A DNA stretch of 64,000 nt, taken from positions 1 to 64,000 of the forward strand of contig NZ_BBQH01000028.1 in the NCBI RefSeq assembly GCF_018397995.1, written 5' to 3'. This DNA is from Rhizomonospora bruguierae. Lineage in GTDB: Bacteria > Actinomycetota > Actinomycetes > Mycobacteriales > Micromonosporaceae. This document shows positions 1 to 64,000 of this stretch, piece by piece. Each line of letters opens with the position of its first letter. The first letter of the stretch is position 1. The notes beneath the pieces are model-generated. The model was not told the origin of the DNA. It searched no databases and was given only the letters and a program-made list of their open reading frames with translations. The position numbers and the translations under genes are program-made.

Positions 1-170
1 TTTACCATCTCACCTCCCTGCTGCTCACTCATGGGCTATGGACGGCCAGCGGCCACACCTCAGCAGGCATTCTGAACACGACCAACGGGACAGCGACAAG
101 AGACCCATTCAGGTGTCACCGCCGCACGCTGCCGCATGAACCGCCCCGGTCTACCCGCCGTCATACGTGC

Positions 171-506
171 ATGCAGCCAAAGAACGCATCGAATGACCCC
201 TACCTCAGCCAACTTGAGACACTTCAGGATCAGCTCCAGCAAGCGGGGGCCGCACTGGCCGAGACCGAGGTGACCGGCATCGCCGGCGAGGGCGCCGTCC
301 GGGTGACGCTCGCCGCTTCGGGCCAGCTCCGCGAGCTCCGCCTCGACCCGCGGGTGGTGGACCGCAACGACGTCGCGCGTCTTGAGCGGCTCATCATGGA
401 GGCCCACGCTGACGCGTCCGATGGGATCCAGGGGCTTGCGGCCGGTCTGGCGGCCCCGCTGTCGAACCTGGCCGCGACGCTCCAGGCCCAGGTACAAGCC
501 GGCTGA
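171..506 (+). CDS. YbaB/EbfC-like nucleoid-associated protein
   Basis: A 111-residue protein with the YbaB/EbfC layout: an N-terminal amphipathic helix (about residues 9-35), then a beta hairpin containing GEGAVRVTLAASGQLRELRLD (a few residues over residues 39-60), then a C-terminal helix. Proteins of this family bind DNA as dimers, and YbaB-like genes are common companions of actinobacterial ESX loci, though their role there is unclear. The gene is convergent with eccD, with a 54-bp gap. The ATG at 171 has no clear Shine-Dalgarno sequence, so the start is only the best available. Family assignment rests on sequence pattern. Confidence 0.7.
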   Translation: MQPKNASNDPYLSQLETLQDQLQQAGAALAETEVTGIAGEGAVRVTLAASGQLRELRLDPRVVDRNDVARLERLIMEAHADASDGIQGLAAGLAAPLSNLAATLQAQVQAG

Positions 507-560
507 CCTGTCGACAGGGCCCAGGTGACCGGTGTCAACGCACACCAGTCACCTGGTGAC

Positions 561-1937
561 CTATCGGACGATGTCACGGCCGGCGGTGACGAAGATGTCG
601 AGAACGCCAAGGGCGCCAAGGGTCGCCGGCGCCGCGAGGACCATGCAGAGGGTGCCGACCACGTCGACGAGCCGGCGCCGTTGCGGACCGGCGAGGTCGG
701 GTAGTGCGTCGGGCTCCTCGTCGGGTCGCTGGGCCATCGCCACCGTCACTCCAGCCACGACAAGGACGAGGCCCAGACCGACCAGGATCATCGAGATCAA
801 AGCCCAGCCGACGACAGCCGCTCCCGCGGTCAACAGCCCGAACGCGCCGACCATGCCGGCCAGGCCCAGCAGGGCCGCCTCCGCGCGGACGATGGATTGG
901 CGGGCCCGCACGAGCACGGCGATCACGGCTACGACGGCGAGCGCCACGGCATACAGTTGGCCCGACCGGGCGAGTGCCGGCACGGCGACGACCAGCGCGA
1001 CGACCGGGCCCAGGACGACGACGGGCATCAGCCGCTGGGCGCCAACCAACCAGCCGGTTATCTCCTGACGATTGCTCACCTCCGCGCGGCGGGTCCGGCG
1101 CACGTACGCGGCGATCGTGGCCGCCACGGCCCTGGACACCGCGATGAGCGCCAGCGCGGTCGCCGTGGCCGCGGCCGCCACCTGGATGCGGTCCGCGTCG
1201 ATCACGGTGAGGATCGGCACCAGCACGGCCGCCAGGCCGAACTGCAACTCCACGGCGAAGAGGACCGCTTCCGGCACGGCGGCGAGGGTCAGCAAGGCGG
1301 CCGCGTTGGCGCCGACGACCGCCCCGATCCAGGTGAGGGTGGCGCCGCCGAGCGAGTGCGCGAGCAACGCCCCGGCGACCGCGAGGCAGGGCACGGACAC
1401 CAGCGACATCGCCAGCGGGAGCCCCGGCGGCGTGTTCGTTGCGCGGACCTGGAAGCCCCACGCGGTGGCCAGGAGCGTCAACGCCGCGGCGGTCAGGCTC
1501 ACGGCCGGGACGAGCCGGTCGGCGTCCCGGTGGAGAGCCAGCACGGCGGCCACCGCGACGAGCCAGAGGAGTCCGGCGACGGTGACCGCCAGACCACGGT
1601 TGCGGCTCGCCTGGCTGAGCTGCCGGGCCTGGTCGAGCACGAACTCGTCCGTGTCCTCCACCACCGGAATCAGGGTCGGATCGCGGGCGATGTCACACAG
1701 GTAGAGGACCTGCCCGTCGAGGATGCCGGCCTCGACCAGCGACGCGCCCAGCGGCAGCGGCGGCGCCCCGGCCAGCGCCAGCGACCACACCGGGTGCTGA
1801 CCCTTGCGATCCAGCCCACACAGCGTCGCCAGGTCGGCGACGTACTCGCCGACCGGCGCCCCGCTCGGCAGCGCGATGTCGACCCGCCTGCCGCCGCCGG
1901 CGACGGTGATCCGGCTTCGCTCGTCCTGCATGGCCAC
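561..1937 (-). CDS. eccD: EccD-like T7SS integral membrane protein
   Basis: A 458-residue protein with an N-terminal ubiquitin-like (YukD-type) domain (about residues 8-90), a short cytosolic linker and about eleven predicted membrane helices from residue 113 to the C-terminus. This is the EccD architecture, the membrane-spanning component of the ESX/T7SS translocation complex. The GTG start abuts the TGA of the upstream WXG gene and has GGAG six bases upstream; an ATG two codons in is the alternative. It is the last gene of the minus-strand T7SS block and is probably translationally coupled to the WXG genes. The low-complexity Ala/Val/Leu helices are normal for the family. Confidence 0.85.
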   Translation of the reverse strand: MAMQDERSRITVAGGGRRVDIALPSGAPVGEYVADLATLCGLDRKGQHPVWSLALAGAPPLPLGASLVEAGILDGQVLYLCDIARDPTLIPVVEDTDEFVLDQARQLSQASRNRGLAVTVAGLLWLVAVAAVLALHRDADRLVPAVSLTAAALTLLATAWGFQVRATNTPPGLPLAMSLVSVPCLAVAGALLAHSLGGATLTWIGAVVGANAAALLTLAAVPEAVLFAVELQFGLAAVLVPILTVIDADRIQVAAAATATALALIAVSRAVAATIAAYVRRTRRAEVSNRQEITGWLVGAQRLMPVVVLGPVVALVVAVPALARSGQLYAVALAVVAVIAVLVRARQSIVRAEAALLGLAGMVGAFGLLTAGAAVVGWALISMILVGLGLVLVVAGVTVAMAQRPDEEPDALPDLAGPQRRRLVDVVGTLCMVLAAPATLGALGVLDIFVTAGRDIVR

Positions 1938-2381
1938 TCAGTTCTCCACGACGACCGGGCCGACGCCGGGGCTTCGCCGCCAGAGGTTCGGGTCCTTGGG
2001 GTCGACATCCGGAGGTTCTTGGGTGAATGCCGAGAATGCCTCGATGACGGCTCCCTCGGCCGCGTCGAAGTTCGCGGCCACGCGCGCGAGTGCCACCGCC
2101 ATCTTCACGAGTACGGCATCGTTCGGTGTCTCGTCGCTGAGATTTTCCTTGCCGGTTCCGAAGAGATCGCGGCCGAGCTCGTTGTATCGATCGAAGTACG
2201 CCTGCACCTCGGTGGCGGTGCTCCCCGCCCAGCTGCCCGGCATGGTTTCCCACGTCCTCGACAGCTCGGTCAGCTGCGCGCCGTAGTCAAGGATGCGCTC
2301 CTTCAGGTCGACGGTGGCCAGCTTGTACAGCTGCATCGGGTCGATCCTGATCGACTCCCAGTTGTAGTTCCCGCTGGCCAT
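1938..2381 (-). CDS. WXG100-like protein (147 aa)
   Basis: A 147-residue helical protein with WAG (residues about 51-53) between two predicted helices, the hairpin pattern of WXG100 proteins. It is longer than the usual 100 residues, with an acidic C-terminal tail rich in Pro/Asp (residues about 122-147). WXG100 proteins are T7SS substrates or chaperone-like partners that form helical-hairpin dimers. The gene lies directly upstream of eccD with no gap (TGA then GTG) and 27 bp downstream of another WXG-like gene. A good Shine-Dalgarno (GAGAGGAG) lies before the ATG. The longer tail could act as a targeting or substrate-specific extension (inference). Confidence 0.7.
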   Translation of the reverse strand: MASGNYNWESIRIDPMQLYKLATVDLKERILDYGAQLTELSRTWETMPGSWAGSTATEVQAYFDRYNELGRDLFGTGKENLSDETPNDAVLVKMAVALARVAANFDAAEGAVIEAFSAFTQEPPDVDPKDPNLWRRSPGVGPVVVEN

Positions 2382-2408
2382 GGTCGGTCTCCTCTCTCGG
2401 AAAGTCCG

Positions 2409-2699
2409 TCACGGTGTGGGAGACAGGGAGGCGACGTTGGCCTGTTCCGCCGCGGTGATGTTCGCCTGCACGGTTTCCAGTCGCCGGACCGCGTCGTCGA
2501 GCTTTTCCTCCATCTCCGTGGCGGCGAGTTCGAACTTGCCGGCGAGCGTCGAGAAGGAAAGCGACGAGCGCGAGTGCCATACGTCCTCGACCAGCTTGAA
2601 GGTCGCGCGGAGGGCGGCGTTGTGCTCCCGTACCTTGCCGTGCACCCGCCGGGTGGTTTTGATGGCCGCGTCCAGCGCGACCGGGTCGACGTCGAACAT
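2409..2699 (-). CDS. WXG100-like protein with WHS turn (96 aa)
   Basis: A 96-residue, mostly helical protein with WHS at residues 41-43, in the mid-sequence turn position where WXG100 proteins have W-x-G, so the Gly is replaced by Ser. The start was placed at ATG 2699 because the longer open frame upstream reads through the neighbouring WXG gene in another frame, and 96 residues is the family length. It lies between two other WXG genes on the same strand. It probably forms a heterodimer with one of them (inference). No signal peptide, as expected for T7SS substrates. Confidence 0.6.
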   Translation of the reverse strand: MFDVDPVALDAAIKTTRRVHGKVREHNAALRATFKLVEDVWHSRSSLSFSTLAGKFELAATEMEEKLDDAVRRLETVQANITAAEQANVASLSPTP

Positions 2700-2716
2700 C
2701 CCAGGGACCGCCTCGG

Positions 2717-3025
2717 CTAGCCGGCCCGCCAGGCGGCGGTGTTGCCCTGCTCCAGCTCCACGTAGTTCAGCCACACGCGATCCATCGCGACCGCGATGTT
2801 GTTGAGGAACCCCTCCGGCCCGAGCAGCGAGTCGGCCGAGGCGTCCCATGCGGCCTGGTGCTCCGTGTAGGCGACTGCCGCGTCACCGCTCCACGTGTCC
2901 CGCAGCGCGACGACACGCGCCTTCAGCCGGGCGAGTTCCCCACCCAGCGTCGCCGCCTTGGTGTGCAGGTAGGGCCCCGCGTCGCCCAGCTCGGCCGGCA
3001 CCCGAATGCGGTCGTAGATTGTCAT
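2717..3025 (-). CDS. WXG100 family protein (102 aa)
   Basis: A 102-residue protein with a clear WSG at residues 45-47 between two helices, the classical WXG100 (ESAT-6/CFP-10-like) hairpin. The ATG at 3025 is preceded by a strong GGGAGGA ribosome site; the longer frame upstream of it overlaps the next gene and is rejected. It sits 17 bp from the neighbouring WXG gene, with eccC at the head of the block, which supports a role as secreted substrate or partner of this T7SS. Confidence 0.75.
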   Translation of the reverse strand: MTIYDRIRVPAELGDAGPYLHTKAATLGGELARLKARVVALRDTWSGDAAVAYTEHQAAWDASADSLLGPEGFLNNIAVAMDRVWLNYVELEQGNTAAWRAG

Positions 3026-3054
3026 CCCGTCCTCCCTTCGATTGCTGATCACGA

Positions 3055-3387
3055 TCAGAGGTTCGCCGGCGGCAGCGTCTCCCCGGTGCCGGCCACGTAG
3101 GCGACGTTGTTCAATTCGCCCGTGGTGTAGCCCTCCATGTTGTTCCGCAGCCCAACGGCGATGCCGTGCAACGCCGCCAGCAGGGCCTTGGTGTTGCTCT
3201 CCCACGGCCCGCCGGGTCCCATGATCTTCTCGAACTCCTTCTGCGCCGGCCCGATCCACGGGCCGTTGAGCCCGAGTACGTACGACTTGAGCGCCGCTAG
3301 CTCGGACTCCAGGGCGACTGCCATGGCGTCACAGTCATTAGCGGTGGTGCTCAGCTCTCTGGCTCTGGTATCGAACCCGTTGATCAT
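3055..3387 (-). CDS. WXG100-like protein with WIG motif (110 aa)
   Basis: A 110-residue helical protein with WIG at residues 44-46, fitting the WXG100 hairpin. The C-terminal part carries a Gly/Asn-rich stretch and a YTTGELNNVAY segment. It is the first of four consecutive small WXG-like genes after eccC, with a 131-bp gap that could hold its own promoter. Predicted function: T7SS substrate or heterodimer partner (family knowledge). Confidence 0.7.
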   Translation of the reverse strand: MINGFDTRARELSTTANDCDAMAVALESELAALKSYVLGLNGPWIGPAQKEFEKIMGPGGPWESNTKALLAALHGIAVGLRNNMEGYTTGELNNVAYVAGTGETLPPANL

Positions 3388-3518
3388 GGTGTGGCCCGCC
3401 TCCTCCTGCCGGCCCTCGCCGACCGTCCGATACCGACCGTGCCAGGTGGACCGGTGCGTCGGGTAGGTCCCGAAACGATGGACATCCCGCTGCGTCCGAT
3501 GGGAACATCGCCGCCCGC

Positions 3519-6500
3519 TCAGCGGTGGCTCGTAGTCGGGGCTTCGACCTCGACCGCCCGATCTGCGATGGCGATCTGGGTCAACAGCGGCGGCTGGCCC
3601 CGCCGCACCAGGACGGCGCGGCCGGGCGGGCGGCGAGCCGCCCGCTCCTCACCCACCAGGGCCCCCTCGCGCGGGTCCCCGGAGAGGATGAGCCCGTTGG
3701 TACCCAGTTCCCGCAGCCGCACGGTCAGCAGATCCGAGTGGGAGGTACGCGACGCGCCGGCGACGCGGCGGGCGAGGACGATGTGCAGCCCGACCTCGCG
3801 CGCGTGGGGAATGAACCCGACCAGCGGGCCCAGCGGGTTCGCGGCGCCGAGCACGAGGTCGTAGTCGTCCACGACGAGGTAGATGTCCGGCCCATCCCAC
3901 CAACCGCGCGACGCCAGCTGCTCGGGCGTGACGTCCGGGGGCGGCATCCGCTCCTTGAGCCGCTCGACCAGTTGGTTGACGTAGGTGCTCGCCGCCGCCG
4001 CGTCCGGGGCGTACGCGGCCAGGTGCTCGTCGGGCACCACGCCCAGCATGCCGCGCCGGTAGTCCACGAGCAGCGCACGCGCGCGTGTGGCCGGCTGCCG
4101 CCGCACGAGGTTGGTCAGGAACGTCCGCAGGAACTGGGTCTTGCCGGACCCGCTGTCGCCGAACACCAGCAGGTGGGGGTCGGCGCTGGTGAGGTCCAGA
4201 CCGACCGGTCGCAGGTCGTGCTCGCCGATCCCGATGGGCATCCCGGCCGCATCGTCGATCTCCATCGCGAGCAGCTGCGAGGTCGACAGCCGGTCAGGCA
4301 GCAGTCGCAGCCTGGGGGCCGCCGGGCCGGTCCACGCGGCCGTCACCTTCTGCAGGACGTCCTCCTGCGCTTCCCGGAGCCCCTCGGCGCTCTCCCGCCC
4401 GTCGACCCGGGGCAGCAGGAACTGGACGAACAGCCCGGGGCCGCTCAGGCCGCGCCCCGGCAGCGCCGGCATCGCCGCCGCCGGACGCCGGGCGATCTCC
4501 GACTCGCTCGGGTCGTTGAGCCGCAGTTCGAAGCGGACCCCGATGCTGTCGCGCACGGCCGGCCGGATGTCGAGCCACCGGCCGACGGTCAGCATGAGGT
4601 GGACGCCGGCGCCGAGACCACGGGCCGCGATCTCCTGCACCTGCGGCTCGAACTGCTCGCTCTGGGTCCGCACAGCGCCCCAGTTGTCGATCATGAGGAT
4701 AATGTCCGCCGCGCGCAGGCCGGCCGGAAGCAGTCCGGCCGCCCGGCGCTGCCGGAACTCGGTGATCGAGTCGATGCCCAACGCGCGGAAGGTCGCCTCC
4801 CGCTCCGTGATCAGGGCGCGAACCTCGGCCAGCGTGCGGTCGACCACCGCGAGGTCGGCTCGGTCGGCGACCGCGGACACGTGCGGCGCGCTCGTGTACG
4901 GGTGCAGCGTCCCCCCGCCGAAGTCGACGCAGTAGAACTGCACCTCGTCGGGCGTGTGGGTGAGCATCGTGGCCAGCAGGATGGTTCGCAGCAGGGTGCT
5001 GCGGCCCATGCGCGGTGCCCCGACGATCGCCAGATGCCCGTGATGGCCGCCGAAGTCCAGGAGCATGGGCTGCTGCTCCTGTTGCAGGGGCAGGTCGACC
5101 ACGCCGATCGGCACCTTGAGCGAGCCCAGCAGGGGCCAGTCGCGGGCGGACAGTCCGCGGCCGGGGTGGACGGCCGGCTGGCCGAACATGTAGTCCAGCG
5201 GAATCGCCGCGGGCAGCGGGGGCAGCCACACCTGGTGGGCGGGCCGGCCGACCATTTTGATCCGCTCCACCACAATGGATAGCTCGGTCGGCCCGCTCGG
5301 CTCGTCCGCGCCCGTCGCCGGAACGTTGTCGGGCTCCTCGGTGGTGGTCGACCGGAACCCGAAGGGGACGATGGTGGGGCCGATCCCGGCGGTCATGGTG
5401 GCCCGCTCGGCGGGGCTCAGATACGGCGCCGACACGTGGGCGACCCGGAACCGGCGGTAGACCGTTTCGTCCACCTTGAGGTACGCCGAGCCCGGCAGCG
5501 CCGGCAGGCGGTAGGCGTCGTTGGTCCCGATCACCGTACGGCTCTCCACCGCGCTGAAGGTGCGCAGGCAGATCCGGTACGACAGGTGGGACTCCAGGCC
5601 GCGCAGCCTGCCCTCTTCCAGCCGCTGGGTCGCCATCAACAGATGCATGCCGAGGCTGCGTCCCACGCGTCCTATTTGGACGAAGAGGTCGGTCATGTCG
5701 GGCCGGCCGGAGAGCAGCTCACCGAACTCGTCGACAATGATGAGCAGGTAGGGCAGCGGAGGCAACGGCTGCCCGTCGGCGCCCGTGCCCCCGGCCGCCC
5801 GGCGCCGCTGGTACTCGTGGATGGAGTCCAGGTTGCCCGCCGCCCGCAGCATCCGTTGCCGGCGCTGCTGCTCGCCCCGCAGGGCCGCGTGCACGCGGTC
5901 GATCATGCCGGCGTCATCGGCCAGGTTGGTGATCAGGCCGGCGACGTGAGGCAGTCCGCTCAGCGGCGCGAACGCCGCACCGCCCTTGTAGTCCACCAGC
6001 ACGAAACTCAGCAGCTCCGGCGGGTGGGTGATGGACAGGCCGGTGACCAGGGTGCGCAGCAGCTCACTCTTGCCCGAGCCGGTGGCACCCACGACCAGCC
6101 CGTGCGGCCCGTACCCGCCCCTGGCCGACTCGTTGATATCGAGCACAACGGTCTGACCCTCGCCGTCGGTGCCGACCGGAACCCGGAGGAGGTCTTCGGG
6201 CGCGGTGGCCTTCCAGCGCTGCGCGATGTCGGCGTCGCCGGGGTCGCCGGCGACCAGCATCTCGGTCAGCGGCACCGTCCGGGCCAGCGTCTGCTCCTCG
6301 TCGTCGACGAGCCGCAACGGCGACAGACCCCGGGCGATCAGTTCGCAGAGGCTCGGCGGCACGGCGTCGGGCGTGCAGTCCTCCATCGCCGTAGGCCCGC
6401 CCGGGCCGCCTTCCGCGCTCAGCTGCCCGTCCTCAGTCAGCCGGATCCGCAGGTCGACCCGGCTCGGCTCATCGCTTTCCTGTTCGGACAGAAACACCAG

Positions 6501-7559
6501 CGTGTAGCCCAGCTGCGGGCCGGCGCTCTCGACCAGCGAGCGCACCAGGTTCGAGCGGCCCCATTCGGACTTCGGCTCGAACCTGGTGAACACGACCACC
6601 AGGCGCCGCTGGACCGGCGTACCGCGGTCCATGGTGATCTGGGCGCGGCGCGTCCGCTGGCGTTCCCGGCGCTCCTGCAGGTCCTGTTCGAGGTAGTCAG
6701 CCAGTTCCTGGGGCGCCCGGGCGACCAGCGGCACCACCCCGGCGTCGCCGCTGGTGCCCGGTTCGAACGCGTGGGGCAGCCACTTCGCCCATTCCCAATC
6801 GCCGTTGTCGGAGGCATCTATCGCCACGCCGACGTCGTCGGGGGCGTGCAGGACGACCAGCTGGCACAGCAGGGCCCGGGTTACGGCCGCCGCCGCCCGA
6901 TGCGGGCCGAGGATGCTGACCACCCCGCACGCGCCGAGGTCGGCGACGAACGGTTGCGCGTCGACCTTGCCCATCCGCGCCGCCAGCCGGCGGGCCGACC
7001 GCAGCGACTCCCAGTCGTAGTCGGCCATCGGGTCGAGCCGGTTGCCAATCTCGATCGGGCTGGCCAGGTCCGTCCGGCCGACCCCCATGCGCAGGTGCAG
7101 GAAGTCCGGGTCGACGGGCCGCCGTTCCCACACCCGGTCGAGGGACCGGACGATGCCCCACAGCCCTTCGGGCTCCGGGTGCAGCGTGGCTGCGGTCAGC
7201 CGCTGGGCGGTGGCCACCTCACGGGCCTGTTTCCGGGCGATCGTGAGGTTCGCCCGGTACTTGCGGCGTTGCCGCCGGCTGGCGCGGCGTCGCGTACCAC
7301 GCGTGTGCAGGGCCATACCGATGGTGGTGCTGATCGCTACCGCGACATACATCGCGCCGATCACGATCATCAACGGCCGACCGAAGCTGATCATGTATAC
7401 GGACATTCCGATACTCGACATCATCGCGAAGACGATGGTGAACATCGACCCTGCGCTGGCCGTTCCCTTCGCTTCCGGCGGGTTGGGTAACGCGACCTTG
7501 TCGTGGGGCGGCTCGGCCGGACGGAACCGCGCCGGCCGGTGGAAGGCGAGACGACTCAT
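3519..7559 (-). CDS. eccC: EccC-type FtsK/SpoIIIE ATPase, T7SS motor
   Basis: A 1346-residue membrane-anchored ATPase that powers T7SS export. Two membrane helices lie near residues 40-90, then a basic linker, then tandem FtsK/SpoIIIE domains. Domain 1 has Walker A GATGSGKSE (about residue 490) and Walker B LLIIVDEFGE. Domain 2 has a degenerate Walker A, GAPRMGRST (about 843), with Arg for Lys. Domain 3 has Walker A GDSGSGKT (about 1131) and Walker B LVVDDYD. Degenerate downstream domains are known in EccC, where they bind substrate. EccCa and EccCb are fused in one chain. The ATG at 7559 was chosen over an upstream frame extension, which has no ribosome site and would overlap the preceding gene. 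Confidence 0.92.
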   Translation of the reverse strand: MSRLAFHRPARFRPAEPPHDKVALPNPPEAKGTASAGSMFTIVFAMMSSIGMSVYMISFGRPLMIVIGAMYVAVAISTTIGMALHTRGTRRRASRRQRRKYRANLTIARKQAREVATAQRLTAATLHPEPEGLWGIVRSLDRVWERRPVDPDFLHLRMGVGRTDLASPIEIGNRLDPMADYDWESLRSARRLAARMGKVDAQPFVADLGACGVVSILGPHRAAAAVTRALLCQLVVLHAPDDVGVAIDASDNGDWEWAKWLPHAFEPGTSGDAGVVPLVARAPQELADYLEQDLQERRERQRTRRAQITMDRGTPVQRRLVVVFTRFEPKSEWGRSNLVRSLVESAGPQLGYTLVFLSEQESDEPSRVDLRIRLTEDGQLSAEGGPGGPTAMEDCTPDAVPPSLCELIARGLSPLRLVDDEEQTLARTVPLTEMLVAGDPGDADIAQRWKATAPEDLLRVPVGTDGEGQTVVLDINESARGGYGPHGLVVGATGSGKSELLRTLVTGLSITHPPELLSFVLVDYKGGAAFAPLSGLPHVAGLITNLADDAGMIDRVHAALRGEQQRRQRMLRAAGNLDSIHEYQRRRAAGGTGADGQPLPPLPYLLIIVDEFGELLSGRPDMTDLFVQIGRVGRSLGMHLLMATQRLEEGRLRGLESHLSYRICLRTFSAVESRTVIGTNDAYRLPALPGSAYLKVDETVYRRFRVAHVSAPYLSPAERATMTAGIGPTIVPFGFRSTTTEEPDNVPATGADEPSGPTELSIVVERIKMVGRPAHQVWLPPLPAAIPLDYMFGQPAVHPGRGLSARDWPLLGSLKVPIGVVDLPLQQEQQPMLLDFGGHHGHLAIVGAPRMGRSTLLRTILLATMLTHTPDEVQFYCVDFGGGTLHPYTSAPHVSAVADRADLAVVDRTLAEVRALITEREATFRALGIDSITEFRQRRAAGLLPAGLRAADIILMIDNWGAVRTQSEQFEPQVQEIAARGLGAGVHLMLTVGRWLDIRPAVRDSIGVRFELRLNDPSESEIARRPAAAMPALPGRGLSGPGLFVQFLLPRVDGRESAEGLREAQEDVLQKVTAAWTGPAAPRLRLLPDRLSTSQLLAMEIDDAAGMPIGIGEHDLRPVGLDLTSADPHLLVFGDSGSGKTQFLRTFLTNLVRRQPATRARALLVDYRRGMLGVVPDEHLAAYAPDAAAASTYVNQLVERLKERMPPPDVTPEQLASRGWWDGPDIYLVVDDYDLVLGAANPLGPLVGFIPHAREVGLHIVLARRVAGASRTSHSDLLTVRLRELGTNGLILSGDPREGALVGEERAARRPPGRAVLVRRGQPPLLTQIAIADRAVEVEAPTTSHR

Positions 7560-7578
7560 GGGGCTCTCGCTTCTGCGT

Positions 7579-8307
7579 TCAGGAGGAACAGGTGACGCGG
7601 GCCTGCGCGACGGCCAGGCGGCTGGTGGGGGTGGTCGGCACACCCTGGTCGCCCAACGCCAGCGCGAGCCCGTTCCTGGTGGTGGGGAACGTGCCGATCG
7701 CCACCCACTGACCGGGCGCGGCTGCCTGGTCGACCACCTGCTCGGCTAGCGTGCCGCCGCTGCGGCCGGCGCGCACGACGTAGGTCGCCTGCCCCGCCGC
7801 GTCCTGGGGCCGTTCGGGCACCGGCACATAGACCGCCAGCTCGCAACGGGTGTACTCCGGTCCAGGAAGGAACCACCACATCGCCGCCTGGCGCGCCGTG
7901 CCCCGGTCGGGGTCACCGCTCATCGGGATCGTCTGGAAGGTGCCGTGGCACCCGTCGCGGTTCCAGGCCCCGGTGGCCATCGTGGTCCATTCCGGCGTAC
8001 GGCCAGTCACGTCGAAGCCGTGGTCGGCGGTGCTCTCGCAGTCCCACCCGGCCACCGCCGTGTACGCCTCGGCCGGCGGCGTCGTCGTCGCCGTCGCCTC
8101 CGACGGCGGGAACGCGAGCTGCAGCACGACGCCGACCAGCAGCGCGAGAACGCTGGCGATCGAGCCCACGACGGCGACCGTCGCCGGCCGCGCCAGGGGT
8201 CGCTCCGCGCCGGGTTGTGCCCAGACATGTTCGTCGAACGCCCGGACGAACTCCTGGCGGTCGCGCCAGGACAGGCGGCGCGGGCCCGGATCGGACACCG
8301 TCATCAC
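7579..8307 (-). CDS. Single-pass membrane protein of T7SS locus, unknown function
   Basis: A 242-residue protein: a cytosolic N-terminus of about 42 residues starting with a GPRRLSWRDRQEF segment, one membrane helix (about 43-66) and an exported domain of about 170 residues with four Cys that could form disulfides (WDCES, DGCHG, TRCEL, VTCSS). The start is GTG, overlapping the stop of the upstream mycosin-like gene as GTGA, with a following ATG as alternative. Tight coupling between the mycosin-like gene and eccC implies a role in the secretion complex. It does not match EccB or EccE by any motif I can see. The exported Trp-rich fold could bind a ligand, but nothing proves this. Confidence 0.6.
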   Translation of the reverse strand: MMTVSDPGPRRLSWRDRQEFVRAFDEHVWAQPGAERPLARPATVAVVGSIASVLALLVGVVLQLAFPPSEATATTTPPAEAYTAVAGWDCESTADHGFDVTGRTPEWTTMATGAWNRDGCHGTFQTIPMSGDPDRGTARQAAMWWFLPGPEYTRCELAVYVPVPERPQDAAGQATYVVRAGRSGGTLAEQVVDQAAAPGQWVAIGTFPTTRNGLALALGDQGVPTTPTSRLAVAQARVTCSS

Positions 8308-10013
8308 CGACCGCGGTCATGGTCGTCGCCGGCCGCACCGTAGCTGCTGGCCACCCCAAGCTCGCCGGAGGCGGCGGGACGTACGCCCCGGGGAATGGGC
8401 ACGGTCGGTGTCTCGGCGACCCGCCGCGGCGCGGGCGAAGCCTCGTCGTCGGGCGCCCCGGGTTCGGGCGCGTCGGGCGCGCCGTATCGGACGACCCGGC
8501 GGATACGCCAGAACAGGAAGACGCCCACGATCAACGCCAGCACGACCGTGACCAGGATCGCGGTGCGGGACGGGGGCGATGACGTGTCCGGCGTGGACCG
8601 GGCGCCCGCCGCCGACCCGGTCGGCTCGGCCGGCCCCGCCTGCCCGGCCAGCGCCACCGCCTGGGCGGGGTCGATGAGGCCGAACCCGTACTGCGGATCG
8701 GGCGCCTCGCCGGAGGCCATGGGACTCGCGGAGCGCAGGATGTCGTTGACGATCTGCGCCGCGGGCGCGTCCTTGTCGGCGCCGCGCAGGAGCGCCGCCT
8801 CCCCTGCGACGAACGCGACCGCGTACTGCACGCCCGAGCCGGAAAACGTTCCGGTGCCCAGGATCCCGACGCTGGACACGCCCACTCCGGGGGCGACCAC
8901 GTCCACGTCGCCCGCCGCGTACGTCGCGGCCAGTTCGCCGTCCACGCCCATCCCGCCGACCTGGATCACTTCCGCCGGCCAGGTCCCGGCCTCGCCGGTC
9001 GACGCGCCCATCACCACCACGACGTCGTGGCTGGCCGCTTTGCGGATCGCCGCGCCGACGGGCTCCTGGGCGGGGTCGACGTAGGAGCCCAGGGCGATGA
9101 TCCGGGCGCCGGCGGAGACCGCCACCTCGATCGCGGCCGCCTGGTCGGCCACCGTCGCCTTCGGCTCGTTGGTCGCGATGCGTACGGGCAGGATGGTCGC
9201 CTCGGGCGCCATCCCGACGATCGGGCTGCCGCCGCCCTCGTCGGCCGCGATGATGCCCGCCATCGCGGTGCCGGTGCCGAGGCAGTCGACGTCCCCACGG
9301 CCGGAGCCGGTGACGATGTCGGGGCCGGAGGCGACCCGTTTCTGCAGGGCAGGCACGCTGCCGTCGACGCCGGAGTCGATCACCGCCACGAGGACGCCAC
9401 CGCCCCGCCCCCGATCCCACGCCTGTTGCGGGGCGAGCCGCAGATGCGCCCAGTCCGAGGCGCTGCCGGGCACGGGCACGCCGGCGCACGAACCGGGCTT
9501 GGCGCTCGGCGCCGCCGAGGCGCTGGCTGTCGGCGTCGCCGACGCGCCGGCCGTCGGCCCGGCCGTCCCGAGCGGGTCCGCGGGCATCTTGGTGGGTGCG
9601 CCCGCCCCCCGCTCATCCCGACTCTCCGGCTTGGTCGGCTTGGCGGGTGCCGCCTTCTTGGTGGACTTCGTCGGCAGGACCCCGTACTGGACGCCGTCCC
9701 CGACCGCGTCCCACGGCAGCACCAGGAACCACCCGACGCGCAGCGTCGCCGGGTCGGTGAGCGAACCACCGTCGGGTTGGGTCCGCCCGACGTTGAGATC
9801 GAAGATGTCGGCGGACCGGCCCGCGCTGCCGAGGAACCGCACCGCGATGTCGGTCAGGCTCTCCGGCTTGCCGGATGCGGTCGCGCCGACCTCGTAGTAC
9901 TTGACGTTGACCGGGGTGGGCGCGGCCGCGCGGGCCGCCGGGGCCAGACCGGCGGCAAGGACCACCGCGCCGAGCAGGGCGGCCACCTTACGTACCCAGC
10001 CGGTGGCTGGCAT
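8304..10013 (-). CDS. Mycosin-like subtilase with degenerate active site
   Basis: A 569-residue exported protein: signal peptide (1-31), a LysM-like module (about 35-113), a Pro/Ala/Thr linker, a subtilase (S8) fold (about 185-445), a C-terminal membrane helix (about 483-502) and a cytosolic tail. This is MycP-like topology. The Asp motif VAVIDSGV is intact (Asp213), but the His motif reads DCLGTGTAMAG (Thr247 where mycosins have His), the Ser motif aligns as GVQYAVAFVAG (Gln396), and the oxyanion Asn of the GN motif is absent. It is therefore probably a pseudoprotease. MycP proteins also stabilise the ESX complex independently of protease activity, which could be the retained role. GGAG lies six bases before the ATG. 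Confidence 0.82.
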   Translation of the reverse strand: MPATGWVRKVAALLGAVVLAAGLAPAARAAAPTPVNVKYYEVGATASGKPESLTDIAVRFLGSAGRSADIFDLNVGRTQPDGGSLTDPATLRVGWFLVLPWDAVGDGVQYGVLPTKSTKKAAPAKPTKPESRDERGAGAPTKMPADPLGTAGPTAGASATPTASASAAPSAKPGSCAGVPVPGSASDWAHLRLAPQQAWDRGRGGGVLVAVIDSGVDGSVPALQKRVASGPDIVTGSGRGDVDCLGTGTAMAGIIAADEGGGSPIVGMAPEATILPVRIATNEPKATVADQAAAIEVAVSAGARIIALGSYVDPAQEPVGAAIRKAASHDVVVVMGASTGEAGTWPAEVIQVGGMGVDGELAATYAAGDVDVVAPGVGVSSVGILGTGTFSGSGVQYAVAFVAGEAALLRGADKDAPAAQIVNDILRSASPMASGEAPDPQYGFGLIDPAQAVALAGQAGPAEPTGSAAGARSTPDTSSPPSRTAILVTVVLALIVGVFLFWRIRRVVRYGAPDAPEPGAPDDEASPAPRRVAETPTVPIPRGVRPAASGELGVASSYGAAGDDHDRGR

Positions 10014-10158
10014 GTGCTCTCCTCAGGTCGGGGACATCGGGCTCCGCCGGTAGACGTTCGGGTCCCCGTTCGCGGTTCACGGAACGCTGAACTTCGGGTC
10101 GCGTTTGTCCGTCTACCGGTGACCAAGTGACAACGCGAGTCCGTCAGGGAGGACGACC
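10014..10158. promoter_or_regulatory. Divergent promoter region, mycosin-like / LuxR genes
   Basis: A 145-bp gap between two divergent transcription units of the T7SS locus, so it must contain both promoters. A strong ribosome site (AGGGAGG, 10146-10152) precedes the plus-strand GTG at 10159, and GAGGAG precedes the minus-strand ATG. No operator was identified. The adjacent LuxR-type regulator is the obvious candidate to bind here. Confidence 0.5.
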
Positions 10159-10851
10159 GTGGCACCACATACCGCGATCCGCTACCACGCTGACCTCGCT
10201 CCGCCGCCCGGGTCCGACGGGTTGATCAGCGTCGCGATCGTCGACGACCAGCCGGTGACGCGGGCGGGCATGGAGCAGGCCCTCGCCGGAGACCCCGACC
10301 TCACCGTGGTGGCCTCCGTGGACTCGGTCGGGGACCTGCCCGCGGGCAGCCGTGCCGACGTCGCGATCATCGCGCTCCCCCTGGTCGGTGACGGGCCGGC
10401 GGCCGTGGCATCGGCGGCCGCCATCGCCCATCCGCTGGTCACATCGATCTGGGACGGGCCGGCGACGCTGCTGCACGCGATCCGCGCGGGCGCCCGGGGG
10501 TGCATCACCCGGCACTCCGATCCCGAGACCGTGCGCACCGCGGTAGGCGTCATCGCCCGCGGCGGCTTCTATCTGTGCAGCCGGCTGGTGGGCCAGTTCC
10601 AGGCCGGCCTGGTCCGCGCCTCCCGGGAGGACGGGCACGTCCTCGCCCCCCGCGAGGTGGAGACCATCCGGCTGATCGCGCTCGGCTTCACCCAGGCGCA
10701 GATCGCCACCCGGATGGGCCTGACGCAGGCGACCGTCAACACGTACACCAAGCGCATCCGCAGCAAGCTGAACGTCAACAACAAGGCCGAGCTGACCAGG
10801 ATGGCGATCGAACTGGGCTACCTCGACGACCGTCGCCACGTGGCCGCCTGA
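10159..10851 (+). CDS. LuxR/NarL-type regulator with atypical receiver
   Basis: A 230-residue two-domain regulator. The N-terminal receiver-like domain (about 22-140) keeps the acidic pair in IVDDQPVT, but the phospho-acceptor position reads [10 protein letters not shown], with Ala72 for Asp, and the conserved Lys is Arg. The C-terminal LuxR HTH is intact ([31 protein letters not shown]). It probably binds DNA without phosphorylation, as described for other atypical receivers. The GTG start has AGGGAGG at a good distance. It sits divergent from the T7SS core and directly before the EccA-like gene, so it likely controls this locus (inference). Confidence 0.85.
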
Positions 10852-10859
10852 GGTCCGGC

Positions 10860-13511
10860 GTGGGGACACGGCCACAGGAGCGGGTAACCCCGCGGGGGTG
10901 GGGAAGCCACCGCACCATCAGCGCGGCCGTCAGGGCAGCGGATGACGGGGCGCTCATCCTCGTCTCGCCCGGTGTCTACCGGGAGAGCGTCCTGCTCGAC
11001 CGGCCGGTGGCGATCGTCGCCCAGTCCGCCGGCGGACCGGTCGAGATCGTCGCGGCGCACGGCCCGGCGATCGTCGCCACGGCGGGCACGGTCTCGGTGA
11101 CCGGCGCGACGATCCGCGGCTGCGGCCCGGACGGCGTCGCGGTCGCCATCTCCGCCGGGGACCTCACCCTCACCGACTGCGAGGTGTCGTCCGGGCGGGT
11201 CGAGGTGACCGGCTGGGCCACGCCCACCCTGAACAAGTGCCGCGTCCACGGCTGTAGCGGCGCCGGGATCCACGTGACCGGCGACGCCCGGGTCACGGTG
11301 TCCGGCTGCACCGTCGAGGACGTCGCGGGGGCCGGCGTCCTGCTCGACCGGTCCGCCTCGGCCACCGTGTCGGGCACGACGATCACCCGGGTGTCCACGC
11401 ACGGCGTGTCCGCGGCCGGCGCCGCGTCGGCCGCGCTCGACGACTGCGAGATCACCCACACCGGCGACGCCGGCGTGGCGGTGGACACCACGGGCCGCCT
11501 CACGGTGTCCTCCTGCCGCATGTCCGACCTGGGCAGCGACGGCATCTACGTGTCCGCGCCGGCCGGCCCGACCGACGCGGCGGAGATCATGGACTCCAGC
11601 ATCGCCCGCGCCGGCGGTCGCGGGCTGGCCGCGACCGGGTACGGGAAGGTGGCGCTGCGTCGCTGCCGGTTCACCGACGCCGGCAAGGGGGGTGTCGAGT
11701 ACTCCGACCACACGCGGGGTGAGATGGCCGACTGCGAGGTGACGGGCAGTGCCAGCACCGGGGTGGTCGTGCGTGGCTCGGCCCGGTTGACCGGCGCCGA
11801 CTGCGTGGTCACCCGACCCCAAGCGAACGGTCTCTTCCTCGGCGACGAGGCCGCGGTGACACTCGATCGCTGGCGGGTCGCCGACTCCTCCTTCACCGCG
11901 TTCCACCTCGCCGACCACGCCGACGTCGACCTGCGGGACTGCGTGGTGTCCGGATCCCGGGAGCACGGCGTGCGGGCCACCGGCCGGGCGATGCTGCGGA
12001 TGGCCGGTGGCACCGTCGAGAACGCCCAGATGACCGGCGTGCAACTGGAGGAGACCAGCGACGCCAACCTACGCGAGGTGTCCATCAAGCACACCACCGT
12101 CGGCATCCGGGCACAGACACCGCACCGGCCCCTGGTCGAGAGCTGCACCGTCTCCGCGTCCTCGACCTGCGGCCTGGAGATCGGTCCCGAGACCGGCCTG
12201 ACCGCGCTCAACTCCCGGTTCGTCGGCAACGGCACGGCCGGCGTGTTCATCGACCGGGACAGCGCGGCCCACCTCGAGGGATGCGAGGTCGAGGGCAGCG
12301 AGGGCAGCGGGGTGGTGGTGTGGAACGCCGCCCGGCCGTCGATCCGTTCGGTCACGATCAGCCGGTGTCGCAAGAACGGTGTCTACCTCGCCCCCGAGAC
12401 CAGGGCGACGCTCGACGACGTGACGCTGTCCCACACGGAATTCCCGGCCCTGTTCGTCGGTGACGGCGCCGAACCGGTGATCCGTCGCATGTGGATTCGC
12501 GATGCCGAGGTCGACGCCCGGATCGCCGAGACCGCGCGGCCGGTCTTCGAACAGTGCCGGGTGGACGACGCGATCGAGCGGAGCATTCCGGTCGAGGACC
12601 CGGCACCGGCCCGCCGCACGGTCTCCGGCGCACCGGTCGGGGCAGGACAGCGACCGGGTCACGCCGGCGACGCGACCGGCGCGCCGGACGACCCCACCGA
12701 ACGCCTGCCCGACCTGCTCCGCCAGCTTGACGAGCTGATCGGCCTCGATCGCGTCAAACAGGACGTCGGGACGCTGGTCACGCTGATGCAGATGGTCAAA
12801 CGCCGACAGGAGGCGGGGCTGCCGCCGCCCCCGCTGTCGCGCCACCTGGTCTTCGCCGGCAATCCGGGCACCGGCAAGACCACCGTCGCCCGGCTTTACG
12901 GCCAGATCCTCGCCGCCCTGGGCATGCTCAGCAAGGGTCACCTCGTGGAAGTCGACCGGGGCACCCTCGTCGGCGAGTACGTCGGGCACACCGCGCCCAA
13001 GACGCAGGCCGCGTTCCGGCGGGCCGCGGGTGGGGTGCTGTTCGTCGACGAGGCGTACGCCCTGGTCCCGGACGGCCAGGGCAGCGACTTCGGCCAGGAG
13101 GCGATCGCCACGCTGGTGAAGCTGATGGAGGACCACCGCGACGAGGTGGTGGTCATCGTCGCCGGCTACCCCGACGAGATGGAGCGTTTCATGGCCGCCA
13201 ACCCGGGTCTGGCCTCGCGCTTCACACGCACGCTCAGGTTCGATGACTACGAGCCCAAGGAACTCGTGCGCATCGTGGAGCACCACGCGGGCGCGCACCA
13301 GTACGGCTTGCACGCCGACACCGGTGCCGCGCTGCTGGAGCTGTTCGCCGCGACCCGCCGCACGGACAGCTTCGGCAATGGCCGGTTCGCCCGCCAGGTA
13401 TTCCAGGAGATGACGGAGCGACACGCGCGACGCGTCGCCGAGGTCAGCGACCCGACCGCCGAGGAGCTGACCATGCTGTTCCCGGCCGATCTGCCCGCGA
13501 CAGCGGGGTGA
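10860..13511 (+). CDS. Parallel beta-helix / AAA+ ATPase fusion (EccA-like)
   Basis: An 883-residue fusion. Residues about 15-570 are a right-handed parallel beta-helix of repeated about 23-residue rungs (patterns such as SGxGVxV and DCxVxxxxxxGV). Residues about 610-880 are a CbxX/CfqX AAA+ domain with Walker [10 protein letters not shown] (about 665), Walker [10 protein letters not shown] (about 727) and a sensor/arginine region [10 protein letters not shown]...ASRF. The AAA+ part matches the C-terminal domain of EccA, the cytosolic ESX ATPase; EccA normally has TPR-like repeats at its N-terminus, here replaced by a beta-helix. GTG 10860 has GAGG six bases upstream; the longer open frame overlaps the LuxR gene and is rejected. 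Confidence 0.85.
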
Positions 13512-13546
13512 CATCCGGACAGCGACTCGAGAACAAGGAGAACGAA

Positions 13547-14101
13547 GTGACCGAGCAGACCGATGACACGACGCCGCAGACCGATGACACGCCGCCCCCG
13601 CCCCCGCCGCCGGAGCCCGACGACCTACCCAAGATCACGATCCGGCCGGGATGGCCGCGCGATCTCATCGGCCAACTCATCAAGGACGGAGGATCGGAAG
13701 AACCGCCAGCCCCGCCGCAGACACCGTCACGTCCACCATACAAGGTCTATCTCGCCAACCTCCGCGATGCCGAGGCCCAAATCCTCGAGGCCGTCAAATG
13801 GGCGAAACAGGAGTACGACGACCTGGCCGGCCAGTTCGCCAAGGACCAAAAATGGATCTTCACCTTGGACGAAGAGAGGGAACTCTACGAGTATCACGGG
13901 GTTTGGGAGGGTAAGCACCCGAGCATCGTGCTGGGGGACACCTATCCGGAGCGCACAAAGGATTTTTCGGACCGGGGCAACTCGCTGCTGATGTCGGCGG
14001 CAGATGTGATCAGAGCCGCCGGCGACTTTACCCTGGCCCTCGATACGGCCGGCCAGATCTATTCCAAGGCCGACATCGACGCGACCTTTCCTTCCGAATG
14101 A
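13547..14101 (+). CDS. Acidic proline-rich protein, possible T7SS substrate
   Basis: A 184-residue hypothetical protein. Residues 1-30 are a Thr/Asp/Pro-rich tail with a run of prolines; residues about 68-184 are helical, with Trp-rich segments (AVKWAKQEYDDL, GVWEGKHPS). No signal peptide and no membrane helix. GTG 13547 was chosen because AAGGAG lies six bases upstream; an earlier GTG at 13508 overlaps the AAA+ gene stop but has no ribosome site. It directly follows the EccA-like gene and ends in a strong hairpin. EccA-type ATPases act with secreted substrates, so this could be a client, but the sequence alone does not show this. Confidence 0.6.
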   Translation: MTEQTDDTTPQTDDTPPPPPPPEPDDLPKITIRPGWPRDLIGQLIKDGGSEEPPAPPQTPSRPPYKVYLANLRDAEAQILEAVKWAKQEYDDLAGQFAKDQKWIFTLDEERELYEYHGVWEGKHPSIVLGDTYPERTKDFSDRGNSLLMSAADVIRAAGDFTLALDTAGQIYSKADIDATFPSE

Positions 14102-14108
14102 GGCACGC

Positions 14109-14143
14109 GAGATGGCCCGCAGGACCAACCTGCGGGCCATCTC
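14109..14143. terminator. Bidirectional hairpin terminator
   Basis: A perfect inverted repeat with 15-bp arms (14109-14123 and 14129-14143, arm core atggcccgcagg) and a 5-base loop. It lies exactly between two convergent stop codons (14101 and 14160). The U-tract is missing, as is usual in high-GC actinomycetes. It probably ends transcripts from both sides. Confidence 0.75.
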
Positions 14144-14159
14144 ACGCTCGCCCGGCGCG

Positions 14160-14558
14160 TTACAGCCGGCTTGATATGTCGACCTCGCTGAACTCCACAT
14201 GGAGCGGCCTGTCGCTTTCATCGAAGTTCGTATAGACCGTGCCGTTCGGATCCGTCTGCTCCAGGATGACCGCGTTGTCACCGCTACCACTGAACACGGT
14301 CGACGAACCATCCGACACGTCCAGCCGCGTCGTACCATCCGACAGATACGTGTAGTTGCCCGACTTCCCGTCAGGAAACTCAACGTGCCCCGGATTGCCG
14401 TCGCTATCGAACTCGGTGTACTTCGTGCCGCTCGCCAGCGTCCGCGACAGAGTGACCGTGTCATTACCGGTACCGCTGTACACGCTCGACGAACCATCCG
14501 ACATGTCCAGCCGCGTCGTACCGTCTTTGAAGTAGGTGTAGTCACCCGTAAGTGCCAT
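14160..14558 (-). CDS. Two-repeat beta-rich hypothetical protein
   Basis: A 132-residue protein made of two tandem copies of about 60 residues. Each runs G-x-Y-T-Y, DGTTRLD, SDGSS, Y/F-SG, then Y-T-x-F-D and HVEF. The copies (about 5-63 and 66-126) share the signature DGTTRLD(M/V)SDGSS. The pattern resembles short beta-hairpin repeats of RHS/YD or bacterial cell-surface proteins, but I do not recognise the family. No signal peptide. The AGGAG ribosome site before the ATG is good. It may be a T7SS cargo or accessory by position only. Confidence 0.6.
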   Translation of the reverse strand: MALTGDYTYFKDGTTRLDMSDGSSSVYSGTGNDTVTLSRTLASGTKYTEFDSDGNPGHVEFPDGKSGNYTYLSDGTTRLDVSDGSSTVFSGSGDNAVILEQTDPNGTVYTNFDESDRPLHVEFSEVDISSRL

Positions 14559-14588
14559 GCTTGACTCCTGATCTCACTACCAGATGCG

Positions 14589-15017
14589 CTATTGCTTGAT
14601 GGGGCGCGCCCCGGACTCCGGCGGCGGGGCGAGGGCGGCTTCGAGACGCCGACCGACATTCAGCGGCGCCCGCACGATGAGCGCGGCCGCGGGCGGAAGT
14701 GACCGCCGCGGAGCCGGGAAGCTCGCCGTCGGGCTACGGATCGCCCGCACGGCCGCCATCGACCTGCTCGCGGCCCGCACGGCCGCCGTCGGCTCGCGGG
14801 CGGCCCGCACGGCCGCCATCGACCTGCTCGCCGCCCGCACGGCCGCCATCGACTCGCGGGCAGCCCGCACGGCCGCCGCGGCCGATGCGAGGGATGGCGG
14901 TGCCGGCGGTAGTTGCCGCACGGGCGCCACCGAAAGGCGATGACGGAAGTCCCGGACCTGGGGCGGAGCCCCGTGGCGGACCGGGCGATACGGTGCATAC
15001 GAATTGAGCGATGCCAT
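14589..15017 (-). CDS. Ala/Arg repeat hypothetical protein
   Basis: A 142-residue Ala/Arg/Pro-rich protein of low complexity. Residues about 46-97 are five near-identical 10-residue units of the type MAAVRAASRS, encoded by 30-bp DNA repeats. This frame was chosen over the overlapping alternative (with WRPCG repeats) because its codons end almost always in G or C, as in neighbouring genes. The start is ATG 15017, with AAGGA upstream. It lies 29 bp downstream of the beta-rich gene start region on the same strand, but no function can be assigned; it could be spurious. Confidence 0.4.
   Translation of the reverse strand: MASLNSYAPYRPVRHGAPPQVRDFRHRLSVAPVRQLPPAPPSLASAAAAVRAARESMAAVRAASRSMAAVRAAREPTAAVRAASRSMAAVRAIRSPTASFPAPRRSLPPAAALIVRAPLNVGRRLEAALAPPPESGARPIKQ
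14743..14880. repeat. Five tandem 30-bp repeats (coding)
   Basis: Units start at 14743, 14773, 14803, 14833 and 14863, each beginning gcccgcacggccgcc, followed by two alternating tails (atcgacctgctcg or a ggctcgcggg type). They fall in frame in the Ala/Arg-rich protein and give 10-residue repeats. Copy number probably varies between strains. Confidence 0.85.
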
Positions 15018-15168
15018 GGGGGCGACATCCTTACCTGGTCTCGGGGGCGGCGCAGCTGATCCGCCGAGCCCGTTGCCGCATGCTAGCCCGTTGCGGTGGG
15101 CACACTCCAGATCCTTATCTGGTCCAGACGCCGCCGATAAGAGGCGCCCCGGATATGGCCACACCATG

Positions 15169-15873
15169 TCATCTTCGGGCGCGTTGACGGGTGTACTTTA
15201 GTTCCGTTCGCATCAGCCCCACGCGCAAGCCGGCGGCGATACCGGCAAGCGTCCCACCGGTCCCGATCGGGCAACAGATGACGTCGAACTGCTCGACGAT
15301 CTCCGCCGGTAGCTCCGCACAACCGCGCACGGCGAGGGCGTTGCTGCCACCCTCCGGCAGCAGGTAGAACCGGCCCCAGACCTCTCGCAGAACCCCGATC
15401 ACCGGCGGGCTGCGCTTCTCCCGGTACGTCGCTCGATCGAGGTAGGTGAGCCGCATCCCCCGGCTCACCGCGTAGGCCAAGGACGGGTTCAGTGGCAGAT
15501 GCTCCTCACCCCGGATCACTCCGACCGTGTCGAATCCGAAGTAATACCCAGCCGCTGCGGTCGCGCGAATGTGGTTCGAGTAGGCCCCACCGAAGGTCAA
15601 CAAGGTGTCGTGGCCTTGGTCCACCGCCGCCACCAGGTTGTACTTCAGCTTCCGCCACTTGTTTCCCGGAAACTCCGGATGGATCAGATCGTCACGCTTC
15701 ACCAACAACCGCACGCCCGCCCGGTTGACCCGCTCGTCGTGCACGTCCACGACAGGCGACGGAAGCCGGAGGGAAACGCCAGCGCGCCGCAGCAAACGAT
15801 CCACAGCACCACGGCCTGCCAGGTCAACGTGATCTTGCCTTAGGCCGACCCCGAATGGGCAGACGCATGCCAC
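15169..15873 (-). pseudogene. Truncated ACC deaminase / D-cysteine desulfhydrase-like gene
   Basis: The reading frame (234 codons) matches the PLP-dependent ACC deaminase/D-cysteine desulfhydrase family: LRLPSPV, LLVKRDDLIHPEFPGNKWRKL (the PLP Lys lies in the GNKWRKL segment), TFGGAYSNHIRATAAAG, and the phosphate loop CPIGTGGTLAGIAAGL. The family is usually about 300-330 residues. Here the frame stops about 15 residues after the phosphate loop, so roughly the last 80-100 residues are missing. The N-terminus is also uncertain (GTG 15873 gives a non-family leader). Probably a decayed gene, or less likely an assembly frameshift near 15200. Confidence 0.7.
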
Positions 15874-15879
15874 GGGTCG

Positions 15880-17265
15880 TCACGACTGGATGGCGGACCA
15901 GGACAGCACCGACTCCTTCCCCTCCGCGGGGGCGACCCGGCCGGTGCTGCCGGTGAAGCCGATCCACGCCTTGTCGGTGCCCAACTGCGCCCGTAGGTCG
16001 ATCGAGTAGGTGAACAGCGGAGCGGCTGGCTGCTCGCTTGACTGTCCGGCCCGGACGGTCAACGTTCCGGCGCTCGCGCTGTAGTGGACCCAGACGTAGA
16101 ACGGTTGGTTGTCCGTCACGCTGAACCCGGGCGGGGCCGAGATGTGGTGCCGGGTGATGTCGCCGTTGGTGGTGACCGCGATGTGCGGGTTCTGGCCCTC
16201 CGGGTCCCATCCGGCGTTGGCCCAGGTGTCGATCTCCACGGCGACACTTGGCCGGATCATCCACTCCGGCTCGACGTCGGGGCGCCCGCCGTACCCGATG
16301 CCGCCGCCGGTACCGCCGAGAGCGTCCTCCCCCGCGGCCTGGATGACGAAGGCGAGGCCGTCGGTGTGCGCCTTGATGGCAACCTTGAACCACGACGCGA
16401 ACGACCGGTTGGTATCCACCCGCTCCGTCGCCCAGAGGCTGCCCTTCTGCTCCAGGCCCTCGGCCAGATCCACCCGGCCGTCGACGGCCTTCGCCGAACC
16501 GTTCAGGCGCAGGTTCGTCGTCTTGCTGAAGTCGGGAAAACTCACCGAGAACGACGGCGCCTGCGGTTCCGGCGCCGTGGCGGACACCGTCGGGGAGCCG
16601 GTCGGCGAGGCCGCCCGGGTAGGTGCCGCCGTGGTCGGTGTCGTCGTCACGGTCGGGCTGGTCGTCGGCTCGGGGGTCCCGGTGTCTTCGGCCATCACCC
16701 CCACCCGCAGCGCCTGCTCGTACGCCGAGGCGTACGTCTCCACCTCGTTCACGAAGGTGGTCGCCCGCGCGGGCACTCCGGCGGCCTGGTGCACGTCCTG
16801 CAGCGACGAGGCGAAGGCACCCACGGCCAGCCGCCACACGTCACCCGGCACGCCGCTCGTGCGCAGGTTCCCGATCAGGTCGCAGGTCAGATGCGCGAGC
16901 GCCAGCACACTGGCCGACTCGTCGTCGGGCCGCGCGGCCTGCCAGGGCTTCCAGACCTCCCACTCGTTGGCCGACAGCCCGGCGATGCCGCCTTCCGGCG
17001 TGCCCTTGAAGCCCGTGGCGGCCATGACCTGACCGGCCAGCCGGGCCGGGGTGACGGCGGGGCAGGACGCCGAGGCTTCGGTGAGGGCGGCCAGGCGCGC
17101 GTCGTCCAGCGGAACGATGCCCTCGGGCTGCGCGTTGGCGGTGGTCACCACGGTCGCCACGCCGGCCAGGACGAGGACGCCGACGGTGGCGACCACCACG
17201 CGTCGCCGCTCGGGCCGCCAAAGCGATCGGGTCCACCGGCTGCCTGCGCGAAACTTCGTACCCAT
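15880..17265 (-). CDS. Membrane-anchored degenerate transglycosylase / L-type lectin
   Basis: A 461-residue exported protein: basic N-terminus, signal-anchor helix (about 22-42), an SLT-like region (about 68-150), a Thr/Pro linker (about 180-225) and a C-terminal L-type (legume-like) lectin domain (about 230-460). Lectin signatures are the SFASWFKV strand, DGLAFVIQA, GIGYGG, VAVEIDTW and NPHIAVTTNGD, which is the metal and sugar site pattern. In the SLT-like part, the position of the catalytic Glu (Q-x-x-x-E-S/T-G-F) reads QVMAATGF, so Glu is Ala83 and lytic activity is doubtful. It is divergent from the LysM-like gene. Likely role: binding cell-wall glycan near the secretion apparatus (inference). 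Confidence 0.72.
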   Translation of the reverse strand: MGTKFRAGSRWTRSLWRPERRRVVVATVGVLVLAGVATVVTTANAQPEGIVPLDDARLAALTEASASCPAVTPARLAGQVMAATGFKGTPEGGIAGLSANEWEVWKPWQAARPDDESASVLALAHLTCDLIGNLRTSGVPGDVWRLAVGAFASSLQDVHQAAGVPARATTFVNEVETYASAYEQALRVGVMAEDTGTPEPTTSPTVTTTPTTAAPTRAASPTGSPTVSATAPEPQAPSFSVSFPDFSKTTNLRLNGSAKAVDGRVDLAEGLEQKGSLWATERVDTNRSFASWFKVAIKAHTDGLAFVIQAAGEDALGGTGGGIGYGGRPDVEPEWMIRPSVAVEIDTWANAGWDPEGQNPHIAVTTNGDITRHHISAPPGFSVTDNQPFYVWVHYSASAGTLTVRAGQSSEQPAAPLFTYSIDLRAQLGTDKAWIGFTGSTGRVAPAEGKESVLSWSAIQS

Positions 17266-17374
17266 CCGACGCTGCTCCCCTCACTGTGGCGTATTCGCGC
17301 CTCGCATCGTTGACGGGCCGCGGGCCCCGGTGGTTCACGGCCGGCGGTGAACCGAATCGCGCGGCCGCTCGTCC

Positions 17375-18997
17375 ATGCCGGGCGTGGGGACTTCCTCCAA
17401 GCCTCGACGCCCACCGCCGGCCGGCCGGGCGGGTCGGCGCGCCGTGCGGTGGCTCGTGTGCGCCGCGCTGCTGGGCGCCGTGGGCGCGGCCGGCCTGACC
17501 GGAACCGCCGCCGCCGAACCGGCGCCGTCGGTGTCGGCCACGACGCCGGCCACCGTGAAGTACTACGTCGTCGGGCGGACCGGCGGGGCCGAGCGGGAGT
17601 ACCTGTTCCAGATCGCCGCCCGGACCCTGGGTGACGGGCACCGGCAAAAGGAGATCTTCGAGCTGAACCGGGGGCGGTTGCAGCCGGACGGGCAGCGGAT
17701 GGACGACCCGCTGGTGGTGCTGCCCGGCTGGGTCCTGCTTCTCCCGGCGGACGCGAAAGGGCCCGGCGTGCTGTCCGGCCCGGCACCGACGGTCAGCGAC
17801 CCGCGCACGCCCCCGCCCGCATCCGCGGCCCCCGACGCACGGTCCGACGATTGGCTGCTGCGGGCGGGGGCTATCGTCCTGGTCACGACCATCCTCGGCG
17901 TCTCGCTGCACCTCCTGCGCCGCGGGCAGCGCATCGAGCTTCACCGCCCGGTCCGGGCCACGGGCCGGGCCCGGCTCGACCAGCCTGCTCCGGCGGGCCG
18001 TCGCCCGCGCGATCTCCCGACCGACGACGGCTGGCCCGCGCTCGAGTCGCCTCCCCCACTGCGCCGCCCGCCCGATCTCCCCACCGACGACCGCTGGCCC
18101 ACGGTCGAGTCGCCTCCCCCACTGCGCCGCCCGCCCGATCTCCCCACCCGCGGCCGGGGCAGGGAATCCGTGCCCACCACGGCGAACGGGTGGGCCGAAC
18201 CCAACGACCGGGGCGCGGAATCCGTGCCCAGCACGGCACACGGCCGGGAACCCGAGCTGCGCGGCGCGGAATTCGCGCCCACCACGGCGAACGGCCGGGA
18301 ACCCGAGCTGTGCGGCGCGGAATTCGCGCCCACCACGGCACACGGCCCGACCGAACCCGACGACCGGGGCACGGAGTCGTCCGGCACGGAGTCGTCCGGC
18401 GCGGTGTCGGCCGACCAGGCACCGCGCTGGGCTTCGGCGCGGTTGCTGGAGGCCCCGGCGCCGGCCAGGCCGGCCGACACCGCGCCACCGCGGGTGGAAC
18501 TTCGCCTGCGGTCCGGCTCCGACCAGGTGGCGATCCGCCTCGTCGGCGCTCGTCCCGACGCGGGCGACGCGTTCTTCGGGCGTGGTGAGATCGGGTCGCG
18601 AACCGGTGCGGCGGTGGTGCACCTGGGCGACCCGGGGCCGGGCGCCGCTTGGCTGGATCTCAGCGCAAGCCCCGACGTCGTCACGGTCAGCGGCGACCCG
18701 GCCGGCGTCCGCCGCCTGACACTGACGCTCACCCGCCAGCTGTCCCGCGCTGGCGTGCCGACGATCGCCGTCGGCGACGCGCTCGGGGAAACCGGCGGGA
18801 CAGACCACTGGATCGGGTCCCTCGACGAACTGGCCGACCGGTTCGGCGACACGCCGCTACTGGTGGCCTTCGTCGGTGACCTCCCGGCGGGGGATGTCGC
18901 CACGCTGCACGAACTGCTGGTGCGCTGGCAGCCCCGGGTGGTGCCGATCGTGGTCGGATCGGGACCGCGGTCCCGTTGGTCGATCGACGTGGCCTGA
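17375..18997 (+). CDS. LysM-like membrane protein with tandem repeats
   Basis: A 540-residue protein: signal sequence (about 24-48), a LysM-like module (about 58-130; VKYYVVG, then EIFELNRGRLQPDGQRM, then PGWVLLLP) closely related to the N-termini of the two mycosin-like proteins, a membrane helix (about 163-183), a long Pro-rich cytosolic repeat region (about 210-335) and a globular C-terminal domain (about 365-540). Two repeat sets are visible: 63-bp units from 18011 and about 51-bp units from 18164. No ribosome site is evident at ATG 17375, and a downstream GTG is possible. It overlaps or abuts the next gene, so the two are likely co-expressed. I do not recognise the C-terminal domain. Confidence 0.65.
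   Translation: MPGVGTSSKPRRPPPAGRAGRRAVRWLVCAALLGAVGAAGLTGTAAAEPAPSVSATTPATVKYYVVGRTGGAEREYLFQIAARTLGDGHRQKEIFELNRGRLQPDGQRMDDPLVVLPGWVLLLPADAKGPGVLSGPAPTVSDPRTPPPASAAPDARSDDWLLRAGAIVLVTTILGVSLHLLRRGQRIELHRPVRATGRARLDQPAPAGRRPRDLPTDDGWPALESPPPLRRPPDLPTDDRWPTVESPPPLRRPPDLPTRGRGRESVPTTANGWAEPNDRGAESVPSTAHGREPELRGAEFAPTTANGREPELCGAEFAPTTAHGPTEPDDRGTESSGTESSGAVSADQAPRWASARLLEAPAPARPADTAPPRVELRLRSGSDQVAIRLVGARPDAGDAFFGRGEIGSRTGAAVVHLGDPGPGAAWLDLSASPDVVTVSGDPAGVRRLTLTLTRQLSRAGVPTIAVGDALGETGGTDHWIGSLDELADRFGDTPLLVAFVGDLPAGDVATLHELLVRWQPRVVPIVVGSGPRSRWSIDVA
18011..18350. repeat. Coding tandem repeats, 63-bp and 51-bp sets
   Basis: A 63-bp unit starts at 18011, 18074 and 18137 (the last is partial) and encodes DLPTDD-x-WP...ESPPPLRRPP. 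It is followed by four units of about 51 bp (from about 18164) encoding variations of GAEFAPTTANGREPEL. All are in frame and form the linker of the LysM-like membrane protein. Confidence 0.8.
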
Positions 18998-18999
18998 CC

Positions 19000-20307
19000 G
19001 TGTCCGCCGTCCTGCCTCCGGCGACGCGATCCGCGCCCGGCGACGACCACCCGCCACCCCGGACACCCGGCCTGCACGACCTGGCGCTCGTGGTCGGACC
19101 CGACGGCGGGCTCGCCCGGCCGGACAGGGTCGACGTCGCCTTGCGCGCGGCGGACCTGACGGCGCTGGTGCGGCAGGCCGGGGCCGAGGACTGCGACCTG
19201 CGGATCCTGACCGCGCCGGGTGAGCGGAACGTGCCGCTGCTGCGCGGCCTCGCCCGTCGCCTCGGGCGCGACGTGCTCGTCCCGCCGGCCGGGGCGCAGG
19301 TCGTCCGCAGGCCGCTGGCGCGCACGACGGGCGTCGAGGACGATCTCGTCGCCGTCGACGCGGACGGCTACCCGGTCGACTGGCTGATCGTGCAGCCCGG
19401 TGGGCAGGTCGGGTCGGCCTTCGGCTGGTTCGAGCTGTCCGGCGGCCGGGTCCGGCAGCGGACCGGCCCGATCTCGCTGCCCCTGCCGGACGGCGGTGTG
19501 ATGCTGGCGACCCGCGAGACGTTCGTCCACACCCGTACGGCGGCCGCGGCCATCCGGGTCGGCCATCCGGCGTTCGTCACGCTCGGCGTGCAGGTGCGCT
19601 CGGGCGACTTCGTGCTCGGGTACTACGATCGCAGCACGACGCGGGTGGACGCCGCCGGGCTGGCCGCTGCCCTCGCCGCGCTTCCGCTCTACCGGCGTCA
19701 GGTACGGCTCTGGCTGCGCTGGCCGGACGACGAGGCCGACCGGGGCCGGTTGCGGACCAACCTGGCGGACTTCGCCGAGGTGACCGGGGCGACCGTGTGG
19801 GTGCCGGCCGAGCCGGCCGAGGCGGTCCTGCTCGGCGGCTGCCTCGACCTGGCGGCCGTCGACCCGCAGGGCGCGGCGGGCCACTGGCAGGCATACGGTC
19901 CGACGGGCCCGTTCGAGTCCGACGTGGACGGCCGCCTGGTGCCGACCGGCGGGGTGCGCGTGGCGCACCTGCCCGCGGTCGACCTCGTGAGCGGCCTCCC
20001 GGCGCGGGAACGGGAGCTGGCCGAGCGCCGGGGCGCCGCGAAGGAGCCGGCGGCGGCGCCGTTCACCTGCGACCTGGCGGTGCTGGTGGACGGCCGCCTG
20101 GCGGTCCGGTACGGCGACGGCAGCCTGCTGGCCGTGGGCGGCCGGCAGTTCACTCACCTGCTCCGTGACGCGGGCTGGACCGGGTCGAAGGTGGCGCTGC
20201 TCTCGTCGGTCACGCCCGAGCAGGCCGCGGGCGTGCGCCTGCATCTGGCCGACCTGGTCAGCCACCTCGGCACGGCGATCCGACTCCATGAGGGACGGAC
20301 GGCATGA
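19000..20307 (+). CDS. T7SS-associated accessory protein, paralogue of the 31.6-kb gene
   Basis: A soluble protein of about 435 residues with no signal peptide. It starts with LHDLALVVGPDGGLARPD and contains LPLYRRQVRLWLRWPDD, GHWQAYGPTGPFESDVDGRL and LAVRYGDGSLLAVGGRQF. The whole length aligns with the N-terminal half of the large protein at 31646. I do not recognise the family. GTG 19000 lies two bases after the upstream stop; TTG 18976 would give eight more residues and overlap the LysM-like gene. Neither has a good ribosome site. Tight linkage with the LysM-like gene suggests one transcription unit. Confidence 0.65.
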   Translation: MSAVLPPATRSAPGDDHPPPRTPGLHDLALVVGPDGGLARPDRVDVALRAADLTALVRQAGAEDCDLRILTAPGERNVPLLRGLARRLGRDVLVPPAGAQVVRRPLARTTGVEDDLVAVDADGYPVDWLIVQPGGQVGSAFGWFELSGGRVRQRTGPISLPLPDGGVMLATRETFVHTRTAAAAIRVGHPAFVTLGVQVRSGDFVLGYYDRSTTRVDAAGLAAALAALPLYRRQVRLWLRWPDDEADRGRLRTNLADFAEVTGATVWVPAEPAEAVLLGGCLDLAAVDPQGAAGHWQAYGPTGPFESDVDGRLVPTGGVRVAHLPAVDLVSGLPARERELAERRGAAKEPAAAPFTCDLAVLVDGRLAVRYGDGSLLAVGGRQFTHLLRDAGWTGSKVALLSSVTPEQAAGVRLHLADLVSHLGTAIRLHEGRTA

Positions 20308-20421
20308 ACCCGCGGCGTCTTCGCGAGCGGTCCTCGACCCTCCCTTCTCCATGCGGGTTCTGCCGAGAGGCGGGCCGAGGCGACCGGCCGGCTCACCCGC
20401 TCGCCCGGTTCGCCCGTACGC

Positions 20422-21180
20422 TCAGCCGGTCAGCCGGATGAGCGCGCGCTTGACCATCCCGCTGTCGCGGTCATCGATCCAGCGCTGGACCTCGAACGGC
20501 CGGCCCGACCGGCTCAGCGCCTGGGCGTGGCCGGCCGCGCTGGCGGCGGCGGCCACGTTGGTCAGCAGCAACATGCCCGCGATCGACTGCCACCGGCCGC
20601 GCCGGGCCGACTGGTCCACGTCGAGGTCCGTCAGGGGATCCAGCCGGTAGCGGACGGCTACCTGGATGCTCTTTCCGAGCACCTCGGCCAGCAGGTCGCC
20701 GGTCCACTGGTCGAGCCAGGAGACCGCGCTCGCGGTGCGCACCATCAGGTTCGCCGCGTCCCGTTGGTAGAGCGCCGACGCGAACTCGACCGGCTGGTCG
20801 GGGGTGAGCAGCTCCCGCAGTCGCGACTGCACCGCGTCGGGAAGGCTGGAGACGATCTCCGCCACCGCCCGGGGGGCGAGTTCGCGCAGCAGCTCACGGG
20901 TGATCGCCGGGTCGAGCCGCGGGAGCAGGTCGGCGAACTGGCCTATCGTCAGCTGCTGTAACAGTGTCACCCGGACCTCGGCGGGTAGGCCGAGCAGCAG
21001 CTTGCCCGCCCGGTCAGCGGGAGCTCCGAGAATGATCCGGATCAGGTCGGCCGGCGGCAGCTCGGTGACGATCACCGCCATCCGGTCCACGGTGACGCTC
21101 TGGAGGAGTCTCGCCGCCTCGGCCGGCTTGACGGATCTCAGCATCGCGATCAGATGAGGCGTAGGCATCCGGTCTATCAA
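20422..21180 (-). CDS. Helical-repeat protein with MgtE_N-like repeats
   Basis: A 252-residue protein. Residues about 5-130 are short alpha-helical repeats of the type LLxxVxPAEAARLLxxV / LPPADLIRIILGAP / LPAEVRVTLLQQL, resembling the N-terminal superhelix of MgtE and FliG-like repeats. The C-terminal half (about 135-252) has Trp motifs (SWLDQWTGDLLAEVLG) and an Ala-rich helix and is unrecognised. No membrane helix is clear, so it is not a magnesium transporter. It stands alone, convergent with the accessory gene and divergent from the sigma-factor region. Confidence 0.6.
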   Translation of the reverse strand: MIDRMPTPHLIAMLRSVKPAEAARLLQSVTVDRMAVIVTELPPADLIRIILGAPADRAGKLLLGLPAEVRVTLLQQLTIGQFADLLPRLDPAITRELLRELAPRAVAEIVSSLPDAVQSRLRELLTPDQPVEFASALYQRDAANLMVRTASAVSWLDQWTGDLLAEVLGKSIQVAVRYRLDPLTDLDVDQSARRGRWQSIAGMLLLTNVAAAASAAGHAQALSRSGRPFEVQRWIDDRDSGMVKRALIRLTG

Positions 21181-21669
21181 TGTTCTGTCCTAACTGAACT
21201 GTTGATATTCGTCACGTTGACGGTCGGCGGTGACGTCCCGTTCAAGGGACGTCCGATACGTCCGCACGACTTGAAACTTCCGACAAATAGGCTAAACGGC
21301 CCAGGATTTTACAATTTGGTAACGACCGATTTTTGTTTGCTTGGCATTCGGCCACTCGGCGCCGTAGTTTCCACGTAGACCTACATTCACGCTCCCTAAC
21401 AGACATCCGGAAGCCGACATCCCCCGCCTCCGGTCTCCGAGGAGGGCCCGCCGTGACGCACATCGTTCCCGCAGCGCCCCGGCCGCCGGTTCCGGCCATC
21501 AACGGTGCCGCGTCGGCCCTTCCTCACACGGACCAGGGTCCGTACTATGCGGATCACGCGACATCGTGGCGCTCGGCCGCCTGCCCGGCAGCGGAGCGCC
21601 ATGATGTCGAACAATAGGACCTTTTCGGTGAATATGGACCGGAGGCCCCACCGCGAGGACGATTTGGTG
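21181..21669. promoter_or_regulatory. 489-bp intergenic region upstream of the ECF sigma gene
   Basis: No convincing gene. The region has visibly lower GC than its surroundings, contains promoters for the divergent genes on both sides, and includes an 8-bp-arm inverted repeat (21232-21253). Small plus-strand frames here run into the sigma-factor frame but have no ribosome site. Confidence 0.45.
21232..21253. promoter_or_regulatory. Inverted repeat GACGTCCC-N6-GGGACGTC
   Basis: Perfect 8-bp arms (21232-21239 and 21246-21253) separated by six bases, about 50 bp upstream of the minus-strand ATG at 21180. It could be an operator for a dimeric regulator, or a hairpin in the leader of either divergent transcript. 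Confidence 0.5.
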
Positions 21670-22233
21670 ATGTCTGGCCGTCAGAGTACGCACAAGCCGA
21701 CGTCGGGCACCGAGTCGACGACCGAGGCCGCCCTACGCGATCTCCGGGACGCGCACGGCGCGGTGCTGCTCAGCTTCCTGCTGCGCCTCACCCGGAACGA
21801 CCGGGACCGCGCCGAGGACATCCTCCAGGAGACGATGATCCGAGCGTGGCGGCATCCGGAAGCCCGCGGAGCGGATGGCGCGTGGAGCCGTCCGTGGCTG
21901 TTCACCGTGGCTCGACGGATCTTCATCGACCAGCAGCGGGCCGCCACCAGCCGGGTCACGGAGCTCAGCGATGTCCGACTGGACAGCCGCCCGGACGAGA
22001 CCGACCTGCTGGAGCAATCCATCAACGTCGCGGAGGTACGGTCCGCGCTGGAGTCGCTGCCCGACCGGTTGCGTGACGTGCTCGTCGAGGTCTACCTGCG
22101 GGACCGATCGGTGGGCGAGGCGGCCGAGACGCTGGACATCCCGGCGGGCACCGTCAAGTCGCGGACCTTTTACGCGATGCGCGCGCTGCGGGAAGCCCTG
22201 ATCCAGCGGGGGTTCGATCTGCCGGCTCGGTGA
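21670..22233 (+). CDS. ECF-type RNA polymerase sigma factor
   Basis: A 187-residue sigma-70 family protein with region 2 (LLRLTRNDRDRAEDILQETMIRAWRHPEA; W...RPWLFTVARRIFIDQQRA) and region 4 (LPDRLRDVLVEVYLRDRSVGEAAETLDIPAGTVKSRTFYAMRALRE, quoted in part). It fits the SigL/SigK-like ECF class, which usually works with zinc anti-sigma factors. ATG 21670 or GTG 21667 is preceded by GAGGA (21655-21659); the frame stays open to 21505, but the added residues are not family-like. The neighbouring convergent gene encodes a ZAS-type anti-sigma factor, unusually on the opposite strand. It likely directs a cell-envelope regulon (inference). Confidence 0.88.
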   Translation: MSGRQSTHKPTSGTESTTEAALRDLRDAHGAVLLSFLLRLTRNDRDRAEDILQETMIRAWRHPEARGADGAWSRPWLFTVARRIFIDQQRAATSRVTELSDVRLDSRPDETDLLEQSINVAEVRSALESLPDRLRDVLVEVYLRDRSVGEAAETLDIPAGTVKSRTFYAMRALREALIQRGFDLPAR

Positions 22234-22236
22234 CGG

Positions 22237-22941
22237 TCAATGCGGGACGACGACGCGGGCCAGCACGGAACCGCCCACCTTCGTCACCGTGAAGAACGCG
22301 ATGTCCCCCGGACGCTTACTGACGGTCGCCACCATCTCCTCCTCGGCGTGCGAGGCGATGATCTCATCGACGACGACGGTGGCGCCGTCCGTGGTCACCG
22401 CGATGAGCTGGATCTGCTGTCCAGGCGTCAGGCCGGCGGTGACGGCGCGCACGATGGAGCCGGACTCCCTCGGCTCAAGGGTGACCGAGAGCGTCACGCC
22501 GGTCACCTCGTCGGTGTCGCTGACCGAAACGCCGACCGGGCCACGCTCGCCGGACGTCAGCGCGGCTCCGATGCCGATGCCCCCCACGAGAACAAAGGCC
22601 GCCGCCACGGCCATCACCTTGGCCCGGGCGGTGAACCATCCGTTGCGCCGGATGGGGATGGGGGACACCGCGGGAGCCGGTGACGGTTCGGCGACGGGCA
22701 CCCGCAGCGCCCGCGGTGCGGTCTGCGGACGAAGCTGGTCGGCCAGCGCGCGGCGCTCGTCCTCGCGCAGCGAGGCCAGCACGTCGGTCAGGTCTCGGAG
22801 CTCCTGGTAGTCGGCCAGGCAGGCGGAGCACTGGTCGAGGTGGCGCCGCACGGCTCGCTGTTCGTCAAGGGGCAGCTTACCGAGCACGTACAGCCCCAGA
22901 TCGAACCGCACGTGCTCGTCGCCGTCGGTGGCAACGCTCAT
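22237..22941 (-). CDS. Zinc-finger anti-sigma factor
   Basis: A 234-residue membrane protein. The N-terminal ZAS domain has His34-x3-Cys38-x2-Cys41 (HLDQCSAC), one membrane helix lies at about 107-128, and an exported C-terminal domain of about 100 residues resembles the RskA/anti-sigma-K C-terminal domain (TPGQQIQLIAV, GDIAFFTVTK). It should hold the adjacent ECF sigma factor at the membrane until an envelope signal releases it. The two genes converge with only three bases between their stops, whereas most such pairs are co-transcribed. Confidence 0.85.
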   Translation of the reverse strand: MSVATDGDEHVRFDLGLYVLGKLPLDEQRAVRRHLDQCSACLADYQELRDLTDVLASLREDERRALADQLRPQTAPRALRVPVAEPSPAPAVSPIPIRRNGWFTARAKVMAVAAAFVLVGGIGIGAALTSGERGPVGVSVSDTDEVTGVTLSVTLEPRESGSIVRAVTAGLTPGQQIQLIAVTTDGATVVVDEIIASHAEEEMVATVSKRPGDIAFFTVTKVGGSVLARVVVPH

Positions 22942-23083
22942 GCCGCCATCCTCACCCTGTCCTCACCCTGCCCCGCTTCACCTCGGTTGGTCTCCGTTCA
23001 ACGTCAGCCCGGAGGCAACCGTTCACACGGCCGACGAATCCGTCCTATCGGGTTACCACGGTACCGCTATCCTCGGCACCAGA

Positions 23084-24505
23084 CTACGGCGTTGCCGCCC
23101 GGAACCGCCGGCGCCGGGCGCGCGCCAGCAGCCACCCCGCACCGCCGAGGCCGATCGCGGCACCGGCGACCAGCACGACCGGCAGCGCCCCACGCCGACG
23201 TTCGGGCAGTACCGTCGAGCCGCCGGAGGACGTGAGGGAAGCGGCTGGATTGATCACACCCCAGCCCCGGACACCGTCGGGGACCTCGGCTCTCGCGTCC
23301 GCGGTCCGCTCGATGTGCTGCGCCGCCTCCGCCGCGGTGAGTTCCGGCTGCGCCGACCGGACGAGGGCGACCAGGCCGGCGACGAAGGCGACGGACAGGT
23401 CGGGGGTGGTGGCCTCGATGTGGCCCCGGCCGTCGGCGTCCAAGGTGAGGATCCGTTGCCCGGGCGCGAGCACGTCGACCCCGCCCGGGGCGTACCGCTC
23501 GAACAGGCGGTCGTCGGCGGCGACGGCGCCCACCCGCAGCAGGCCGCGTCGGGGTGCGCCGGCACCCCGGCCGCCGGGTGGCGGGGCGGCGACGACGACC
23601 ACCACGTCGGCGTTCACCGCCTGGTCGATCGCCGCGCTCACCGCCGGATCGGACACGTCCACCACACCGGGCACCGCGACGACCGCGGCGCCGGACTCAG
23701 CCGCCACCGTCAGCGCGGCCACCAACTCGTTCCGGGTGATTCGATCGGTGCTGGCGACCGTCAGCGGCAGGATGGTCGTCGCTGGCGCCACCCCGATGAG
23801 CGGGCTGCTCGGGTGCGGTTGGGCGGCGATGATGCCGGCCAGGGCCGTGCCTCCCGGCGGGCAGTCCGCGCCGGGCCGGGCACGGCCGCCGCTGAGGTCC
23901 ACCGGCGCCAGCACCCGACCGGTCAGCTGCGGTGCGTCGGCTGCGACGCCCGTCGTCACCACGGCGACCGTGGCATTCTCGCCCCGGCTGTGACTCCAGG
24001 CCTGGTCGCTCGCGAGTCGCAGCTGTGCCCACGGTATCCCGGCCGACTCCGGGGGAATCGCCTTGCACGCCGCCTCCCGGCTCGCCACCAACGGCACTGA
24101 AACCGGCGGCGCGGAGCTGACGGGTCCTGCCGCCGGGGTGGTCGGCAGGATGCCGAGCACGACATCCCGGCCGACCGCGTCCCAGGGCACGACCAGGGCC
24201 CATCCCGTGTGCAGCTCGGCCGGATCGCTCAACCGGCCGCCGTCACGCTGTGGCCGCCCGGCGTTGAGGTCGAAGATGTCCGCACTGCGACTGCCGTCCC
24301 CGAGCAGCCGCTCGGCGATCGTGGGCAGGGTCTCCGGGCGGCCGCTCGCATCCGCCTTGACGACGTAGAACTTCACGCTCGGTGACTCGGCGCCGGGGCC
24401 ACCGAGGGCCGGTGCACCCCACCCGGTCAGGCTCGCCACGAGCATGAGACTCGACGCGATCACGAGTAGCACGGGGAGGCGTCCCCGACCGGCGCGTGCC
24501 TCCAC
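23084..24505 (-). CDS. Second mycosin-like pseudoprotease, all catalytic residues lost
   Basis: A 473-residue exported protein with the layout of the mycosin-like gene at 8304: signal helix (about 10-32), LysM-like module (about 43-120; SVKFYVVKADASG, ADIFDLNAGRPQRDGG, GWALVVPWDAV), a subtilase fold (about 155-410) and a C-terminal membrane helix (about 440-462). The Asp motif is VAVVTTGV (Thr184), the His motif DCPPGGTALAG (Gly218), the Ser motif TPDLSVAFVAG (Asp369), and no GN oxyanion motif remains. It cannot be a serine protease. GTG 24505 was chosen for GGAGGG six bases upstream; an earlier ATG at 24535 is the alternative. Confidence 0.8.
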   Translation of the reverse strand: MEARAGRGRLPVLLVIASSLMLVASLTGWGAPALGGPGAESPSVKFYVVKADASGRPETLPTIAERLLGDGSRSADIFDLNAGRPQRDGGRLSDPAELHTGWALVVPWDAVGRDVVLGILPTTPAAGPVSSAPPVSVPLVASREAACKAIPPESAGIPWAQLRLASDQAWSHSRGENATVAVVTTGVAADAPQLTGRVLAPVDLSGGRARPGADCPPGGTALAGIIAAQPHPSSPLIGVAPATTILPLTVASTDRITRNELVAALTVAAESGAAVVAVPGVVDVSDPAVSAAIDQAVNADVVVVVAAPPPGGRGAGAPRRGLLRVGAVAADDRLFERYAPGGVDVLAPGQRILTLDADGRGHIEATTPDLSVAFVAGLVALVRSAQPELTAAEAAQHIERTADARAEVPDGVRGWGVINPAASLTSSGGSTVLPERRRGALPVVLVAGAAIGLGGAGWLLARARRRRFRAATP

Positions 24506-24569
24506 GTCCGTCCCTCCATCATGGCGCCGATGCATTGTATAACAACGGAGCCTTGGCGGGCGGCCCCCG

Positions 24570-26216
24570 CTATCCGTTGACGACCGCGGCGCGGGCCGCC
24601 GCCGGGTCGCCGGCGGCGCGGGCGGCGGCAGCCAGGGTACGGCACTCGGCCACGGTACGCGTGGCCAGCGCCGCGCGTACCGCGGGCAACGCCCGGGCCG
24701 ACATCGACAGGCTGGTCACGCCCAGGCCCACGAGGACCGGAGCCAACAGCGGATCCGCCCCCGCCTCGCCACAGAGCCCGACCGGCTTGCCGGCCGCCGC
24801 CCCCGCGGCCCCGCAGGCGCCGATGAGGTCGAGCAACGCCGGCTGCCACGGGTCCAGCAAAGCGGCCAGTTCACCGCACTCGCGGTCGGCGGCGAACGTG
24901 TACTGGCTGAGGTCGTTGGTGCCGATGCTGAGGAAGTCGACCACGCCCAGCAGGGCGTCGGCGCGCAGCGCCGCGGCCGGGATCTCCACCATGACACCCG
25001 CCCGGGCAAGACCGGCGGCGCGGCAGCGGTCCACGAACCGGCTCGCCTCGTCCACGGTGGCCACCATCGGCGCCATGACCCAGACGTCGGCGTCCATGCC
25101 GGCGGCGGCCTTCGCGATCGCCGTGAGCTGGGCATCCAACATGGACGGATCGCGGTGGGACAGCCGCAGTCCACGCACCCCGAGAGCGGGGTTCGGCTCC
25201 CGCCCCTGAGCCAGGAACGGCAACGGCTTGTCCGCGCCGGCGTCGAGGGTACGCACCACGACCCGCCGCCCGGCCGCGACGCGGAACACCTCGGCGTAGG
25301 TGGCGATCTGCTCCTCCAGGGACGGCGCCACGGTCCGGTCCAGGTAGAGCAGCTCCGTGCGGAACAGTCCCACCCCCTCGGCGACCGGCACACCCGGATC
25401 GGCCAGGTCACGCGCCGATCCGATGTTGGCCAGCAGCGCGACCGGGTGGCCGTCCGCCGTCCGGCCGGGCCCGGCCGGTGCGGCCAGCGCCGACCGGCGC
25501 GCCTGCTCCTGCGCGCCGGTCGCGGCCACCGTCTGCTCGTCCACCCCGACGCTGACCGCCCCGACCGCCCCGTCGACGCGCACCAGCGTGCCGTCCGCGA
25601 CGTCCCGGATTCCGGGGCAGCGCACCACGGCCGGCAGCCCGAGCGAGCGGGCCAGGATCGCGGTGTGGCTGGTCGGTCCGCCCTCCTCGGTCACCACCGC
25701 CAGTACCCGCGTGAGGTCCAGGCCGACCGTGTCGGCCGGGGCGAGATCGCGGGCGAAGAGCACGAACGGGACGCCCGGCGCCGGGACGCCGGGCATCGCC
25801 ACGCCCGTACACACCGCGACCGCCCGGTCGCGCAGGTCGTCGAGGTCGGCGACCCGCTCCGCGAGGTAGCCCCCGGACGACTCGAACCCGGCCCGGTAGG
25901 CCGCCAGCACGGCGGTGATGGCGTGGGCCGCGTCCCGCCCGGCCTTCACCTCGGCGGCGACCGAGTCCTCCAGCACCGGGTCCCGCACGATCATCGCCTG
26001 GGCGACCAGAATCTCGGCCGCGGCCCGGTCGCTGCTCGCCTCCGAGCGCCGCATCAGGTCATCGGCGACCGCGCGCAGCGCCGCGGCCGCCCGGGCCAGC
26101 TCGGCCTCCGGGTCGGTCACCGGCCGCGGGGCGGGCAGCGGGGGCGGCTCGGTGAGTCGGTATGCCGGGCCGGCCGCCCACCCCGGACTGACCGGCACGC
26201 CGGTGAGCTCAGGCAC
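24570..26216 (-). CDS. ptsI: PTS enzyme I (phosphoenolpyruvate-protein phosphotransferase)
   Basis: A 548-residue enzyme I that takes phosphate from PEP and passes it to HPr. It has an N-terminal HPr-binding helical domain (about 35-130), the phospho-His motif EEGGPTSHTAILAR with His184, and a C-terminal PEP-binding TIM barrel with FRTELLYLD, RTLDAGADKPL and the catalytic Cys in PVGLCGEAG. The length is slightly below the usual 570. GTG 26216 overlaps the ptsH stop by eight bases. A much longer open frame upstream is only a shadow over HPr and the dehydrogenase. It is the last gene of the PTS operon. Confidence 0.93.
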   Translation of the reverse strand: MPELTGVPVSPGWAAGPAYRLTEPPPLPAPRPVTDPEAELARAAAALRAVADDLMRRSEASSDRAAAEILVAQAMIVRDPVLEDSVAAEVKAGRDAAHAITAVLAAYRAGFESSGGYLAERVADLDDLRDRAVAVCTGVAMPGVPAPGVPFVLFARDLAPADTVGLDLTRVLAVVTEEGGPTSHTAILARSLGLPAVVRCPGIRDVADGTLVRVDGAVGAVSVGVDEQTVAATGAQEQARRSALAAPAGPGRTADGHPVALLANIGSARDLADPGVPVAEGVGLFRTELLYLDRTVAPSLEEQIATYAEVFRVAAGRRVVVRTLDAGADKPLPFLAQGREPNPALGVRGLRLSHRDPSMLDAQLTAIAKAAAGMDADVWVMAPMVATVDEASRFVDRCRAAGLARAGVMVEIPAAALRADALLGVVDFLSIGTNDLSQYTFAADRECGELAALLDPWQPALLDLIGACGAAGAAAGKPVGLCGEAGADPLLAPVLVGLGVTSLSMSARALPAVRAALATRTVAECRTLAAAARAAGDPAAARAAVVNG

Positions 26217-26514
26217 CGGTACCCGCCGTCTCGGTGGACGACGCCGGCTCCTGGTCCAGGTCGCGGACGAGCAGATCGGCGAGCACGTCGAGTGCCGCCT
26301 CGGCACCCTCGCCGTCGGCTTCGAGCGTGACCTCGGTGCCGCGCTTGGCGCCGAGCGCCAGCACCGAAAGAATGCTGCCGGCCGGCACCGCCGGGCCGTC
26401 CCCGGTGCGGATGGTGACCCGGACGGGCTGGGCCGCGGCGGCGGACACGAACAGGGCGGCCGGCCGGGCGTGCAGCCCGCTGGCGGAGCCGACGACGACG
26501 GTACGCGAGGGCAT
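26209..26514 (-). CDS. ptsH: PTS phosphocarrier protein HPr
   Basis: A 101-residue HPr. The active His is His15 in SASGLHARPA, followed by the Ser46-region motif AGSILSVLALGAKRG, whose Ser is the regulatory phosphorylation site in Gram-positive HPr. A C-terminal tail of about 12 residues (PASSTETAGTGA) extends beyond the usual 88. It relays phosphate from enzyme I to EIIA. It lies between the zinc dehydrogenase and ptsI, overlapping the latter. Confidence 0.92.
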   Translation of the reverse strand: MPSRTVVVGSASGLHARPAALFVSAAAAQPVRVTIRTGDGPAVPAGSILSVLALGAKRGTEVTLEADGEGAEAALDVLADLLVRDLDQEPASSTETAGTGA

Positions 26515-26551
26515 GGCTGTTCCTCTCCTCTGTGGACGCTCAAAAGGATTG

Positions 26552-27592
26552 CTAGGGCTCGATGGTGACCTTGATGGCGGCCCCCCGGGCCACGATGTCG
26601 AACGCCGACAGGGCCTCGTCGAGCGGCAGGCGGTGGGTAATGAGGTCGGCCACCGGCACGGCCCCCGCGGCGATGAGCTCCAGCGCCTTGGCGTTGTGGG
26701 TGGGGCTGGACCCGTTGGCCCCGACGATGGTCAGCTCCCGGTAGTGGACCAGGTTGGAGTCGCAGGCGATGACCGGGTTGTCCTTCGGCAGTCCGCCGAA
26801 GAAGCTGATGCGTCCCTGGCGGGCGGCCATCGCGATCGCCTGTTCCTGCGCGGCGCCCGACGCCGCGGCGGTGATGACCACGTCGGCACCGCGGCCGTCG
26901 GTGAGCTTGCGGATCTCGTCGACCACGTCCACCTCGGCGCCGCTGACGGCGGCGTCCGGTGCGACCAGGTCGGCGGCCATCCGCAGCCGGGGCGTGTTGA
27001 CGTCGACCAGGAACACCCGGGCGGCACCCCGGGCGCGGGCCAACCGCACGTGCAGGCAGCCGATGGGACCCGAGCCCATCACCACCACGTCGTCGCCCTT
27101 GCTCACCCGGGCCAGCATCTGGCCGTTGAGAACGCAGGCGAGCGGCTCGGCCACCGAGGCCTCGGCGTAGCTGAGCGCCTCCGGGATCCGGTTCAGGCCC
27201 TCGACCGCGAGCACCTTCGCCGGCACCACGAGATACTCGGCGAAGCCGCCCTCGTAGTGGTAGCCCATCGACTCCTGGTTCGGGCAGACCGTCATCCGGC
27301 CGCGCCGGCAGTCCGGGCACCGTCCACAGGGGATCGCCGCGATCACCTGCACCCGGTCGCCGGGAGCGAACCCGGCGACGCCGTCGCCGATCTCGACCAC
27401 CTCGCCGGCGATCTCGTGCCCCATGATCCGCGGCGGCACGATGTGGTGGTGACCGAACTTGAAGATCTTGACGTCGGTGCCGCAGGTCGAGCAGGCGCGC
27501 ACCCGGAGCTTGACCTCGCCGGCGCCGGTGGACGGTTCGGCCGCCTCCTCGATGCGCACGTCGCCTGGCGCGTGGAAACGAACGACCTTCAT
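26552..27592 (-). CDS. Zinc-dependent alcohol dehydrogenase (sugar-alcohol phosphate type)
   Basis: A 346-residue medium-chain zinc dehydrogenase. The catalytic zinc ligands lie in CSTCGTD and GHEIAGEV, the structural zinc motif is CGRCPDCRRGRMTVC, and the Rossmann motif is VMGSGPIGCLHVRLARA. Its place in a PTS operon between EIIA and HPr suggests that it oxidises the imported sugar-alcohol phosphate, as GatD does for galactitol-1-phosphate. Typical mannitol-1-phosphate dehydrogenase (MtlD) belongs to a different, long-chain family. The ATG overlaps the EIIA stop (ATGA). The exact substrate cannot be read from the sequence. Confidence 0.82.
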   Translation of the reverse strand: MKVVRFHAPGDVRIEEAAEPSTGAGEVKLRVRACSTCGTDVKIFKFGHHHIVPPRIMGHEIAGEVVEIGDGVAGFAPGDRVQVIAAIPCGRCPDCRRGRMTVCPNQESMGYHYEGGFAEYLVVPAKVLAVEGLNRIPEALSYAEASVAEPLACVLNGQMLARVSKGDDVVVMGSGPIGCLHVRLARARGAARVFLVDVNTPRLRMAADLVAPDAAVSGAEVDVVDEIRKLTDGRGADVVITAAASGAAQEQAIAMAARQGRISFFGGLPKDNPVIACDSNLVHYRELTIVGANGSSPTHNAKALELIAAGAVPVADLITHRLPLDEALSAFDIVARGAAIKVTIEP

Positions 27593-28062
27593 GCGGTGCT
27601 TTCCTTCCTTACCGGGGACAACAGGGCCAGCACCTCGTCCGGCTCGGTCGCCTCGCGCAACGCGCGGGCGCGCTCGGGATCGAGGAGGATCTGGGCCAGT
27701 TCGGACAGGATCTCGACGTGGCCGTCGCCGCGGGCCGCGATCGCCACGCAGACGAGCACGCGGTTGCCGTTCCAGTCGACGCCGTCCGGGAAGCGCAGCA
27801 CGGCCAACGCGTCGCGGCGCACGCACTCCTTGGCGGTCAGGGTGCCGTGCGGGATGGCAACCCCCTCCCCGACGTACGTGGAGATCGTCTGCTCGCGGGC
27901 GAGCATCGCCTCCACGTACGCCGGGGTGACCGCGCCGACCTCGACCAGCGTCTCGCCGCACCGCCGGATCGCCTCATCCGTCGTGGCGGCGCGTTCGCTC
28001 AGCCGAATCGCATCACGGTCCAGCAGGCCGGCGCCGGGCCGGGTGCTGGCGGGTTCAGCCAT
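27589..28062 (-). CDS. PTS EIIA component, mannitol/fructose family
   Basis: A 157-residue EIIA of the mannitol type, with the phospho-His motif STYVGEGVAIPHGT (His72) and the C-terminal HVEILSELAQILLDPE segment. It receives phosphate from HPr and passes it to EIIB. The ATG overlaps the EIIB stop by eight bases, and its own stop overlaps the dehydrogenase ATG. The match to MtlF/EIIA-Mtl is good by motif (GVAIPHGT), though the fructose EIIA family is close. Confidence 0.85.
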   Translation of the reverse strand: MAEPASTRPGAGLLDRDAIRLSERAATTDEAIRRCGETLVEVGAVTPAYVEAMLAREQTISTYVGEGVAIPHGTLTAKECVRRDALAVLRFPDGVDWNGNRVLVCVAIAARGDGHVEILSELAQILLDPERARALREATEPDEVLALLSPVRKESTA

Positions 28063-28363
28063 GAAGGTCCCCGCCGTACTGGACGGCCATGATGATCGTG
28101 TTGATCGCGGGGTCGCCCAGGAACACCCGGATCGGCACGATGACCTTGTCGGGGGCGCTCGCCCGGGCCCGGTCGGCGAGTCCGACGTGGGTGACCACGA
28201 CGTCGGCGTCGGCCGGGATGTCGTTGACCGGGGTGTGCTCGACGGTGACCGAATGCCGGCTGAGCTGGCGGCGCAGCGTGCTGGCCAGCATCACGCTCGA
28301 ACCCATCCCGGCGTCACAGGCCACCACGACCTTGTGGATGTCGTTGCCCTTGATTGACGGCAT
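28055..28363 (-). CDS. PTS EIIB component, mannitol type
   Basis: A 102-residue EIIB with the active-site loop VVVACDAGMGSSVM (Cys16), the signature of mannitol-type EIIB. It transfers phosphate to the sugar bound in EIIC. ATG 28363 follows the EIIC stop after a single base, so translation is coupled. In most mannitol PTS the B domain is fused to C; here it is a separate gene. Confidence 0.87.
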   Translation of the reverse strand: MPSIKGNDIHKVVVACDAGMGSSVMLASTLRRQLSRHSVTVEHTPVNDIPADADVVVTHVGLADRARASAPDKVIVPIRVFLGDPAINTIIMAVQYGGDLHG

Positions 28364-28364
28364 G

Positions 28365-29528
28365 TCATGCCTCCGTGGTCGCGGCGCGGCCGGTCTGCGG
28401 CGCGCGGTGCTGGGCCGGCACGGCGCCGGCCGGTGAGACGGGCGCGTCGGCCAGCGCCGCGTCGGCGTCGTCGGTCCGCTTCTCCAGTCGGCCGAAGCCC
28501 AGCAGCACCGAGGCGACCACAAACGTGACGGCCGCGGCGATGATCACGCCGGCGATCATGCCGAGGTACGAACCCTTCGGGGTCACCGCGAAGTAGGCGA
28601 AGATACTGCCCGGCGAGGGGCTGGCGACGAGCCCGGCGCCGGTCACCATGAACGTGAGCACGCCGGAGGCGCCACCGACCATCATGGCCAGGATCAGGCG
28701 CGGCTTCATCAGCACGTACGGGAAGTAGATCTCGTGGATGCCGCCCAGGAAGTGCACCACCATCGCGGCGGGCGTGGACGGGCGCAGCGCGCGCGGGCCG
28801 AACAGGAAGAACGCGACGAGAAGCCCCAACCCCGGCCCCGGGTTCGACTCGATCATGAACAGGATCGAGTCGCCGGTCTTCGCCGACTCGGCGATGCCCA
28901 GCGGCCCGAACACGCCGTGGTTGATGGCGTTGTTGAGGAACAGCACCTTGGCCGGCTCGACGATCACCGACGCGAACGGCAGCAGGTGGTTGCTGACCAG
29001 CCAGTCCACGCCGTCACCGGCCCTGCCCGCGACCCAGGAGACCACCGGCCCGATGCCCCACCGGCCCAGCAGTGCCATGCCGCCGCCGATGATGCCGGCC
29101 GAGAAGTTGTCGATGAGCATCTCGAAGCCGGGCTTGACCTTGCCCTGGATCAGCTCGTCGAAGAGCTTCAGGAGGTACGCGGTCAGCGGGCCGATGATCA
29201 TGGCGCCGAGGAACATCGGCACGTCCGACCCGACACAGATGCCGGCCGTGGCGATGGCGCCGACGACGGCACCGCGCTGACCGTGCACGAGGCGACCACC
29301 GGTGTACCCGATCAGGATCGGCAGCAGGTAGGTGATCATGGGCCCGACCAGTTCGGCGAAGAACGTGTTGGGCACCCAACCGGTCGGGATGAACAGGGCC
29401 GTGATGAGGCCCCACGCGATGAAGGCGCCGATGTTCGGCATGACCATCGCGGCGAGGTTGCCGCCGATGCGCTGTACCCGGGCCTTGAATCCGCTGCCGG
29501 TGACCGGCGGTGTGTAGGGGGTGGCCAT
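28365..29528 (-). CDS. mtlA: PTS EIIC permease, mannitol family
   Basis: A 387-residue membrane permease closely resembling the IIC domain of MtlA: RIGGNLAAMVMPNIGAFIAWG at the N-terminus (in part), the middle motif GPLTAYLLKLFDE, the substrate region NNAINHGVFGPLG, and FLGGIHEIYFPYVLM. About eight to ten membrane segments, with a short cytosolic tail instead of the B domain. AAGGAG lies six bases before the ATG. Probably transports mannitol or a related hexitol while phosphorylating it. Confidence 0.9.
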   Translation of the reverse strand: MATPYTPPVTGSGFKARVQRIGGNLAAMVMPNIGAFIAWGLITALFIPTGWVPNTFFAELVGPMITYLLPILIGYTGGRLVHGQRGAVVGAIATAGICVGSDVPMFLGAMIIGPLTAYLLKLFDELIQGKVKPGFEMLIDNFSAGIIGGGMALLGRWGIGPVVSWVAGRAGDGVDWLVSNHLLPFASVIVEPAKVLFLNNAINHGVFGPLGIAESAKTGDSILFMIESNPGPGLGLLVAFFLFGPRALRPSTPAAMVVHFLGGIHEIYFPYVLMKPRLILAMMVGGASGVLTFMVTGAGLVASPSPGSIFAYFAVTPKGSYLGMIAGVIIAAAVTFVVASVLLGFGRLEKRTDDADAALADAPVSPAGAVPAQHRAPQTGRAATTEA

Positions 29529-29560
29529 AGGGACTCCTTGTGGTGGGATGGGGGATATCT

Positions 29561-30607
29561 CTAGAGGACGGACGCTCCGTCCGTTTCGGATGGGTTCTGG
29601 ACGGGCGGTTCCGCACCGTCCACCCGCTGGGTGGTGCCTGCCGGCGCCGCACGCTCCGTCTGCAGTGCGACGCCGGCAGGAGTAGGCGACCCGCCATCGA
29701 CGGCATGGATGGTGACCTGTTCACACCGGATGTCGTGCGGCTCCGGCATCCGGCTTCCGGGCAGGCTGACGGCGGCCGCGCCCCAGGCCACGGCCTCGGC
29801 CAGGGCAGCCTCCCCGCTTGCGCCCGCGGCCAGGAATCCGGCGAGCAGGGCGTCACCGGCCCCGACCGAGCTGCGCGGCCGGGCGACGGGGCACTCGGCC
29901 CGCACCACGCCGTCCGCACCGACCAGCACCGCGCCCTCCGCACCGAGGCTGACCAGCACCGCACCGACACCCCACGACCGGAGCACCTGCGCGGCGGCGA
30001 CGGCGTCGGCGACGGTGGCCAGCGGCGCCCCGATCACCTCGGACAGCTCCTCGCGGTTGGGCTTGACCAGCGTGACGCCGGCCTCCGCGGCCGCCCGCAA
30101 CGCGGCCCCGCTGGTGTCGACCGCGACCCGCAGTCCGGCCCGACACAGCCGCCGGCACAGGTTGCCGAACGCCACATCGGACAGTCCCGGCGGCAGGCTG
30201 CCGCTGACCACCACCCAGTCGGTGCCCCTGGCCTCGGCCAGCGTCTGGGTGGTGATCGCCTCGAATTCGTCGGGCGTGAGCACCGGGCCGGGCTCATTGA
30301 TCTTCGTGACCGTGCCGTCCGGCTCGGCCAGCGTCACGTTGGACCGGGTGTGCCCCACGATCTCCACGGTCAACACGTCGACCATCTCGACCTGCAGCAG
30401 GCGCACCAGGTGCAGCCCCTCGTCGCCGCCGCAGGGCAGCAGGGCACGGGATTCCACGCCGTTAGCCAGCAGTGCACGGGTCACGTTCACGCCCTTGCCA
30501 CCCGGGTCGACCCGTACGCTGGCGGCGCGCAGCACCTCGCCCCGGACCAGGCTCTCCAGCTCGATCGTCCGGTCCAGGCTCGGGTTGAGGGTGAGAGTGA
30601 GTATCAC
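29561..30607 (-). CDS. PfkB-family 1-phosphofructokinase-like sugar kinase
   Basis: A 348-residue PfkB (ribokinase-like) kinase: the N-terminal TLTLNPSLDRTIEL and GGKGVNVTRAL motifs are typical of FruK/LacC, and the anion-hole motif SSVGAGDALLAGFL carries the catalytic Asp. A 35-residue Pro-rich C-terminal tail is extra. It would phosphorylate a ketose phosphate (fructose-1-P or -6-P, or tagatose-6-P) made from the imported sugar. The GTG start overlaps the DeoR stop (GTGA). Confidence 0.85.
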   Translation of the reverse strand: MILTLTLNPSLDRTIELESLVRGEVLRAASVRVDPGGKGVNVTRALLANGVESRALLPCGGDEGLHLVRLLQVEMVDVLTVEIVGHTRSNVTLAEPDGTVTKINEPGPVLTPDEFEAITTQTLAEARGTDWVVVSGSLPPGLSDVAFGNLCRRLCRAGLRVAVDTSGAALRAAAEAGVTLVKPNREELSEVIGAPLATVADAVAAAQVLRSWGVGAVLVSLGAEGAVLVGADGVVRAECPVARPRSSVGAGDALLAGFLAAGASGEAALAEAVAWGAAAVSLPGSRMPEPHDIRCEQVTIHAVDGGSPTPAGVALQTERAAPAGTTQRVDGAEPPVQNPSETDGASVL

Positions 30608-31365
30608 GCGCGCACCACACGAACGCCAGCGGCCTCGACCTCGTCGGCCAGTCCGTCGTCGAGCCCGGCGTCGGTCACCAGCGTGTCGACGTCGGCGAGG
30701 TCGCCGAACCGGGCCAGATAGTCGTTGCCGATCTTCGTGTGGTCCGCCAGCAGCACCGCGCGGCGGGACGACGCGATCATCGCGCGCTTCACCGCCGCCT
30801 CCGCCGGGTCCGGCGTGGTCAGGCCGCGCTCGACGGACGCACCGTTGGTGCCGAGGAACACCACGTCCACGTAGACGTCGGCGAGCGGTCGCAGCGCCCA
30901 GTCGTCCACCGTGGCCATCGTCTTGCCCCGGATGCGCCCACCGAGGATCAGCACGTTCAGGTTGGCGCGGCTGCCGAGCATCGTGGCCAGCACGGGCGAG
31001 TTCACGATCACCGTGAGCTCCCGGTCGGGCGGGAGGGCGTGCGCGAGCCGGGCGGTGGTGGTGCCCGCGTCGAGGATGATCGAGCCTTCGTCCGGGAGCT
31101 CGGCGAGCGCCGCCTTGGCGATGCGTTCCTTCTCCGCGATCAGTAAGGCATCGCGCGCGGCCAGGGCGGGCTCGAAGCCGATCCGCTCGACGGGAATCGC
31201 CCCGCCGTGCACCCGACGCAGGACCGCGGCCCGCTCCAGGGTGGTGAGATCGCGGCGCACCGTCTCCGCCGTTACGTTGAACGCCTCTGCCAGCGTCGTC
31301 ACGTCAACCCGTCCGTTAGCCCTGGCCAGGCGCAGGATCTCCTGCTGCCGTTCCTCGGCATACAT
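30604..31365 (-). CDS. DeoR-family transcriptional regulator
   Basis: A 253-residue DeoR/GlpR regulator: N-terminal winged HTH (RQQEILRLARANGRV; VTAETVRRDLTTLE) followed by a sugar-phosphate sensing domain (ILDAGTTTARLAHAL, LGGRIRGKTM, GLTTPDPAEAAVKRAMI). As first gene of the PTS operon it likely represses the operon until a phosphorylated sugar binds. The spacing is a four-base overlap with the kinase gene. Confidence 0.9.
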   Translation of the reverse strand: MYAEERQQEILRLARANGRVDVTTLAEAFNVTAETVRRDLTTLERAAVLRRVHGGAIPVERIGFEPALAARDALLIAEKERIAKAALAELPDEGSIILDAGTTTARLAHALPPDRELTVIVNSPVLATMLGSRANLNVLILGGRIRGKTMATVDDWALRPLADVYVDVVFLGTNGASVERGLTTPDPAEAAVKRAMIASSRRAVLLADHTKIGNDYLARFGDLADVDTLVTDAGLDDGLADEVEAAGVRVVRA

Positions 31366-31645
31366 ATGGTTTCACCGCCGTTTCGCTTTTGCTTGTGACT
31401 TGTTTACGTCCGTATATGTGGGAAGTCAACCCTTCACTCCGCGGGCGTGCACCATCCGCTGGGGCCCCTCCCCGTGAACACGCCCGCCAGCAGCGAAAAC
31501 GGGTGCCGCCGCGGGTCCGGTGACATCCGAATCGGGACCGGCCGACGTCCCCCGTTCCGGGCGCCACCGCGGAACAGGTGACATCGTCCACCTCTTCCGT
31601 GAGCCGACGGGCTCCCGCGTCCGTCATGTGGGTATGGGGTTCGCG
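31366..31645. promoter_or_regulatory. Divergent promoter region, PTS operon / accessory protein
   Basis: 280 bp between the DeoR ATG and the chosen start of the plus-strand accessory gene. It has an A/T-richer part directly upstream of the DeoR gene (about 31375-31430), the likely PTS operon promoter and DeoR operator. No convincing repeat was found. Confidence 0.45.
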
Positions 31646-34267
31646 ATGCAGGCGCCGAGCAGATCCCGGCCGGCGACGGAGGTCGACCGGCTTCCCCACC
31701 TGTATGACCTCCGCCTCGTCGTGGCGCCCGACGGCGGCCTGGCCCACCCCGACGAACCGGGTCGGTCCCTGGCCGCGACGGAGTTGGCCACGCTGGTCCG
31801 GCTGGAGGGGGACGCCACCTGCGACATCCGGGTCCTGGTGCCGGTCGACGAGGCAAACCTGGGCACGGTCGCGGCGATGGCCCGCGAGTTGGGACGGGAC
31901 GCGCTCGTCGTCCGTGACGGCTGCGAACTGCACATCCGGCCCCGGCCGCCGGATCGACGGGCCGGCCAGGCGGGCGCCGACCACGAAGTGGTTCCGGTCG
32001 ACCGGAACACCGGCAACCTCGTCGACTGGACGCTGGTCCCGCCCGCCGGGACCACCGCAACCGGACCGGGCTGGTTCGCGCTGCGGGGCGGACGCGTACT
32101 CCCCCGCGAGGGCCGCGCCACCCTCCCCCTGCCGGGACGCGGCCTGGTCTTCCCCGGCCGCGACGACTTCGTCGAGTGGCGCGAGGCGGCCGCGACCCTG
32201 CGCGCCGGCCATCCGCGGCTGACCACGGTCGGCGTCCGGCACGTCGACGGCCACTTCGTCCTGGCCGCGTACGACGGGCGCACCCACACCTGCGACGGCC
32301 TGGGCCTCGCCGCCGCGCTCGGCGCGCTGCCCCTCTACCGGGGCGACCTGCGCCTGTGGATGACGTGGCCGGCCGACCCCGGCCAGCGCCGGCGGCTGCG
32401 GGATCACGTCGGGCAGCTCGCTGCCGCGTGCGGAGCCGTCGTCTGGGCCCCGCCGTGGGGTGGGCGGGCCACGATCCTCGACGGCTGCCGCGACCTGCAC
32501 GCCGTCGACGCGGACGGCCGACCCGGCCGCTGGGAGGCGTACGGCCCGGGGGCCACCCGGACGTTCGTGTCCGACGAGGACGGCCGCCTCATGCCACCCG
32601 GCCCCATCGCGGTGACGAGCGCACCGGGCATCGCGCTGGTCGCCACGGACCCGGCGGCCCCGCCGGAGCACACGATCGGCCGGGTGGCGTCGGACTCGGC
32701 GGCATTCCGGGTCGCGCTGCCGGCACTGGCCGACGGTCGGCTCGCGCTGCGCCACTCGGACGGCACGCTGCTCGCCGTCGGCCCCCACCAGCTTCGGCAA
32801 CTGTTGCGGCGGGCCGGCTGGCAGGGCGGGGCCTTCACCGTCGTCACCAGCGTGGCGCCCGAACGGGTCGAGGGCACCCGCCGCCACGCCCACCAACTCG
32901 CCCAGGCGCTGGGCTGCCGCGTCCACCTCGGCGACCCGCCCGCCACCCCCGAAGACCCGCCTTCGGCCCCCGTCGACCCGCCTACCGCCCCGGTCGACCC
33001 ACCTTCCGCCCCCGTCGAGCCGCCTTGGGCCCTGGTCGACCCGATCGCCGCCGGGCCACTCGGACCGGTGACCGCGCCCGACCGCCCTCGCGCCCGCCCC
33101 GACGACCGCACCGCGGCCGAGCCCTCCGGACCGACGAGCAGCCAGTCAGACCGCCACCGCCCACCCGCGCACACGGCGACGAGGTCGACCACCAGACCGC
33201 CGAACCCTCCGTCCGGCACCAACGGTCCGGTCGGCGCCGGCGCCGCGGCCGGCACCAACGGCGCGGTCGGCACCAACGCTGCGGCTGGCGCCAGTGGGGC
33301 CGGACCGGGTCGGACCGACACGCCCAAGGCCGCGGGCGACCGGGTGCGCGTCAACGACACGCCGGCGATGCGCGGCAACCACATTGATGTCTCTGAAGCT
33401 CCGACGATGCCGTCGCGGTTCCTCGACGGGCCCCGCGTCGACGTGGCGGCACGATCCACACCCCGCCACAGACTCGGCTGGCTGCCGGCCCGACCCCAGG
33501 TCAACCAGGAGGAATTCGACGTGGTCGTGGACTGCCCGGAGCCGGACCGCGCCGTCCGCGAGGGCGTCCCCAGCCCGCGCCTGCTGCTGCTCGGCAACCT
33601 CGCCACCGGACGGCTCCGCCCCCGCCACCCCGGCGGCCTGCTGCGGATCCGGGTCGGCGCCGGCGCCGCGGTGGACGTCGCCGCAACCGAGGTGTACCCA
33701 CCGCGAGCGCTGGCCGGCGCGCTGGCCAGTCGCGACGTCTGGCTGCTGCCGGCCGCCTGGCTGGACCGCTGCCGGGTGGTCGCGGTGGTACGGACCGACC
33801 CGGCGACCGGCCGGCCGGTCGAGGAGCCGATCGACGCGCCGGTGCGGCTGACGAGCAAGGGCGCCGCGCACGGCGTACCCGGCCTGCCCACCGAGATATG
33901 GCGCTGGCCACGCCTGCGCCGCGTCACCCGCTACCTCACCATCGACCCCGCTCGTGTCGACAACGACTGGCACCAACTGCACGCCGCACGCCCACCCGCC
34001 CAGTCCGGACTCCGGCTGCTCCAGGTCCGCGTGGAGCGTGGCGCGGCCGTCGATGTCCGCCGGACCGAGGCCGCGTTGAGCGGCCTGCCCGCGCTGCGGA
34101 CCCGTCTTCCCGCGCTGCGTGCCGCCGGCGTCGACCATCTGCTGCCCCGGGCGGCCTTCGCCGCCGTCACGGTTCGCCGCGAATTCCGGGCTGACGGGTC
34201 CACCTGGCGGCCGGTACGCCGGCCCGCCACCACCCTGGCCTCCTGGCGCCCCGCCGGCAAAGGGTGA
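31646..34267 (+). CDS. Large accessory protein, N-terminal half paralogous to the 19.0-kb gene
   Basis: An 873-residue protein. Residues about 15-435 align throughout with the protein at 19000 (LYDLRLVVAPDGGLAHPDE; LPLYRGDLRLWMTWPAD; RWEAYGPGATRTFVSDEDGRL). Then come a repeat linker of PPSAPVD units (about 440-475), a Gly/Ala/Thr-rich repeat stretch (GAGAAAGTNGAVGTN, about 530-555) and a C-terminal domain of about 250 residues with Arg and Trp patches. No signal peptide. Starts at 31520 or 31634 are possible; 31646 has GGGG six bases upstream. The function is unknown, but the paralogy ties it to the T7SS locus across the PTS operon. Confidence 0.6.
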   Translation: MQAPSRSRPATEVDRLPHLYDLRLVVAPDGGLAHPDEPGRSLAATELATLVRLEGDATCDIRVLVPVDEANLGTVAAMARELGRDALVVRDGCELHIRPRPPDRRAGQAGADHEVVPVDRNTGNLVDWTLVPPAGTTATGPGWFALRGGRVLPREGRATLPLPGRGLVFPGRDDFVEWREAAATLRAGHPRLTTVGVRHVDGHFVLAAYDGRTHTCDGLGLAAALGALPLYRGDLRLWMTWPADPGQRRRLRDHVGQLAAACGAVVWAPPWGGRATILDGCRDLHAVDADGRPGRWEAYGPGATRTFVSDEDGRLMPPGPIAVTSAPGIALVATDPAAPPEHTIGRVASDSAAFRVALPALADGRLALRHSDGTLLAVGPHQLRQLLRRAGWQGGAFTVVTSVAPERVEGTRRHAHQLAQALGCRVHLGDPPATPEDPPSAPVDPPTAPVDPPSAPVEPPWALVDPIAAGPLGPVTAPDRPRARPDDRTAAEPSGPTSSQSDRHRPPAHTATRSTTRPPNPPSGTNGPVGAGAAAGTNGAVGTNAAAGASGAGPGRTDTPKAAGDRVRVNDTPAMRGNHIDVSEAPTMPSRFLDGPRVDVAARSTPRHRLGWLPARPQVNQEEFDVVVDCPEPDRAVREGVPSPRLLLLGNLATGRLRPRHPGGLLRIRVGAGAAVDVAATEVYPPRALAGALASRDVWLLPAAWLDRCRVVAVVRTDPATGRPVEEPIDAPVRLTSKGAAHGVPGLPTEIWRWPRLRRVTRYLTIDPARVDNDWHQLHAARPPAQSGLRLLQVRVERGAAVDVRRTEAALSGLPALRTRLPALRAAGVDHLLPRAAFAAVTVRREFRADGSTWRPVRRPATTLASWRPAGKG

Positions 34268-34287
34268 CGCTGCGCTGGTTGACTAAT

Positions 34288-34333
34288 CCCGTGGTGGCTT
34301 CTCGGCGGCGCCCGTGGTGGCTTCTCGGCGGCG
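34288..34333. repeat. 23-bp tandem duplication
   Basis: Two perfect adjacent copies (34288-34310 and 34311-34333), unit starting cccgtggtggcttctcgg, in the 297-bp gap between the accessory protein and the thaumatin-like gene. Recent slippage is the simplest reading; no gene is visible in the gap. Confidence 0.8.
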
Positions 34334-34564
34334 CCCCTCCTTCGTGAGCCACGACTCGCGCACCAACCCGTCACGGCATGCCGGGATGGCCGCCGAAGTC
34401 GTCCACAGCACGCTTGGCTGCGGAACGGGCGGCCATCCCGGGAGGCTGAGACAGACAGGGCAGCGCCGCCGTCGGGCGACGGGACCGCACGCGAGGGCGC
34501 CGCGGCAATGCGTCCCTGGGAGACGGACAAGCCACGCCGGCTGCGTCAGGTCGGCCGTGCCGGC

Positions 34565-35884
34565 TCAGCGCGATCCTGCGCGCCAGACCTGGTTCTCCTG
34601 GGGGGCAGGGTTACAGTCCCAGATCTGCAGAGGTGCACCGTTGGCGGCGTTCCAGTCACGCACGTCGACGCACTTGCCGGAGTGCGGGTTGCGCAGGAAC
34701 GTACCCTCGATGACCCAGACCTGGGCCGGCCCGCCATTGCACCAGGCGAGCTGCACTTTCGCACCATTCTCCTGCGACGCCCAGGCGACGTCCATGCACT
34801 TGTCGAGCACCGCCAGCGAGTCGTTGGGGCCGCGGGTGAAGCGCTGTCCGGGCATGCCGTTGCAGTCCCAAAGTTGCAGCTGGGCGCCGTCGGCCGAAAT
34901 TCCGCCCGGCACGTCGATGCACTTGTCGGCGTACCCGCGCAGCTCGAAGCCGGCGACATCCGCGGAGGGCACCGCCGGCGTCACAACCGGTTCGGCCGGA
35001 TCAGCCAGTCGCCTGGACAGGGACACGTCCGGGTCAGCCAGTCGCCTGGACAGGGACACGTCCGGGTCAGCCAGTCGCCTGGACAGGGACACACCATTGT
35101 GGAAGGTAATCACGAAGTCCGTGCAGTCGGCACAGTTGAACATGGTCTCGTTGCCGGCAACCTTGTCGTTTGTGGACCACAGATAGGCTCGCGGGGCGAA
35201 GGCGCCGAGCGCGGCGGTGTAGTCGGTCTCCGCGTCGCGGTCGGGGTTGACGCAGTTGATCCGGTTGGCGTTCTCCGGGTCAGTGACGGCGAGCGCCGCC
35301 GGACACGCCGCGAGCAGCTGCCCGCCCGTACAGTCCGACGCGGCGCAGCTGCCGGCGATGTTAGGCCGGGGGTGATCAGGTGTGTCAATCGTGATCGTCA
35401 ACGACAACGCATCGACGTAGCTGACGTTGTACCAGGGGGCAAGGGAATCACCCTGATCGAAGTTGAACTCTGCCAGGCTCACCGGCTCCGACGTGGTCGC
35501 GCACCGGTCGGCGTAGACGCCGCAGTCGCCCACCAGGCAGTGAAACGTGCTACCGGGTTCCCCGGTGCAGCGTTGGCGCGCGAAAAAGCGCCCACGCCAA
35601 TGGTTCGGTTGGTCACCATCCGGAATGCTGACCGCGGCCGACTCGCCCGGCTGCAGCACCGGCAGGCCCGTGAGTGGTCGTGAACCGTCGTCGCTCGCGA
35701 CCGCGCCGATCCAGAGCGTCTCGCCGGTCGCGTTGACGAGCGTCACGCGTTCGCCGGCGACCGCATCGGACACGTTGGACATGACCACGATCGCGCCCAG
35801 CGTGAGCACCGCGACCACGACATACGCGACTGCCCTTCTTCGCTGACCCGCGCGGGTCCTCGATATCCATGCATTTCCAATCAT
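34565..35884 (-). CDS. Secreted thaumatin-like / ricin-B lectin protein
   Basis: A 439-residue exported protein. Signal or anchor helix (about 17-37), then a thaumatin-like domain (about 45-290) with Cys-rich motifs (RWT-like RGRFFARQRC, DCGVYADRC, AASDCTGGQLL, NCVNPDRDAE), a repeat linker with three copies of DVSLSRRLADP, and a ricin-B (CBM13) beta-trefoil (about 320-439) with repeats ending QLWDCNG, QLAWCNGG and QIWDCNP. Thaumatin-like and ricin-B modules bind fungal or plant glycans, so a secreted carbohydrate-active or antifungal role is plausible. ATG 35884 has GGAGGG upstream. Confidence 0.82.
   Translation of the reverse strand: MIGNAWISRTRAGQRRRAVAYVVVAVLTLGAIVVMSNVSDAVAGERVTLVNATGETLWIGAVASDDGSRPLTGLPVLQPGESAAVSIPDGDQPNHWRGRFFARQRCTGEPGSTFHCLVGDCGVYADRCATTSEPVSLAEFNFDQGDSLAPWYNVSYVDALSLTITIDTPDHPRPNIAGSCAASDCTGGQLLAACPAALAVTDPENANRINCVNPDRDAETDYTAALGAFAPRAYLWSTNDKVAGNETMFNCADCTDFVITFHNGVSLSRRLADPDVSLSRRLADPDVSLSRRLADPAEPVVTPAVPSADVAGFELRGYADKCIDVPGGISADGAQLQLWDCNGMPGQRFTRGPNDSLAVLDKCMDVAWASQENGAKVQLAWCNGGPAQVWVIEGTFLRNPHSGKCVDVRDWNAANGAPLQIWDCNPAPQENQVWRAGSR
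35001..35095. repeat. 33-bp tandem repeat, three copies (coding linker)
   Basis: Units start at 35001, 35034 and 35067, each tcagccagtcgcctggacag plus 13 more bases; the first two are identical. They are in frame in the thaumatin/ricin protein and encode an 11-residue unit, DVSLSRRLADP. The near identity implies recent expansion. Confidence 0.9.
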
Positions 35885-36574
35885 GGTCCCTCCAGTCAGG
35901 GAGACGAACGACGGAGTGCTGACGTCGGCGACTCGCTCGCCGTCGCGCACCCTCATGACGGCGCCGGCGCCGCCCGCGTTCAAACCCAGATGCCAGCAAT
36001 GCCGTCACCGTCGTCAAGGAGTCGTCTCAGTGCCGTTTGGACGTGACGGCCTTGCGAGGTTCGGGAACGGGCCGTGACCGCACCGCAACCGTGCCACGGC
36101 GAGAGGCGGAGGCTGCGCCGCCGCCTGGGCGACGATCGAGAAAATTCGTAAAAATGGCGCGATTCGATTGCTTGGTTCACATTGACCCATAATCTCATCA
36201 GATCGCCTGTCAATGGAGGACCTCCACGACACGCCGAACGGGTCACCTCTTCCGGGACATTGACACTTGACAGCGCACTGGTCATGCGGCACGCTCACGA
36301 TCAAGCCGGTAGATCCACTAACAACAGTCGGACCATCGACGAGCCCGCTATGCGACGACATCACCTACCACCGGTCCGTATTCAACGCTTCCCGGAATGT
36401 CCGCTGTACAACGTCGACGCTGACCGCGTCGAACGTGGCAATACGTCGACGACGTAGGGCCAGCAACGACTGCCGCGCGGCAAAGGTAACGGAAAGCTGG
36501 TGACCAGGTACCGGTTTGCAGCTGAACCCTGCCCCGCGCCACCAAAGGTGCATTCGTGTCGTTTGGAGCTCCGC
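35885..36574. other. 690-bp intergenic region without a supported gene
   Basis: Between two divergent secreted-lectin genes. GC content falls noticeably (for example 36110-36180) compared with flanking genes, and the short frames here have no ribosome sites and no recognisable content. It must contain the promoters of both lectin genes. The composition suggests acquired or rapidly changing DNA (inference). Confidence 0.5.
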
Positions 36575-37156
36575 ATGCCCGAGACGAGCAATCAGCTACT
36601 CGAACCTAAGACCGTCCGCTCCGCCACCAAAGCCTGGCGGCCACGTCACCGCCTGGCCGCGTTCATTATCGTCCTTCTTGTCGGTGCCGCTTCGGGACTG
36701 ATCAGCGCGTCCCCCGCGCAGGCGGGGTACGTCGGCACCAACTACCTCCGGAACTGGGCGACGGGGCGGTGCCTGGACAGCAACGCCGCCGGCAACGTCT
36801 ACACCCTCCCATGCAACCTCCCCGTCGGGAGTAACCGATACCAGACCTGGGAACCGATCTTCACGAAGAAGATAGATGGCTTCGATCTCATCCAGCTCAA
36901 GAATGTGGCAACCGGACGGTGCCTCTACTTCTACCCTGGCACCTCGGTCTATACGACACTACCGTGCCCAGGAGCCAACAACCTGACCTCCGTGGCCGCG
37001 GGTGTTTACTGGTTCGTGGAAGGCACCCCCTGGTATCAGGTGCGGTTCGAGAGCTTTGGGGGCCTCGGCAGGTGCCTCGACAGCAATTCCAACGGGAATG
37101 TGTACGGGCTCGGCTGCAACAGCGGAGGATACCAGTTCTGGCGGTTCGGCTACTAG
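36575..37156 (+). CDS. Secreted ricin-B-like lectin
   Basis: A 193-residue secreted protein: a 50-residue N-terminus including a signal helix (FIIVLLVGAASGLISA) with cleavage near ASPAQAG, then a ricin-B/beta-trefoil domain of about 140 residues with three repeats (ATGRCLDSNAAGNVYTLPC; ATGRCLYFYPGTSVYTLPC-like; LGRCLDSNSNGNVYGLGC). It likely binds sugars outside the cell. ATG 36575 has GGAG six bases upstream. The codon bias is less GC-rich than the core genes, consistent with recent acquisition. Confidence 0.8.
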   Translation: MPETSNQLLEPKTVRSATKAWRPRHRLAAFIIVLLVGAASGLISASPAQAGYVGTNYLRNWATGRCLDSNAAGNVYTLPCNLPVGSNRYQTWEPIFTKKIDGFDLIQLKNVATGRCLYFYPGTSVYTTLPCPGANNLTSVAAGVYWFVEGTPWYQVRFESFGGLGRCLDSNSNGNVYGLGCNSGGYQFWRFGY

Positions 37157-37480
37157 CGTCGCATCGGTTTGCAGCACGCCTCGATGAACCTGACCGGGTT
37201 CCGGTCGGATGACTTCAGATGATCATTGAGGTTCCTCCGCCTCGTTGATCATCTGAAGTGGATCGTGCCCGCGTGCCGTCATCGCCGATCTCGCCCTTGG
37301 CCACCGCACCGACCGTCATCGTCGTCACTGCCCCCATTGATGCACCGTGGTCGGGGCGGTGTCGGATGGTTCGAACCACTCGTCGCTTGGCTGCGTGTGT
37401 GAGGTTGACGTCGGCTCCCGCTGACGCCCGGCTCCCGTGCCCGCGGGTGCCGCCTCGGTAGCACGAATGGAGGAGAGTGG
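37157..37480. other. 324-bp gap with a long hairpin, no gene
   Basis: Between two plus-strand secreted-protein genes. The first half contains the long inverted repeat at 37212-37259. The rest must hold the promoter of the gene at 37481. The small frames on both strands show no family features. Confidence 0.5.
37212..37259. terminator. Long hairpin downstream of lectin gene
   Basis: A 48-base inverted repeat: arms 37212-37231 and 37240-37259 with an 8-base loop. The outer 14 pairs are perfect (acttcagatgatca), followed by one mismatch, one G-U and four more pairs. It lies 55 bp after the lectin stop, so a terminator is likely, but the palindrome is longer and more AT-balanced than usual for the genome and could be a relic of a mobile or regulatory element. 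Confidence 0.65.
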
Positions 37481-37993
37481 ATGACCACAGGGAGAAGAGC
37501 GCTGGTCAAGCTCGGTGTGGCCGTCGGTGCGGTGGTAGCAGCAATGGCCGTCGCCGCACCTCAGGCCATCGCATCCACTTCGGAGAGTGGTTCGGTCACG
37601 GGGTACACGAGTAGCGACCGGACACACTTCGGAACGCTGGCGCAGTGCCACAACGTCTTCAGTGGTCCGGTGATCGCTACCAACGGCAGCGGTAGCATCG
37701 TGGCCAGCATCACCGACATCGCGTTCAACTTCTGTGATGCTGGGACGAGCGTAACGCCCAACGCCCTGCCGTGGACCCTCAAACTCGATGTGGATTCCAC
37801 GTACACCATCGAAGGGTTCGACGTCAATGTCAGCACGCCCCAGGGAACGTGCCGGTACAGCGGCTCGGTAGTTGGCCTGAGTCAGTTCCCCAACGCGTAT
37901 GACATGCGGGGTTCCCTGACCCGTCGCACTGCCGGCTGTGGTGGGTCCAAAGAGATCAACATCAGCAGCCTGGGCCAGGTCATCGGCGTCTAG
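37481..37993 (+). CDS. Secreted hypothetical protein
   Basis: A 170-residue protein with a signal peptide (MTTGRRALVKLGVAVGAV then Ala-rich, cleavage near QAIAS) and an exported beta-rich domain of about 135 residues with four Cys (AQCHNV, FNFCDAG, GTCRYSG, TAGCGGS). AGGAGAG lies upstream of the ATG. I do not recognise the family. The pattern of small secreted beta proteins with paired Cys is common in actinomycetes. Confidence 0.7.
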   Translation: MTTGRRALVKLGVAVGAVVAAMAVAAPQAIASTSESGSVTGYTSSDRTHFGTLAQCHNVFSGPVIATNGSGSIVASITDIAFNFCDAGTSVTPNALPWTLKLDVDSTYTIEGFDVNVSTPQGTCRYSGSVVGLSQFPNAYDMRGSLTRRTAGCGGSKEINISSLGQVIGV

Positions 37994-38276
37994 GTGACCC
38001 GGGGGTAACGCCCCACGCGAGTCCGGTGTTTCATCAAGCCAGCCATCGCGGCCGACCGCGCGCTGCCCGTCAGCGCCGGCCGGCCGCGTTTGGATGCAGG
38101 GGTAATGCCCGGTAGCCAGGAGCCCCAGACCGGTCCCAATCCCGCACCGCGAAGTGCCCGGGTTCCATCGATGCCGCGAGGATTGCCCGAGCGGCCGATT
38201 CGCCACCGCACCGATCCGCAGCAGGGTGAACGGCACGACCATCATCGGCTGAACGACGGCACCGAAAGGAGTCCCG

Positions 38277-38981
38277 GTGGACCCACTGAGGAGGACCGCG
38301 CTGGTCGCGGGCGGGTTCTACGTGCTCACCTTCGCCTCGATTCCGACCGTCGCCCTGTACGGCCCGGTGCGCGACGCGGACTACATCGTCGGCACCACGT
38401 CGGAAACCCCGGTCGTCATCGGTGGCATCCTTGAGGTGATCGTTGCCCTCGCCTGCATCGGCACCGCCGTCGCACTGTACCCGGTGGTCAAGCGACAGGG
38501 CGAAGCGCGAGCGCTCGGCTTCGTCGGCGCCCGGGGTCTCGAAGCCGCCGGCATCTTCCTCGGCGTCGCGAGCCTGCTGACGGTCGTGGCCTTGCGCCAG
38601 GCCGAAGTCGGGGCAGGTGCGCTGGTCACCGGCCAGGCACTGGTCGCCTTCTATGACTCGATCTTCCTGCTCAGCCAGGGCTTCATCCCGGCCGTGAACG
38701 CCCTGTTGCTGGGTTCCCTGCTGTACCAGTCGCGTCTCGTGCCACGGGTTCTTCCCGTGCTCGGACTCGTCGGGGCTCCCCTGCTGGTCGTCTCCGACGC
38801 GGGTGTCCTGTTCGGACTCTTGGACCGACTGTCGCCGGTGGTGGCGATCGCGGCCATCCCCATCGCCGTATGGGAGTTCTCGTTGGGTGTCTACCTGATC
38901 GTCAAAGGCTTCCGGCCCTCCCCGGTCACAGCGGGAATGGTCGCCGCCAGCGCCCGGCCCGTCCAGGGCGCCACCGTCTAA
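38277..38981 (+). CDS. DUF4386-like membrane protein
   Basis: A 234-residue protein with about six predicted membrane helices. The N-terminal RRTALVAGGFYVLTFASIP and the YYD-like block (VAFYDSIFLLSQGFIPAVNALLLGSLLYQSRLVPR, quoted in part) match the DUF4386 family, whose function is unknown. GTG 38277 has AAGGAG five bases upstream. No linked partner gene. Confidence 0.75.
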   Translation: MDPLRRTALVAGGFYVLTFASIPTVALYGPVRDADYIVGTTSETPVVIGGILEVIVALACIGTAVALYPVVKRQGEARALGFVGARGLEAAGIFLGVASLLTVVALRQAEVGAGALVTGQALVAFYDSIFLLSQGFIPAVNALLLGSLLYQSRLVPRVLPVLGLVGAPLLVVSDAGVLFGLLDRLSPVVAIAAIPIAVWEFSLGVYLIVKGFRPSPVTAGMVAASARPVQGATV

Positions 38982-39013
38982 CCGGCAGCGACGGGGCGCG
39001 CTGAGGAGGGTCG

Positions 39014-39115
39014 ATGTCGCGGAGCATGGTGTTGCTCTCCAGCGCGGTCATCGTCCCCGCGGAGTTCCTGGAACTCGTCCGGGTGCTGGGCGGTGAGTCG
39101 AGCCCCGCCGGGTAG
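39014..39115 (+). CDS. 33-residue small ORF, leader or N-terminal fragment
   Basis: ATG 39014 is preceded by a very strong ribosome site (GAGGAGGG) and encodes MSRSMVLLSSAVIVPAEFLE... ending GGESSPAG, with a stop six bases before the next gene's GTG. Either a translated leader peptide coupled to the next gene, or the true N-terminus of that gene separated by a frameshift, since the next ORF begins abruptly and lacks such a ribosome site. Confidence 0.5.
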   Translation: MSRSMVLLSSAVIVPAEFLELVRVLGGESSPAG

Positions 39116-39120
39116 CGGAA

Positions 39121-39513
39121 GTGACGCTGCTGCTCCCGGCTGCGGTGGAGCCGGGCAGCGTCAAGCGGCTCGTCCGGTCGCTCGGCGGCGGGATGGATCC
39201 CGACGACCGGACGGATGCGGTACTGGAGCGCGGGCTGGCCCGGGTGTGGGTGCGGTTGTCTGAGCCGGCCGCGATGCCGGTCGCTCCCGGCATGGCGAGC
39301 CGCTGCCGTGAGGTGCTCGGCGACGGTCCCTACAACTCGGTAGCGCTGGAGGTCTTCGGGACGGCCGCTTCACGGTTGCTCGCGGTGGAACTCGTCGAGG
39401 CCGTCGCGGCGCACTGGCCCGTCGTTGTGCGCGGTGTCTCGGGGCAGGCGATGACCGTACAGGACGTCCGGGACCGCGTCGCCGCCGGCGCGACCAATGT
39501 GCTGGACCCGTAG
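39121..39513 (+). CDS. Hypothetical protein (130 aa), possibly frameshifted N-terminus
   Basis: A 130-residue soluble protein (TLLLPAAVEPGSVKRLVRSLGG..., NSVALEVFGTAASRLLAVELVEAVAAHWPVVV in part). I do not recognise it. It lies five bases after the 33-residue ORF in another frame. The LLLPAAVEPG start reads like an interior strand rather than a natural N-terminus. Codon use is high GC3, which supports that it is coding. Confidence 0.55.
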   Translation: MTLLLPAAVEPGSVKRLVRSLGGGMDPDDRTDAVLERGLARVWVRLSEPAAMPVAPGMASRCREVLGDGPYNSVALEVFGTAASRLLAVELVEAVAAHWPVVVRGVSGQAMTVQDVRDRVAAGATNVLDP

Positions 39514-39710
39514 CGTCCTGGCGCAGCGTCGGAGCCCCGCCGGTTCCGGGACTCCCAAGTGGACGGGAACCCACCGGCGGGTATCCGTCGTCGAAGGGCA
39601 CGGACGGGAGCGAGGCTGGAATTCCCAGTACCTTGGCCGGCCATGGGACGGCCGACGGAGATACCAGCCGTGGACCGTATTGCCGGAGGAACCGAGAGGG
39701 TGTGTTGGAC

Positions 39711-40047
39711 GTGCGGAAACTGGCCGTCGTGGCGGCGGTGGGTGTCATGGCGATCATGGGATGCTCGTCCGGCGAGACGGAACGGACGCCGCAGGGCTTC
39801 GTGCGAGGCGACGCGAAAGTGCTGTCGGTCGCCCACCCGAAGGACTGGCAGCGCGGCCCGGAGTCCGACATCGCGCTGTCGATGCAGGCCCCGGAACAGA
39901 CAGCCTTCCTGTCGGTGCTCAGTGACGTGGCGCGCGGGGGCGACTCGGCCAGGCTCGAAACGACGATCGAGATCGGCCCCATGATGAACGCGAAGGACTA
40001 CGGACCGGGTGGTGGACGACATCGTCAGCTCGATCAAGGTGCACTGA
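39711..40047 (+). pseudogene. Lipoprotein gene with C-terminal frameshift
   Basis: It starts at GTG 39711 (or TTG 39705, after GAGAGGG) with a lipoprotein signal (VRKLAVVAAVGVMAIMGCSSG) and a small exported domain (PKDWQRGPESDIALSMQAPEQTAFLSVLSDV, in part). After MMNAKDYGP the frame turns into a low-complexity tail running to 40100. One frame over, the DNA reads RVVDDIVSSIKVH followed by TGA at 40045, a natural helical ending. A single-base indel near 40005 therefore interrupts the gene, as a real mutation or a sequencing error. Confidence 0.65.
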
Positions 40048-40119
40048 CGGTGGGTCAGCGCCCTCGAAGCCCGGTCGGAAGACGGGGCCGTTCGGGATAA
40101 GCGCGGCCAGCGCCGGCCG

Positions 40120-40578
40120 CTACGCTCGGGCCGAATCGACCGGGGCGCGGCTGTCGTGTGCGTCGAGGACGTAGCGCGCCGTCGCCCGGGCCCGGTAGAG
40201 GCGGAGCTGGCTGGAGCGACGACGTCGGCCACCAGCCAGGGACGGCCACCGGCGGCCACCGACCGGGCGGATAAGACCGCCACCGCCGCCTCCGCCTCGG
40301 CGGCGCCTGGCGTCGGGGCCGGCGGACGGCGTATCGATGTAGGGTGACGCCCCGGTCGAAGGACTTCTGCTCGAGACCGGGTGGACAGTAACAACGAGAC
40401 GAAGCCCACCGTGTTGCCGGCGGCGACGAGCCGGATCATGGCCGCCACGGACATCGGCTGGCGCAGACAGAACGCCACAACCAGCAGTGCGGCGAAGTAG
40501 CCGACGCTGAGCATGAACGCGGTCCGCGGTCAAGACGCGGCGGAACCCCTTGTCACGTACTTCGGCCTCACCTAGCAT
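40120..40578 (-). pseudogene. Remnant of a membrane protein gene
   Basis: Coding-like pieces occur in different minus-strand frames: EAEVRDKGFRRVLTADRV (from 40578), then a membrane stretch MLSVGYFAALLVVAFCLRQP (from 40514), then QLRLYRARATARYVLDAHDS ending at 40120. Each piece has G/C-ending codons like real genes, and together they read as one protein interrupted by at least two frameshifts. The family is not recognised. No intact gene lies in this interval. Confidence 0.45.
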
Positions 40579-40586
40579 CCTCTCTC

Positions 40587-41396
40587 ATGGAACGAGCCGA
40601 CCTCTCACTAGACGAGAGGCAAGACGTGCGCCTCCCCGATCGGTTACTGACGATCGTCGAGACGGTTGCGAACAGTGAGCACCCGATGGGAGTCATGGCG
40701 ATCGCCGCTGCCACCGGGATCGACAAGAGCGCTGTCTCGCGCCTGCTCAAGACCCTTGCCTCCCGCCGCTGGGTCGAGAAGGGCCCGGAGGGGTACGTGG
40801 CGGGCGCCGCGCTCATCCAGCTCGCCTCGAAGGCGGGTCTCGACGACATCATCGGCCGGCTCGCCGCCCGCGAACTGAACGTGCTGCTGCAGGCCACCGA
40901 CGAAACCGTCAGCTTCCACCGCGTGGTCGGCTCCCAGCGCATCTGCATCATGGGTCTGGAGAGCCCGCAGATCATGCGCGGTCGCATCCCGCTCGGCGAG
41001 GCGATCCCGCTCACCCACGGCACGTCCGGCAAGGCGATCCTGGCGTGGGTAGACGAATCGCTGCGGGCCCGGCTGCTCGCCGAGCTCGCGCCAGCGGTCC
41101 GCGAGAACGTCACACGGCAACTCGCGGTCATCGAGGCGAACGGCTATCTCAGCACCGAGCACGACCCGAACCAGGGGGTCGGTGCCCTTGCCGTCCCCGT
41201 TTTCGGCCCCTACGGCATCGTCGGATCCCTCGGCGCCATCGGGCCTGCGGAGCGGTGGAACGCCGACCAGCGCCGCAAGCACGCCCGCGTCGGCCTCAAA
41301 TGCGCGGCCCGCATGGCCGCCGAGCTCGGCTACATCGGGGATCGATACGAGCGTTGGGCCGCCGCCGAACTCGAGCAGACAATGGCCGAGGCATGA
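40587..41396 (+). CDS. IclR-family transcriptional regulator
   Basis: A 269-residue IclR regulator: N-terminal winged HTH (RLLTIVETVANSEHPMGVMAIAAATGIDKSAVSRLLKTL, in part) and a C-terminal ligand domain (LTHGTSGKAILAW; VGALAVPVFGPYGIVGSLGAIGP). It starts at ATG 40587 and overlaps the lyase gene by ATGA. IclR proteins usually control adjacent catabolic genes, here the lyase-deacetylase-ABC operon. Confidence 0.9.
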   Translation: MERADLSLDERQDVRLPDRLLTIVETVANSEHPMGVMAIAAATGIDKSAVSRLLKTLASRRWVEKGPEGYVAGAALIQLASKAGLDDIIGRLAARELNVLLQATDETVSFHRVVGSQRICIMGLESPQIMRGRIPLGEAIPLTHGTSGKAILAWVDESLRARLLAELAPAVRENVTRQLAVIEANGYLSTEHDPNQGVGALAVPVFGPYGIVGSLGAIGPAERWNADQRRKHARVGLKCAARMAAELGYIGDRYERWAAAELEQTMAEA

Positions 41397-42130
41397 ACAA
41401 CGTCGCCGAGCGGCCCCTGCTCATCACGATGCTCATGATTCCCGGGCAGGCCCCCGACGCTGCCGACCAGGTCGCGCTCGGCCACGCCGACGCCTACCTG
41501 CTCGACCTTGAGGACACCGTGCCCGCGGCGGCAAAGGACGAGGCCGTCCGCGCCACCGGTGACCTGCTCAGCAACGAGCAGGGTGGGCGCGTTGTGTACG
41601 TGCGGGTACATTCCGTCGACGCCGGTCGCCTGACGCAAGAGCTCGACGCGATCGTCGGCCCCTCCCTGACCGGGATCAACCTGCCGAAGGTCGAATCCGC
41701 CGCCGACGTCATCGCGCTCGACAGCCGGTTGGCGGTGCTGGAGGCGGCTCGCGGCCTGTCGGTCGGACACACCGAGATCATGGCCACGATCGAGACCGCG
41801 CGCGGTGTGCGGCACCTGAACGAGATCGCCGCCGCGTCCCCACGCCTTCGGTGCTTGTGCGTGGGGGTGGGCGACCTGACCAGGGACCTCGGCCTGGAGC
41901 CGCAGGGCGTCGAACTGTCCCCGACGATCGTCGCCGCCCAGATCCAGGCCGTCTTCGCGTCCGCCGCGGCCGGCCTGCAGCCACCGCACGATTCCACCTA
42001 CGCCGTGGAGAACGACCTGGCCACCCTGTGCCACCGCGCCCGGGCCACCCGTGCGCTCGGTTTCCGCGGCAAACACGCCCTGCACGCCGCGCACCTGCCC
42101 ATCATCACCGAGATCTACACCACTCCCTGA
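41393..42130 (+). CDS. CitE-like (HpcH/HpaI) C-C lyase
   Basis: A 245-residue TIM-barrel protein of the HpcH/HpaI aldolase/citrate lyase beta family: ADAYLLDLEDTVPAAAKDEAV carries the metal-binding acid, NLPKVESAADV and MATIETARGVRHLNE carry the active-site Lys and Glu, and CLCVGVGDLTRDLG follows. CitE-like proteins cleave or form C-C bonds in acyl-CoA or 2-oxo acid substrates. ATG 41393 overlaps the IclR stop. Substrate unknown. Confidence 0.82.
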   Translation: MNNVAERPLLITMLMIPGQAPDAADQVALGHADAYLLDLEDTVPAAAKDEAVRATGDLLSNEQGGRVVYVRVHSVDAGRLTQELDAIVGPSLTGINLPKVESAADVIALDSRLAVLEAARGLSVGHTEIMATIETARGVRHLNEIAAASPRLRCLCVGVGDLTRDLGLEPQGVELSPTIVAAQIQAVFASAAAGLQPPHDSTYAVENDLATLCHRARATRALGFRGKHALHAAHLPIITEIYTTP

Positions 42131-42173
42131 TCACCGAGACCTCGGTCATCGTCGAACGAAAGGCCCCGACATC

Positions 42174-43115
42174 ATGACCCTGCCGGACCGCGACTATGTC
42201 GGCTACGGCCGCCACCAGCCCAAGGGCGCCTGGCCGGGCGGAGCGCGGGTGGCGCTGAACATCGCCGTGAATATCGAGGAGGGCAGCGAACGTTCCTGGT
42301 GGGCCGGGGACCGCCAGAACGAGGGCCTCAGCGAGGTCCCCCGCGCGATCGACCCCCGCTACCGCGACCTGGGCGTCGAATCCGTCTACGAGTACGGCAG
42401 CCGCGCCGGCATCCACCGCCTGCTGCGCATGTTCGACCGGCTTGGCATCCGGGTGACGGCGTTCGCCGCCGCCGCCGCGCTCGAACGTACCCCCGAAGTG
42501 GCGCAGTGGCTGAACGAATCCGACCACGAGCTGTGCTCGCACGGATATCGATGGGCCGAGGCGTGGCATCTGAAGGAGGACGACGAACGCGCGCTCATCG
42601 CGAAAGCCGTCGACGCGTTCGAGCGAGTGACCGGGCGACGCCCCGTCGGCTGGTACAGCCGGTGGATGCCGTCACTGAACACTCGCCGCCTGCTCGTCGA
42701 GGAGGGTGGATTCATCTACGACTCCGACGCCTACAACGACGACATCCCCTATTACGTGAAGGTCAACGACAGTGCCCACCTGGTGGTGCCCTACACGATG
42801 GCCTACAACGACACCCACTTCGCCTACGGCCAGATGACCAGCCCCAGCGATTTCGAGGAGTACTGCACGAAGGCGCTGGACTATCTGCTGGCCGAAGACG
42901 ACGGCGTTCCCCGGATGATGTCCGTGGGTGTGCACCCCAGACTTGCTGGCCAGGCCGCCCGTGCCAGCGCGTTGGAGAGCTTCATCGCCGTCGCGCAGGC
43001 ACGGGCCGACGTCTGGATCGCCACCAGGGAGCAGATCGCCCAGTGGTGGCGCACACAATTCCCACCGGTGGCCACCGCGACCGGATTCACCTCCAGCGAA
43101 TTCCTGGGCGGTTGA
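42174..43115 (+). CDS. Polysaccharide deacetylase / PuuE allantoinase-like hydrolase
   Basis: A 313-residue protein of the NodB-like superfamily with the PuuE-type layout: an N-terminal strand with NIAVNIEEGSE, a middle SHGYRWAEAWHLKEDDE (metal-site His), RPVGWYSRWMPSLNTRRLL and a C-terminal MSVGVHPRLAGQAARA motif. PuuE acts on allantoin or similar imides; others deacetylate glycans. No signal peptide, so it is cytosolic, favouring a small-molecule hydrolase. AAGG lies 10 bases before the ATG. Together with the lyase and transporter it suggests degradation of a nitrogenous compound. Confidence 0.8.
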   Translation: MTLPDRDYVGYGRHQPKGAWPGGARVALNIAVNIEEGSERSWWAGDRQNEGLSEVPRAIDPRYRDLGVESVYEYGSRAGIHRLLRMFDRLGIRVTAFAAAAALERTPEVAQWLNESDHELCSHGYRWAEAWHLKEDDERALIAKAVDAFERVTGRRPVGWYSRWMPSLNTRRLLVEEGGFIYDSDAYNDDIPYYVKVNDSAHLVVPYTMAYNDTHFAYGQMTSPSDFEEYCTKALDYLLAEDDGVPRMMSVGVHPRLAGQAARASALESFIAVAQARADVWIATREQIAQWWRTQFPPVATATGFTSSEFLGG

Positions 43116-43186
43116 GGAACGTGCCGTCAAGGGGCACGACATGCCCGGCCGCCCATCCATGTCGTCCTTTTTGGAGAAATTAGACA

Positions 43187-44602
43187 GTGAAATCCCTTAC
43201 GCTGCTCATCAACCATGGCATCCTGAGCCTGAACCCCAACAGCCGGTTCGCCGACGGTTCCACCCCATGGAGCGTGCTCGCCAATATCGCCCCCGGGCTT
43301 GTGCGGTTGAACGAGGACGGGGAACTGCTGCCCAGCCTGGCCACCGAGTGGAGCCATGACGAGGGCTTCCGCACGTTCCGGTTCACGCTGCGCGAAGGGG
43401 TCCGGCTCCACTCCGGCCGGCTCCTCACGCCCGATCTCGTGATCTGGAACTTCCAGCGCTTTTTCTCCGGTCGCTTCGACACCCACTTCGGCCGCGACTA
43501 CCGGGGTCTGACCGACATTCGAGCCGACGGCGATCATGGCATCGTGTTCGAGTTCGGCCGCCCGTTCCCGGACTTTCTGCACTACCTGGCCTGGCGTACC
43601 TGCATCGTCGATGGCGTCGCCGACCAACCCTGCGGGGCGGGCCCCTTCAGGCTCGCCGAGTGGAAGCGCGGGGAGTACATCCGCCTCGAAGCGTTCGATG
43701 ACTACTACGTACCGGGGCAACCGGCCGTCGACGAAATCAGGGTGATCTGGGCGTCCAGCGCCGAAGCCAAGCTCGCCGCCATCCGTAGCGGCAACGTCGA
43801 CGTCATCGAGAACGTCCCGATGCTCGCCGCGGCTTCCCTGGCCGAAGAGGGCCTCATCGAGTACCGCACGGTCGCCTCCACCCGCCGTGCGGCCCTCGTC
43901 CTGAACGCGCAGGCGAGCCCACTCGCGGATCTGCGGGTACGTCGGGCGATCGCGCACGCCATCGACCGTGTCGAACTGACCCGCATGCTCTTCGGCGACA
44001 AGGCAGCCCCGCTCACCCGATCGGTGTTGTCCAGCACGCCGAACCCGGCGATAACCCCGTACGCCTACGACGTGGAGACCGCCAGGACGCTCCTGAAGGA
44101 GGCCGGCGTCGGCGAGGGCCTCGTGCTGCGCGGGGTGGCGACGAAGGTCGCGCCGGTGCCGAAAGTCAGCGTCTACGTGGCCGAGGCACTTGCCGAGCTG
44201 GGGATCAGCCTGGACGTACGGTTCTACGAGGACCCGCCGTGGTGGCCGTTCGTCTACCTCGACACCGAGTGGGACGTCGCCTTTCAGGGCATGGGCGTGC
44301 GACCCGCGCTGAACGTGGCCCTGCAACGTGATCACCGGTCCGACGGCCCGTTCAACGCGTCCGGCTTCGACGATGCCGGCCTCGACGCCCTCATCGACCA
44401 GGCAGCCCAGCTCCCGGCGGGGTCGGCCCGCGCCGAGGTGCAGTCCAGGGCAGAGATCACCTTGCACGACAACGTCCCGCTCATCCCGCTGTACAGCGCG
44501 AAAGCCTGCTACGGCTGGAAGCCGGGCGTAACGGGCGTCACCACGAACGCGTTGGGCTATCTCGATCTGAGCGCCGCCACCGCGGCCGACGAAAGTTCCT
44601 GA
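43187..44602 (+). CDS. Family 5 solute-binding-like protein without signal peptide
   Basis: A 471-residue protein with the SBP_bac_5 (oligopeptide-binding DppA/OppA) fold: PWSVLANIAPGLVRLNEDG at the start, FRFTLREGVRLHSGRLLTPD, LRVRRAIAHAIDRVEL and the C-terminal LIPLYSAKACYGWKPGVTG. Family members are normally exported lipoproteins. Here an in-frame TAG lies three bases before the GTG start and the protein begins at the mature domain, so it should stay in the cytoplasm. Either the signal was lost, or this is a non-transport relative such as SgrR-like ligand sensors. It overlaps the following ABC cassette region. Confidence 0.75.
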   Translation: MKSLTLLINHGILSLNPNSRFADGSTPWSVLANIAPGLVRLNEDGELLPSLATEWSHDEGFRTFRFTLREGVRLHSGRLLTPDLVIWNFQRFFSGRFDTHFGRDYRGLTDIRADGDHGIVFEFGRPFPDFLHYLAWRTCIVDGVADQPCGAGPFRLAEWKRGEYIRLEAFDDYYVPGQPAVDEIRVIWASSAEAKLAAIRSGNVDVIENVPMLAAASLAEEGLIEYRTVASTRRAALVLNAQASPLADLRVRRAIAHAIDRVELTRMLFGDKAAPLTRSVLSSTPNPAITPYAYDVETARTLLKEAGVGEGLVLRGVATKVAPVPKVSVYVAEALAELGISLDVRFYEDPPWWPFVYLDTEWDVAFQGMGVRPALNVALQRDHRSDGPFNASGFDDAGLDALIDQAAQLPAGSARAEVQSRAEITLHDNVPLIPLYSAKACYGWKPGVTGVTTNALGYLDLSAATAADESS

Positions 44603-44604
44603 CC

Positions 44605-45456
44605 ATGAAACCGTCTACGCCCCCGTCCGGCGTCCCCCAAAAGGCAAAGATCATGAGCGCACCATCTGCGCACCCCGCCGGGGCCCCCACGACCGGCGGA
44701 AACGAAACGAGGCAGGCCACTCTCACGGTGCGCAACGCCTCCATCGCCTACGGGCCCAAGAACCCGGTCATCGTCAACAACGTCTCCTTCGACGTCAACC
44801 AGGGTGAGGCGTTCATCCTCATCGGCCGCTCCGGGTGTGGGAAGTCCACACTGCTGCGGGCCCTGGCTGGTTTCCAGGAACTGCGCAGCGGACAGATCCT
44901 GCTCGACGGGAAGAACGTAACCACCCCCGGTCCCGACCGAATGATGGTGTTCCAAAACTTCGACCAGCTGCTGCCCTGGCGCACGGCCGTGCAGAACGTG
45001 GAATTCGCCATCAAGAAGGCCGGCTCGAAGGGCGCGGCCAGTGTTCGGCAACGCGCCCTTGACGCGCTGCAGATGGTGCACCTGTCAGCCGCAGCCGACA
45101 AGTTTCCGTCCCAGTTGTCCGGTGGCATGCAACAGCGCGTCGCGATCGCTCGCGCGCTCGCGGTACGCCCCCGGATCGTCCTCATGGACGAGCCGTTCGG
45201 CGCTCTCGACGCCATGACGCGCGCTTCCCTGCAGGCCGAGGTCCTGCGCCTGCACAAGGAGATGAACATGACCCTCGTGTTCGTCACGCACTCGATCGAA
45301 GAGGCCGTCTACCTCGGTGACCGGATCGGGCTGATGACGCCGCAGGGTGCGTTCGACGGCATCTTCCCCAACGCCTTCCAGGGGCAGGTAGACAGCCCCG
45401 AGGGTACCGAGTTCGCCAGTGAACTGCGTACGAGGCTGGAGGCGAGCGCGGTATGA
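44605..45456 (+). CDS. ABC transporter ATP-binding protein, NitT/TauT family
   Basis: A 283-residue ABC ATPase: Walker A GRSGCGKST, Q-loop FQNFDQLLPW, signature LSGGMQQR, Walker B VLMDEPFGALD, switch His in VFVTHSIEEA. The D-loop and the DRMMVFQNFDQLLPWRTA spacing fit the SsuB/TauB/ThiZ group. It has an N-terminal extension of about 40 residues; ATG 44653 could be the true start. It energises the permease encoded next. Confidence 0.9.
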   Translation: MKPSTPPSGVPQKAKIMSAPSAHPAGAPTTGGNETRQATLTVRNASIAYGPKNPVIVNNVSFDVNQGEAFILIGRSGCGKSTLLRALAGFQELRSGQILLDGKNVTTPGPDRMMVFQNFDQLLPWRTAVQNVEFAIKKAGSKGAASVRQRALDALQMVHLSAAADKFPSQLSGGMQQRVAIARALAVRPRIVLMDEPFGALDAMTRASLQAEVLRLHKEMNMTLVFVTHSIEEAVYLGDRIGLMTPQGAFDGIFPNAFQGQVDSPEGTEFASELRTRLEASAV

Positions 45457-46232
45457 ACAAGCCGATCCAGAAGACGGCCGTCCGCCTCACCGTGGTGGCC
45501 GTGGTGGTCCTGGCCTGGGAACTCGTCCCGCGCATCGCCCAGATCAGCCCCATCGTGCTCCCGCCGTTCTCCAGCGCCGTCGCCGTGCTGTGGGAGCGGG
45601 CGCTCGACGGATCCCTGTGGCAGAGCTTGCTCGCATCACTGTCACTGCTGGTGCGTGGCGTCGGGCTGGGCATCCTGATCGCCATCGTGATGACGGCCGG
45701 GTGTTTCATCATCCCCGGCGGACGTGAAGTCCTACAGACCCTCGTGGGCCTCTTCAACCCGTTGCCGGCGATCGCCATCCTCCCGCTCGCGCTGTTGTGG
45801 TTCGGCTTCAGCGAGCGCTCGATGATCCTGGTGATCGTGTTCTCGGTGGTGTGGGCCATGTCCCTCAACGCCTACACCGGGTTCTCCACCATTCGACCGG
45901 TACTCGTCGACGTGGGACGCAACCTCGGGCTGCGCGGACCGCGCCTGATCGCGAGCATCTACTTCTCGGCAGCATTGCCGCACCTGCTCTCCGGCCTGCG
46001 CATCGGATGGGCCTTCGCCTGGCGTACCGCCGTCGCCGCCGAACTCGTCTACGGTGCTGCCGGCGGTCAGGGCGGAATCGGCTGGCAGATCTACCTGGAC
46101 CGCTCGGAATTCAACACCGGCGGTGTGTTCGCCGGACTACTCACGATTGTCCTCGTGGGCCTCGTCGTGGAGTACGGAATCCTCAACACCATCGAAATGC
46201 GAACCGTCAAGAAGTGGGGAATGGTGAATTGA
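45453..46232 (+). CDS. ABC transporter permease, NitT/TauT family
   Basis: A 259-residue permease with about six membrane helices and the BPD_transp_1 EAA-type loop (GLRGPRLIASIYFSAALPHLLSGLRIGWAFAW, in part). It belongs to the SsuC/TauC/ThiX group. It overlaps the ATPase gene by ATGA and is followed after one base by the binding-protein gene, so the three are translated together. Confidence 0.88.
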   Translation: MNKPIQKTAVRLTVVAVVVLAWELVPRIAQISPIVLPPFSSAVAVLWERALDGSLWQSLLASLSLLVRGVGLGILIAIVMTAGCFIIPGGREVLQTLVGLFNPLPAIAILPLALLWFGFSERSMILVIVFSVVWAMSLNAYTGFSTIRPVLVDVGRNLGLRGPRLIASIYFSAALPHLLSGLRIGWAFAWRTAVAAELVYGAAGGQGGIGWQIYLDRSEFNTGGVFAGLLTIVLVGLVVEYGILNTIEMRTVKKWGMVN

Positions 46233-46233
46233 A

Positions 46234-47247
46234 ATGAAGACATCTCGGAAGGTGACCCCGCCGATGCGACGGCGCAGAATAAGCGGCCTCCGGGCGGCGG
46301 CAGCCGGCACCGTCATCGCGTTGCTCGCCGGGTGCGGCTCGACCTCGACCGGCGCCACCGGCAGCGACGGCGAGACCAGCACCGTGAAGGTGGTCACGAA
46401 CTTCGGAACTATTTACTACGGCCTGCTGCTCGGCCTGGACCTTCTGGCGGAGGAACACCCCGACCTGAAGGTCGAGCACGTCCAACTCTCAGCCGGAGGT
46501 GACAGCCTCACCGCGCTCGCCTCCGGCCAGGCGGACCTGGTTTCCGTTGGCGTTTCACCCGTCCTCATCGCCCGGGAAAAGGGCTTACCCGTGCGTTTCG
46601 GTGGGGCGCTCGTGACGGCGCACATCGCGCTGGTGGCGATGGATGAGAAATATCGATCCCTGGCCGACTTCCAGGCCGGTGACCAGATCGCCACTCCTGG
46701 CCCCTACGCCGTTGGCTCCATCGCGCTACTCGGAGCTGCGAAGCGCGAGCTTGGTGACTGGAAGAAGGTCAACGGCATGTTCCGCATGATGCCCCACCCC
46801 GACGCGGTGACGGCGCTCACGCAGCGGGAGGTGCAGGCCCACATGGCTACGCCCCCATTCCTGCAGGAGGACCTGGCGAAGGGAGCCCACGAGGTGATCG
46901 GTGGCAACAGTCTCCTGGGCGCCCCCGTCCCGCTGGGAGCCTTCGCGTTCAGCGAGACCTTCCACAAAGCCAACCCGAAGCGGTACGCCGCCCTCGTGGA
47001 TGCAATCGAACGCGGCACCGCAATGATCAACACTGATCCACAGGCCGCGGCCACCCGGCTGGCCGGCATCAAGGCCGTGCAGACGACCAAGGAGAAGATC
47101 CTCGTCGAGCTCACCGAACAGGGAATCACGTTCGACACCAAGTTCGAAGGCTACACCGAAACCGCGGACACCATGCTTCACATGGGACTCATCAAAAAGA
47201 ACCCGGCCCTCTCCGACGTGTCGTTCCCGGGTGTCACCGGTTCATAG
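46234..47247 (+). CDS. NMT1/THI5-like solute-binding lipoprotein
   Basis: A 337-residue exported lipoprotein (signal with lipobox ALLAGC) with the NMT1/THI5/SsuA-like fold: TNFGTIYYGLLLGLDLLAEE at the start, SGQADLVSVGVSPVLIAREKGLP and LAGIKAVQTTKEKILVEL. These proteins bind pyrimidines, riboflavin precursors, sulfonates or nitrate. It is the binding protein for the ABC cassette. In context with the lyase and deacetylase, it probably imports an N-containing small molecule. Confidence 0.85.
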   Translation: MKTSRKVTPPMRRRRISGLRAAAAGTVIALLAGCGSTSTGATGSDGETSTVKVVTNFGTIYYGLLLGLDLLAEEHPDLKVEHVQLSAGGDSLTALASGQADLVSVGVSPVLIAREKGLPVRFGGALVTAHIALVAMDEKYRSLADFQAGDQIATPGPYAVGSIALLGAAKRELGDWKKVNGMFRMMPHPDAVTALTQREVQAHMATPPFLQEDLAKGAHEVIGGNSLLGAPVPLGAFAFSETFHKANPKRYAALVDAIERGTAMINTDPQAAATRLAGIKAVQTTKEKILVELTEQGITFDTKFEGYTETADTMLHMGLIKKNPALSDVSFPGVTGS

Positions 47248-47526
47248 CGACAAACCGCAGGAGATCGCGTGGCCCCAGCGCCAGCCGGGGCCACACACCT
47301 TGCCGGCCTCGACTCCGTTTGCCCCGAGCGGCTCGCAGGAGTGTCAGGGGGCCGGCTTGGCGTGGAAGCGGGATTACGCAGGCGCCGAGGCCGGCCGCCC
47401 GCCGGGCAACAGGATCGGTGTCGTTTGCGCGCGCCGTACTGACAGTTCGGGTGAGGCAGGGACGATGGCCGGGTCGTGGACGCAGGCAGTACCCATTACT
47501 TCTACAGACCTCCACACGGTGAGTGC
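47248..47526. other. 279-bp intergenic region before LysR gene
   Basis: Contains the end of the IclR operon and the LysR promoter. No hairpin terminator was recognised. The frames present lack ribosome sites and family features. Confidence 0.4.
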
Positions 47527-48432
47527 ATGAGTACGACGCGTTGGCCCGATCTGGCCAGCCTCGAGCTTCTGCTACTCGTCGCAGAGCAGGGCAGCCTCGG
47601 AAAGGCCGCGCGACTACAGGCAATTACCCAGGCGTCAGCCAGTCGACGGCTGGACACCCTGGAGCGTGAGCTCGGTGTCCCGTTGCTGCACCGATCGACG
47701 TCGGGGTCGCGCCTCACACCGCAGGGACAGGTCGTTGTGGACTGGGCCCGTGCGGCGTTAGCGGCTTCCAACGATCTGCTGCTGGGAGTGCGGCTCCTTC
47801 GCCGGCAGCACAACGCGTCTTTGCAGGTCGCGGCCAGCATGACGGTCGCCGAGTACCTCATGCCCGCTTGGCTTCTGAGCCTTCGCCGCACCATGCCCGG
47901 CGTCGAAGTGGACCTCCGGGTGGTCAACTCCCGACGGGTCGGTGATCTGGTTCGGGCCGGCGATATCGACGTCGGATTCATCGAGTCGCCGTCCGTGCCA
48001 CAGGGGCTCGCGGCTAAGCGCGTCGCCCAGGACCGGCTTGCGGTGGTGGTCGCACCGCAACATCCATGGGCGCGACGGCGTGAGCCGCTCAAAGTCGTGG
48101 ACCTGGCTGCGACGCCACTGGTGGTGCGCGAGCCCGGCTCTGGTACACGTAATGCCCTTGAGCGCGCGTTGGCCGGGCGAGGTGTGATCGCCGCGCCCGT
48201 GCTGGAGCTGTCTTCGAACGCCGCGGTGAAGGTGGCGGTCGAGGCCGGTGTCGCTCCGGCCGTTCTCAGCGCCCTCGCTGTCGCTGCCGAGCTGCGTGAG
48301 GGGCGGCTCTTCGAGGTGCCCCTCGGAGACCTCGACCTGCGACGGCCGCTGCGTGCGGTGTGGCGGCGCAAACCCCGACTCCCCGAGCCGGCAGCGGGGC
48401 TCGTTCGTCTCGCGATGACGGGCAGCCGCTGA
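47527..48432 (+). CDS. LysR-family transcriptional regulator
   Basis: A 301-residue LysR regulator: N-terminal HTH (LELLLLVAEQGSLGKAARLQ; ASASRRLDTLERELGVPLLHRST, in part) and a periplasmic-binding-like effector domain (VNSRRVGDLVRAGDIDVGFIE). It is convergent with a YeiH-type exporter; YeiE/CysL-type LysR proteins often neighbour such exporters and respond to sulfite or sulfur status. That link is inference. Confidence 0.88.
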   Translation: MSTTRWPDLASLELLLLVAEQGSLGKAARLQAITQASASRRLDTLERELGVPLLHRSTSGSRLTPQGQVVVDWARAALAASNDLLLGVRLLRRQHNASLQVAASMTVAEYLMPAWLLSLRRTMPGVEVDLRVVNSRRVGDLVRAGDIDVGFIESPSVPQGLAAKRVAQDRLAVVVAPQHPWARRREPLKVVDLAATPLVVREPGSGTRNALERALAGRGVIAAPVLELSSNAAVKVAVEAGVAPAVLSALAVAAELREGRLFEVPLGDLDLRRPLRAVWRRKPRLPEPAAGLVRLAMTGSR

Positions 48433-48561
48433 ACTGTGCGGATGGAAGCGCTCCGCGGAGCCTGCGCCGCCCCCGAGAGGGGCATGAGGTCGGCGGGGAT
48501 ACCGACTTTGCGGCTCTGCGCCACGATCGCCATCCCGGAACACGGCCACCGGCGGCGGCAG

Positions 48562-49569
48562 TCAGCTGAGGGCCAGCACTCCACCCAGGGAGATCAGCAT
48601 GATCAGGGCGGTGGAGAGCAGGCCGACGGCCAGGCCCGACCAGCCGGTACGCAGCAGGGCGCGTAGCCGGACCGCGGCACCCACGCCGAACAACGCGGCG
48701 GTGAACAGCACCGCCTGGGCCACCTTGAGCGGAGCCAACACATCGACCGGCACCAGGTTCAGGCTGCGCAGCGCCATCATCGTGAGAAAGCCACCGACGA
48801 AGAGTGGGACCAATGGCGCCTTCTTGCCACCCGCTGCCTGCGCGGTCCGCCGCCGCCAGAAACCGATCCCGGCGATGAGCGGGGCGAGCAGCACCACGCG
48901 GGTCAGTTTGACCACGACCGCGGTGGCGAGCGCCGCCGAACCGACCACCTCGGCGGTCGCCACCACCTGCGCCACCTCGTGCACGCTGGCACCGGCCCAG
49001 ATGCCGAAACCCTCCTGCGACAGATTCAGGAAGGTCTGCGCGACGGGCAGCGCGACGATGGCGAGGCAGCCGTAGAGGGTAACCAGGGAGATCGCCGTCA
49101 TCACGTCCTCCTCGTCGCTGTCGGTGACCCCATCCACCGCCGCTACCGCGGCCGCGCCGCAAATGGAGAAGCCGGTGGCGACCAGTAGCGTGCGATCGCG
49201 GCTGAGCCCCAGCCGCCGGCCGAACCACTGCGTGCTGAAGAAGGTGACGATCACCGTCGCGAGCACCAGCAGCAGAACCGGAAGACCCAGGTTGAGGACG
49301 TCCGGGACGGCGAGTTGCACGCCGAGGAGCACGATCCCGACCCGCAGCAACCGCCGAGCGGCGAACGCCAGGCCGGGGGCGAGCGCGACGGTGGAGATCC
49401 CGCAGTTGCCCAGAACGGCGCCGAGCACCAACGCGGCCATAAGCGGGCTCACGGCGGGTAGCACGCGGTTGATCGCCATCGCCAATACGACTCCGACCAC
49501 GACCACGACCAGTCCTGGAAGCAGCGATGACCTGCGGGCGCGGCGCACCGGCGTAGCGGATTGGATCAT
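48562..49569 (-). CDS. YeiH-family putative sulfate/anion exporter
   Basis: A 335-residue membrane protein with ten or so helices and the YeiH/UPF0324 motifs: MAALVLGAVLGNCG, RRLLRVGIVLLGVQLAV, ATGFSICGAAAVAAVDGVTD and GIWAGASVHEVAQVVATA. Members are proposed sulfate or anion exporters. ATG 49569 was chosen because the 20 upstream residues are not family-like. Confidence 0.85.
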   Translation of the reverse strand: MIQSATPVRRARRSSLLPGLVVVVVGVVLAMAINRVLPAVSPLMAALVLGAVLGNCGISTVALAPGLAFAARRLLRVGIVLLGVQLAVPDVLNLGLPVLLLVLATVIVTFFSTQWFGRRLGLSRDRTLLVATGFSICGAAAVAAVDGVTDSDEEDVMTAISLVTLYGCLAIVALPVAQTFLNLSQEGFGIWAGASVHEVAQVVATAEVVGSAALATAVVVKLTRVVLLAPLIAGIGFWRRRTAQAAGGKKAPLVPLFVGGFLTMMALRSLNLVPVDVLAPLKVAQAVLFTAALFGVGAAVRLRALLRTGWSGLAVGLLSTALIMLISLGGVLALS

Positions 49570-49698
49570 GCTGGCGACCCTGCCCGCACCCGGGCTCCCC
49601 CGGTAGCCGCCAGTGGCACAACAGCTCATACGGTAAGTGCATGACGTCTGGTACGGCGGTCACCGCACCGGCAAAACGCTCGGGTTCAGGGCTCTCCA

Positions 49699-50808
49699 TC
49701 AGGCAGAGAGCGCGGCGGCGAACTCGTGGATGTCCCGGGCCAGCACCTCCGGCTCCTCGTGCGGCGCGAAGTGCCCGCCCCGGTCAAAGCGGCTGTAGCG
49801 GACAACACGGTAGGTCCGCTCGGCGTACTCCCGCGGCGGCACGGAGATGTCGTACGGGAACGCGGCCACAGCGGTCGCCACGTCGCCCATCGCGGGCCGC
49901 GGCGTCGGATGCGCCACGTGGTCGAAGTAGGGCCGGAACGACGTGCCGATCGTGTTGGTGAACCAGTAGAGCGATGCCTGCACCAGGATCTCGTCATCGG
50001 TCCATCGAGTGCTTACGTCTCCGCCGCTGTCGCTCCACCCGCGGTACTTCTCAAGGATCCAGGCCAGCAGACCGGCCGGCGAGTCGCTCAGGCCGTACGC
50101 CAACGTCAGCGGTCGAGTCTGCTGCTGATGCTCGTAGGCGCCGCCGTCACTGGTCCAGGACTCGATCCCGGACAGGTAGGCTGCCTCGTCCGCCGTGAGG
50201 TCGCTGTGGTCGGCGGCCGCCATCACTGCCATCAGATGGATGCCGGCGACCGCCGCCGGGTGGGCGGCCCCGAGACGCGAGGTGATCCCGGCGCCGAGGT
50301 CACCCCCGTGCGCGAGGTATCGGTGGTAACCGAGACCGGACATGAGGCGGTGCCAGAGCTCGTACGTCGGAACCGCGGCCGGAGCCCCGGCGGGCTGATC
50401 GGAAAAGGTGAATCCGGGCAGAGACGGTACGACGACGTCGTGGCCGAGGCCGGCGAGCCGGTGCGCCAGCGGTATCATCTCGGCGAAGGTGCTCGGCCAC
50501 CCGTTGGTGAGGATCGTCGGAAGACCCGTCGGCTCCTCCGCCCGCGCGTGGAGGAAGTGCACCCGCTGTCCACCGACCGTCGCGATTCGCTGTGGCTCAG
50601 CATTCAGGCGTCGCTCGTGGCTGCGCCAGTCGAATCCGTGGGCCCAGTAGTCGACCAGGCGTGCCAGGACGGCACGGTCGGTTCCCGCCGACCACGCGGG
50701 CTCGGGCCACGGCCGGGGCCAACGCGTCGACGACAGGCGACGGCGTAGATCCGCGACGTCGTCCTCCGGCACCGCGATGGCGAACTCGGCAACCTCGAGT
50801 TTGCGCAC
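49699..50808 (-). CDS. Epoxide hydrolase (alpha/beta fold, EHN type)
   Basis: A 369-residue enzyme: an N-terminal EHN lid (about 5-110; VPEDDVADLRRRLSSTRWPRPW, in part), oxyanion motif NGWPSTFAEM, nucleophile Asp in AHGGDLGAGITS and His in RGGHFAPHEEPEV. It hydrolyses epoxides to diols. The N-terminal domain is typical of the soluble/microsomal epoxide hydrolase family. It lies downstream of an SDR on the same strand, with a 54-bp gap. Confidence 0.88.
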   Translation of the reverse strand: MRKLEVAEFAIAVPEDDVADLRRRLSSTRWPRPWPEPAWSAGTDRAVLARLVDYWAHGFDWRSHERRLNAEPQRIATVGGQRVHFLHARAEEPTGLPTILTNGWPSTFAEMIPLAHRLAGLGHDVVVPSLPGFTFSDQPAGAPAAVPTYELWHRLMSGLGYHRYLAHGGDLGAGITSRLGAAHPAAVAGIHLMAVMAAADHSDLTADEAAYLSGIESWTSDGGAYEHQQQTRPLTLAYGLSDSPAGLLAWILEKYRGWSDSGGDVSTRWTDDEILVQASLYWFTNTIGTSFRPYFDHVAHPTPRPAMGDVATAVAAFPYDISVPPREYAERTYRVVRYSRFDRGGHFAPHEEPEVLARDIHEFAAALSA

Positions 50809-50862
50809 GCTTCCACCTTCTCTGAATGCTCCGGGGATGCCCGAGCGCGGGCGCCGGCGGCA

Positions 50863-51801
50863 CTACTGCCCGAGCACCCGGGACTCGCCGGTAGCGGTCT
50901 GGACGAAGTCGCGCACGCGCGCGCGGAAGGCCGGGTCCGCCGCGCCGCCGCGCACGGGCACGACGTGCAGCCGGCGGTCCCGGCGCCGCAGCGCGGGCCC
51001 GACGAAGACGCCCTGAACCACATCCCGCGAGGTCGCCGACCAGATCACCGACCGCGCCGCATCGTCCGCCGGCCTGGCGAGCCTGCTCAGGACGACCGCC
51101 GCGATCGCCTTGGTCACCACGTTGTCGGCCTGAGCCGCCATCGCGGTCGCAGCGACGCCCGGGTGGGCGATCACCGAACGCACCGGCGAACCAGCCGCCG
51201 CCAGCCGCTCGCCGAGGTCGACCGCGTAGGCCGCCGCCGCGATCTTGGAGCCCCGGTAGGCGGCGAGCTGGCGGAACCGTGCCGGGTCGCCGACCGCACC
51301 GAGATCGGGCATCGCCTGCGTACGCTGCGAGAAATTGGATCCGACGAGTACCACCCGGGGGTCGGGCCCGGTCAGCTGAGGCAACACCCGCTCGGCAAGC
51401 CACGCGGCGCCGACCAGGTTGGTCGCGTAGGTGAGCTCGACCCCGTCGCGGCTCAGGGCGAACCGGGAAGCGCTGATGCCGGCGTTGTTGACCAGCGCGC
51501 CCAGGGCCACGCCGTCGCCGGCCAACTCCGCGGCGAAGGCATCGATCGAGCGCAGGTCGGACACATCGAGCGGCCGCGCCTCCACCCTGCCGGAGGACCC
51601 GCCGTCGAGGCCGTCGGTGAGCCGCGGGATCAGCGCCGACATCTTCGCCACGTTCCGCACGCCGGCGATCACCGTCGCCCCGGCCCGGACCAGACTTTTG
51701 GTCACCTCCAAGCCGACACCACTGCTCGCACCGGTCACGACCACGGTCCGCCCGCCCTGGTCGGCCAGGTCGCCGGTGTCCCACTCGAACTCTCGCACCA
51801 T
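50863..51801 (-). CDS. Short-chain dehydrogenase/reductase
   Basis: A 312-residue SDR: Rossmann motif VVTGASSGVGLEV, NNAG motif LVNNAGISASR, and an active-site region SNFSQR...AYRGSKIAA (Tyr-x3-Lys). Such larger SDRs resemble retinol- or protochlorophyllide-type reductases. It has a promoter region shared in sequence with the monooxygenase gene at 55029, including two dyad operators. Confidence 0.85.
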   Translation of the reverse strand: MVREFEWDTGDLADQGGRTVVVTGASSGVGLEVTKSLVRAGATVIAGVRNVAKMSALIPRLTDGLDGGSSGRVEARPLDVSDLRSIDAFAAELAGDGVALGALVNNAGISASRFALSRDGVELTYATNLVGAAWLAERVLPQLTGPDPRVVLVGSNFSQRTQAMPDLGAVGDPARFRQLAAYRGSKIAAAAYAVDLGERLAAAGSPVRSVIAHPGVAATAMAAQADNVVTKAIAAVVLSRLARPADDAARSVIWSATSRDVVQGVFVGPALRRRDRRLHVVPVRGGAADPAFRARVRDFVQTATGESRVLGQ

Positions 51802-51854
51802 TCCTCCATTACGCCGTCCCGAGCGGCTCGGCGATGGTCACATGCCTGTCTTCT

Positions 51855-51960
51855 TCTTTGTCGGGACGGCACCAGCCTGCGCGGACGCACCGGGCGGCAA
51901 CCAGGGAAGGGACTTCCCTGGTACGTGCGCCGGGGCAGCCAGGGAAACCTCTTCCCTGCC
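51855..51960. promoter_or_regulatory. Conserved promoter segment with two CAGGGAA-N5-TTCCCTG dyads
   Basis: The segment from 51855 (tctttgtcgggacgg, then accagcctg) to 51922 resembles 55373-55440 nearly base for base. Dyad 1 at 51902-51920 (extended arms 51900-51909 and 51913-51922) and dyad 2 at 51940-51958 share CAGGGAA-N5-TTCCCTG. They lie between the divergent SDR and isochorismatase genes, a natural place for an operator controlling both. Confidence 0.75.
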
Positions 51961-52039
51961 ACGTGGGCGATCGGGGTGCTGCGATGTGACGCAAGGCCAC
52001 CAACAACGGGGCAGCCACGAGACGACCCGGGGAGTTCTG

Positions 52040-52624
52040 ATGCCACTCAACCTGTTCACGCCCGACGACACCGCGATCCTGCTCATCGACCACCAGATCG
52101 GCACGATGAGCTGGGTCCGCTCCACCGAGCACGCCGAGATGCTGGCCAACGCCGTCGCGCTGGCCAAGGCCGCCAAAGCCCTCGACCTTCCGCTCGTCCT
52201 GACGACGTCCTTGGAGGACCACGACCAGGGTCCCCTGGCGCCCGAGATCGCCGTCGTCGCCCCCGATGAGTACGCCGCCCGCATTCAGCGCATCGGCGTG
52301 GTCAACGCCATGGACGACCCTGCCTTCGCAGCCGCCGTTGCCGCGGCCGGCCGCCGCAACCTGGTCATCGCCGGGGTCACCAACGACGTCTGCACGGTAT
52401 ATCCGACCCTGACCGCGCTCGACCAGGGCTACCAGGTCCAGGTCGTCGCCGACGCCGGCGGATCGATGAGCACCCAGGCAGACGAGGTCGCCCTACGGCG
52501 GATGGAGAACGCCGGCGCCGGGATCACCTCCACCAACATGATCCTCACCGAACTCGCCAAGAGCTGGGCCAGCCCCGCCGGCCAGGCCCTGATCCCGGTC
52601 GTCGGCGAGTTGATCCCCTCATGA
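52040..52624 (+). CDS. Isochorismatase-family cysteine hydrolase
   Basis: A 194-residue hydrolase with the Asp-Lys-Cys triad layout of the family: ILLIDHQIG carries the Asp and GVTNDVCTVYPTL the Cys; the cis-peptide region VIAGVTNDV is typical. The closest groups act on small amides such as nicotinamide or are uncharacterised. ATG 52040 has GGGGAG upstream. It overlaps the hydrolase stub by ATGA and heads a three-gene unit. Confidence 0.85.
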   Translation: MPLNLFTPDDTAILLIDHQIGTMSWVRSTEHAEMLANAVALAKAAKALDLPLVLTTSLEDHDQGPLAPEIAVVAPDEYAARIQRIGVVNAMDDPAFAAAVAAAGRRNLVIAGVTNDVCTVYPTLTALDQGYQVQVVADAGGSMSTQADEVALRRMENAGAGITSTNMILTELAKSWASPAGQALIPVVGELIPS

Positions 52625-52962
52625 CCACCGGCGGTTCCGACCCGCTCCCGGACGGCTTCACCCGCTACTCCGGCACGGCCGCGCTCAAGGCAGGGTTCGC
52701 GCACTACCGCACGCTCCTTGACGACGGCCAGGCCAACAGGGCCTGGTACGCGGCCGGTGGCCGCCTCCGCATGCCGACCCTGGCGGTCGGCGGGGAGCAT
52801 GCCGCCGGCTCCCGCCTGGCCGAGGCCCTGCGCGACGTAGCACCCGGAGTGGCCGCCGGCGTCGTACCCGGTAGCGGTCACTTCGTCGCAGAGGAGAACC
52901 CGGAAGCCCTCCTCGCGATCATCACCCCCTTCCTCACGCGCACGACCGGAGCAGGCTCATGA
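52621..52962 (+). CDS. C-terminal stub of alpha/beta hydrolase
   Basis: A 113-residue protein matching only the C-terminal part of epoxide-hydrolase-like alpha/beta hydrolases: FAHYRTLLDD, MPTLAVGGEHAAG and VPGSGHFVAEENPEALL (the His of the triad). The first 170-200 residues, including the nucleophile, are absent. It is nonetheless in frame and translationally coupled at both ends (ATGA overlaps). Either a decaying gene kept in the operon or a small protein with a new role. Confidence 0.7.
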   Translation: MTTGGSDPLPDGFTRYSGTAALKAGFAHYRTLLDDGQANRAWYAAGGRLRMPTLAVGGEHAAGSRLAEALRDVAPGVAAGVVPGSGHFVAEENPEALLAIITPFLTRTTGAGS

Positions 52963-53426
52963 GCATCCCGTACCTGGCCCAGTCCGACCAGCACCAAGCG
53001 CTGGAGTGGCTTGACGGCGGCACCCTCTCCCTGCTGCTCGACGGGGCCGCAACCGGCGGCAGCCTCACCGTCGGCCGATTCGCCGTGTCCAAGGACGAGG
53101 CGCCACCGTTCCACATGCACACCCGCGAGGACGAGGTGTTCCTCCTCCTGCGGGGCACCGCCCTCGTGTGGGCGGGTGAGGAACAGTTGGAGCTGGCCGA
53201 AGGCGGCATCGTCTACCTGCCCCGCAACATCCCGCACGGCTACCGCGTCACCTCGGCCACCGCGGACCTCTTGATGATCTGCACGCCGGCCGGCATCGAG
53301 GGCATGTTCCGCCAGGCCGGCCGCGACCGCGCCACCCCGCGCCCCGACGGCTTCGAGATCGACCCGGCCGTCCTGGCGCAGGCCGCCGACGAGTACGGGC
53401 AGGTCATCGTCGGGCCGCCACGCTGA
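52959..53426 (+). CDS. Cupin-domain protein
   Basis: A 155-residue single-domain cupin: PFHMHTREDEVFLLLRG (metal-binding His, His and Glu) and YLPRNIPHGYRV (second His motif). Cupins of this type act as dioxygenases, isomerases or ligand binders. It overlaps the hydrolase stub by ATGA and ends the short operon. Confidence 0.85.
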   Translation: MSIPYLAQSDQHQALEWLDGGTLSLLLDGAATGGSLTVGRFAVSKDEAPPFHMHTREDEVFLLLRGTALVWAGEEQLELAEGGIVYLPRNIPHGYRVTSATADLLMICTPAGIEGMFRQAGRDRATPRPDGFEIDPAVLAQAADEYGQVIVGPPR

Positions 53427-53568
53427 ACGTTCCACGTGCCGACCGAGGAGACGGGTCGGTGTCGGCTTCCTCGTCGAAGATCCCGAGCACGGCGAACCGG
53501 GCGGTCAGATCATCGACCCACTGTGCCGGTGTCAAACGTCTGGCGGGAATCTCTTACCCACAAGTAAA

Positions 53569-53619
53569 TGGACGGTGAGTCCACATCAGTACTTATATGT
53601 ACGTGGCGTCCACATCAGT
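53569..53619. promoter_or_regulatory. Operator-like repeats upstream of SDR/TetR genes
   Basis: A 5-bp inverted repeat tggac-N5-gtcca (53569-53583), then two identical 12-bp direct repeats gtccacatcagt at 53579-53590 and 53608-53619. Between them lies gtacttatatgtac, a GTAC palindrome in a notably AT-rich stretch. All sit just upstream of the ribosome site of the SDR at 53635, whose neighbour is a TetR regulator. Likely a promoter with TetR sites. Confidence 0.6.
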
Positions 53620-53634
53620 CGGAGGGAACCCACC

Positions 53635-54366
53635 ATGACCACCACCCGCACAGCACTCGTCACCGGCGGCTCCGGCGGCATCGGCAGCTCGGTCGTCGAG
53701 CGCCTCGCCCGGGACGGCTTCGCCGTCGCCATCCACTACGCCGGCAACGCCGACCGCGCCGAGAAGCTCGCCGCGACGGTCCGTGAGCACGGCGGCCGGG
53801 CGATCACGGTCGGCGGTGACATCGCCGACGAGGTCGCGATGGCCGCGGCGTTCGACCGCATCGACGCCGAACTCGGCGGGGTCGACGTCGTCGTCAACAC
53901 CGCCGGGATCATGCTGCTCTCGCCGATCGCGACCCTCGACCTCGCCGACCTCGATCGGATGCACCGCACGAACATCCGCGGCACGTTCGTCGTCTCCCAG
54001 CTGGCGGCCAACCGCGTACGTACCGGCGGGGCGATCATCAACTTCTCCACCTCGGTGACCCGCACTCAGCTACCGGCCTACGGCGCGTACGTCGCCTCGA
54101 AGGCCGCGGTCGAGGGGATCACCCTGATCCTGGCCCGCGAGCTGCGCGGCCGTGACATCACGGTCAACGCCGTCGCCCCCGGCCCGACCGCGACGCCCCT
54201 GTTCCTCGACGGGAAGAGCGAGGAGCTGGTCGCCCGGATCGCCTCGACGAACCCGATGGACCGCCTCGGCACGCCCTCGGACATCACCGAGACCGTCGCC
54301 TTCCTCGCCGGTCCGGCCCGCTGGGTCAACGGCCAGGTGGTGTTCACCAACGGCGGCATGGCCTGA
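53635..54366 (+). CDS. Classical short-chain dehydrogenase/reductase
   Basis: A 243-residue SDR: VTGGSGGIGSSV (NADP-binding), NTAGIMLLSP, FSTSVTR...AYGAYVASKAA (Ser, Tyr-x3-Lys) and APGPTATPLF. Similar to 3-oxoacyl reductase or glucose dehydrogenase-like proteins. GGAGGG lies upstream of ATG 53635. The downstream TetR gene, 38 bp away on the same strand, probably regulates it. Confidence 0.88.
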   Translation: MTTTRTALVTGGSGGIGSSVVERLARDGFAVAIHYAGNADRAEKLAATVREHGGRAITVGGDIADEVAMAAAFDRIDAELGGVDVVVNTAGIMLLSPIATLDLADLDRMHRTNIRGTFVVSQLAANRVRTGGAIINFSTSVTRTQLPAYGAYVASKAAVEGITLILARELRGRDITVNAVAPGPTATPLFLDGKSEELVARIASTNPMDRLGTPSDITETVAFLAGPARWVNGQVVFTNGGMA

Positions 54367-54404
54367 CCCTAGACTCGGCCCCGCACCAGCCGGAGGGAGC
54401 AGCT

Positions 54405-55010
54405 GTGACAGAGCCCGAAGCGCTTCCCGAGCGCCACGGCCGGGGCCGCCGGCCCGCCGACGAGGTCCGGGCTGACGTGCTCAAGACGGTCGGAGCGCTG
54501 CTCCTCAAGGAAGGCAGCGCCGACCTCACCTTCGAGCGCGTCGCCCGACACGCCGGCGTCAGCAAGACCACGCTCTACAAGTGGTGGCCGTCGAAGGGCG
54601 CCCTTGCCCTCGACGGCTACTTCCACGCCGTCCAGCCCGCCCTTGCCTTCCACGACACCGGCGACATCCGCGCCGACCTGGTCGACCAGCTCCGCGCGTT
54701 CGCCTACATCATGATCGCGGCGCCCGGCGGGCAGGCGCTCCTGGAACTGATCGGCCAGTCCCAGACCGACCCCGACCTCGCCACCGCGCTGCGTACGCTC
54801 TACACCTCCGAGCGCCGCCGCCTCGCCGGCGAACGCCTCACGGTTGCCCAGGAGGCGGGCCAGATCCGTGCCGACGTCGACGTCCAGGTGCTGGTCGACC
54901 AACTGTGGGGCGCGACGTACTACCGCCTGCTCGTCCCGGACGAGCCCGTCACCGACGACTTCCTCGTCGCCCTCGTCAACAACCTCCTCGACGGCATCGC
55001 GCCACGGTGA
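54405..55010 (+). CDS. TetR-family transcriptional regulator
   Basis: A 201-residue TetR regulator with HTH LTFERVARHAGVSKTTLYKWW and a C-terminal ligand domain like TetR_C_11 or AcrR types (IMIAAPGGQALLELIGQSQTDPDLA, in part). GGAGGGAGC precedes GTG 54405. It is paired with the SDR upstream; the repeats at 53569-53619 are its probable operator. Confidence 0.88.
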   Translation: MTEPEALPERHGRGRRPADEVRADVLKTVGALLLKEGSADLTFERVARHAGVSKTTLYKWWPSKGALALDGYFHAVQPALAFHDTGDIRADLVDQLRAFAYIMIAAPGGQALLELIGQSQTDPDLATALRTLYTSERRRLAGERLTVAQEAGQIRADVDVQVLVDQLWGATYYRLLVPDEPVTDDFLVALVNNLLDGIAPR

Positions 55011-55028
55011 CGGCCCGGCGGGCGGCTG

Positions 55029-55358
55029 CTATCGCGGCGGACGGAACGGGTGCAGGAACCTGACACCGTCCTCGATCGTGCCCTCCATGAGCTCCAGGAG
55101 TCGCGGGACGAGTTCGGTCATTCGCGGTGCGTTCAGGTGGCGGTGCAGCGCTTCGCGGGTCTCCCAGCGTTCGAGGATGACGAAGGTACCCGGCTCGCCC
55201 TCCACCTCGTGCGCCTCGTACTCGATGTTGCCCGGGTCATTGCGGGACGGACTGATGCCACGCGTCAGGAATGCCTTCATCTCGGCCTCCTGCCCGGGCT
55301 TGGACCGGGCCTCCCAGATCAGAGTGACGTAGCCGTCCGGCGTCGCCTTGTCGCTCAT
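55029..55358 (-). CDS. Antibiotic-biosynthesis-monooxygenase-domain protein
   Basis: A 109-residue ABM/dabB-type protein: VTLIWEARSKPGQEAEMKAFL and ERWETREALHRHLNAPRM are typical of YgiN-like quinol monooxygenases. Convergent with the TetR gene. The ATG at 55358 has AAGGA at a good distance. It shares its promoter segment with the SDR at 50863, hence it is possibly co-regulated. Confidence 0.85.
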   Translation of the reverse strand: MSDKATPDGYVTLIWEARSKPGQEAEMKAFLTRGISPSRNDPGNIEYEAHEVEGEPGTFVILERWETREALHRHLNAPRMTELVPRLLELMEGTIEDGVRFLHPFRPPR

Positions 55359-55372
55359 CACGCTTCCTTCCG

Positions 55373-55440
55373 TCTTTGTCGGGACGGAACCAGCCTGTGG
55401 GTACGCGCCGGCGGCAACCAGGTAAGTGTCTTCCCTGCCA
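55373..55440. promoter_or_regulatory. Second copy of conserved promoter segment with dyad
   Basis: Similar to 51855-51922: tctttgtcgggacgg, then accagcctg, then gcggcaaccagg and ending cttccctgcc. The dyad at 55419-55437 is CAGGTAA-N5-TTCCCTG, one mismatch from the two at 51902 and 51940. It sits upstream of the minus-strand monooxygenase and just after the end of the MmyB-like regulator gene. Confidence 0.7.
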
Positions 55441-55484
55441 GGCGCGTCGACGGCGGCGACCGTACTCGTACCGGTTGCTTCCGG

Positions 55485-56315
55485 TCAGGTCGCGGTACGC
55501 AGGCGCTCGAGTTTCTCCGCGGCGTCGCTCCCGGCCGCCGCGGTAAGGACGACGACCCTCAGGTCGGAGTCGGGGACGGTCAGCATGTCACTGTCGACGG
55601 TGACATCGCCGACGTCCGGGTGGTGAACCGTCAGTACCAGGCTCTGGTGTGCCGCCACGATTCCCTCGGCCCACAGTTCGACGAATCGTGGGCTCTCATT
55701 GCGGAGCGTCTCAAGCAGGGCCGCGAAGCCCGGATCGTCAACCGCGTACGACGCCGTGCGACGCAGGTCCGCCACGATCGCCCGCTCGAACATGTCGGCG
55801 CCGACCTCGGGATACGCGACGACCATCGACGTCTTGTTCACGAACATGTCGACCGCGAGGTTCTGCCCCGGGACCTCCATCGGCGACGGCCTGAGGAACA
55901 GCCTGTCGTGCAACGGCGTCGCCGCCAGCATCGTCCAGTCCGCCGCGAACACCGCCAGCGGCAGGTCGGCCAACCGCGCCAACATGCGCTGCACGCCCGG
56001 CGGAATGTGGTGGGAGATTCCTCCGGGGCAGGGCGTCGCCAGGCCGGCCGCCCGATAGAGCAGATCGGCCTCCGTGCGGTCGAGTTGGAGAGCTCGCGCC
56101 AGGGAAGCGACAACCTGGGGCGATGGGGTCTGCCATCGCCCCTGCTCCAACCGGGTGATGTAGTCCGAACTCACGCCGGCCAGTTGTGCCAGCTCCTCCC
56201 GGCGCAGCCCCTTGGTGCGGCGGCGCCCATACGAGAGCAGCCCGACATCCGACGGGACCAGCCGCTCCCGCCACACCCGGATCAGACCGGCGAGCGAGTG
56301 GACGTCTGAGGACAC
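55485..56315 (-). CDS. MmyB-like helix-turn-helix regulator
   Basis: A 276-residue regulator: XRE-type HTH (TKGLRREELAQLAGVSSDYITRLEQGR, in part) and an MmyB-type ligand-binding domain (about 110-270; VQRMLARLADLPLAVFAADW, HHPDVGDVTVDSDML). MmyB-like proteins often control neighbouring SDR genes. It is the best candidate to bind the CAGGGAA dyads nearby (inference). Confidence 0.88.
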   Translation of the reverse strand: MSSDVHSLAGLIRVWRERLVPSDVGLLSYGRRRTKGLRREELAQLAGVSSDYITRLEQGRWQTPSPQVVASLARALQLDRTEADLLYRAAGLATPCPGGISHHIPPGVQRMLARLADLPLAVFAADWTMLAATPLHDRLFLRPSPMEVPGQNLAVDMFVNKTSMVVAYPEVGADMFERAIVADLRRTASYAVDDPGFAALLETLRNESPRFVELWAEGIVAAHQSLVLTVHHPDVGDVTVDSDMLTVPDSDLRVVVLTAAAGSDAAEKLERLRTAT

Positions 56316-56559
56316 CGCGCCATTGTATGGGGCCGTGAGCTTCGGCAGCCGTGGCGTTCACTACGGCATCGCCGTCGGACGGCCGTTGAGCGGCACCGGT
56401 CAAGGGGCGGCACGGAAACCTGCCGGGCCCGATCGTCGACGGCCTCCAGACTGGTACGAGCCTTACTAGGAAGTTCCTGGCCTGTGCACGCGCGCTCCGA
56501 CGCAACACGCTGAAGTGGTCAGGCCCGGCTCGCGGGCCCCCGGATCAAAGGCGGCCGTC

Positions 56560-57423
56560 ATGAACGCGTCCACCATCCTCGTGACCGGCGCGACCGGCAC
56601 TGTCGGTTCCGCGCTCGTCCCGGCCCTGCAAGCGCGGGGCGTCAACGTACGCGCCATGGTCCGCGACCCCACACGACCCGTTCCCGGCGTGGAGAACGTC
56701 GTGGCCGATCTCACCGACGCCGACTCGATCACCGCCGCGCTCACCGGTGTCGACGCCGTATTCCTCAACAGCCCCTCGGCCGAGGCCGCTGCCCGGCTCC
56801 AGATCCGCTTCGCCGACCTCGCCCGCGACGCGGGCATCGACCGGCTCGTCCTGCTCTCCCAGTACGCCGCCGACCTCGACTCACCGGTGCGGTTCCTGCG
56901 CTGGCACGCCCGGGTCGAGGCACACGTCCGGCGGCTCGGCATCAACCACACGATCCTGCGACCCAACCTGTACATGCAGGCCCTCGTCGGCTTCGCCGAA
57001 ACCATCGCGCAGGGCTGGTTCGCCGCACCGATCGGGAACGCCGCTGTCAGCATCATCGATACCCGTGACATCGCGGCGGCTGCCGCCGCCACGCTCAGCG
57101 ACCCGGCGACCGCCGGCCGCACCTACACCCTGACCGGCCCACGGGCGGTCACCCACACCCAGATCGCGCAAGCGCTCTCGCAGGCGACCGGCCAGCCGGT
57201 CACCTTCCAGGACGTGCCGGCCGAGCAGTTCGCCCAGGCGCTGCGCGGTGTCCTGCCGCCCTGGCAGCTCGACGGGCTGGTTGAGGACTACGCCCACTAC
57301 GCCCGCGGCGAGGCCAGCGAGGTGCACACCTCCGTCACCGATCTGACCGGACGCCTCCCGCGCGACATCACCACCTTCGCCGCCGACCACGCCGGGCTCT
57401 TCGCCGCCCGCGCCAACGCGTGA
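56560..57423 (+). CDS. NmrA-like NAD(P)-binding protein
   Basis: A 287-residue atypical SDR of the NmrA/HSCARG type: TILVTGATGTVGSALVPAL, a long middle region with RLVLLSQYAADLDSP and a C-terminal VTHTQIAQALSQATGQPVTF. It may act as a redox sensor or reductase. ATG 56560 has AAAGG seven bases upstream. It is followed after 19 bp by another SDR. Confidence 0.85.
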   Translation: MNASTILVTGATGTVGSALVPALQARGVNVRAMVRDPTRPVPGVENVVADLTDADSITAALTGVDAVFLNSPSAEAAARLQIRFADLARDAGIDRLVLLSQYAADLDSPVRFLRWHARVEAHVRRLGINHTILRPNLYMQALVGFAETIAQGWFAAPIGNAAVSIIDTRDIAAAAAATLSDPATAGRTYTLTGPRAVTHTQIAQALSQATGQPVTFQDVPAEQFAQALRGVLPPWQLDGLVEDYAHYARGEASEVHTSVTDLTGRLPRDITTFAADHAGLFAARANA

Positions 57424-57442
57424 CCGAGGAGAAGACGAGCAC

Positions 57443-58111
57443 ATGGAAATCAAGGATCAGACTGTCCTGGTGACCGGGGCGAACCGCGGGCTCGGCCGGC
57501 ACTTTGTCACCGAGCTGCTGGACCGGGGAGCGGCGAAGGTGTACGCGACCGCCCGGAACCCTGAGCCGGTCGACGTGCCGGAGGCGGTGCCGCTGCGCCT
57601 GGACGTGACCGACGACGCGTCGGTACAGGCGGCCGCAGCGGCGGCGGGCGACGTGACCCTGCTGATCAACAACGCCGGGGTCGCGACGCTCAGCTCGTTC
57701 ATCGGCAGCGACCTCGCGAACGCGCGGCACGAGATGGAGGTGAACTTCTGGGGCAGCCTGCGCACGGTGCGGGCCTTCGCGCCCATCCTCAACCGCAACC
57801 GTGGCGGAGCCATCCTCAATGTCCTCTCGCAGAGCGCGTTTCGGGCGTTCGGGTTCGCCGATACCTACGGGGCGGCGAAGGCGGCCGCGTGGCAGCTGAC
57901 CAACGGCGTCCGGCTGGAGCTGGCCGGGCAGGGCACGCAGGTCACCGCCCTGGCCATGGCGCTGGTGGACACGGACATGTCCGCCTGGGCGAAGCGCGAG
58001 CAGGGGTGGTCGCTGGCCGATCCGGCCGACGTGGTCCGGGCTGCGCTTGACACCAGACCGTCCGCGTGCTGCTGGACGTCGCGTTGCTCGGCCGGGAGCC
58101 GACCGGCGTGA
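57443..58111 (+). CDS. SDR with aberrant C-terminus
   Basis: A 222-residue SDR: VTGANRGLGRHFVTELL, NNAGVATLSS, VLSQSAFRAFGFADTYGAAKAAAW (Ser, Tyr-x3-Lys) and VDTDMSAWAKREQGWSLADPADVVRAALD. After this, where relatives continue with about 25 conserved residues, the sequence becomes RPSACCWTSRCSAGSRPA, a Cys/Arg/Ser-rich out-of-frame reading. The catalytic part is intact, so the enzyme could still work, but its C-terminus has been replaced by recombination or frameshift near 58040. Confidence 0.75.
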   Translation: MEIKDQTVLVTGANRGLGRHFVTELLDRGAAKVYATARNPEPVDVPEAVPLRLDVTDDASVQAAAAAAGDVTLLINNAGVATLSSFIGSDLANARHEMEVNFWGSLRTVRAFAPILNRNRGGAILNVLSQSAFRAFGFADTYGAAKAAAWQLTNGVRLELAGQGTQVTALAMALVDTDMSAWAKREQGWSLADPADVVRAALDTRPSACCWTSRCSAGSRPA

Positions 58112-58219
58112 CGGTGCTGGAGAACCTCCGGGTCTGCTTGACGCGGTCTTTGCCGCCGAACTCGCCGCCTTCGGTGGCCAGAGCCCTGAACTGGCATCGC
58201 GCTACCACCGGTCCTGATC
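58036..58219 (+). pseudogene. Fragment of an unidentified gene fused behind the SDR
   Basis: In another frame the DNA reads HQTVRVLLDVALLGREPTGV then TVLENLR, and in the third frame GLLDAVFAAELAAFGGQSPE ending RYHRS and TGA at 58217-58219. Both stretches have gene-like codon use. They seem to be parts of the C-terminus of one foreign gene carrying a frameshift. The parent family is not recognised. Confidence 0.4.
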
Positions 58220-58246
58220 CCCAGCGTTGTTCCTGACGGAACGGCG

Positions 58247-58645
58247 TCACTCGTCGAGGACCTCGATCTCCCTGAGGACGCGCTCGGCGATCCTGAAGGA
58301 CTCAAGTGCGGCCGGCGCGCCGCAATACGCCGCGGTCTGCAACAGCGCGCCCTTGATCTCGTCGACCGTGCAGCCGTTCGCCACCGCACCGCGAACGTGG
58401 ACCCCGAACTCATGCATCCTGTTGAGCGCGGTCAGCATGACCAGGTTCAGCAGACTGCGCGTCCGACGGTCGATGTCGCCGCGGGACCAGATGTCACCCC
58501 AGCAGGTCTCGGTCACGTACGTCTGCACGGGGCTGGAGAACTCGCTGACGTTCTTCAGAGATCGATCGACGTGATCCGTGCCCAGTACCTGTCGTCGGAT
58601 CTGAAGACCTGCGGCGAACCTCTCGCTGGTGCTGTCAATAGCCAT
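58247..58645 (-). CDS. Carboxymuconolactone decarboxylase-family protein
   Basis: A 132-residue CMD-family protein close to PcaC: QTYVTETCWGDIWSR (the ETCWG motif of gamma-carboxymuconolactone decarboxylases), RTRSLLNLVMLTALNRMHE and EIKGALLQTAAYCGAPAAL. PcaC acts in the protocatechuate branch. It is last in the transporter operon. GAGGGAG lies before ATG 58645. Confidence 0.85.
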   Translation of the reverse strand: MAIDSTSERFAAGLQIRRQVLGTDHVDRSLKNVSEFSSPVQTYVTETCWGDIWSRGDIDRRTRSLLNLVMLTALNRMHEFGVHVRGAVANGCTVDEIKGALLQTAAYCGAPAALESFRIAERVLREIEVLDE

Positions 58646-58756
58646 GCTGAGCTCCCTCGGTTGCTTCAGGCTGGTACTCCGCCGCGGTGACTGGCGCATC
58701 CCAGCGGCGCACGACGTCAACGGGCGACCGCCCCCGATTTTCATCCGGCACGGGCA

Positions 58757-59299
58757 TCACGACTGAGTCATCGGGGACTCCTGGACGCGGCGGTCGACAT
58801 AGCGCTCATCCTGGTACGGCCAGGGCCCGGACATGTCGGCGGCGGTGGGGTACCAGCCGTGGAAGACCTCCTTGGATTCGGCGAAGAAGGAGGTGATCCG
58901 GCGCTCGATGAGCCACCCGGCGCCGGCCCTGACGTAGGCCACGTCGTAGGCACCCGAACTGTTGCGGATCGAGACGCTCCCGTCCACGATCCCGATGGCC
59001 CGGTACTGGAAGTGGACGCGGCACGACGCCGTATCTCCGTCGATGTCAAACCGGGGCGTCATCATGTAGTGGATCCCGTGCCATGGCTGCTCGTTGCAGA
59101 ACTTTGCGAGGTTGTCACGACCCGCGATGAAGTTGCCCGCCTGGCCGTCCATTACACGCGCTTGGTAGATGCCTTCCTCGGTGAAGAGGTTCGCCCACTC
59201 CTCCCCGTGCCGTCCGTCGTAGGTGGGCGCGTAAGAGCCTTCGATCCGCATTAATGCCAGCGTGTCGACCGTGAGATCAGATACCGCTTCTTGCGTCAC
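58757..59299 (-). CDS. SnoaL-like (NTF2 fold) protein
   Basis: A 180-residue NTF2-like protein of the SnoaL_4/ring-hydroxylating beta type: SYAPTYDGRHGEEWANLFTEEG, GIHYMMTPRFDIDGDTASCR and WLIERRITSFFAE. Such proteins are small cyclases, dehydratases or hydroxylase subunits for aromatic and terpene-like compounds. Its substrate is probably the compound carried by the linked ABC transporter. GTG 59299 has AAGGAA upstream. Confidence 0.8.
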   Translation of the reverse strand: MTQEAVSDLTVDTLALMRIEGSYAPTYDGRHGEEWANLFTEEGIYQARVMDGQAGNFIAGRDNLAKFCNEQPWHGIHYMMTPRFDIDGDTASCRVHFQYRAIGIVDGSVSIRNSSGAYDVAYVRAGAGWLIERRITSFFAESKEVFHGWYPTAADMSGPWPYQDERYVDRRVQESPMTQS

Positions 59300-59361
59300 C
59301 TCTGCGTTCCTTCCTGATAGACGATGTTGGTGATTGCGTGCGCGCGATTCGGCAACCGTGG

Positions 59362-60057
59362 TCAGACACCCACGGTGCTCCTGAGTTCTTCCATCGACTC
59401 GCCCGTCACCGCTCCCGCCCGCACGACCTCACCCTTGACCAAGGCCACGTAGCGGCTCGCCAGACGCGAAACGAGCCTCAGGTTCTGCTCGATCAGGAAG
59501 AGCGCCGTCCCTGTCTCACCGATCGAGGCCAGCGCGTCGATGACCTCGTCGATCGCCACCGGGGACAGGCCCTCCGTCGGCTCGTCCAGCACAAGCACCC
59601 GGGGGTTGGACATCAATGCCCGGCCGATGGCGAGCATCTGCTGCTGTCCGCCGCTGAGCGCATGACCGTTGTAGCGCGCCCGCTCGGCGAGGATGGGGAA
59701 GAGCGCGTAGACGGACCGCAGGTTCCACGAGCCCGGCCGCGCGTGTGCGGCGCCGAGGAGGAGGTTCTCCTCGACCGTCAGGTTGGAGAGAATGCGCCGA
59801 CCCTGGGGACAGAGCGCGATGCCGGCACGGGACGCGTGGTAGGCACGCGTGAGCTTGAGCGGCTCACCGCCGACGAAAATCGACCCCTCGACGCGAGGGA
59901 TCCCGTACAACGCCATCGCGAGCGTCGACTTGCCGGCCCCGTTCCGTCCCACGAGGGCAACCGCTTCGCCGCTCTCGATGGACAAGGAGACGTCTCGGAG
60001 GACCTGGGCCGGCCCGTAGAAGGCTGATACCGCGTCAAGGGTGAGGACCGCGCTCAT
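59362..60057 (-). CDS. livF: LivF-type ABC ATPase (HAAT family)
   Basis: A 231-residue ATPase: Walker A GRNGAGKST, signature LSGGQQQML, Walker B VLVLDEPTEGLSP and switch His replaced in the LivF manner (LFLIEQNLR). It overlaps livG by ATGA. Part of the branched-chain-amino-acid-type transporter, which in actinomycetes also imports aromatic acids and other compounds. Confidence 0.9.
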   Translation of the reverse strand: MSAVLTLDAVSAFYGPAQVLRDVSLSIESGEAVALVGRNGAGKSTLAMALYGIPRVEGSIFVGGEPLKLTRAYHASRAGIALCPQGRRILSNLTVEENLLLGAAHARPGSWNLRSVYALFPILAERARYNGHALSGGQQQMLAIGRALMSNPRVLVLDEPTEGLSPVAIDEVIDALASIGETGTALFLIEQNLRLVSRLASRYVALVKGEVVRAGAVTGESMEELRSTVGV

Positions 60058-60752
60058 CCTTCCCTCCCCAGATAGGCGTCTCGCACACCGTTGTCCTGCC
60101 GCACCTCTGCGGGGGACCCGGACATCAGGACCCGGCCCAGGTTGAGAACCGTGATGTCATCGCAGACTTCGAACACCGCGTCCACGTCGTGCTCGATGTA
60201 GAGCACCGCCATGTCACGCTCCCGGGCCAGCTGCCGGATGAAGCGTGCCAGCTCCAGGCTCTGCGAGCGGGACAGTCCCGCCCCCGGCTCGTCCGCCAGG
60301 AGCACCGCCGGCCCGCCTACGAGCGCCATGCCGATGTCGACCCGCCGTTGGTCGCCGTACGAGACCTGTCCGCACTTGCGGTCAAGCAGCGGCCCCAGCC
60401 CCAGGGCGTCGATGAGTTCGTCGACGCTCTCGTCGCGCAGCGTGCGGGCGACCAGCTCGAAGTGAGCGCGGACGGTGAGGTCGGGAAAGACGCTGGTGCG
60501 CTGGAAGGACCGCGCGATGCCGTGGCGGCGGCGCCAGGTGACCGAACGGCCGGCCACGTTTTCTCCGTCGAATACAATCGATGCCTTGCCGCCGCGCCGG
60601 CGGCCGGAGACCACGTCGACGAACGTCGACTTGCCGGCACCGTTCGGCCCGATCACCCCGTGGACGCGACCGCGTTGGAGGTCCAGCCCTACGTCTTCGA
60701 GCGCCGTCACACCCTTGAACCGGACCGTGACGTCGCGAACCGTGAGCACCAA
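60054..60752 (-). CDS. livG: LivG-type ABC ATPase (HAAT family)
   Basis: A 232-residue ATPase: Walker A GPNGAGKSTFVD, middle Q-loop IARSFQRTSVF, a CGQVSYGDQRRVDIGMAL signature in the LivG style, Walker B VLLADEPGAGL and VLYIEHDVDAVFE. It starts at TTG 60752 or GTG 60749, both after GGAGGGG. Pairs with livF. Confidence 0.9.
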   Translation of the reverse strand: MVLTVRDVTVRFKGVTALEDVGLDLQRGRVHGVIGPNGAGKSTFVDVVSGRRRGGKASIVFDGENVAGRSVTWRRRHGIARSFQRTSVFPDLTVRAHFELVARTLRDESVDELIDALGLGPLLDRKCGQVSYGDQRRVDIGMALVGGPAVLLADEPGAGLSRSQSLELARFIRQLARERDMAVLYIEHDVDAVFEVCDDITVLNLGRVLMSGSPAEVRQDNGVRDAYLGREG

Positions 60753-60769
60753 CTGCTTCCCCTCCGCCC

Positions 60770-61843
60770 TCAGCTCGTCCTGACTAGGTCCACCGGTGGT
60801 TGACGGCGTTCTCGGCGTCTAACCCACTGCGCCTGCAACGATCCGACCACTCCCGCCTTGGCGAAGACCATGACGACGATGACCGCGACGCCGACGTACA
60901 GCTGCCACTCGTTCCGGCCACCGGAAACCAGCATCGCGTTGCCGACGGTGTAGATGAGCGCACCCCACAGCGGCCCGGTCGCCGTCCAGCAGCCACCGAT
61001 GAAGGACACAATCAAGGCATTGCCCGATGTGGTCCAGGCAAGGACATCGAGGGACAGGAAGGAGTTGTAGAGCGCGAAGAGCACACCCGCGATGCCGGCG
61101 ACCAGCGCTGAGACGACGTACGCGACCAAGACGGGAAGGTAGGTGTTGGAGCCGTTGAACCGAACCCGCTCCTCGTTCTCGCGGATCGCCTCCAGGAGCT
61201 TCCCGAAGCGGGAGCGTCCGATGAGACCCAGGGCGAGCAGGACCACCGTCACCACCGCCCAACAGATGGTCCACATGGTGGTCGGGTTGGAGAAGTCCCG
61301 GACGGTGAGGCCGAGCAGCGTGCCGTTCATGCGCACCGGCAACCCGTCGTCGCCGCCGGTCACCGAGCGGGTCTGAGTGAGCCCGGCGAGCGTGAAGACG
61401 AACTGTCCAAAGGCGAGAGTGAGCATGGTGAAGGCGATGCCGCGGGACCGCACGAGGAGGCTCCCCACGGCGAGCGCGACGGCAACCACCCCGCCGAGGG
61501 CCAGCAACAGCGCGGGAACGATGTCGAGACCCCCATGCGTGCTGAACGCTCCGAAGGCGTACGCCGCGCCACCGAAATAGAGCGCGTGCCCCAGGCTGAC
61601 CATGCCGAGACGCCGGATCAGGAATGCCACGCCCAAGCCGAAGATGCCCAGGATGGCGGCGTTCACGACAAGATGACGCTGGTATGGACCGGTCACGACC
61701 AGCGGAACGAGAAAGCCGATCGCGACCAGACCGACCTTCACCACCCACATCGGCCGAAGGCGCGGCCCACCCGGCCGGCGGTTACCGCTCCCCACGTCCG
61801 CCTTGATACGCCGCTCCATCGAGTCCTCCGACGTCAAGGTCAT
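60770..61843 (-). CDS. livM: LivM-type ABC permease
   Basis: A 357-residue permease with about ten helices and the LivM motif MVSLGHALYFGGAAYAFGAF. A cytosolic N-terminus of about 35 residues precedes the first helix. ATG overlaps the livH stop (ATGA). Forms the channel with LivH. Confidence 0.88.
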   Translation of the reverse strand: MTLTSEDSMERRIKADVGSGNRRPGGPRLRPMWVVKVGLVAIGFLVPLVVTGPYQRHLVVNAAILGIFGLGVAFLIRRLGMVSLGHALYFGGAAYAFGAFSTHGGLDIVPALLLALGGVVAVALAVGSLLVRSRGIAFTMLTLAFGQFVFTLAGLTQTRSVTGGDDGLPVRMNGTLLGLTVRDFSNPTTMWTICWAVVTVVLLALGLIGRSRFGKLLEAIRENEERVRFNGSNTYLPVLVAYVVSALVAGIAGVLFALYNSFLSLDVLAWTTSGNALIVSFIGGCWTATGPLWGALIYTVGNAMLVSGGRNEWQLYVGVAVIVVMVFAKAGVVGSLQAQWVRRRERRQPPVDLVRTS

Positions 61844-62691
61844 GTCTCGATCCTTCCTGCGATGCCACGCGGATGGACGATCAACACGACGATCATCACC
61901 ACGTACGGGGTGAGCGCGGACCAGCCGGGGAGATTCACGTCGCCGGTCACCTGGATGAGGCCGAGCGCGATGGCCGCGATCGCCGCTCCGCCGATGCTGC
62001 CCAGGCCGCCGACGGTCGTGACGATCAGCGCGATGACCAGGATCCTCGCGCCCATGTCGATGCTCACCGTGGCATAGGGAGCGACCAGTACCCCGGCCAC
62101 GCCCGCCAGGCCGAAGCTCACCGCCGCGACGACGGCGTTGAGCCGGTCGGTGTCGACTCCGGCGACCGCGGTCATCCGCAGGTCGCGGCTCGCCGCCCGG
62201 ACATGGAGGCCCATCTTCGAATAGCGCAGCCAGGAGGCGATACCGATCGCCACGGCAAGACTGAAGACGATGACGAACAGCCGGTACGACGGGTAGGGGT
62301 CACCCAGCACGCTGACGGACCCGTTGAAGGGTGCCGGTGCGTCCAGCGCCCTGGGCTGCGTCCCCCACACCATGACGACGATGTTCTCGACAACCAGCGC
62401 ACCGCCGTAGGTGATGATGGCCAACTCGATCGGATCTCGGCTCCGCAGGAACCTGAACGCGCCCCTGTCCACCAGGTAGCCGACCAGCGCCAGCACGGCC
62501 GGGACCGTCACCAACGCGAGCCAGAATGAGACCGCCGAGCTCAGCGAGTAGGCGGTGTAGGCGCTGAACATGTAGAGCGCACCGTGACCGAAGTTGAAAA
62601 CGCCACCGAGCCCGAAGATCATCGCAAGGCCGAGTGCGAGGATAAGCAGCAGCGAGCCATAGGCGAGCGCGTTCAGGAGCTGAATTGCCAT
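61840..62691 (-). CDS. livH: LivH-type ABC permease
   Basis: A 283-residue permease with eight or so helices and the LivH hallmarks LALGLAMIFGLGGVFNFGHGALYMF and YSKMGLHVRAASRDLRMTAVAGVD (in part). It begins 27 bp after the binding-protein gene. Confidence 0.9.
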   Translation of the reverse strand: MAIQLLNALAYGSLLLILALGLAMIFGLGGVFNFGHGALYMFSAYTAYSLSSAVSFWLALVTVPAVLALVGYLVDRGAFRFLRSRDPIELAIITYGGALVVENIVVMVWGTQPRALDAPAPFNGSVSVLGDPYPSYRLFVIVFSLAVAIGIASWLRYSKMGLHVRAASRDLRMTAVAGVDTDRLNAVVAAVSFGLAGVAGVLVAPYATVSIDMGARILVIALIVTTVGGLGSIGGAAIAAIALGLIQVTGDVNLPGWSALTPYVVMIVVLIVHPRGIAGRIET

Positions 62692-62718
62692 TGAGTGACC
62701 CTCGCTTGCTAGAAGCCG

Positions 62719-63978
62719 CTACATCTTGCACTCGGCTGACACGGGCGTGGCGACGTTGTCCTTGTTGACCGCGGTGGTGTTGCCCCACTTGATCCCGCCG
62801 GTGGCCTCGTCGCGAACGATCTGACCGAACCAGTTCTCGCGCTGGATCTGGTGGTCCTCCGCCCGCAGCTCGACGTTGCCCATGATCGTGTCGGTGCGGA
62901 AACCGGTCAGCTGCTTCGCCAGCGCCGCCGGTTTGGTGGAGTCCGTCTCGGCGACGGCGGCCAGCAGCATCTCCAGCGCGACGAACGTGTTCGCCTCGAT
63001 GTAGAACGGCTCGCGCCCGAACTCCTTCGTGAACGCCTCGACGAACTTCTTGTTGCGCTCGTTGTCGAGGGCGGGATCGTAGCCCGGCACGCCGTAGAGC
63101 CCGAGGCCGGCGTCACCGATGGCGTCGAAGACCAGCACGTCGAAACTGTTGACGCCCACGATAGCGTCGAATCGGTCGAGGACCCCATACTGGCTCGCCT
63201 GCTTGAAGAAGGTGATGGCGTCGGCGCCGGCGACCCCGGTGAACAGTCCCTTGGTCCCCTCGCCGAGCAGCTTTGAAATGTAGGAGCCGTAGTCGGCATG
63301 GGTGAGCGGCGGGAAGTGTCCCGGCGCGACCGTGGTGCCGGGCTGGCCCTCGACGAGCCGTTTGAACGCGTCATACGCGTCGTGACCGAACGCGTAGTCC
63401 GAGCACAACGCGCTCCAGCTCGTGATGCCCAGGCCCCGCACGCCGTCGGCGAGCGTGTTCAGGTTCATGCTCACGCTGGGCACCGTGCGGAAGTAGAGCG
63501 GATTGCAGGTGGCACCGGTGAGACCGTCGGCCTGCGCGTCCGGATCGATGAACAGCAGCCCCAGGCGGTCGAGCGACTGCTGAATGGCCGCGGACTGGGC
63601 CGACGAGAAGTAGCCGGTCAGAATCTCGAACCCGTCCTGGCGCACCGCGCTCTCGACCGCGCGGATGGCGTCGGCCGTCTCCCCGTTGTTCGGATAGATC
63701 TTGAGCTCGATCTTGCGCCCGTTGGCGCCGCCGGCGTCGTTGAGGTACTTGGCGGCGAAGGGCGCCAGATCCAGGACCGCACGCCCGTAGATCGCCAGCG
63801 CACCGGACGTCGCCGAGGTGACCGCGATCCGGATCGGGTCTCCGTCGGAGCCTGACCCGCCGTCGTCGCTGCCGCACGCGGACAGCAGGCCGGGAAGAGC
63901 CATCATCCCGAGTACGCCCGCGGATCCCTTGATAATCTGCCGGCGCGAGAGCTGCGGACGGGGTAATTGAGGGTTCAT
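62719..63978 (-). CDS. Tat-exported substrate-binding lipoprotein (Liv family)
   Basis: A 419-residue periplasmic-binding-fold protein. The N-terminus has a twin-arginine motif (SRRQIIKG), a hydrophobic stretch and a lipobox LLSAC, then the Peripla_BP_6 fold: IRIAVTSATSGALAIYGRAVLD, KIYPNNGETADAIRAVESAV, DYAFGHDAYDAF. It delivers the substrate to LivHMFG. AGGAG lies six bases before the ATG. It is the first gene of the operon in the window; the promoter is at or beyond the right edge. Confidence 0.9.
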   Translation of the reverse strand: MNPQLPRPQLSRRQIIKGSAGVLGMMALPGLLSACGSDDGGSGSDGDPIRIAVTSATSGALAIYGRAVLDLAPFAAKYLNDAGGANGRKIELKIYPNNGETADAIRAVESAVRQDGFEILTGYFSSAQSAAIQQSLDRLGLLFIDPDAQADGLTGATCNPLYFRTVPSVSMNLNTLADGVRGLGITSWSALCSDYAFGHDAYDAFKRLVEGQPGTTVAPGHFPPLTHADYGSYISKLLGEGTKGLFTGVAGADAITFFKQASQYGVLDRFDAIVGVNSFDVLVFDAIGDAGLGLYGVPGYDPALDNERNKKFVEAFTKEFGREPFYIEANTFVALEMLLAAVAETDSTKPAALAKQLTGFRTDTIMGNVELRAEDHQIQRENWFGQIVRDEATGGIKWGNTTAVNKDNVATPVSAECKM

Positions 63979-64000
63979 TGCTACTCCTGGTTCCCCTCGA

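What the first reader, a model, noticed from the sequence alone, without database searches (positions are those of the whole stretch)
8304..24505. Two mycosin-like proteins that have lost protease catalytic residues
Both genes keep the subtilase fold, signal peptide and membrane anchor of MycP, but the first reads Asp213/Thr247/Gln396 and the second Thr184/Gly218/Asp369 at the catalytic positions, and the oxyanion Asn is missing in both. Loss in two copies points to a selected non-enzymatic, structural role (pseudo-mycosins), consistent with the known complex-stabilising role of MycP. The Gln396 placement depends on a gapless alignment.
Basis: partly seen in the sequence, partly recalled or inferred. 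Interest (0 to 1): 0.8.

Follow-up and report, generated by a model that had tools for sequence, protein, structure and literature searches.

The report
Protease-dead mycosins with cell-wall-binding domain
This soil actinobacterium carries two members of an apparently undescribed family of 'dead' secretion-system proteases that lost their cutting residues but carry what looks like a cell-wall-binding domain, which suggests that some type VII secretion machines keep their mycosin as a building part rather than as an enzyme.

Summary
Confirmed, and larger than reported. Both proteins are mycosin-type subtilases without a usable triad: PM1 (8304-10013) reads Asp213/Thr247/Gln396, PM2 (23084-24535) Thr/Gly/Asp; neither has the oxyanion Asn. 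In 44 of 44 LysM members examined Ser and Asn are gone; Asp is kept in 43, His in 6. Eighteen of the 44 were not in the discovery alignment. A tree puts 52 pseudo-mycosins on one side of a branch against 22 intact ones (97/94). Five pseudo pairs show dN/dS 0.31-0.40. Of 14 EccC-bearing loci with a pseudo-mycosin, 11 show no intact mycosin in the stretch read; in five of them a pseudo-mycosin lies beside EccC, where relatives have an intact one. PM1 sits in an EccC/EccD/WXG100 locus without EccB, repeated in a one-contig relative. Best reading: non-enzymatic structural subunits of T7SS-like machines, tethered to peptidoglycan. Loss of the triad is near certain; the structural role is inferred. 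But 24 of 35 LysM pseudo-mycosin stretches show no EccC. No paper found in the library searched describes the family.

The parts
8304..10013 (-). PM1: LysM-fold + pseudo-subtilase (D213/T247/T339/Q396) + C-terminal TM helix by hydropathy; subfamily A pseudo-mycosin
9666..9902 (-). LysM-fold domain of PM1
   Evidence: AF2 model pLDDT 93.6; Z 8.7, 1.1 A over 53 residues to the best row
23084..24535 (-). PM2: LysM-fold + pseudo-subtilase (T194/G228/Pro/D379) + C-terminal TM helix by hydropathy; subfamily B pseudo-mycosin. The finding starts it at 24505.
24164..24373 (-). LysM-fold domain of PM2
   Evidence: 63% identity to PM1's
7579..8307 (-). Protein with one TM helix (by eye) and a Golvesin_C-like domain, between EccC and PM1; relatives in L167, L039, L181
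   Evidence: 26.8 bits, under Pfam's 31.6
3519..7643 (-). EccC-like FtsK/SpoIIIE ATPase, 1374 aa, three FtsK stretches
2717..3259 (-). WXG100-like protein (ORF start uncertain)
   Evidence: 33.4 bits, over cut-off
2409..2849 (-). WXG100-like protein (ORF start uncertain)
   Evidence: 26.4 bits, just under the 27.3 cut-off
1938..2381 (-). WXG100-like protein
   Evidence: 18.6 bits, under cut-off
561..1937 (-). EccD-like: YukD domain + EccD TM domain
10159..10851 (+). LuxR-type regulator; relatives beside PM1-type loci in L167 and on the contig of L039
10794..13511 (+). beta-helix + AAA ATPase with AAA_lid_6 (start uncertain); found in PM1-type loci
15880..17265 (-). Lytic-transglycosylase-like domain (Ala where some relatives have Glu) + legume-type lectin; frequent neighbour of LysM pseudo-mycosins
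   Evidence: (lectin only; no SLT match for this protein itself)
17375..18997 (+). LysM-fold domain + TM helix (by eye) + conserved C-terminal region; frequent neighbour
18976..20307 (+). Conserved protein without Pfam match, frequent neighbour
21505..22233 (+). Sigma-70 family sigma factor (ECF-like); a sigma gene is a frequent neighbour
22237..22941 (-). zf-HC2 (anti-sigma-like) protein

Best explanation
PM1 and PM2 are members of a conserved family of pseudo-mycosins: exported, membrane-anchored subtilase folds without a protease triad and with an N-terminal LysM-fold domain. They most likely work as structural subunits. The subtilase fold docks onto the outer side of a T7SS-like membrane complex, as MycP does in ESX-5, and the LysM domain, on a flexible linker, ties that assembly to peptidoglycan. 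SHOWN: triad and oxyanion loss across the members read, one clade, purifying selection in the pairs tested, LysM fold in a model, co-localisation of PM1 with EccC/EccD/WXG100. INFERRED: absence of any protease activity, export, docking, peptidoglycan binding, structural function. PM2 (subfamily B) is proposed to pair with an A-type partner, since all seven B members read lie near an A member.
For: 44 of 44 LysM members lack Ser and oxyanion Asn: 26 (for L044 the Ser column comes from the frame after an N gap, Glu) and 18 not in the alignment. Of the other 112 rows of the first set 106 have Ser (Fisher p 1e-22, rows not independent). No Ser, His, Lys or Glu is kept in 16 or more of 18 members in the S8 domain, so no replacement catalytic set is apparent. 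Both Cys of the extension/His-motif pair are kept in 26 of 26 and 16 of 18. One branch separates 52 pseudo from 22 intact mycosins, 97/94. dN/dS 0.31-0.40 in five pseudo pairs, 0.46 in one intact pair. The PM1 model superposes on subtilases (Z about 36). Gene maps: 11 of 14 EccC loci with a pseudo-mycosin show no intact mycosin in the stretch read. The gene beside EccC is an intact mycosin in L048, L176, L185, L188 and a pseudo-mycosin in L042, L171, L194, L169, L052. G001 (one contig) repeats the window's order EccD-WXG-EccC-Golv-PM1 / LuxR-betahelix/AAA. Published: protease-independent MycP role.
Against: PM1's locus has no EccB, the MycP partner in ESX-5; in G001 the EccB hits are at 0.47 and 6.39 Mb against 3.71 Mb. 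24 of 35 stretches with a LysM pseudo-mycosin show no EccC. In L054 and L162/163 the pseudo-mycosin is near but not beside EccC. In 3 of 14 EccC loci an intact mycosin is present as well. The Trp523 of the MycP5-EccB5 interface has no counterpart in pseudo or intact mycosins of this set, so that interface could not be tested. Intact mycosins exist elsewhere in the genome (6 in G000) and could act in trans. Pfam's LysM model reaches only 11 of 35 domains at E <= 1, best 0.019, and not PM1's own. G001's EccC reads in two frames, so that copy may be broken or carry a sequence error. No binding or secretion data.
Confidence: 0.55

Rival explanations
1. Pseudo-mycosins have left secretion and are peptidoglycan-bound sensors or scaffolds of a sigma-factor-controlled cell-envelope module, working with the neighbouring lytic-transglycosylase-like/lectin protein and the stand-alone LysM protein.
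For: In stretches without EccC, LysM pseudo-mycosins lie with various of the lectin/transglycosylase-like, LysM-TM, 18976-type, sigma and anti-sigma genes (L038, L041, L044, L062, L168, L174, L175, L180, L184, L190, L193). 24 of 35 stretches show no EccC. The transglycosylase-like neighbour lacks its Glu in the window too.
Against: 11 of 35 stretches do hold EccC (7 of 20 in the first survey, 4 of 15 in the second); a pseudo-mycosin lies beside EccC in five loci; LysM-less pseudo-mycosins sit in EccB/C/D loci (L052, L054, L162/163).
Confidence: 0.25
2. They act as decoys or regulators of intact mycosins: a heteromeric pseudo/active cap, or a substrate-binding trap, that tunes proteolysis.
For: In L176/L037, L185 and L188 an intact mycosin and an A-type pseudo-mycosin lie within about 5 kb, with similar neighbours. 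G000 has six intact mycosins.
Against: 11 of 14 EccC loci with a pseudo-mycosin have no intact one in the stretch read. The oxyanion segment and the GTS segment are changed too.
Confidence: 0.12
3. They are enzymes with a new catalytic centre (conserved Asp with Thr/Ser and Gln/Glu/Arg).
For: Asp kept in 43 of 44, and in 37 of 37 subfamily-A members the His position is Thr or Ser.
Against: The Ser position ranges over Q, E, R, A, H, P, V in A and D, G in B; no Ser, His, Lys or Glu is kept in 16 or more of 18 members in the S8 domain; the Asp may be kept for folding.
Confidence: 0.03
4. Assembly error or decaying pseudogenes.
For: The genome is a 182-contig draft.
Against: Open frames, GC3 0.87-0.92, the same kind of substitutions in other genomes, several on one contig, dN/dS at most 0.40 in five relatives' pairs.
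Confidence: 0.01

Closest known systems
MycP mycosins of T7SS (MycP1/3/5; NCBIfam TIGR03921)
   Same: Subtilase fold, Cys pair (extension and His motif; its disulfide is recalled), N-terminal hydrophobic stretch and C-terminal TM by hydropathy, PM1 beside EccC/EccD/WXG100
   Different: No triad, no oxyanion Asn, extra LysM-fold domain, no EccB near PM1, scores under the family cut-off
CspC-type pseudo-subtilase (NCBIfam NF040808; E 0.88, i.e. no real match; function from its label)
   Same: Subtilase fold with a lost triad kept for a non-proteolytic role
   Different: Other lineage and context; no LysM or TM anchor (recalled)
PCSK9 (PDB hits to PM2; action recalled)
   Same: Subtilase fold used as a binding module
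   Different: Keeps its triad for self-processing (recalled); animal protein; unrelated system
LysM domains of envelope proteins (NlpC/P60 4uz2/4uz3, MltD 8rhf, Kbp 7pvc)
   Same: beta-alpha-alpha-beta fold, 1.1-1.4 A over 45-53 residues
   Different: Divergent sequence that Pfam mostly misses; fused to a subtilase

Membership tests
T7SS mycosin (MycP) | Subtilase (S8) fold | tested here: met
   (PM1 model); PM2 by sequence only
T7SS mycosin (MycP) | Asp-His-Ser triad and oxyanion Asn | tested here: not met
T7SS mycosin (MycP) | Score over the NCBIfam TIGR03921 cut-off (278.75 bits) | tested here: not met
   180.3 and 148.5 bits; note that the intact L004-L006 of this genome also fall below
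T7SS mycosin (MycP) | N-terminal signal and C-terminal TM helix | tested here: inconclusive
   hydropathy only; no signal-peptide predictor was run
T7SS mycosin (MycP) | Encoded with EccC/EccD/WXG100 | tested here: met
   PM1 only. PM2 is about 13 kb from PM1 and not beside Ecc genes
T7SS mycosin (MycP) | EccB in the same locus | tested here: not met
   the contig breaks 560 bases beyond EccD in the window, but relatives L167 and L039 lack EccB nearby too. The EccB on the window's contig (88.4 kb) lies in another EccC/EccD set
T7SS mycosin (MycP) | Needed for stability and secretion of the membrane complex | not testable with these tools
   needs genetics and biochemistry
LysM domain | beta-alpha-alpha-beta LysM fold | tested here: met
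   (a predicted model; Foldseek E-values weak)
LysM domain | Match to the Pfam LysM model | tested here: inconclusive
   11 of 35 members at E <= 1, best 0.019; PM1's own none
LysM domain | Binds peptidoglycan or chitin | not testable with these tools
   no binding data

The most novel reading that the evidence does not exclude
PM1 marks an EccB-less branch of type VII secretion (EccC, EccD, WXG100, a TM-Golvesin_C protein, a beta-helix/AAA protein, a LysM pseudo-mycosin) in which the periplasmic cap made elsewhere by EccB and the MycP protease is rebuilt from a non-enzymatic subtilase anchored to peptidoglycan.
Probability: 0.3. Interest if true: 0.78.

Novelty: new variant of a known kind. 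Interest (0 to 1): 0.63.

Why it matters
Why T7SS machines need a protease whose activity is dispensable has been an open question. A clade in which the triad is lost, and in which seven EccB/C/D loci show only triad-less mycosins in the stretch read, is a natural experiment for the structural answer. It points to actinomycetes in which this can be tested, and adds a possible peptidoglycan link not reported in the papers seen here.

Tried and rejected
A replaced catalytic centre was considered and put low. A test through the MycP5 Trp523-EccB5 interface led nowhere, since no Trp stands there in intact mycosins of this set either. The whole-model fold searches listed only S8-type proteins among the 50 rows shown and said nothing on the LysM part, hence the second model. 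The first genome-contig scan with the N-domain alone matched 39 stretches but confirmed none. LysM-less pseudo-mycosins exist too (L052, L054, L077, L113, and C-type in L042, L045, L169, L171, L194), so the LysM domain is not required for loss of the triad. L080 (Asp to Glu, Streptomyces) lies outside the clade. L077/L162 keeps Asp, His and Asn and has Asp for Ser. Rows dropped before counts: ORFs under 180 bits; 7 duplicates, 145 to 138; L015 and L031 as repeats; L044 and L080 from the second tree, for which only 20 of the 105 intact rows of the first were taken, plus 2 new. L144 shows one more pseudo-mycosin (DTTQ) cut by the locus edge, not counted. The 18 'held-out' members were found with a profile of the first 18, so they are not a fully independent sample; one search scored only 29 candidates per genome and may miss some. 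Literature: mycosin+pseudoprotease 0 papers; mycosin+type VII secretion+catalytic triad+actinobacteria 1; mycosin+LysM 4, listing; type VII secretion+pseudoenzyme 4, listing, none on mycosins by title and abstract start; mycosin+Streptomyces+EccC+catalytic 0; mycosin+inactive+catalytic residues+homolog 2. Of these, PMC3482391 and PMC1779556 were read in passages and do not describe it. Only open-licence PMC was searched.
Full report
WHAT IS THERE. The window is the start of contig C28 (110,034 bases) of a 6.70 Mb, 182-contig genome whose genus has one species in the collection. Genome G006 of the same family has mycosin cores identical to those of Catenuloplanes japonicus loci, so the organism is a Micromonosporaceae (family of Catenuloplanes recalled); the species was not identified. 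PM1 and PM2 look like real genes, subtilases by Pfam and mycosin-like by NCBIfam, below the cut-off. The same genome holds six mycosins with intact Asp/His/Asn/Ser (L001-L006).

CATALYTIC SITE. PM1 keeps Asp213 and has Thr247 for His, Thr339 at the oxyanion Asn and Gln396 for Ser. PM2 has Thr, Gly, Pro and Asp.

A FAMILY. A search of 21 genomes (own plus 20 relatives) with PM1 gave 16 further proteins that share the N-terminal domain, 18 with PM1 and PM2. After removal of duplicates there were 138 mycosin-type ORFs: 26 with the N-terminal domain, 7 without it that lack a catalytic residue, 105 with Asp/His/Ser (L039 was moved to the LysM group after its sequence was read). In the 26: Ser 0, Asn 0, Asp 25, His 4. 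In L044 two N bases break the frame; the Arg first read at its Ser column is an artefact and the following frame reads Glu. A search of 61 genomes of the family then gave a clean split: 35 matches that begin in the N-domain score 400 bits or more, all others at most 299 bits except L025 (384 bits), whose long linker cut the match. These 36 genes are in 14 of the 61 genomes (G000, G001, G003, G006, G010, G012, G039, G043, G053, G055, G066, G067, G076, G079). Eighteen of them had not been in the alignment and served as a further test: Ser 0 of 18, Asn 0 of 18, Asp 18 of 18, His 2 of 18. Total 44 distinct LysM members read in all surveys: Ser 0, Asn 0, Asp 43, His 6. Because the 18 were found by a profile of triad-less sequences they are not a fully independent sample, but the LysM domain, not the site, defines them.

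SUBFAMILIES. A (PM1; 37 members): His to Thr or Ser in 37 of 37; Ser to Gln, Glu, Arg, Ala, His, Pro or Val. B (PM2, L029, L030, L032, L036 and one each in L182 and L184; 7 members): His kept except in PM2; Ser to Asp, in L032 to Gly. PM2 is the most degraded member, the only one of 44 without the Asp. All 7 B members lie near an A member: about 13 kb apart in the window, under 5 kb in the other six. C, without LysM, [DR.A], next to A in L042, L045, L169, L171 and L194.

EVOLUTION. In a 138-row tree the pseudo-mycosins, L080 apart, fall in one clade (SH-aLRT 88, not a starred branch), those with LysM at 99. In a careful 74-row tree 52 pseudo and 22 intact rows lie on two sides of one branch, 97/94, and the 43 LysM rows on one side of a branch at 100/100 (rooting is for drawing only). 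One loss followed by gain of the LysM domain is the simplest history. dN/dS by a simple counting method is 0.31, 0.32, 0.38, 0.32 and 0.40 in five pseudo pairs and 0.46 in one intact pair; GC-rich codon bias makes these rough.

STRUCTURE. The PM1 model (residues 28-463, 18 rows) has mean pLDDT 82 with a disordered linker and matches subtilases, MycP1 and MycP3. The N-domain alone (35 rows) models at pLDDT 93.6. Its best rows are LysM-containing structures: Z 8.7, 1.1 A, 53 residues (7vcm, a Kbp-based sensor; that it holds Kbp's LysM is recalled) and Z 6.5, 1.4 A, 47 residues for the NlpC/P60 LysM 4uz3. Foldseek E-values are weak (best 0.09). A profile search of PDB sequences gave one match at E <= 1, a LysM protein at 0.019. 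Among the 18 rows of A2 the S8 domain has no Ser, His, Lys or Glu kept in 16 or more.

NEIGHBOURHOOD. PM1 lies in EccD - three WXG100-like - EccC - Golvesin_C/TM - PM1, divergent from LuxR - beta-helix/AAA. G001, a one-contig genome, repeats this order with one WXG100-like gene detected; EccC is 55-62%, LuxR 51% and the Golvesin_C protein 46% identical. Its EccC reads in two frames, a break or a sequence error. Its EccB genes lie at 0.47 and 6.39 Mb, far from 3.71 Mb. L039 (Actinoplanes sp. NBRC 103695) has the same set in a somewhat different order, EccC 57% identical, and no EccB hit on that contig C35. L181 has A, Golvesin_C, beta-helix/AAA and EccC, but the stretch ends inside EccC, so EccB is untested there. 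In G000 an EccB (273 bits) lies at 88.4 kb of C28 in another EccC/EccD set; the mycosin profile finds only PM1 and PM2 on this contig. The Golvesin_C gene was found in window, L167, L039 and L181 and in none of the EccB-bearing loci mapped.

PSEUDO-MYCOSIN-ONLY T7SS LOCI. Of 14 loci with EccC and a pseudo-mycosin, 11 show no intact mycosin in the stretch read: window, L167, L039, L181, L169, L171, L042, L194, L052, L054, L162/163; 3 do: L037/L176, L185, L188 (my count from those maps). Seven of the 11 hold EccB (L169, L171, L042, L194, L052, L054, L163). The stretches are 19 to 52 kb (the window's contig 110 kb), so an intact gene further off is not excluded, and all five of these genomes that were searched hold an intact mycosin elsewhere (L129-L133). 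In Streptomyces sp. NBC_01306 the one EccB of the genome lies in such a locus, with an intact mycosin (L132) 4 Mb away. Position is telling: beside EccC sits an intact mycosin in L048, L176, L185 and L188, a C-type pseudo-mycosin in L042, L171 and L194, a B-type in L169 and another pseudo-mycosin in L052. In L054 and L162 the pseudo-mycosin is near but not beside EccC; in the window, L167, L039 and L181 other genes lie between. Against this, of 35 stretches with a LysM pseudo-mycosin (20 in the first survey, 15 in the second) only 11 show EccC (L045 is only 4 kb long).

HOW IT MAY WORK. ESX work gives MycP a structural role: protease-dead MycP1 and MycP5 support secretion (PMC5082899, passages), and a MycP5 trimer caps and stabilises the EccB5 assembly with its active sites facing the lumen (PMC8131196, abstract and passages). 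A clade that lost the triad yet kept fold, Cys pair and anchor is what that predicts. The LysM domain on a linker suggests a tie to peptidoglycan, and the neighbours fit: a stand-alone LysM/TM protein, and a lytic-transglycosylase-like protein with a lectin domain (Pfam SLT 25.3 bits in L046, over the cut-off; 20.6 in L062, under it; none in L038, nor in the window's own). The Glu of its ESGF-like motif is Ala in the window and present in the first such domain of 6 of the other 10 proteins read; the second such domain lacks it in all 9 read (motif assignment recalled). Because 24 of 35 stretches show no EccC, a role outside secretion is the main rival.

NOVELTY. I found no description of pseudo-mycosins or LysM-mycosins in the searches listed, which cover open-licence PMC only. 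It is a new variant of a known kind (a pseudoenzyme of a known secretion component), with a bolder possibility in the EccB-less branch.

Noticed in passing
window 15880-17265 (-): Lytic-transglycosylase-like domain fused to a legume-type lectin; the motif Glu found in 6 of 10 relatives reads Ala here, and the second such domain of 9 relatives lacks it in all: possibly a second pseudoenzyme in the same locus.
   Followed up: partly
window 17375-20307 (+): A stand-alone LysM/TM protein and an adjoining conserved protein without Pfam match lie near LysM pseudo-mycosins in many of the genomes mapped.
   Followed up: partly
L127 (G000 contig C28, 76-96 kb), beyond the window: A second T7SS gene set (EccB by profile; EccC, EccD and beta-helix protein by similarity; a WXG100-like gene by eye) with no mycosin on the contig beyond PM1 and PM2.
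   Followed up: partly
L126:2954-13357 (-): A 3467-aa open frame beside that second T7SS; its start resembles, by eye, large T7SS-exported proteins. Not searched.
   Followed up: no
window 7579-8307 (-): Golvesin_C/TM protein found in window, L167, L039 and L181 and in none of the EccB-bearing loci mapped: a candidate stand-in for EccB.
   Followed up: partly
L080:12954-14288 (+): A Streptomyces himalayensis mycosin with Glu for the catalytic Asp, near an intact paralogue: a separate change outside the clade.
   Followed up: no
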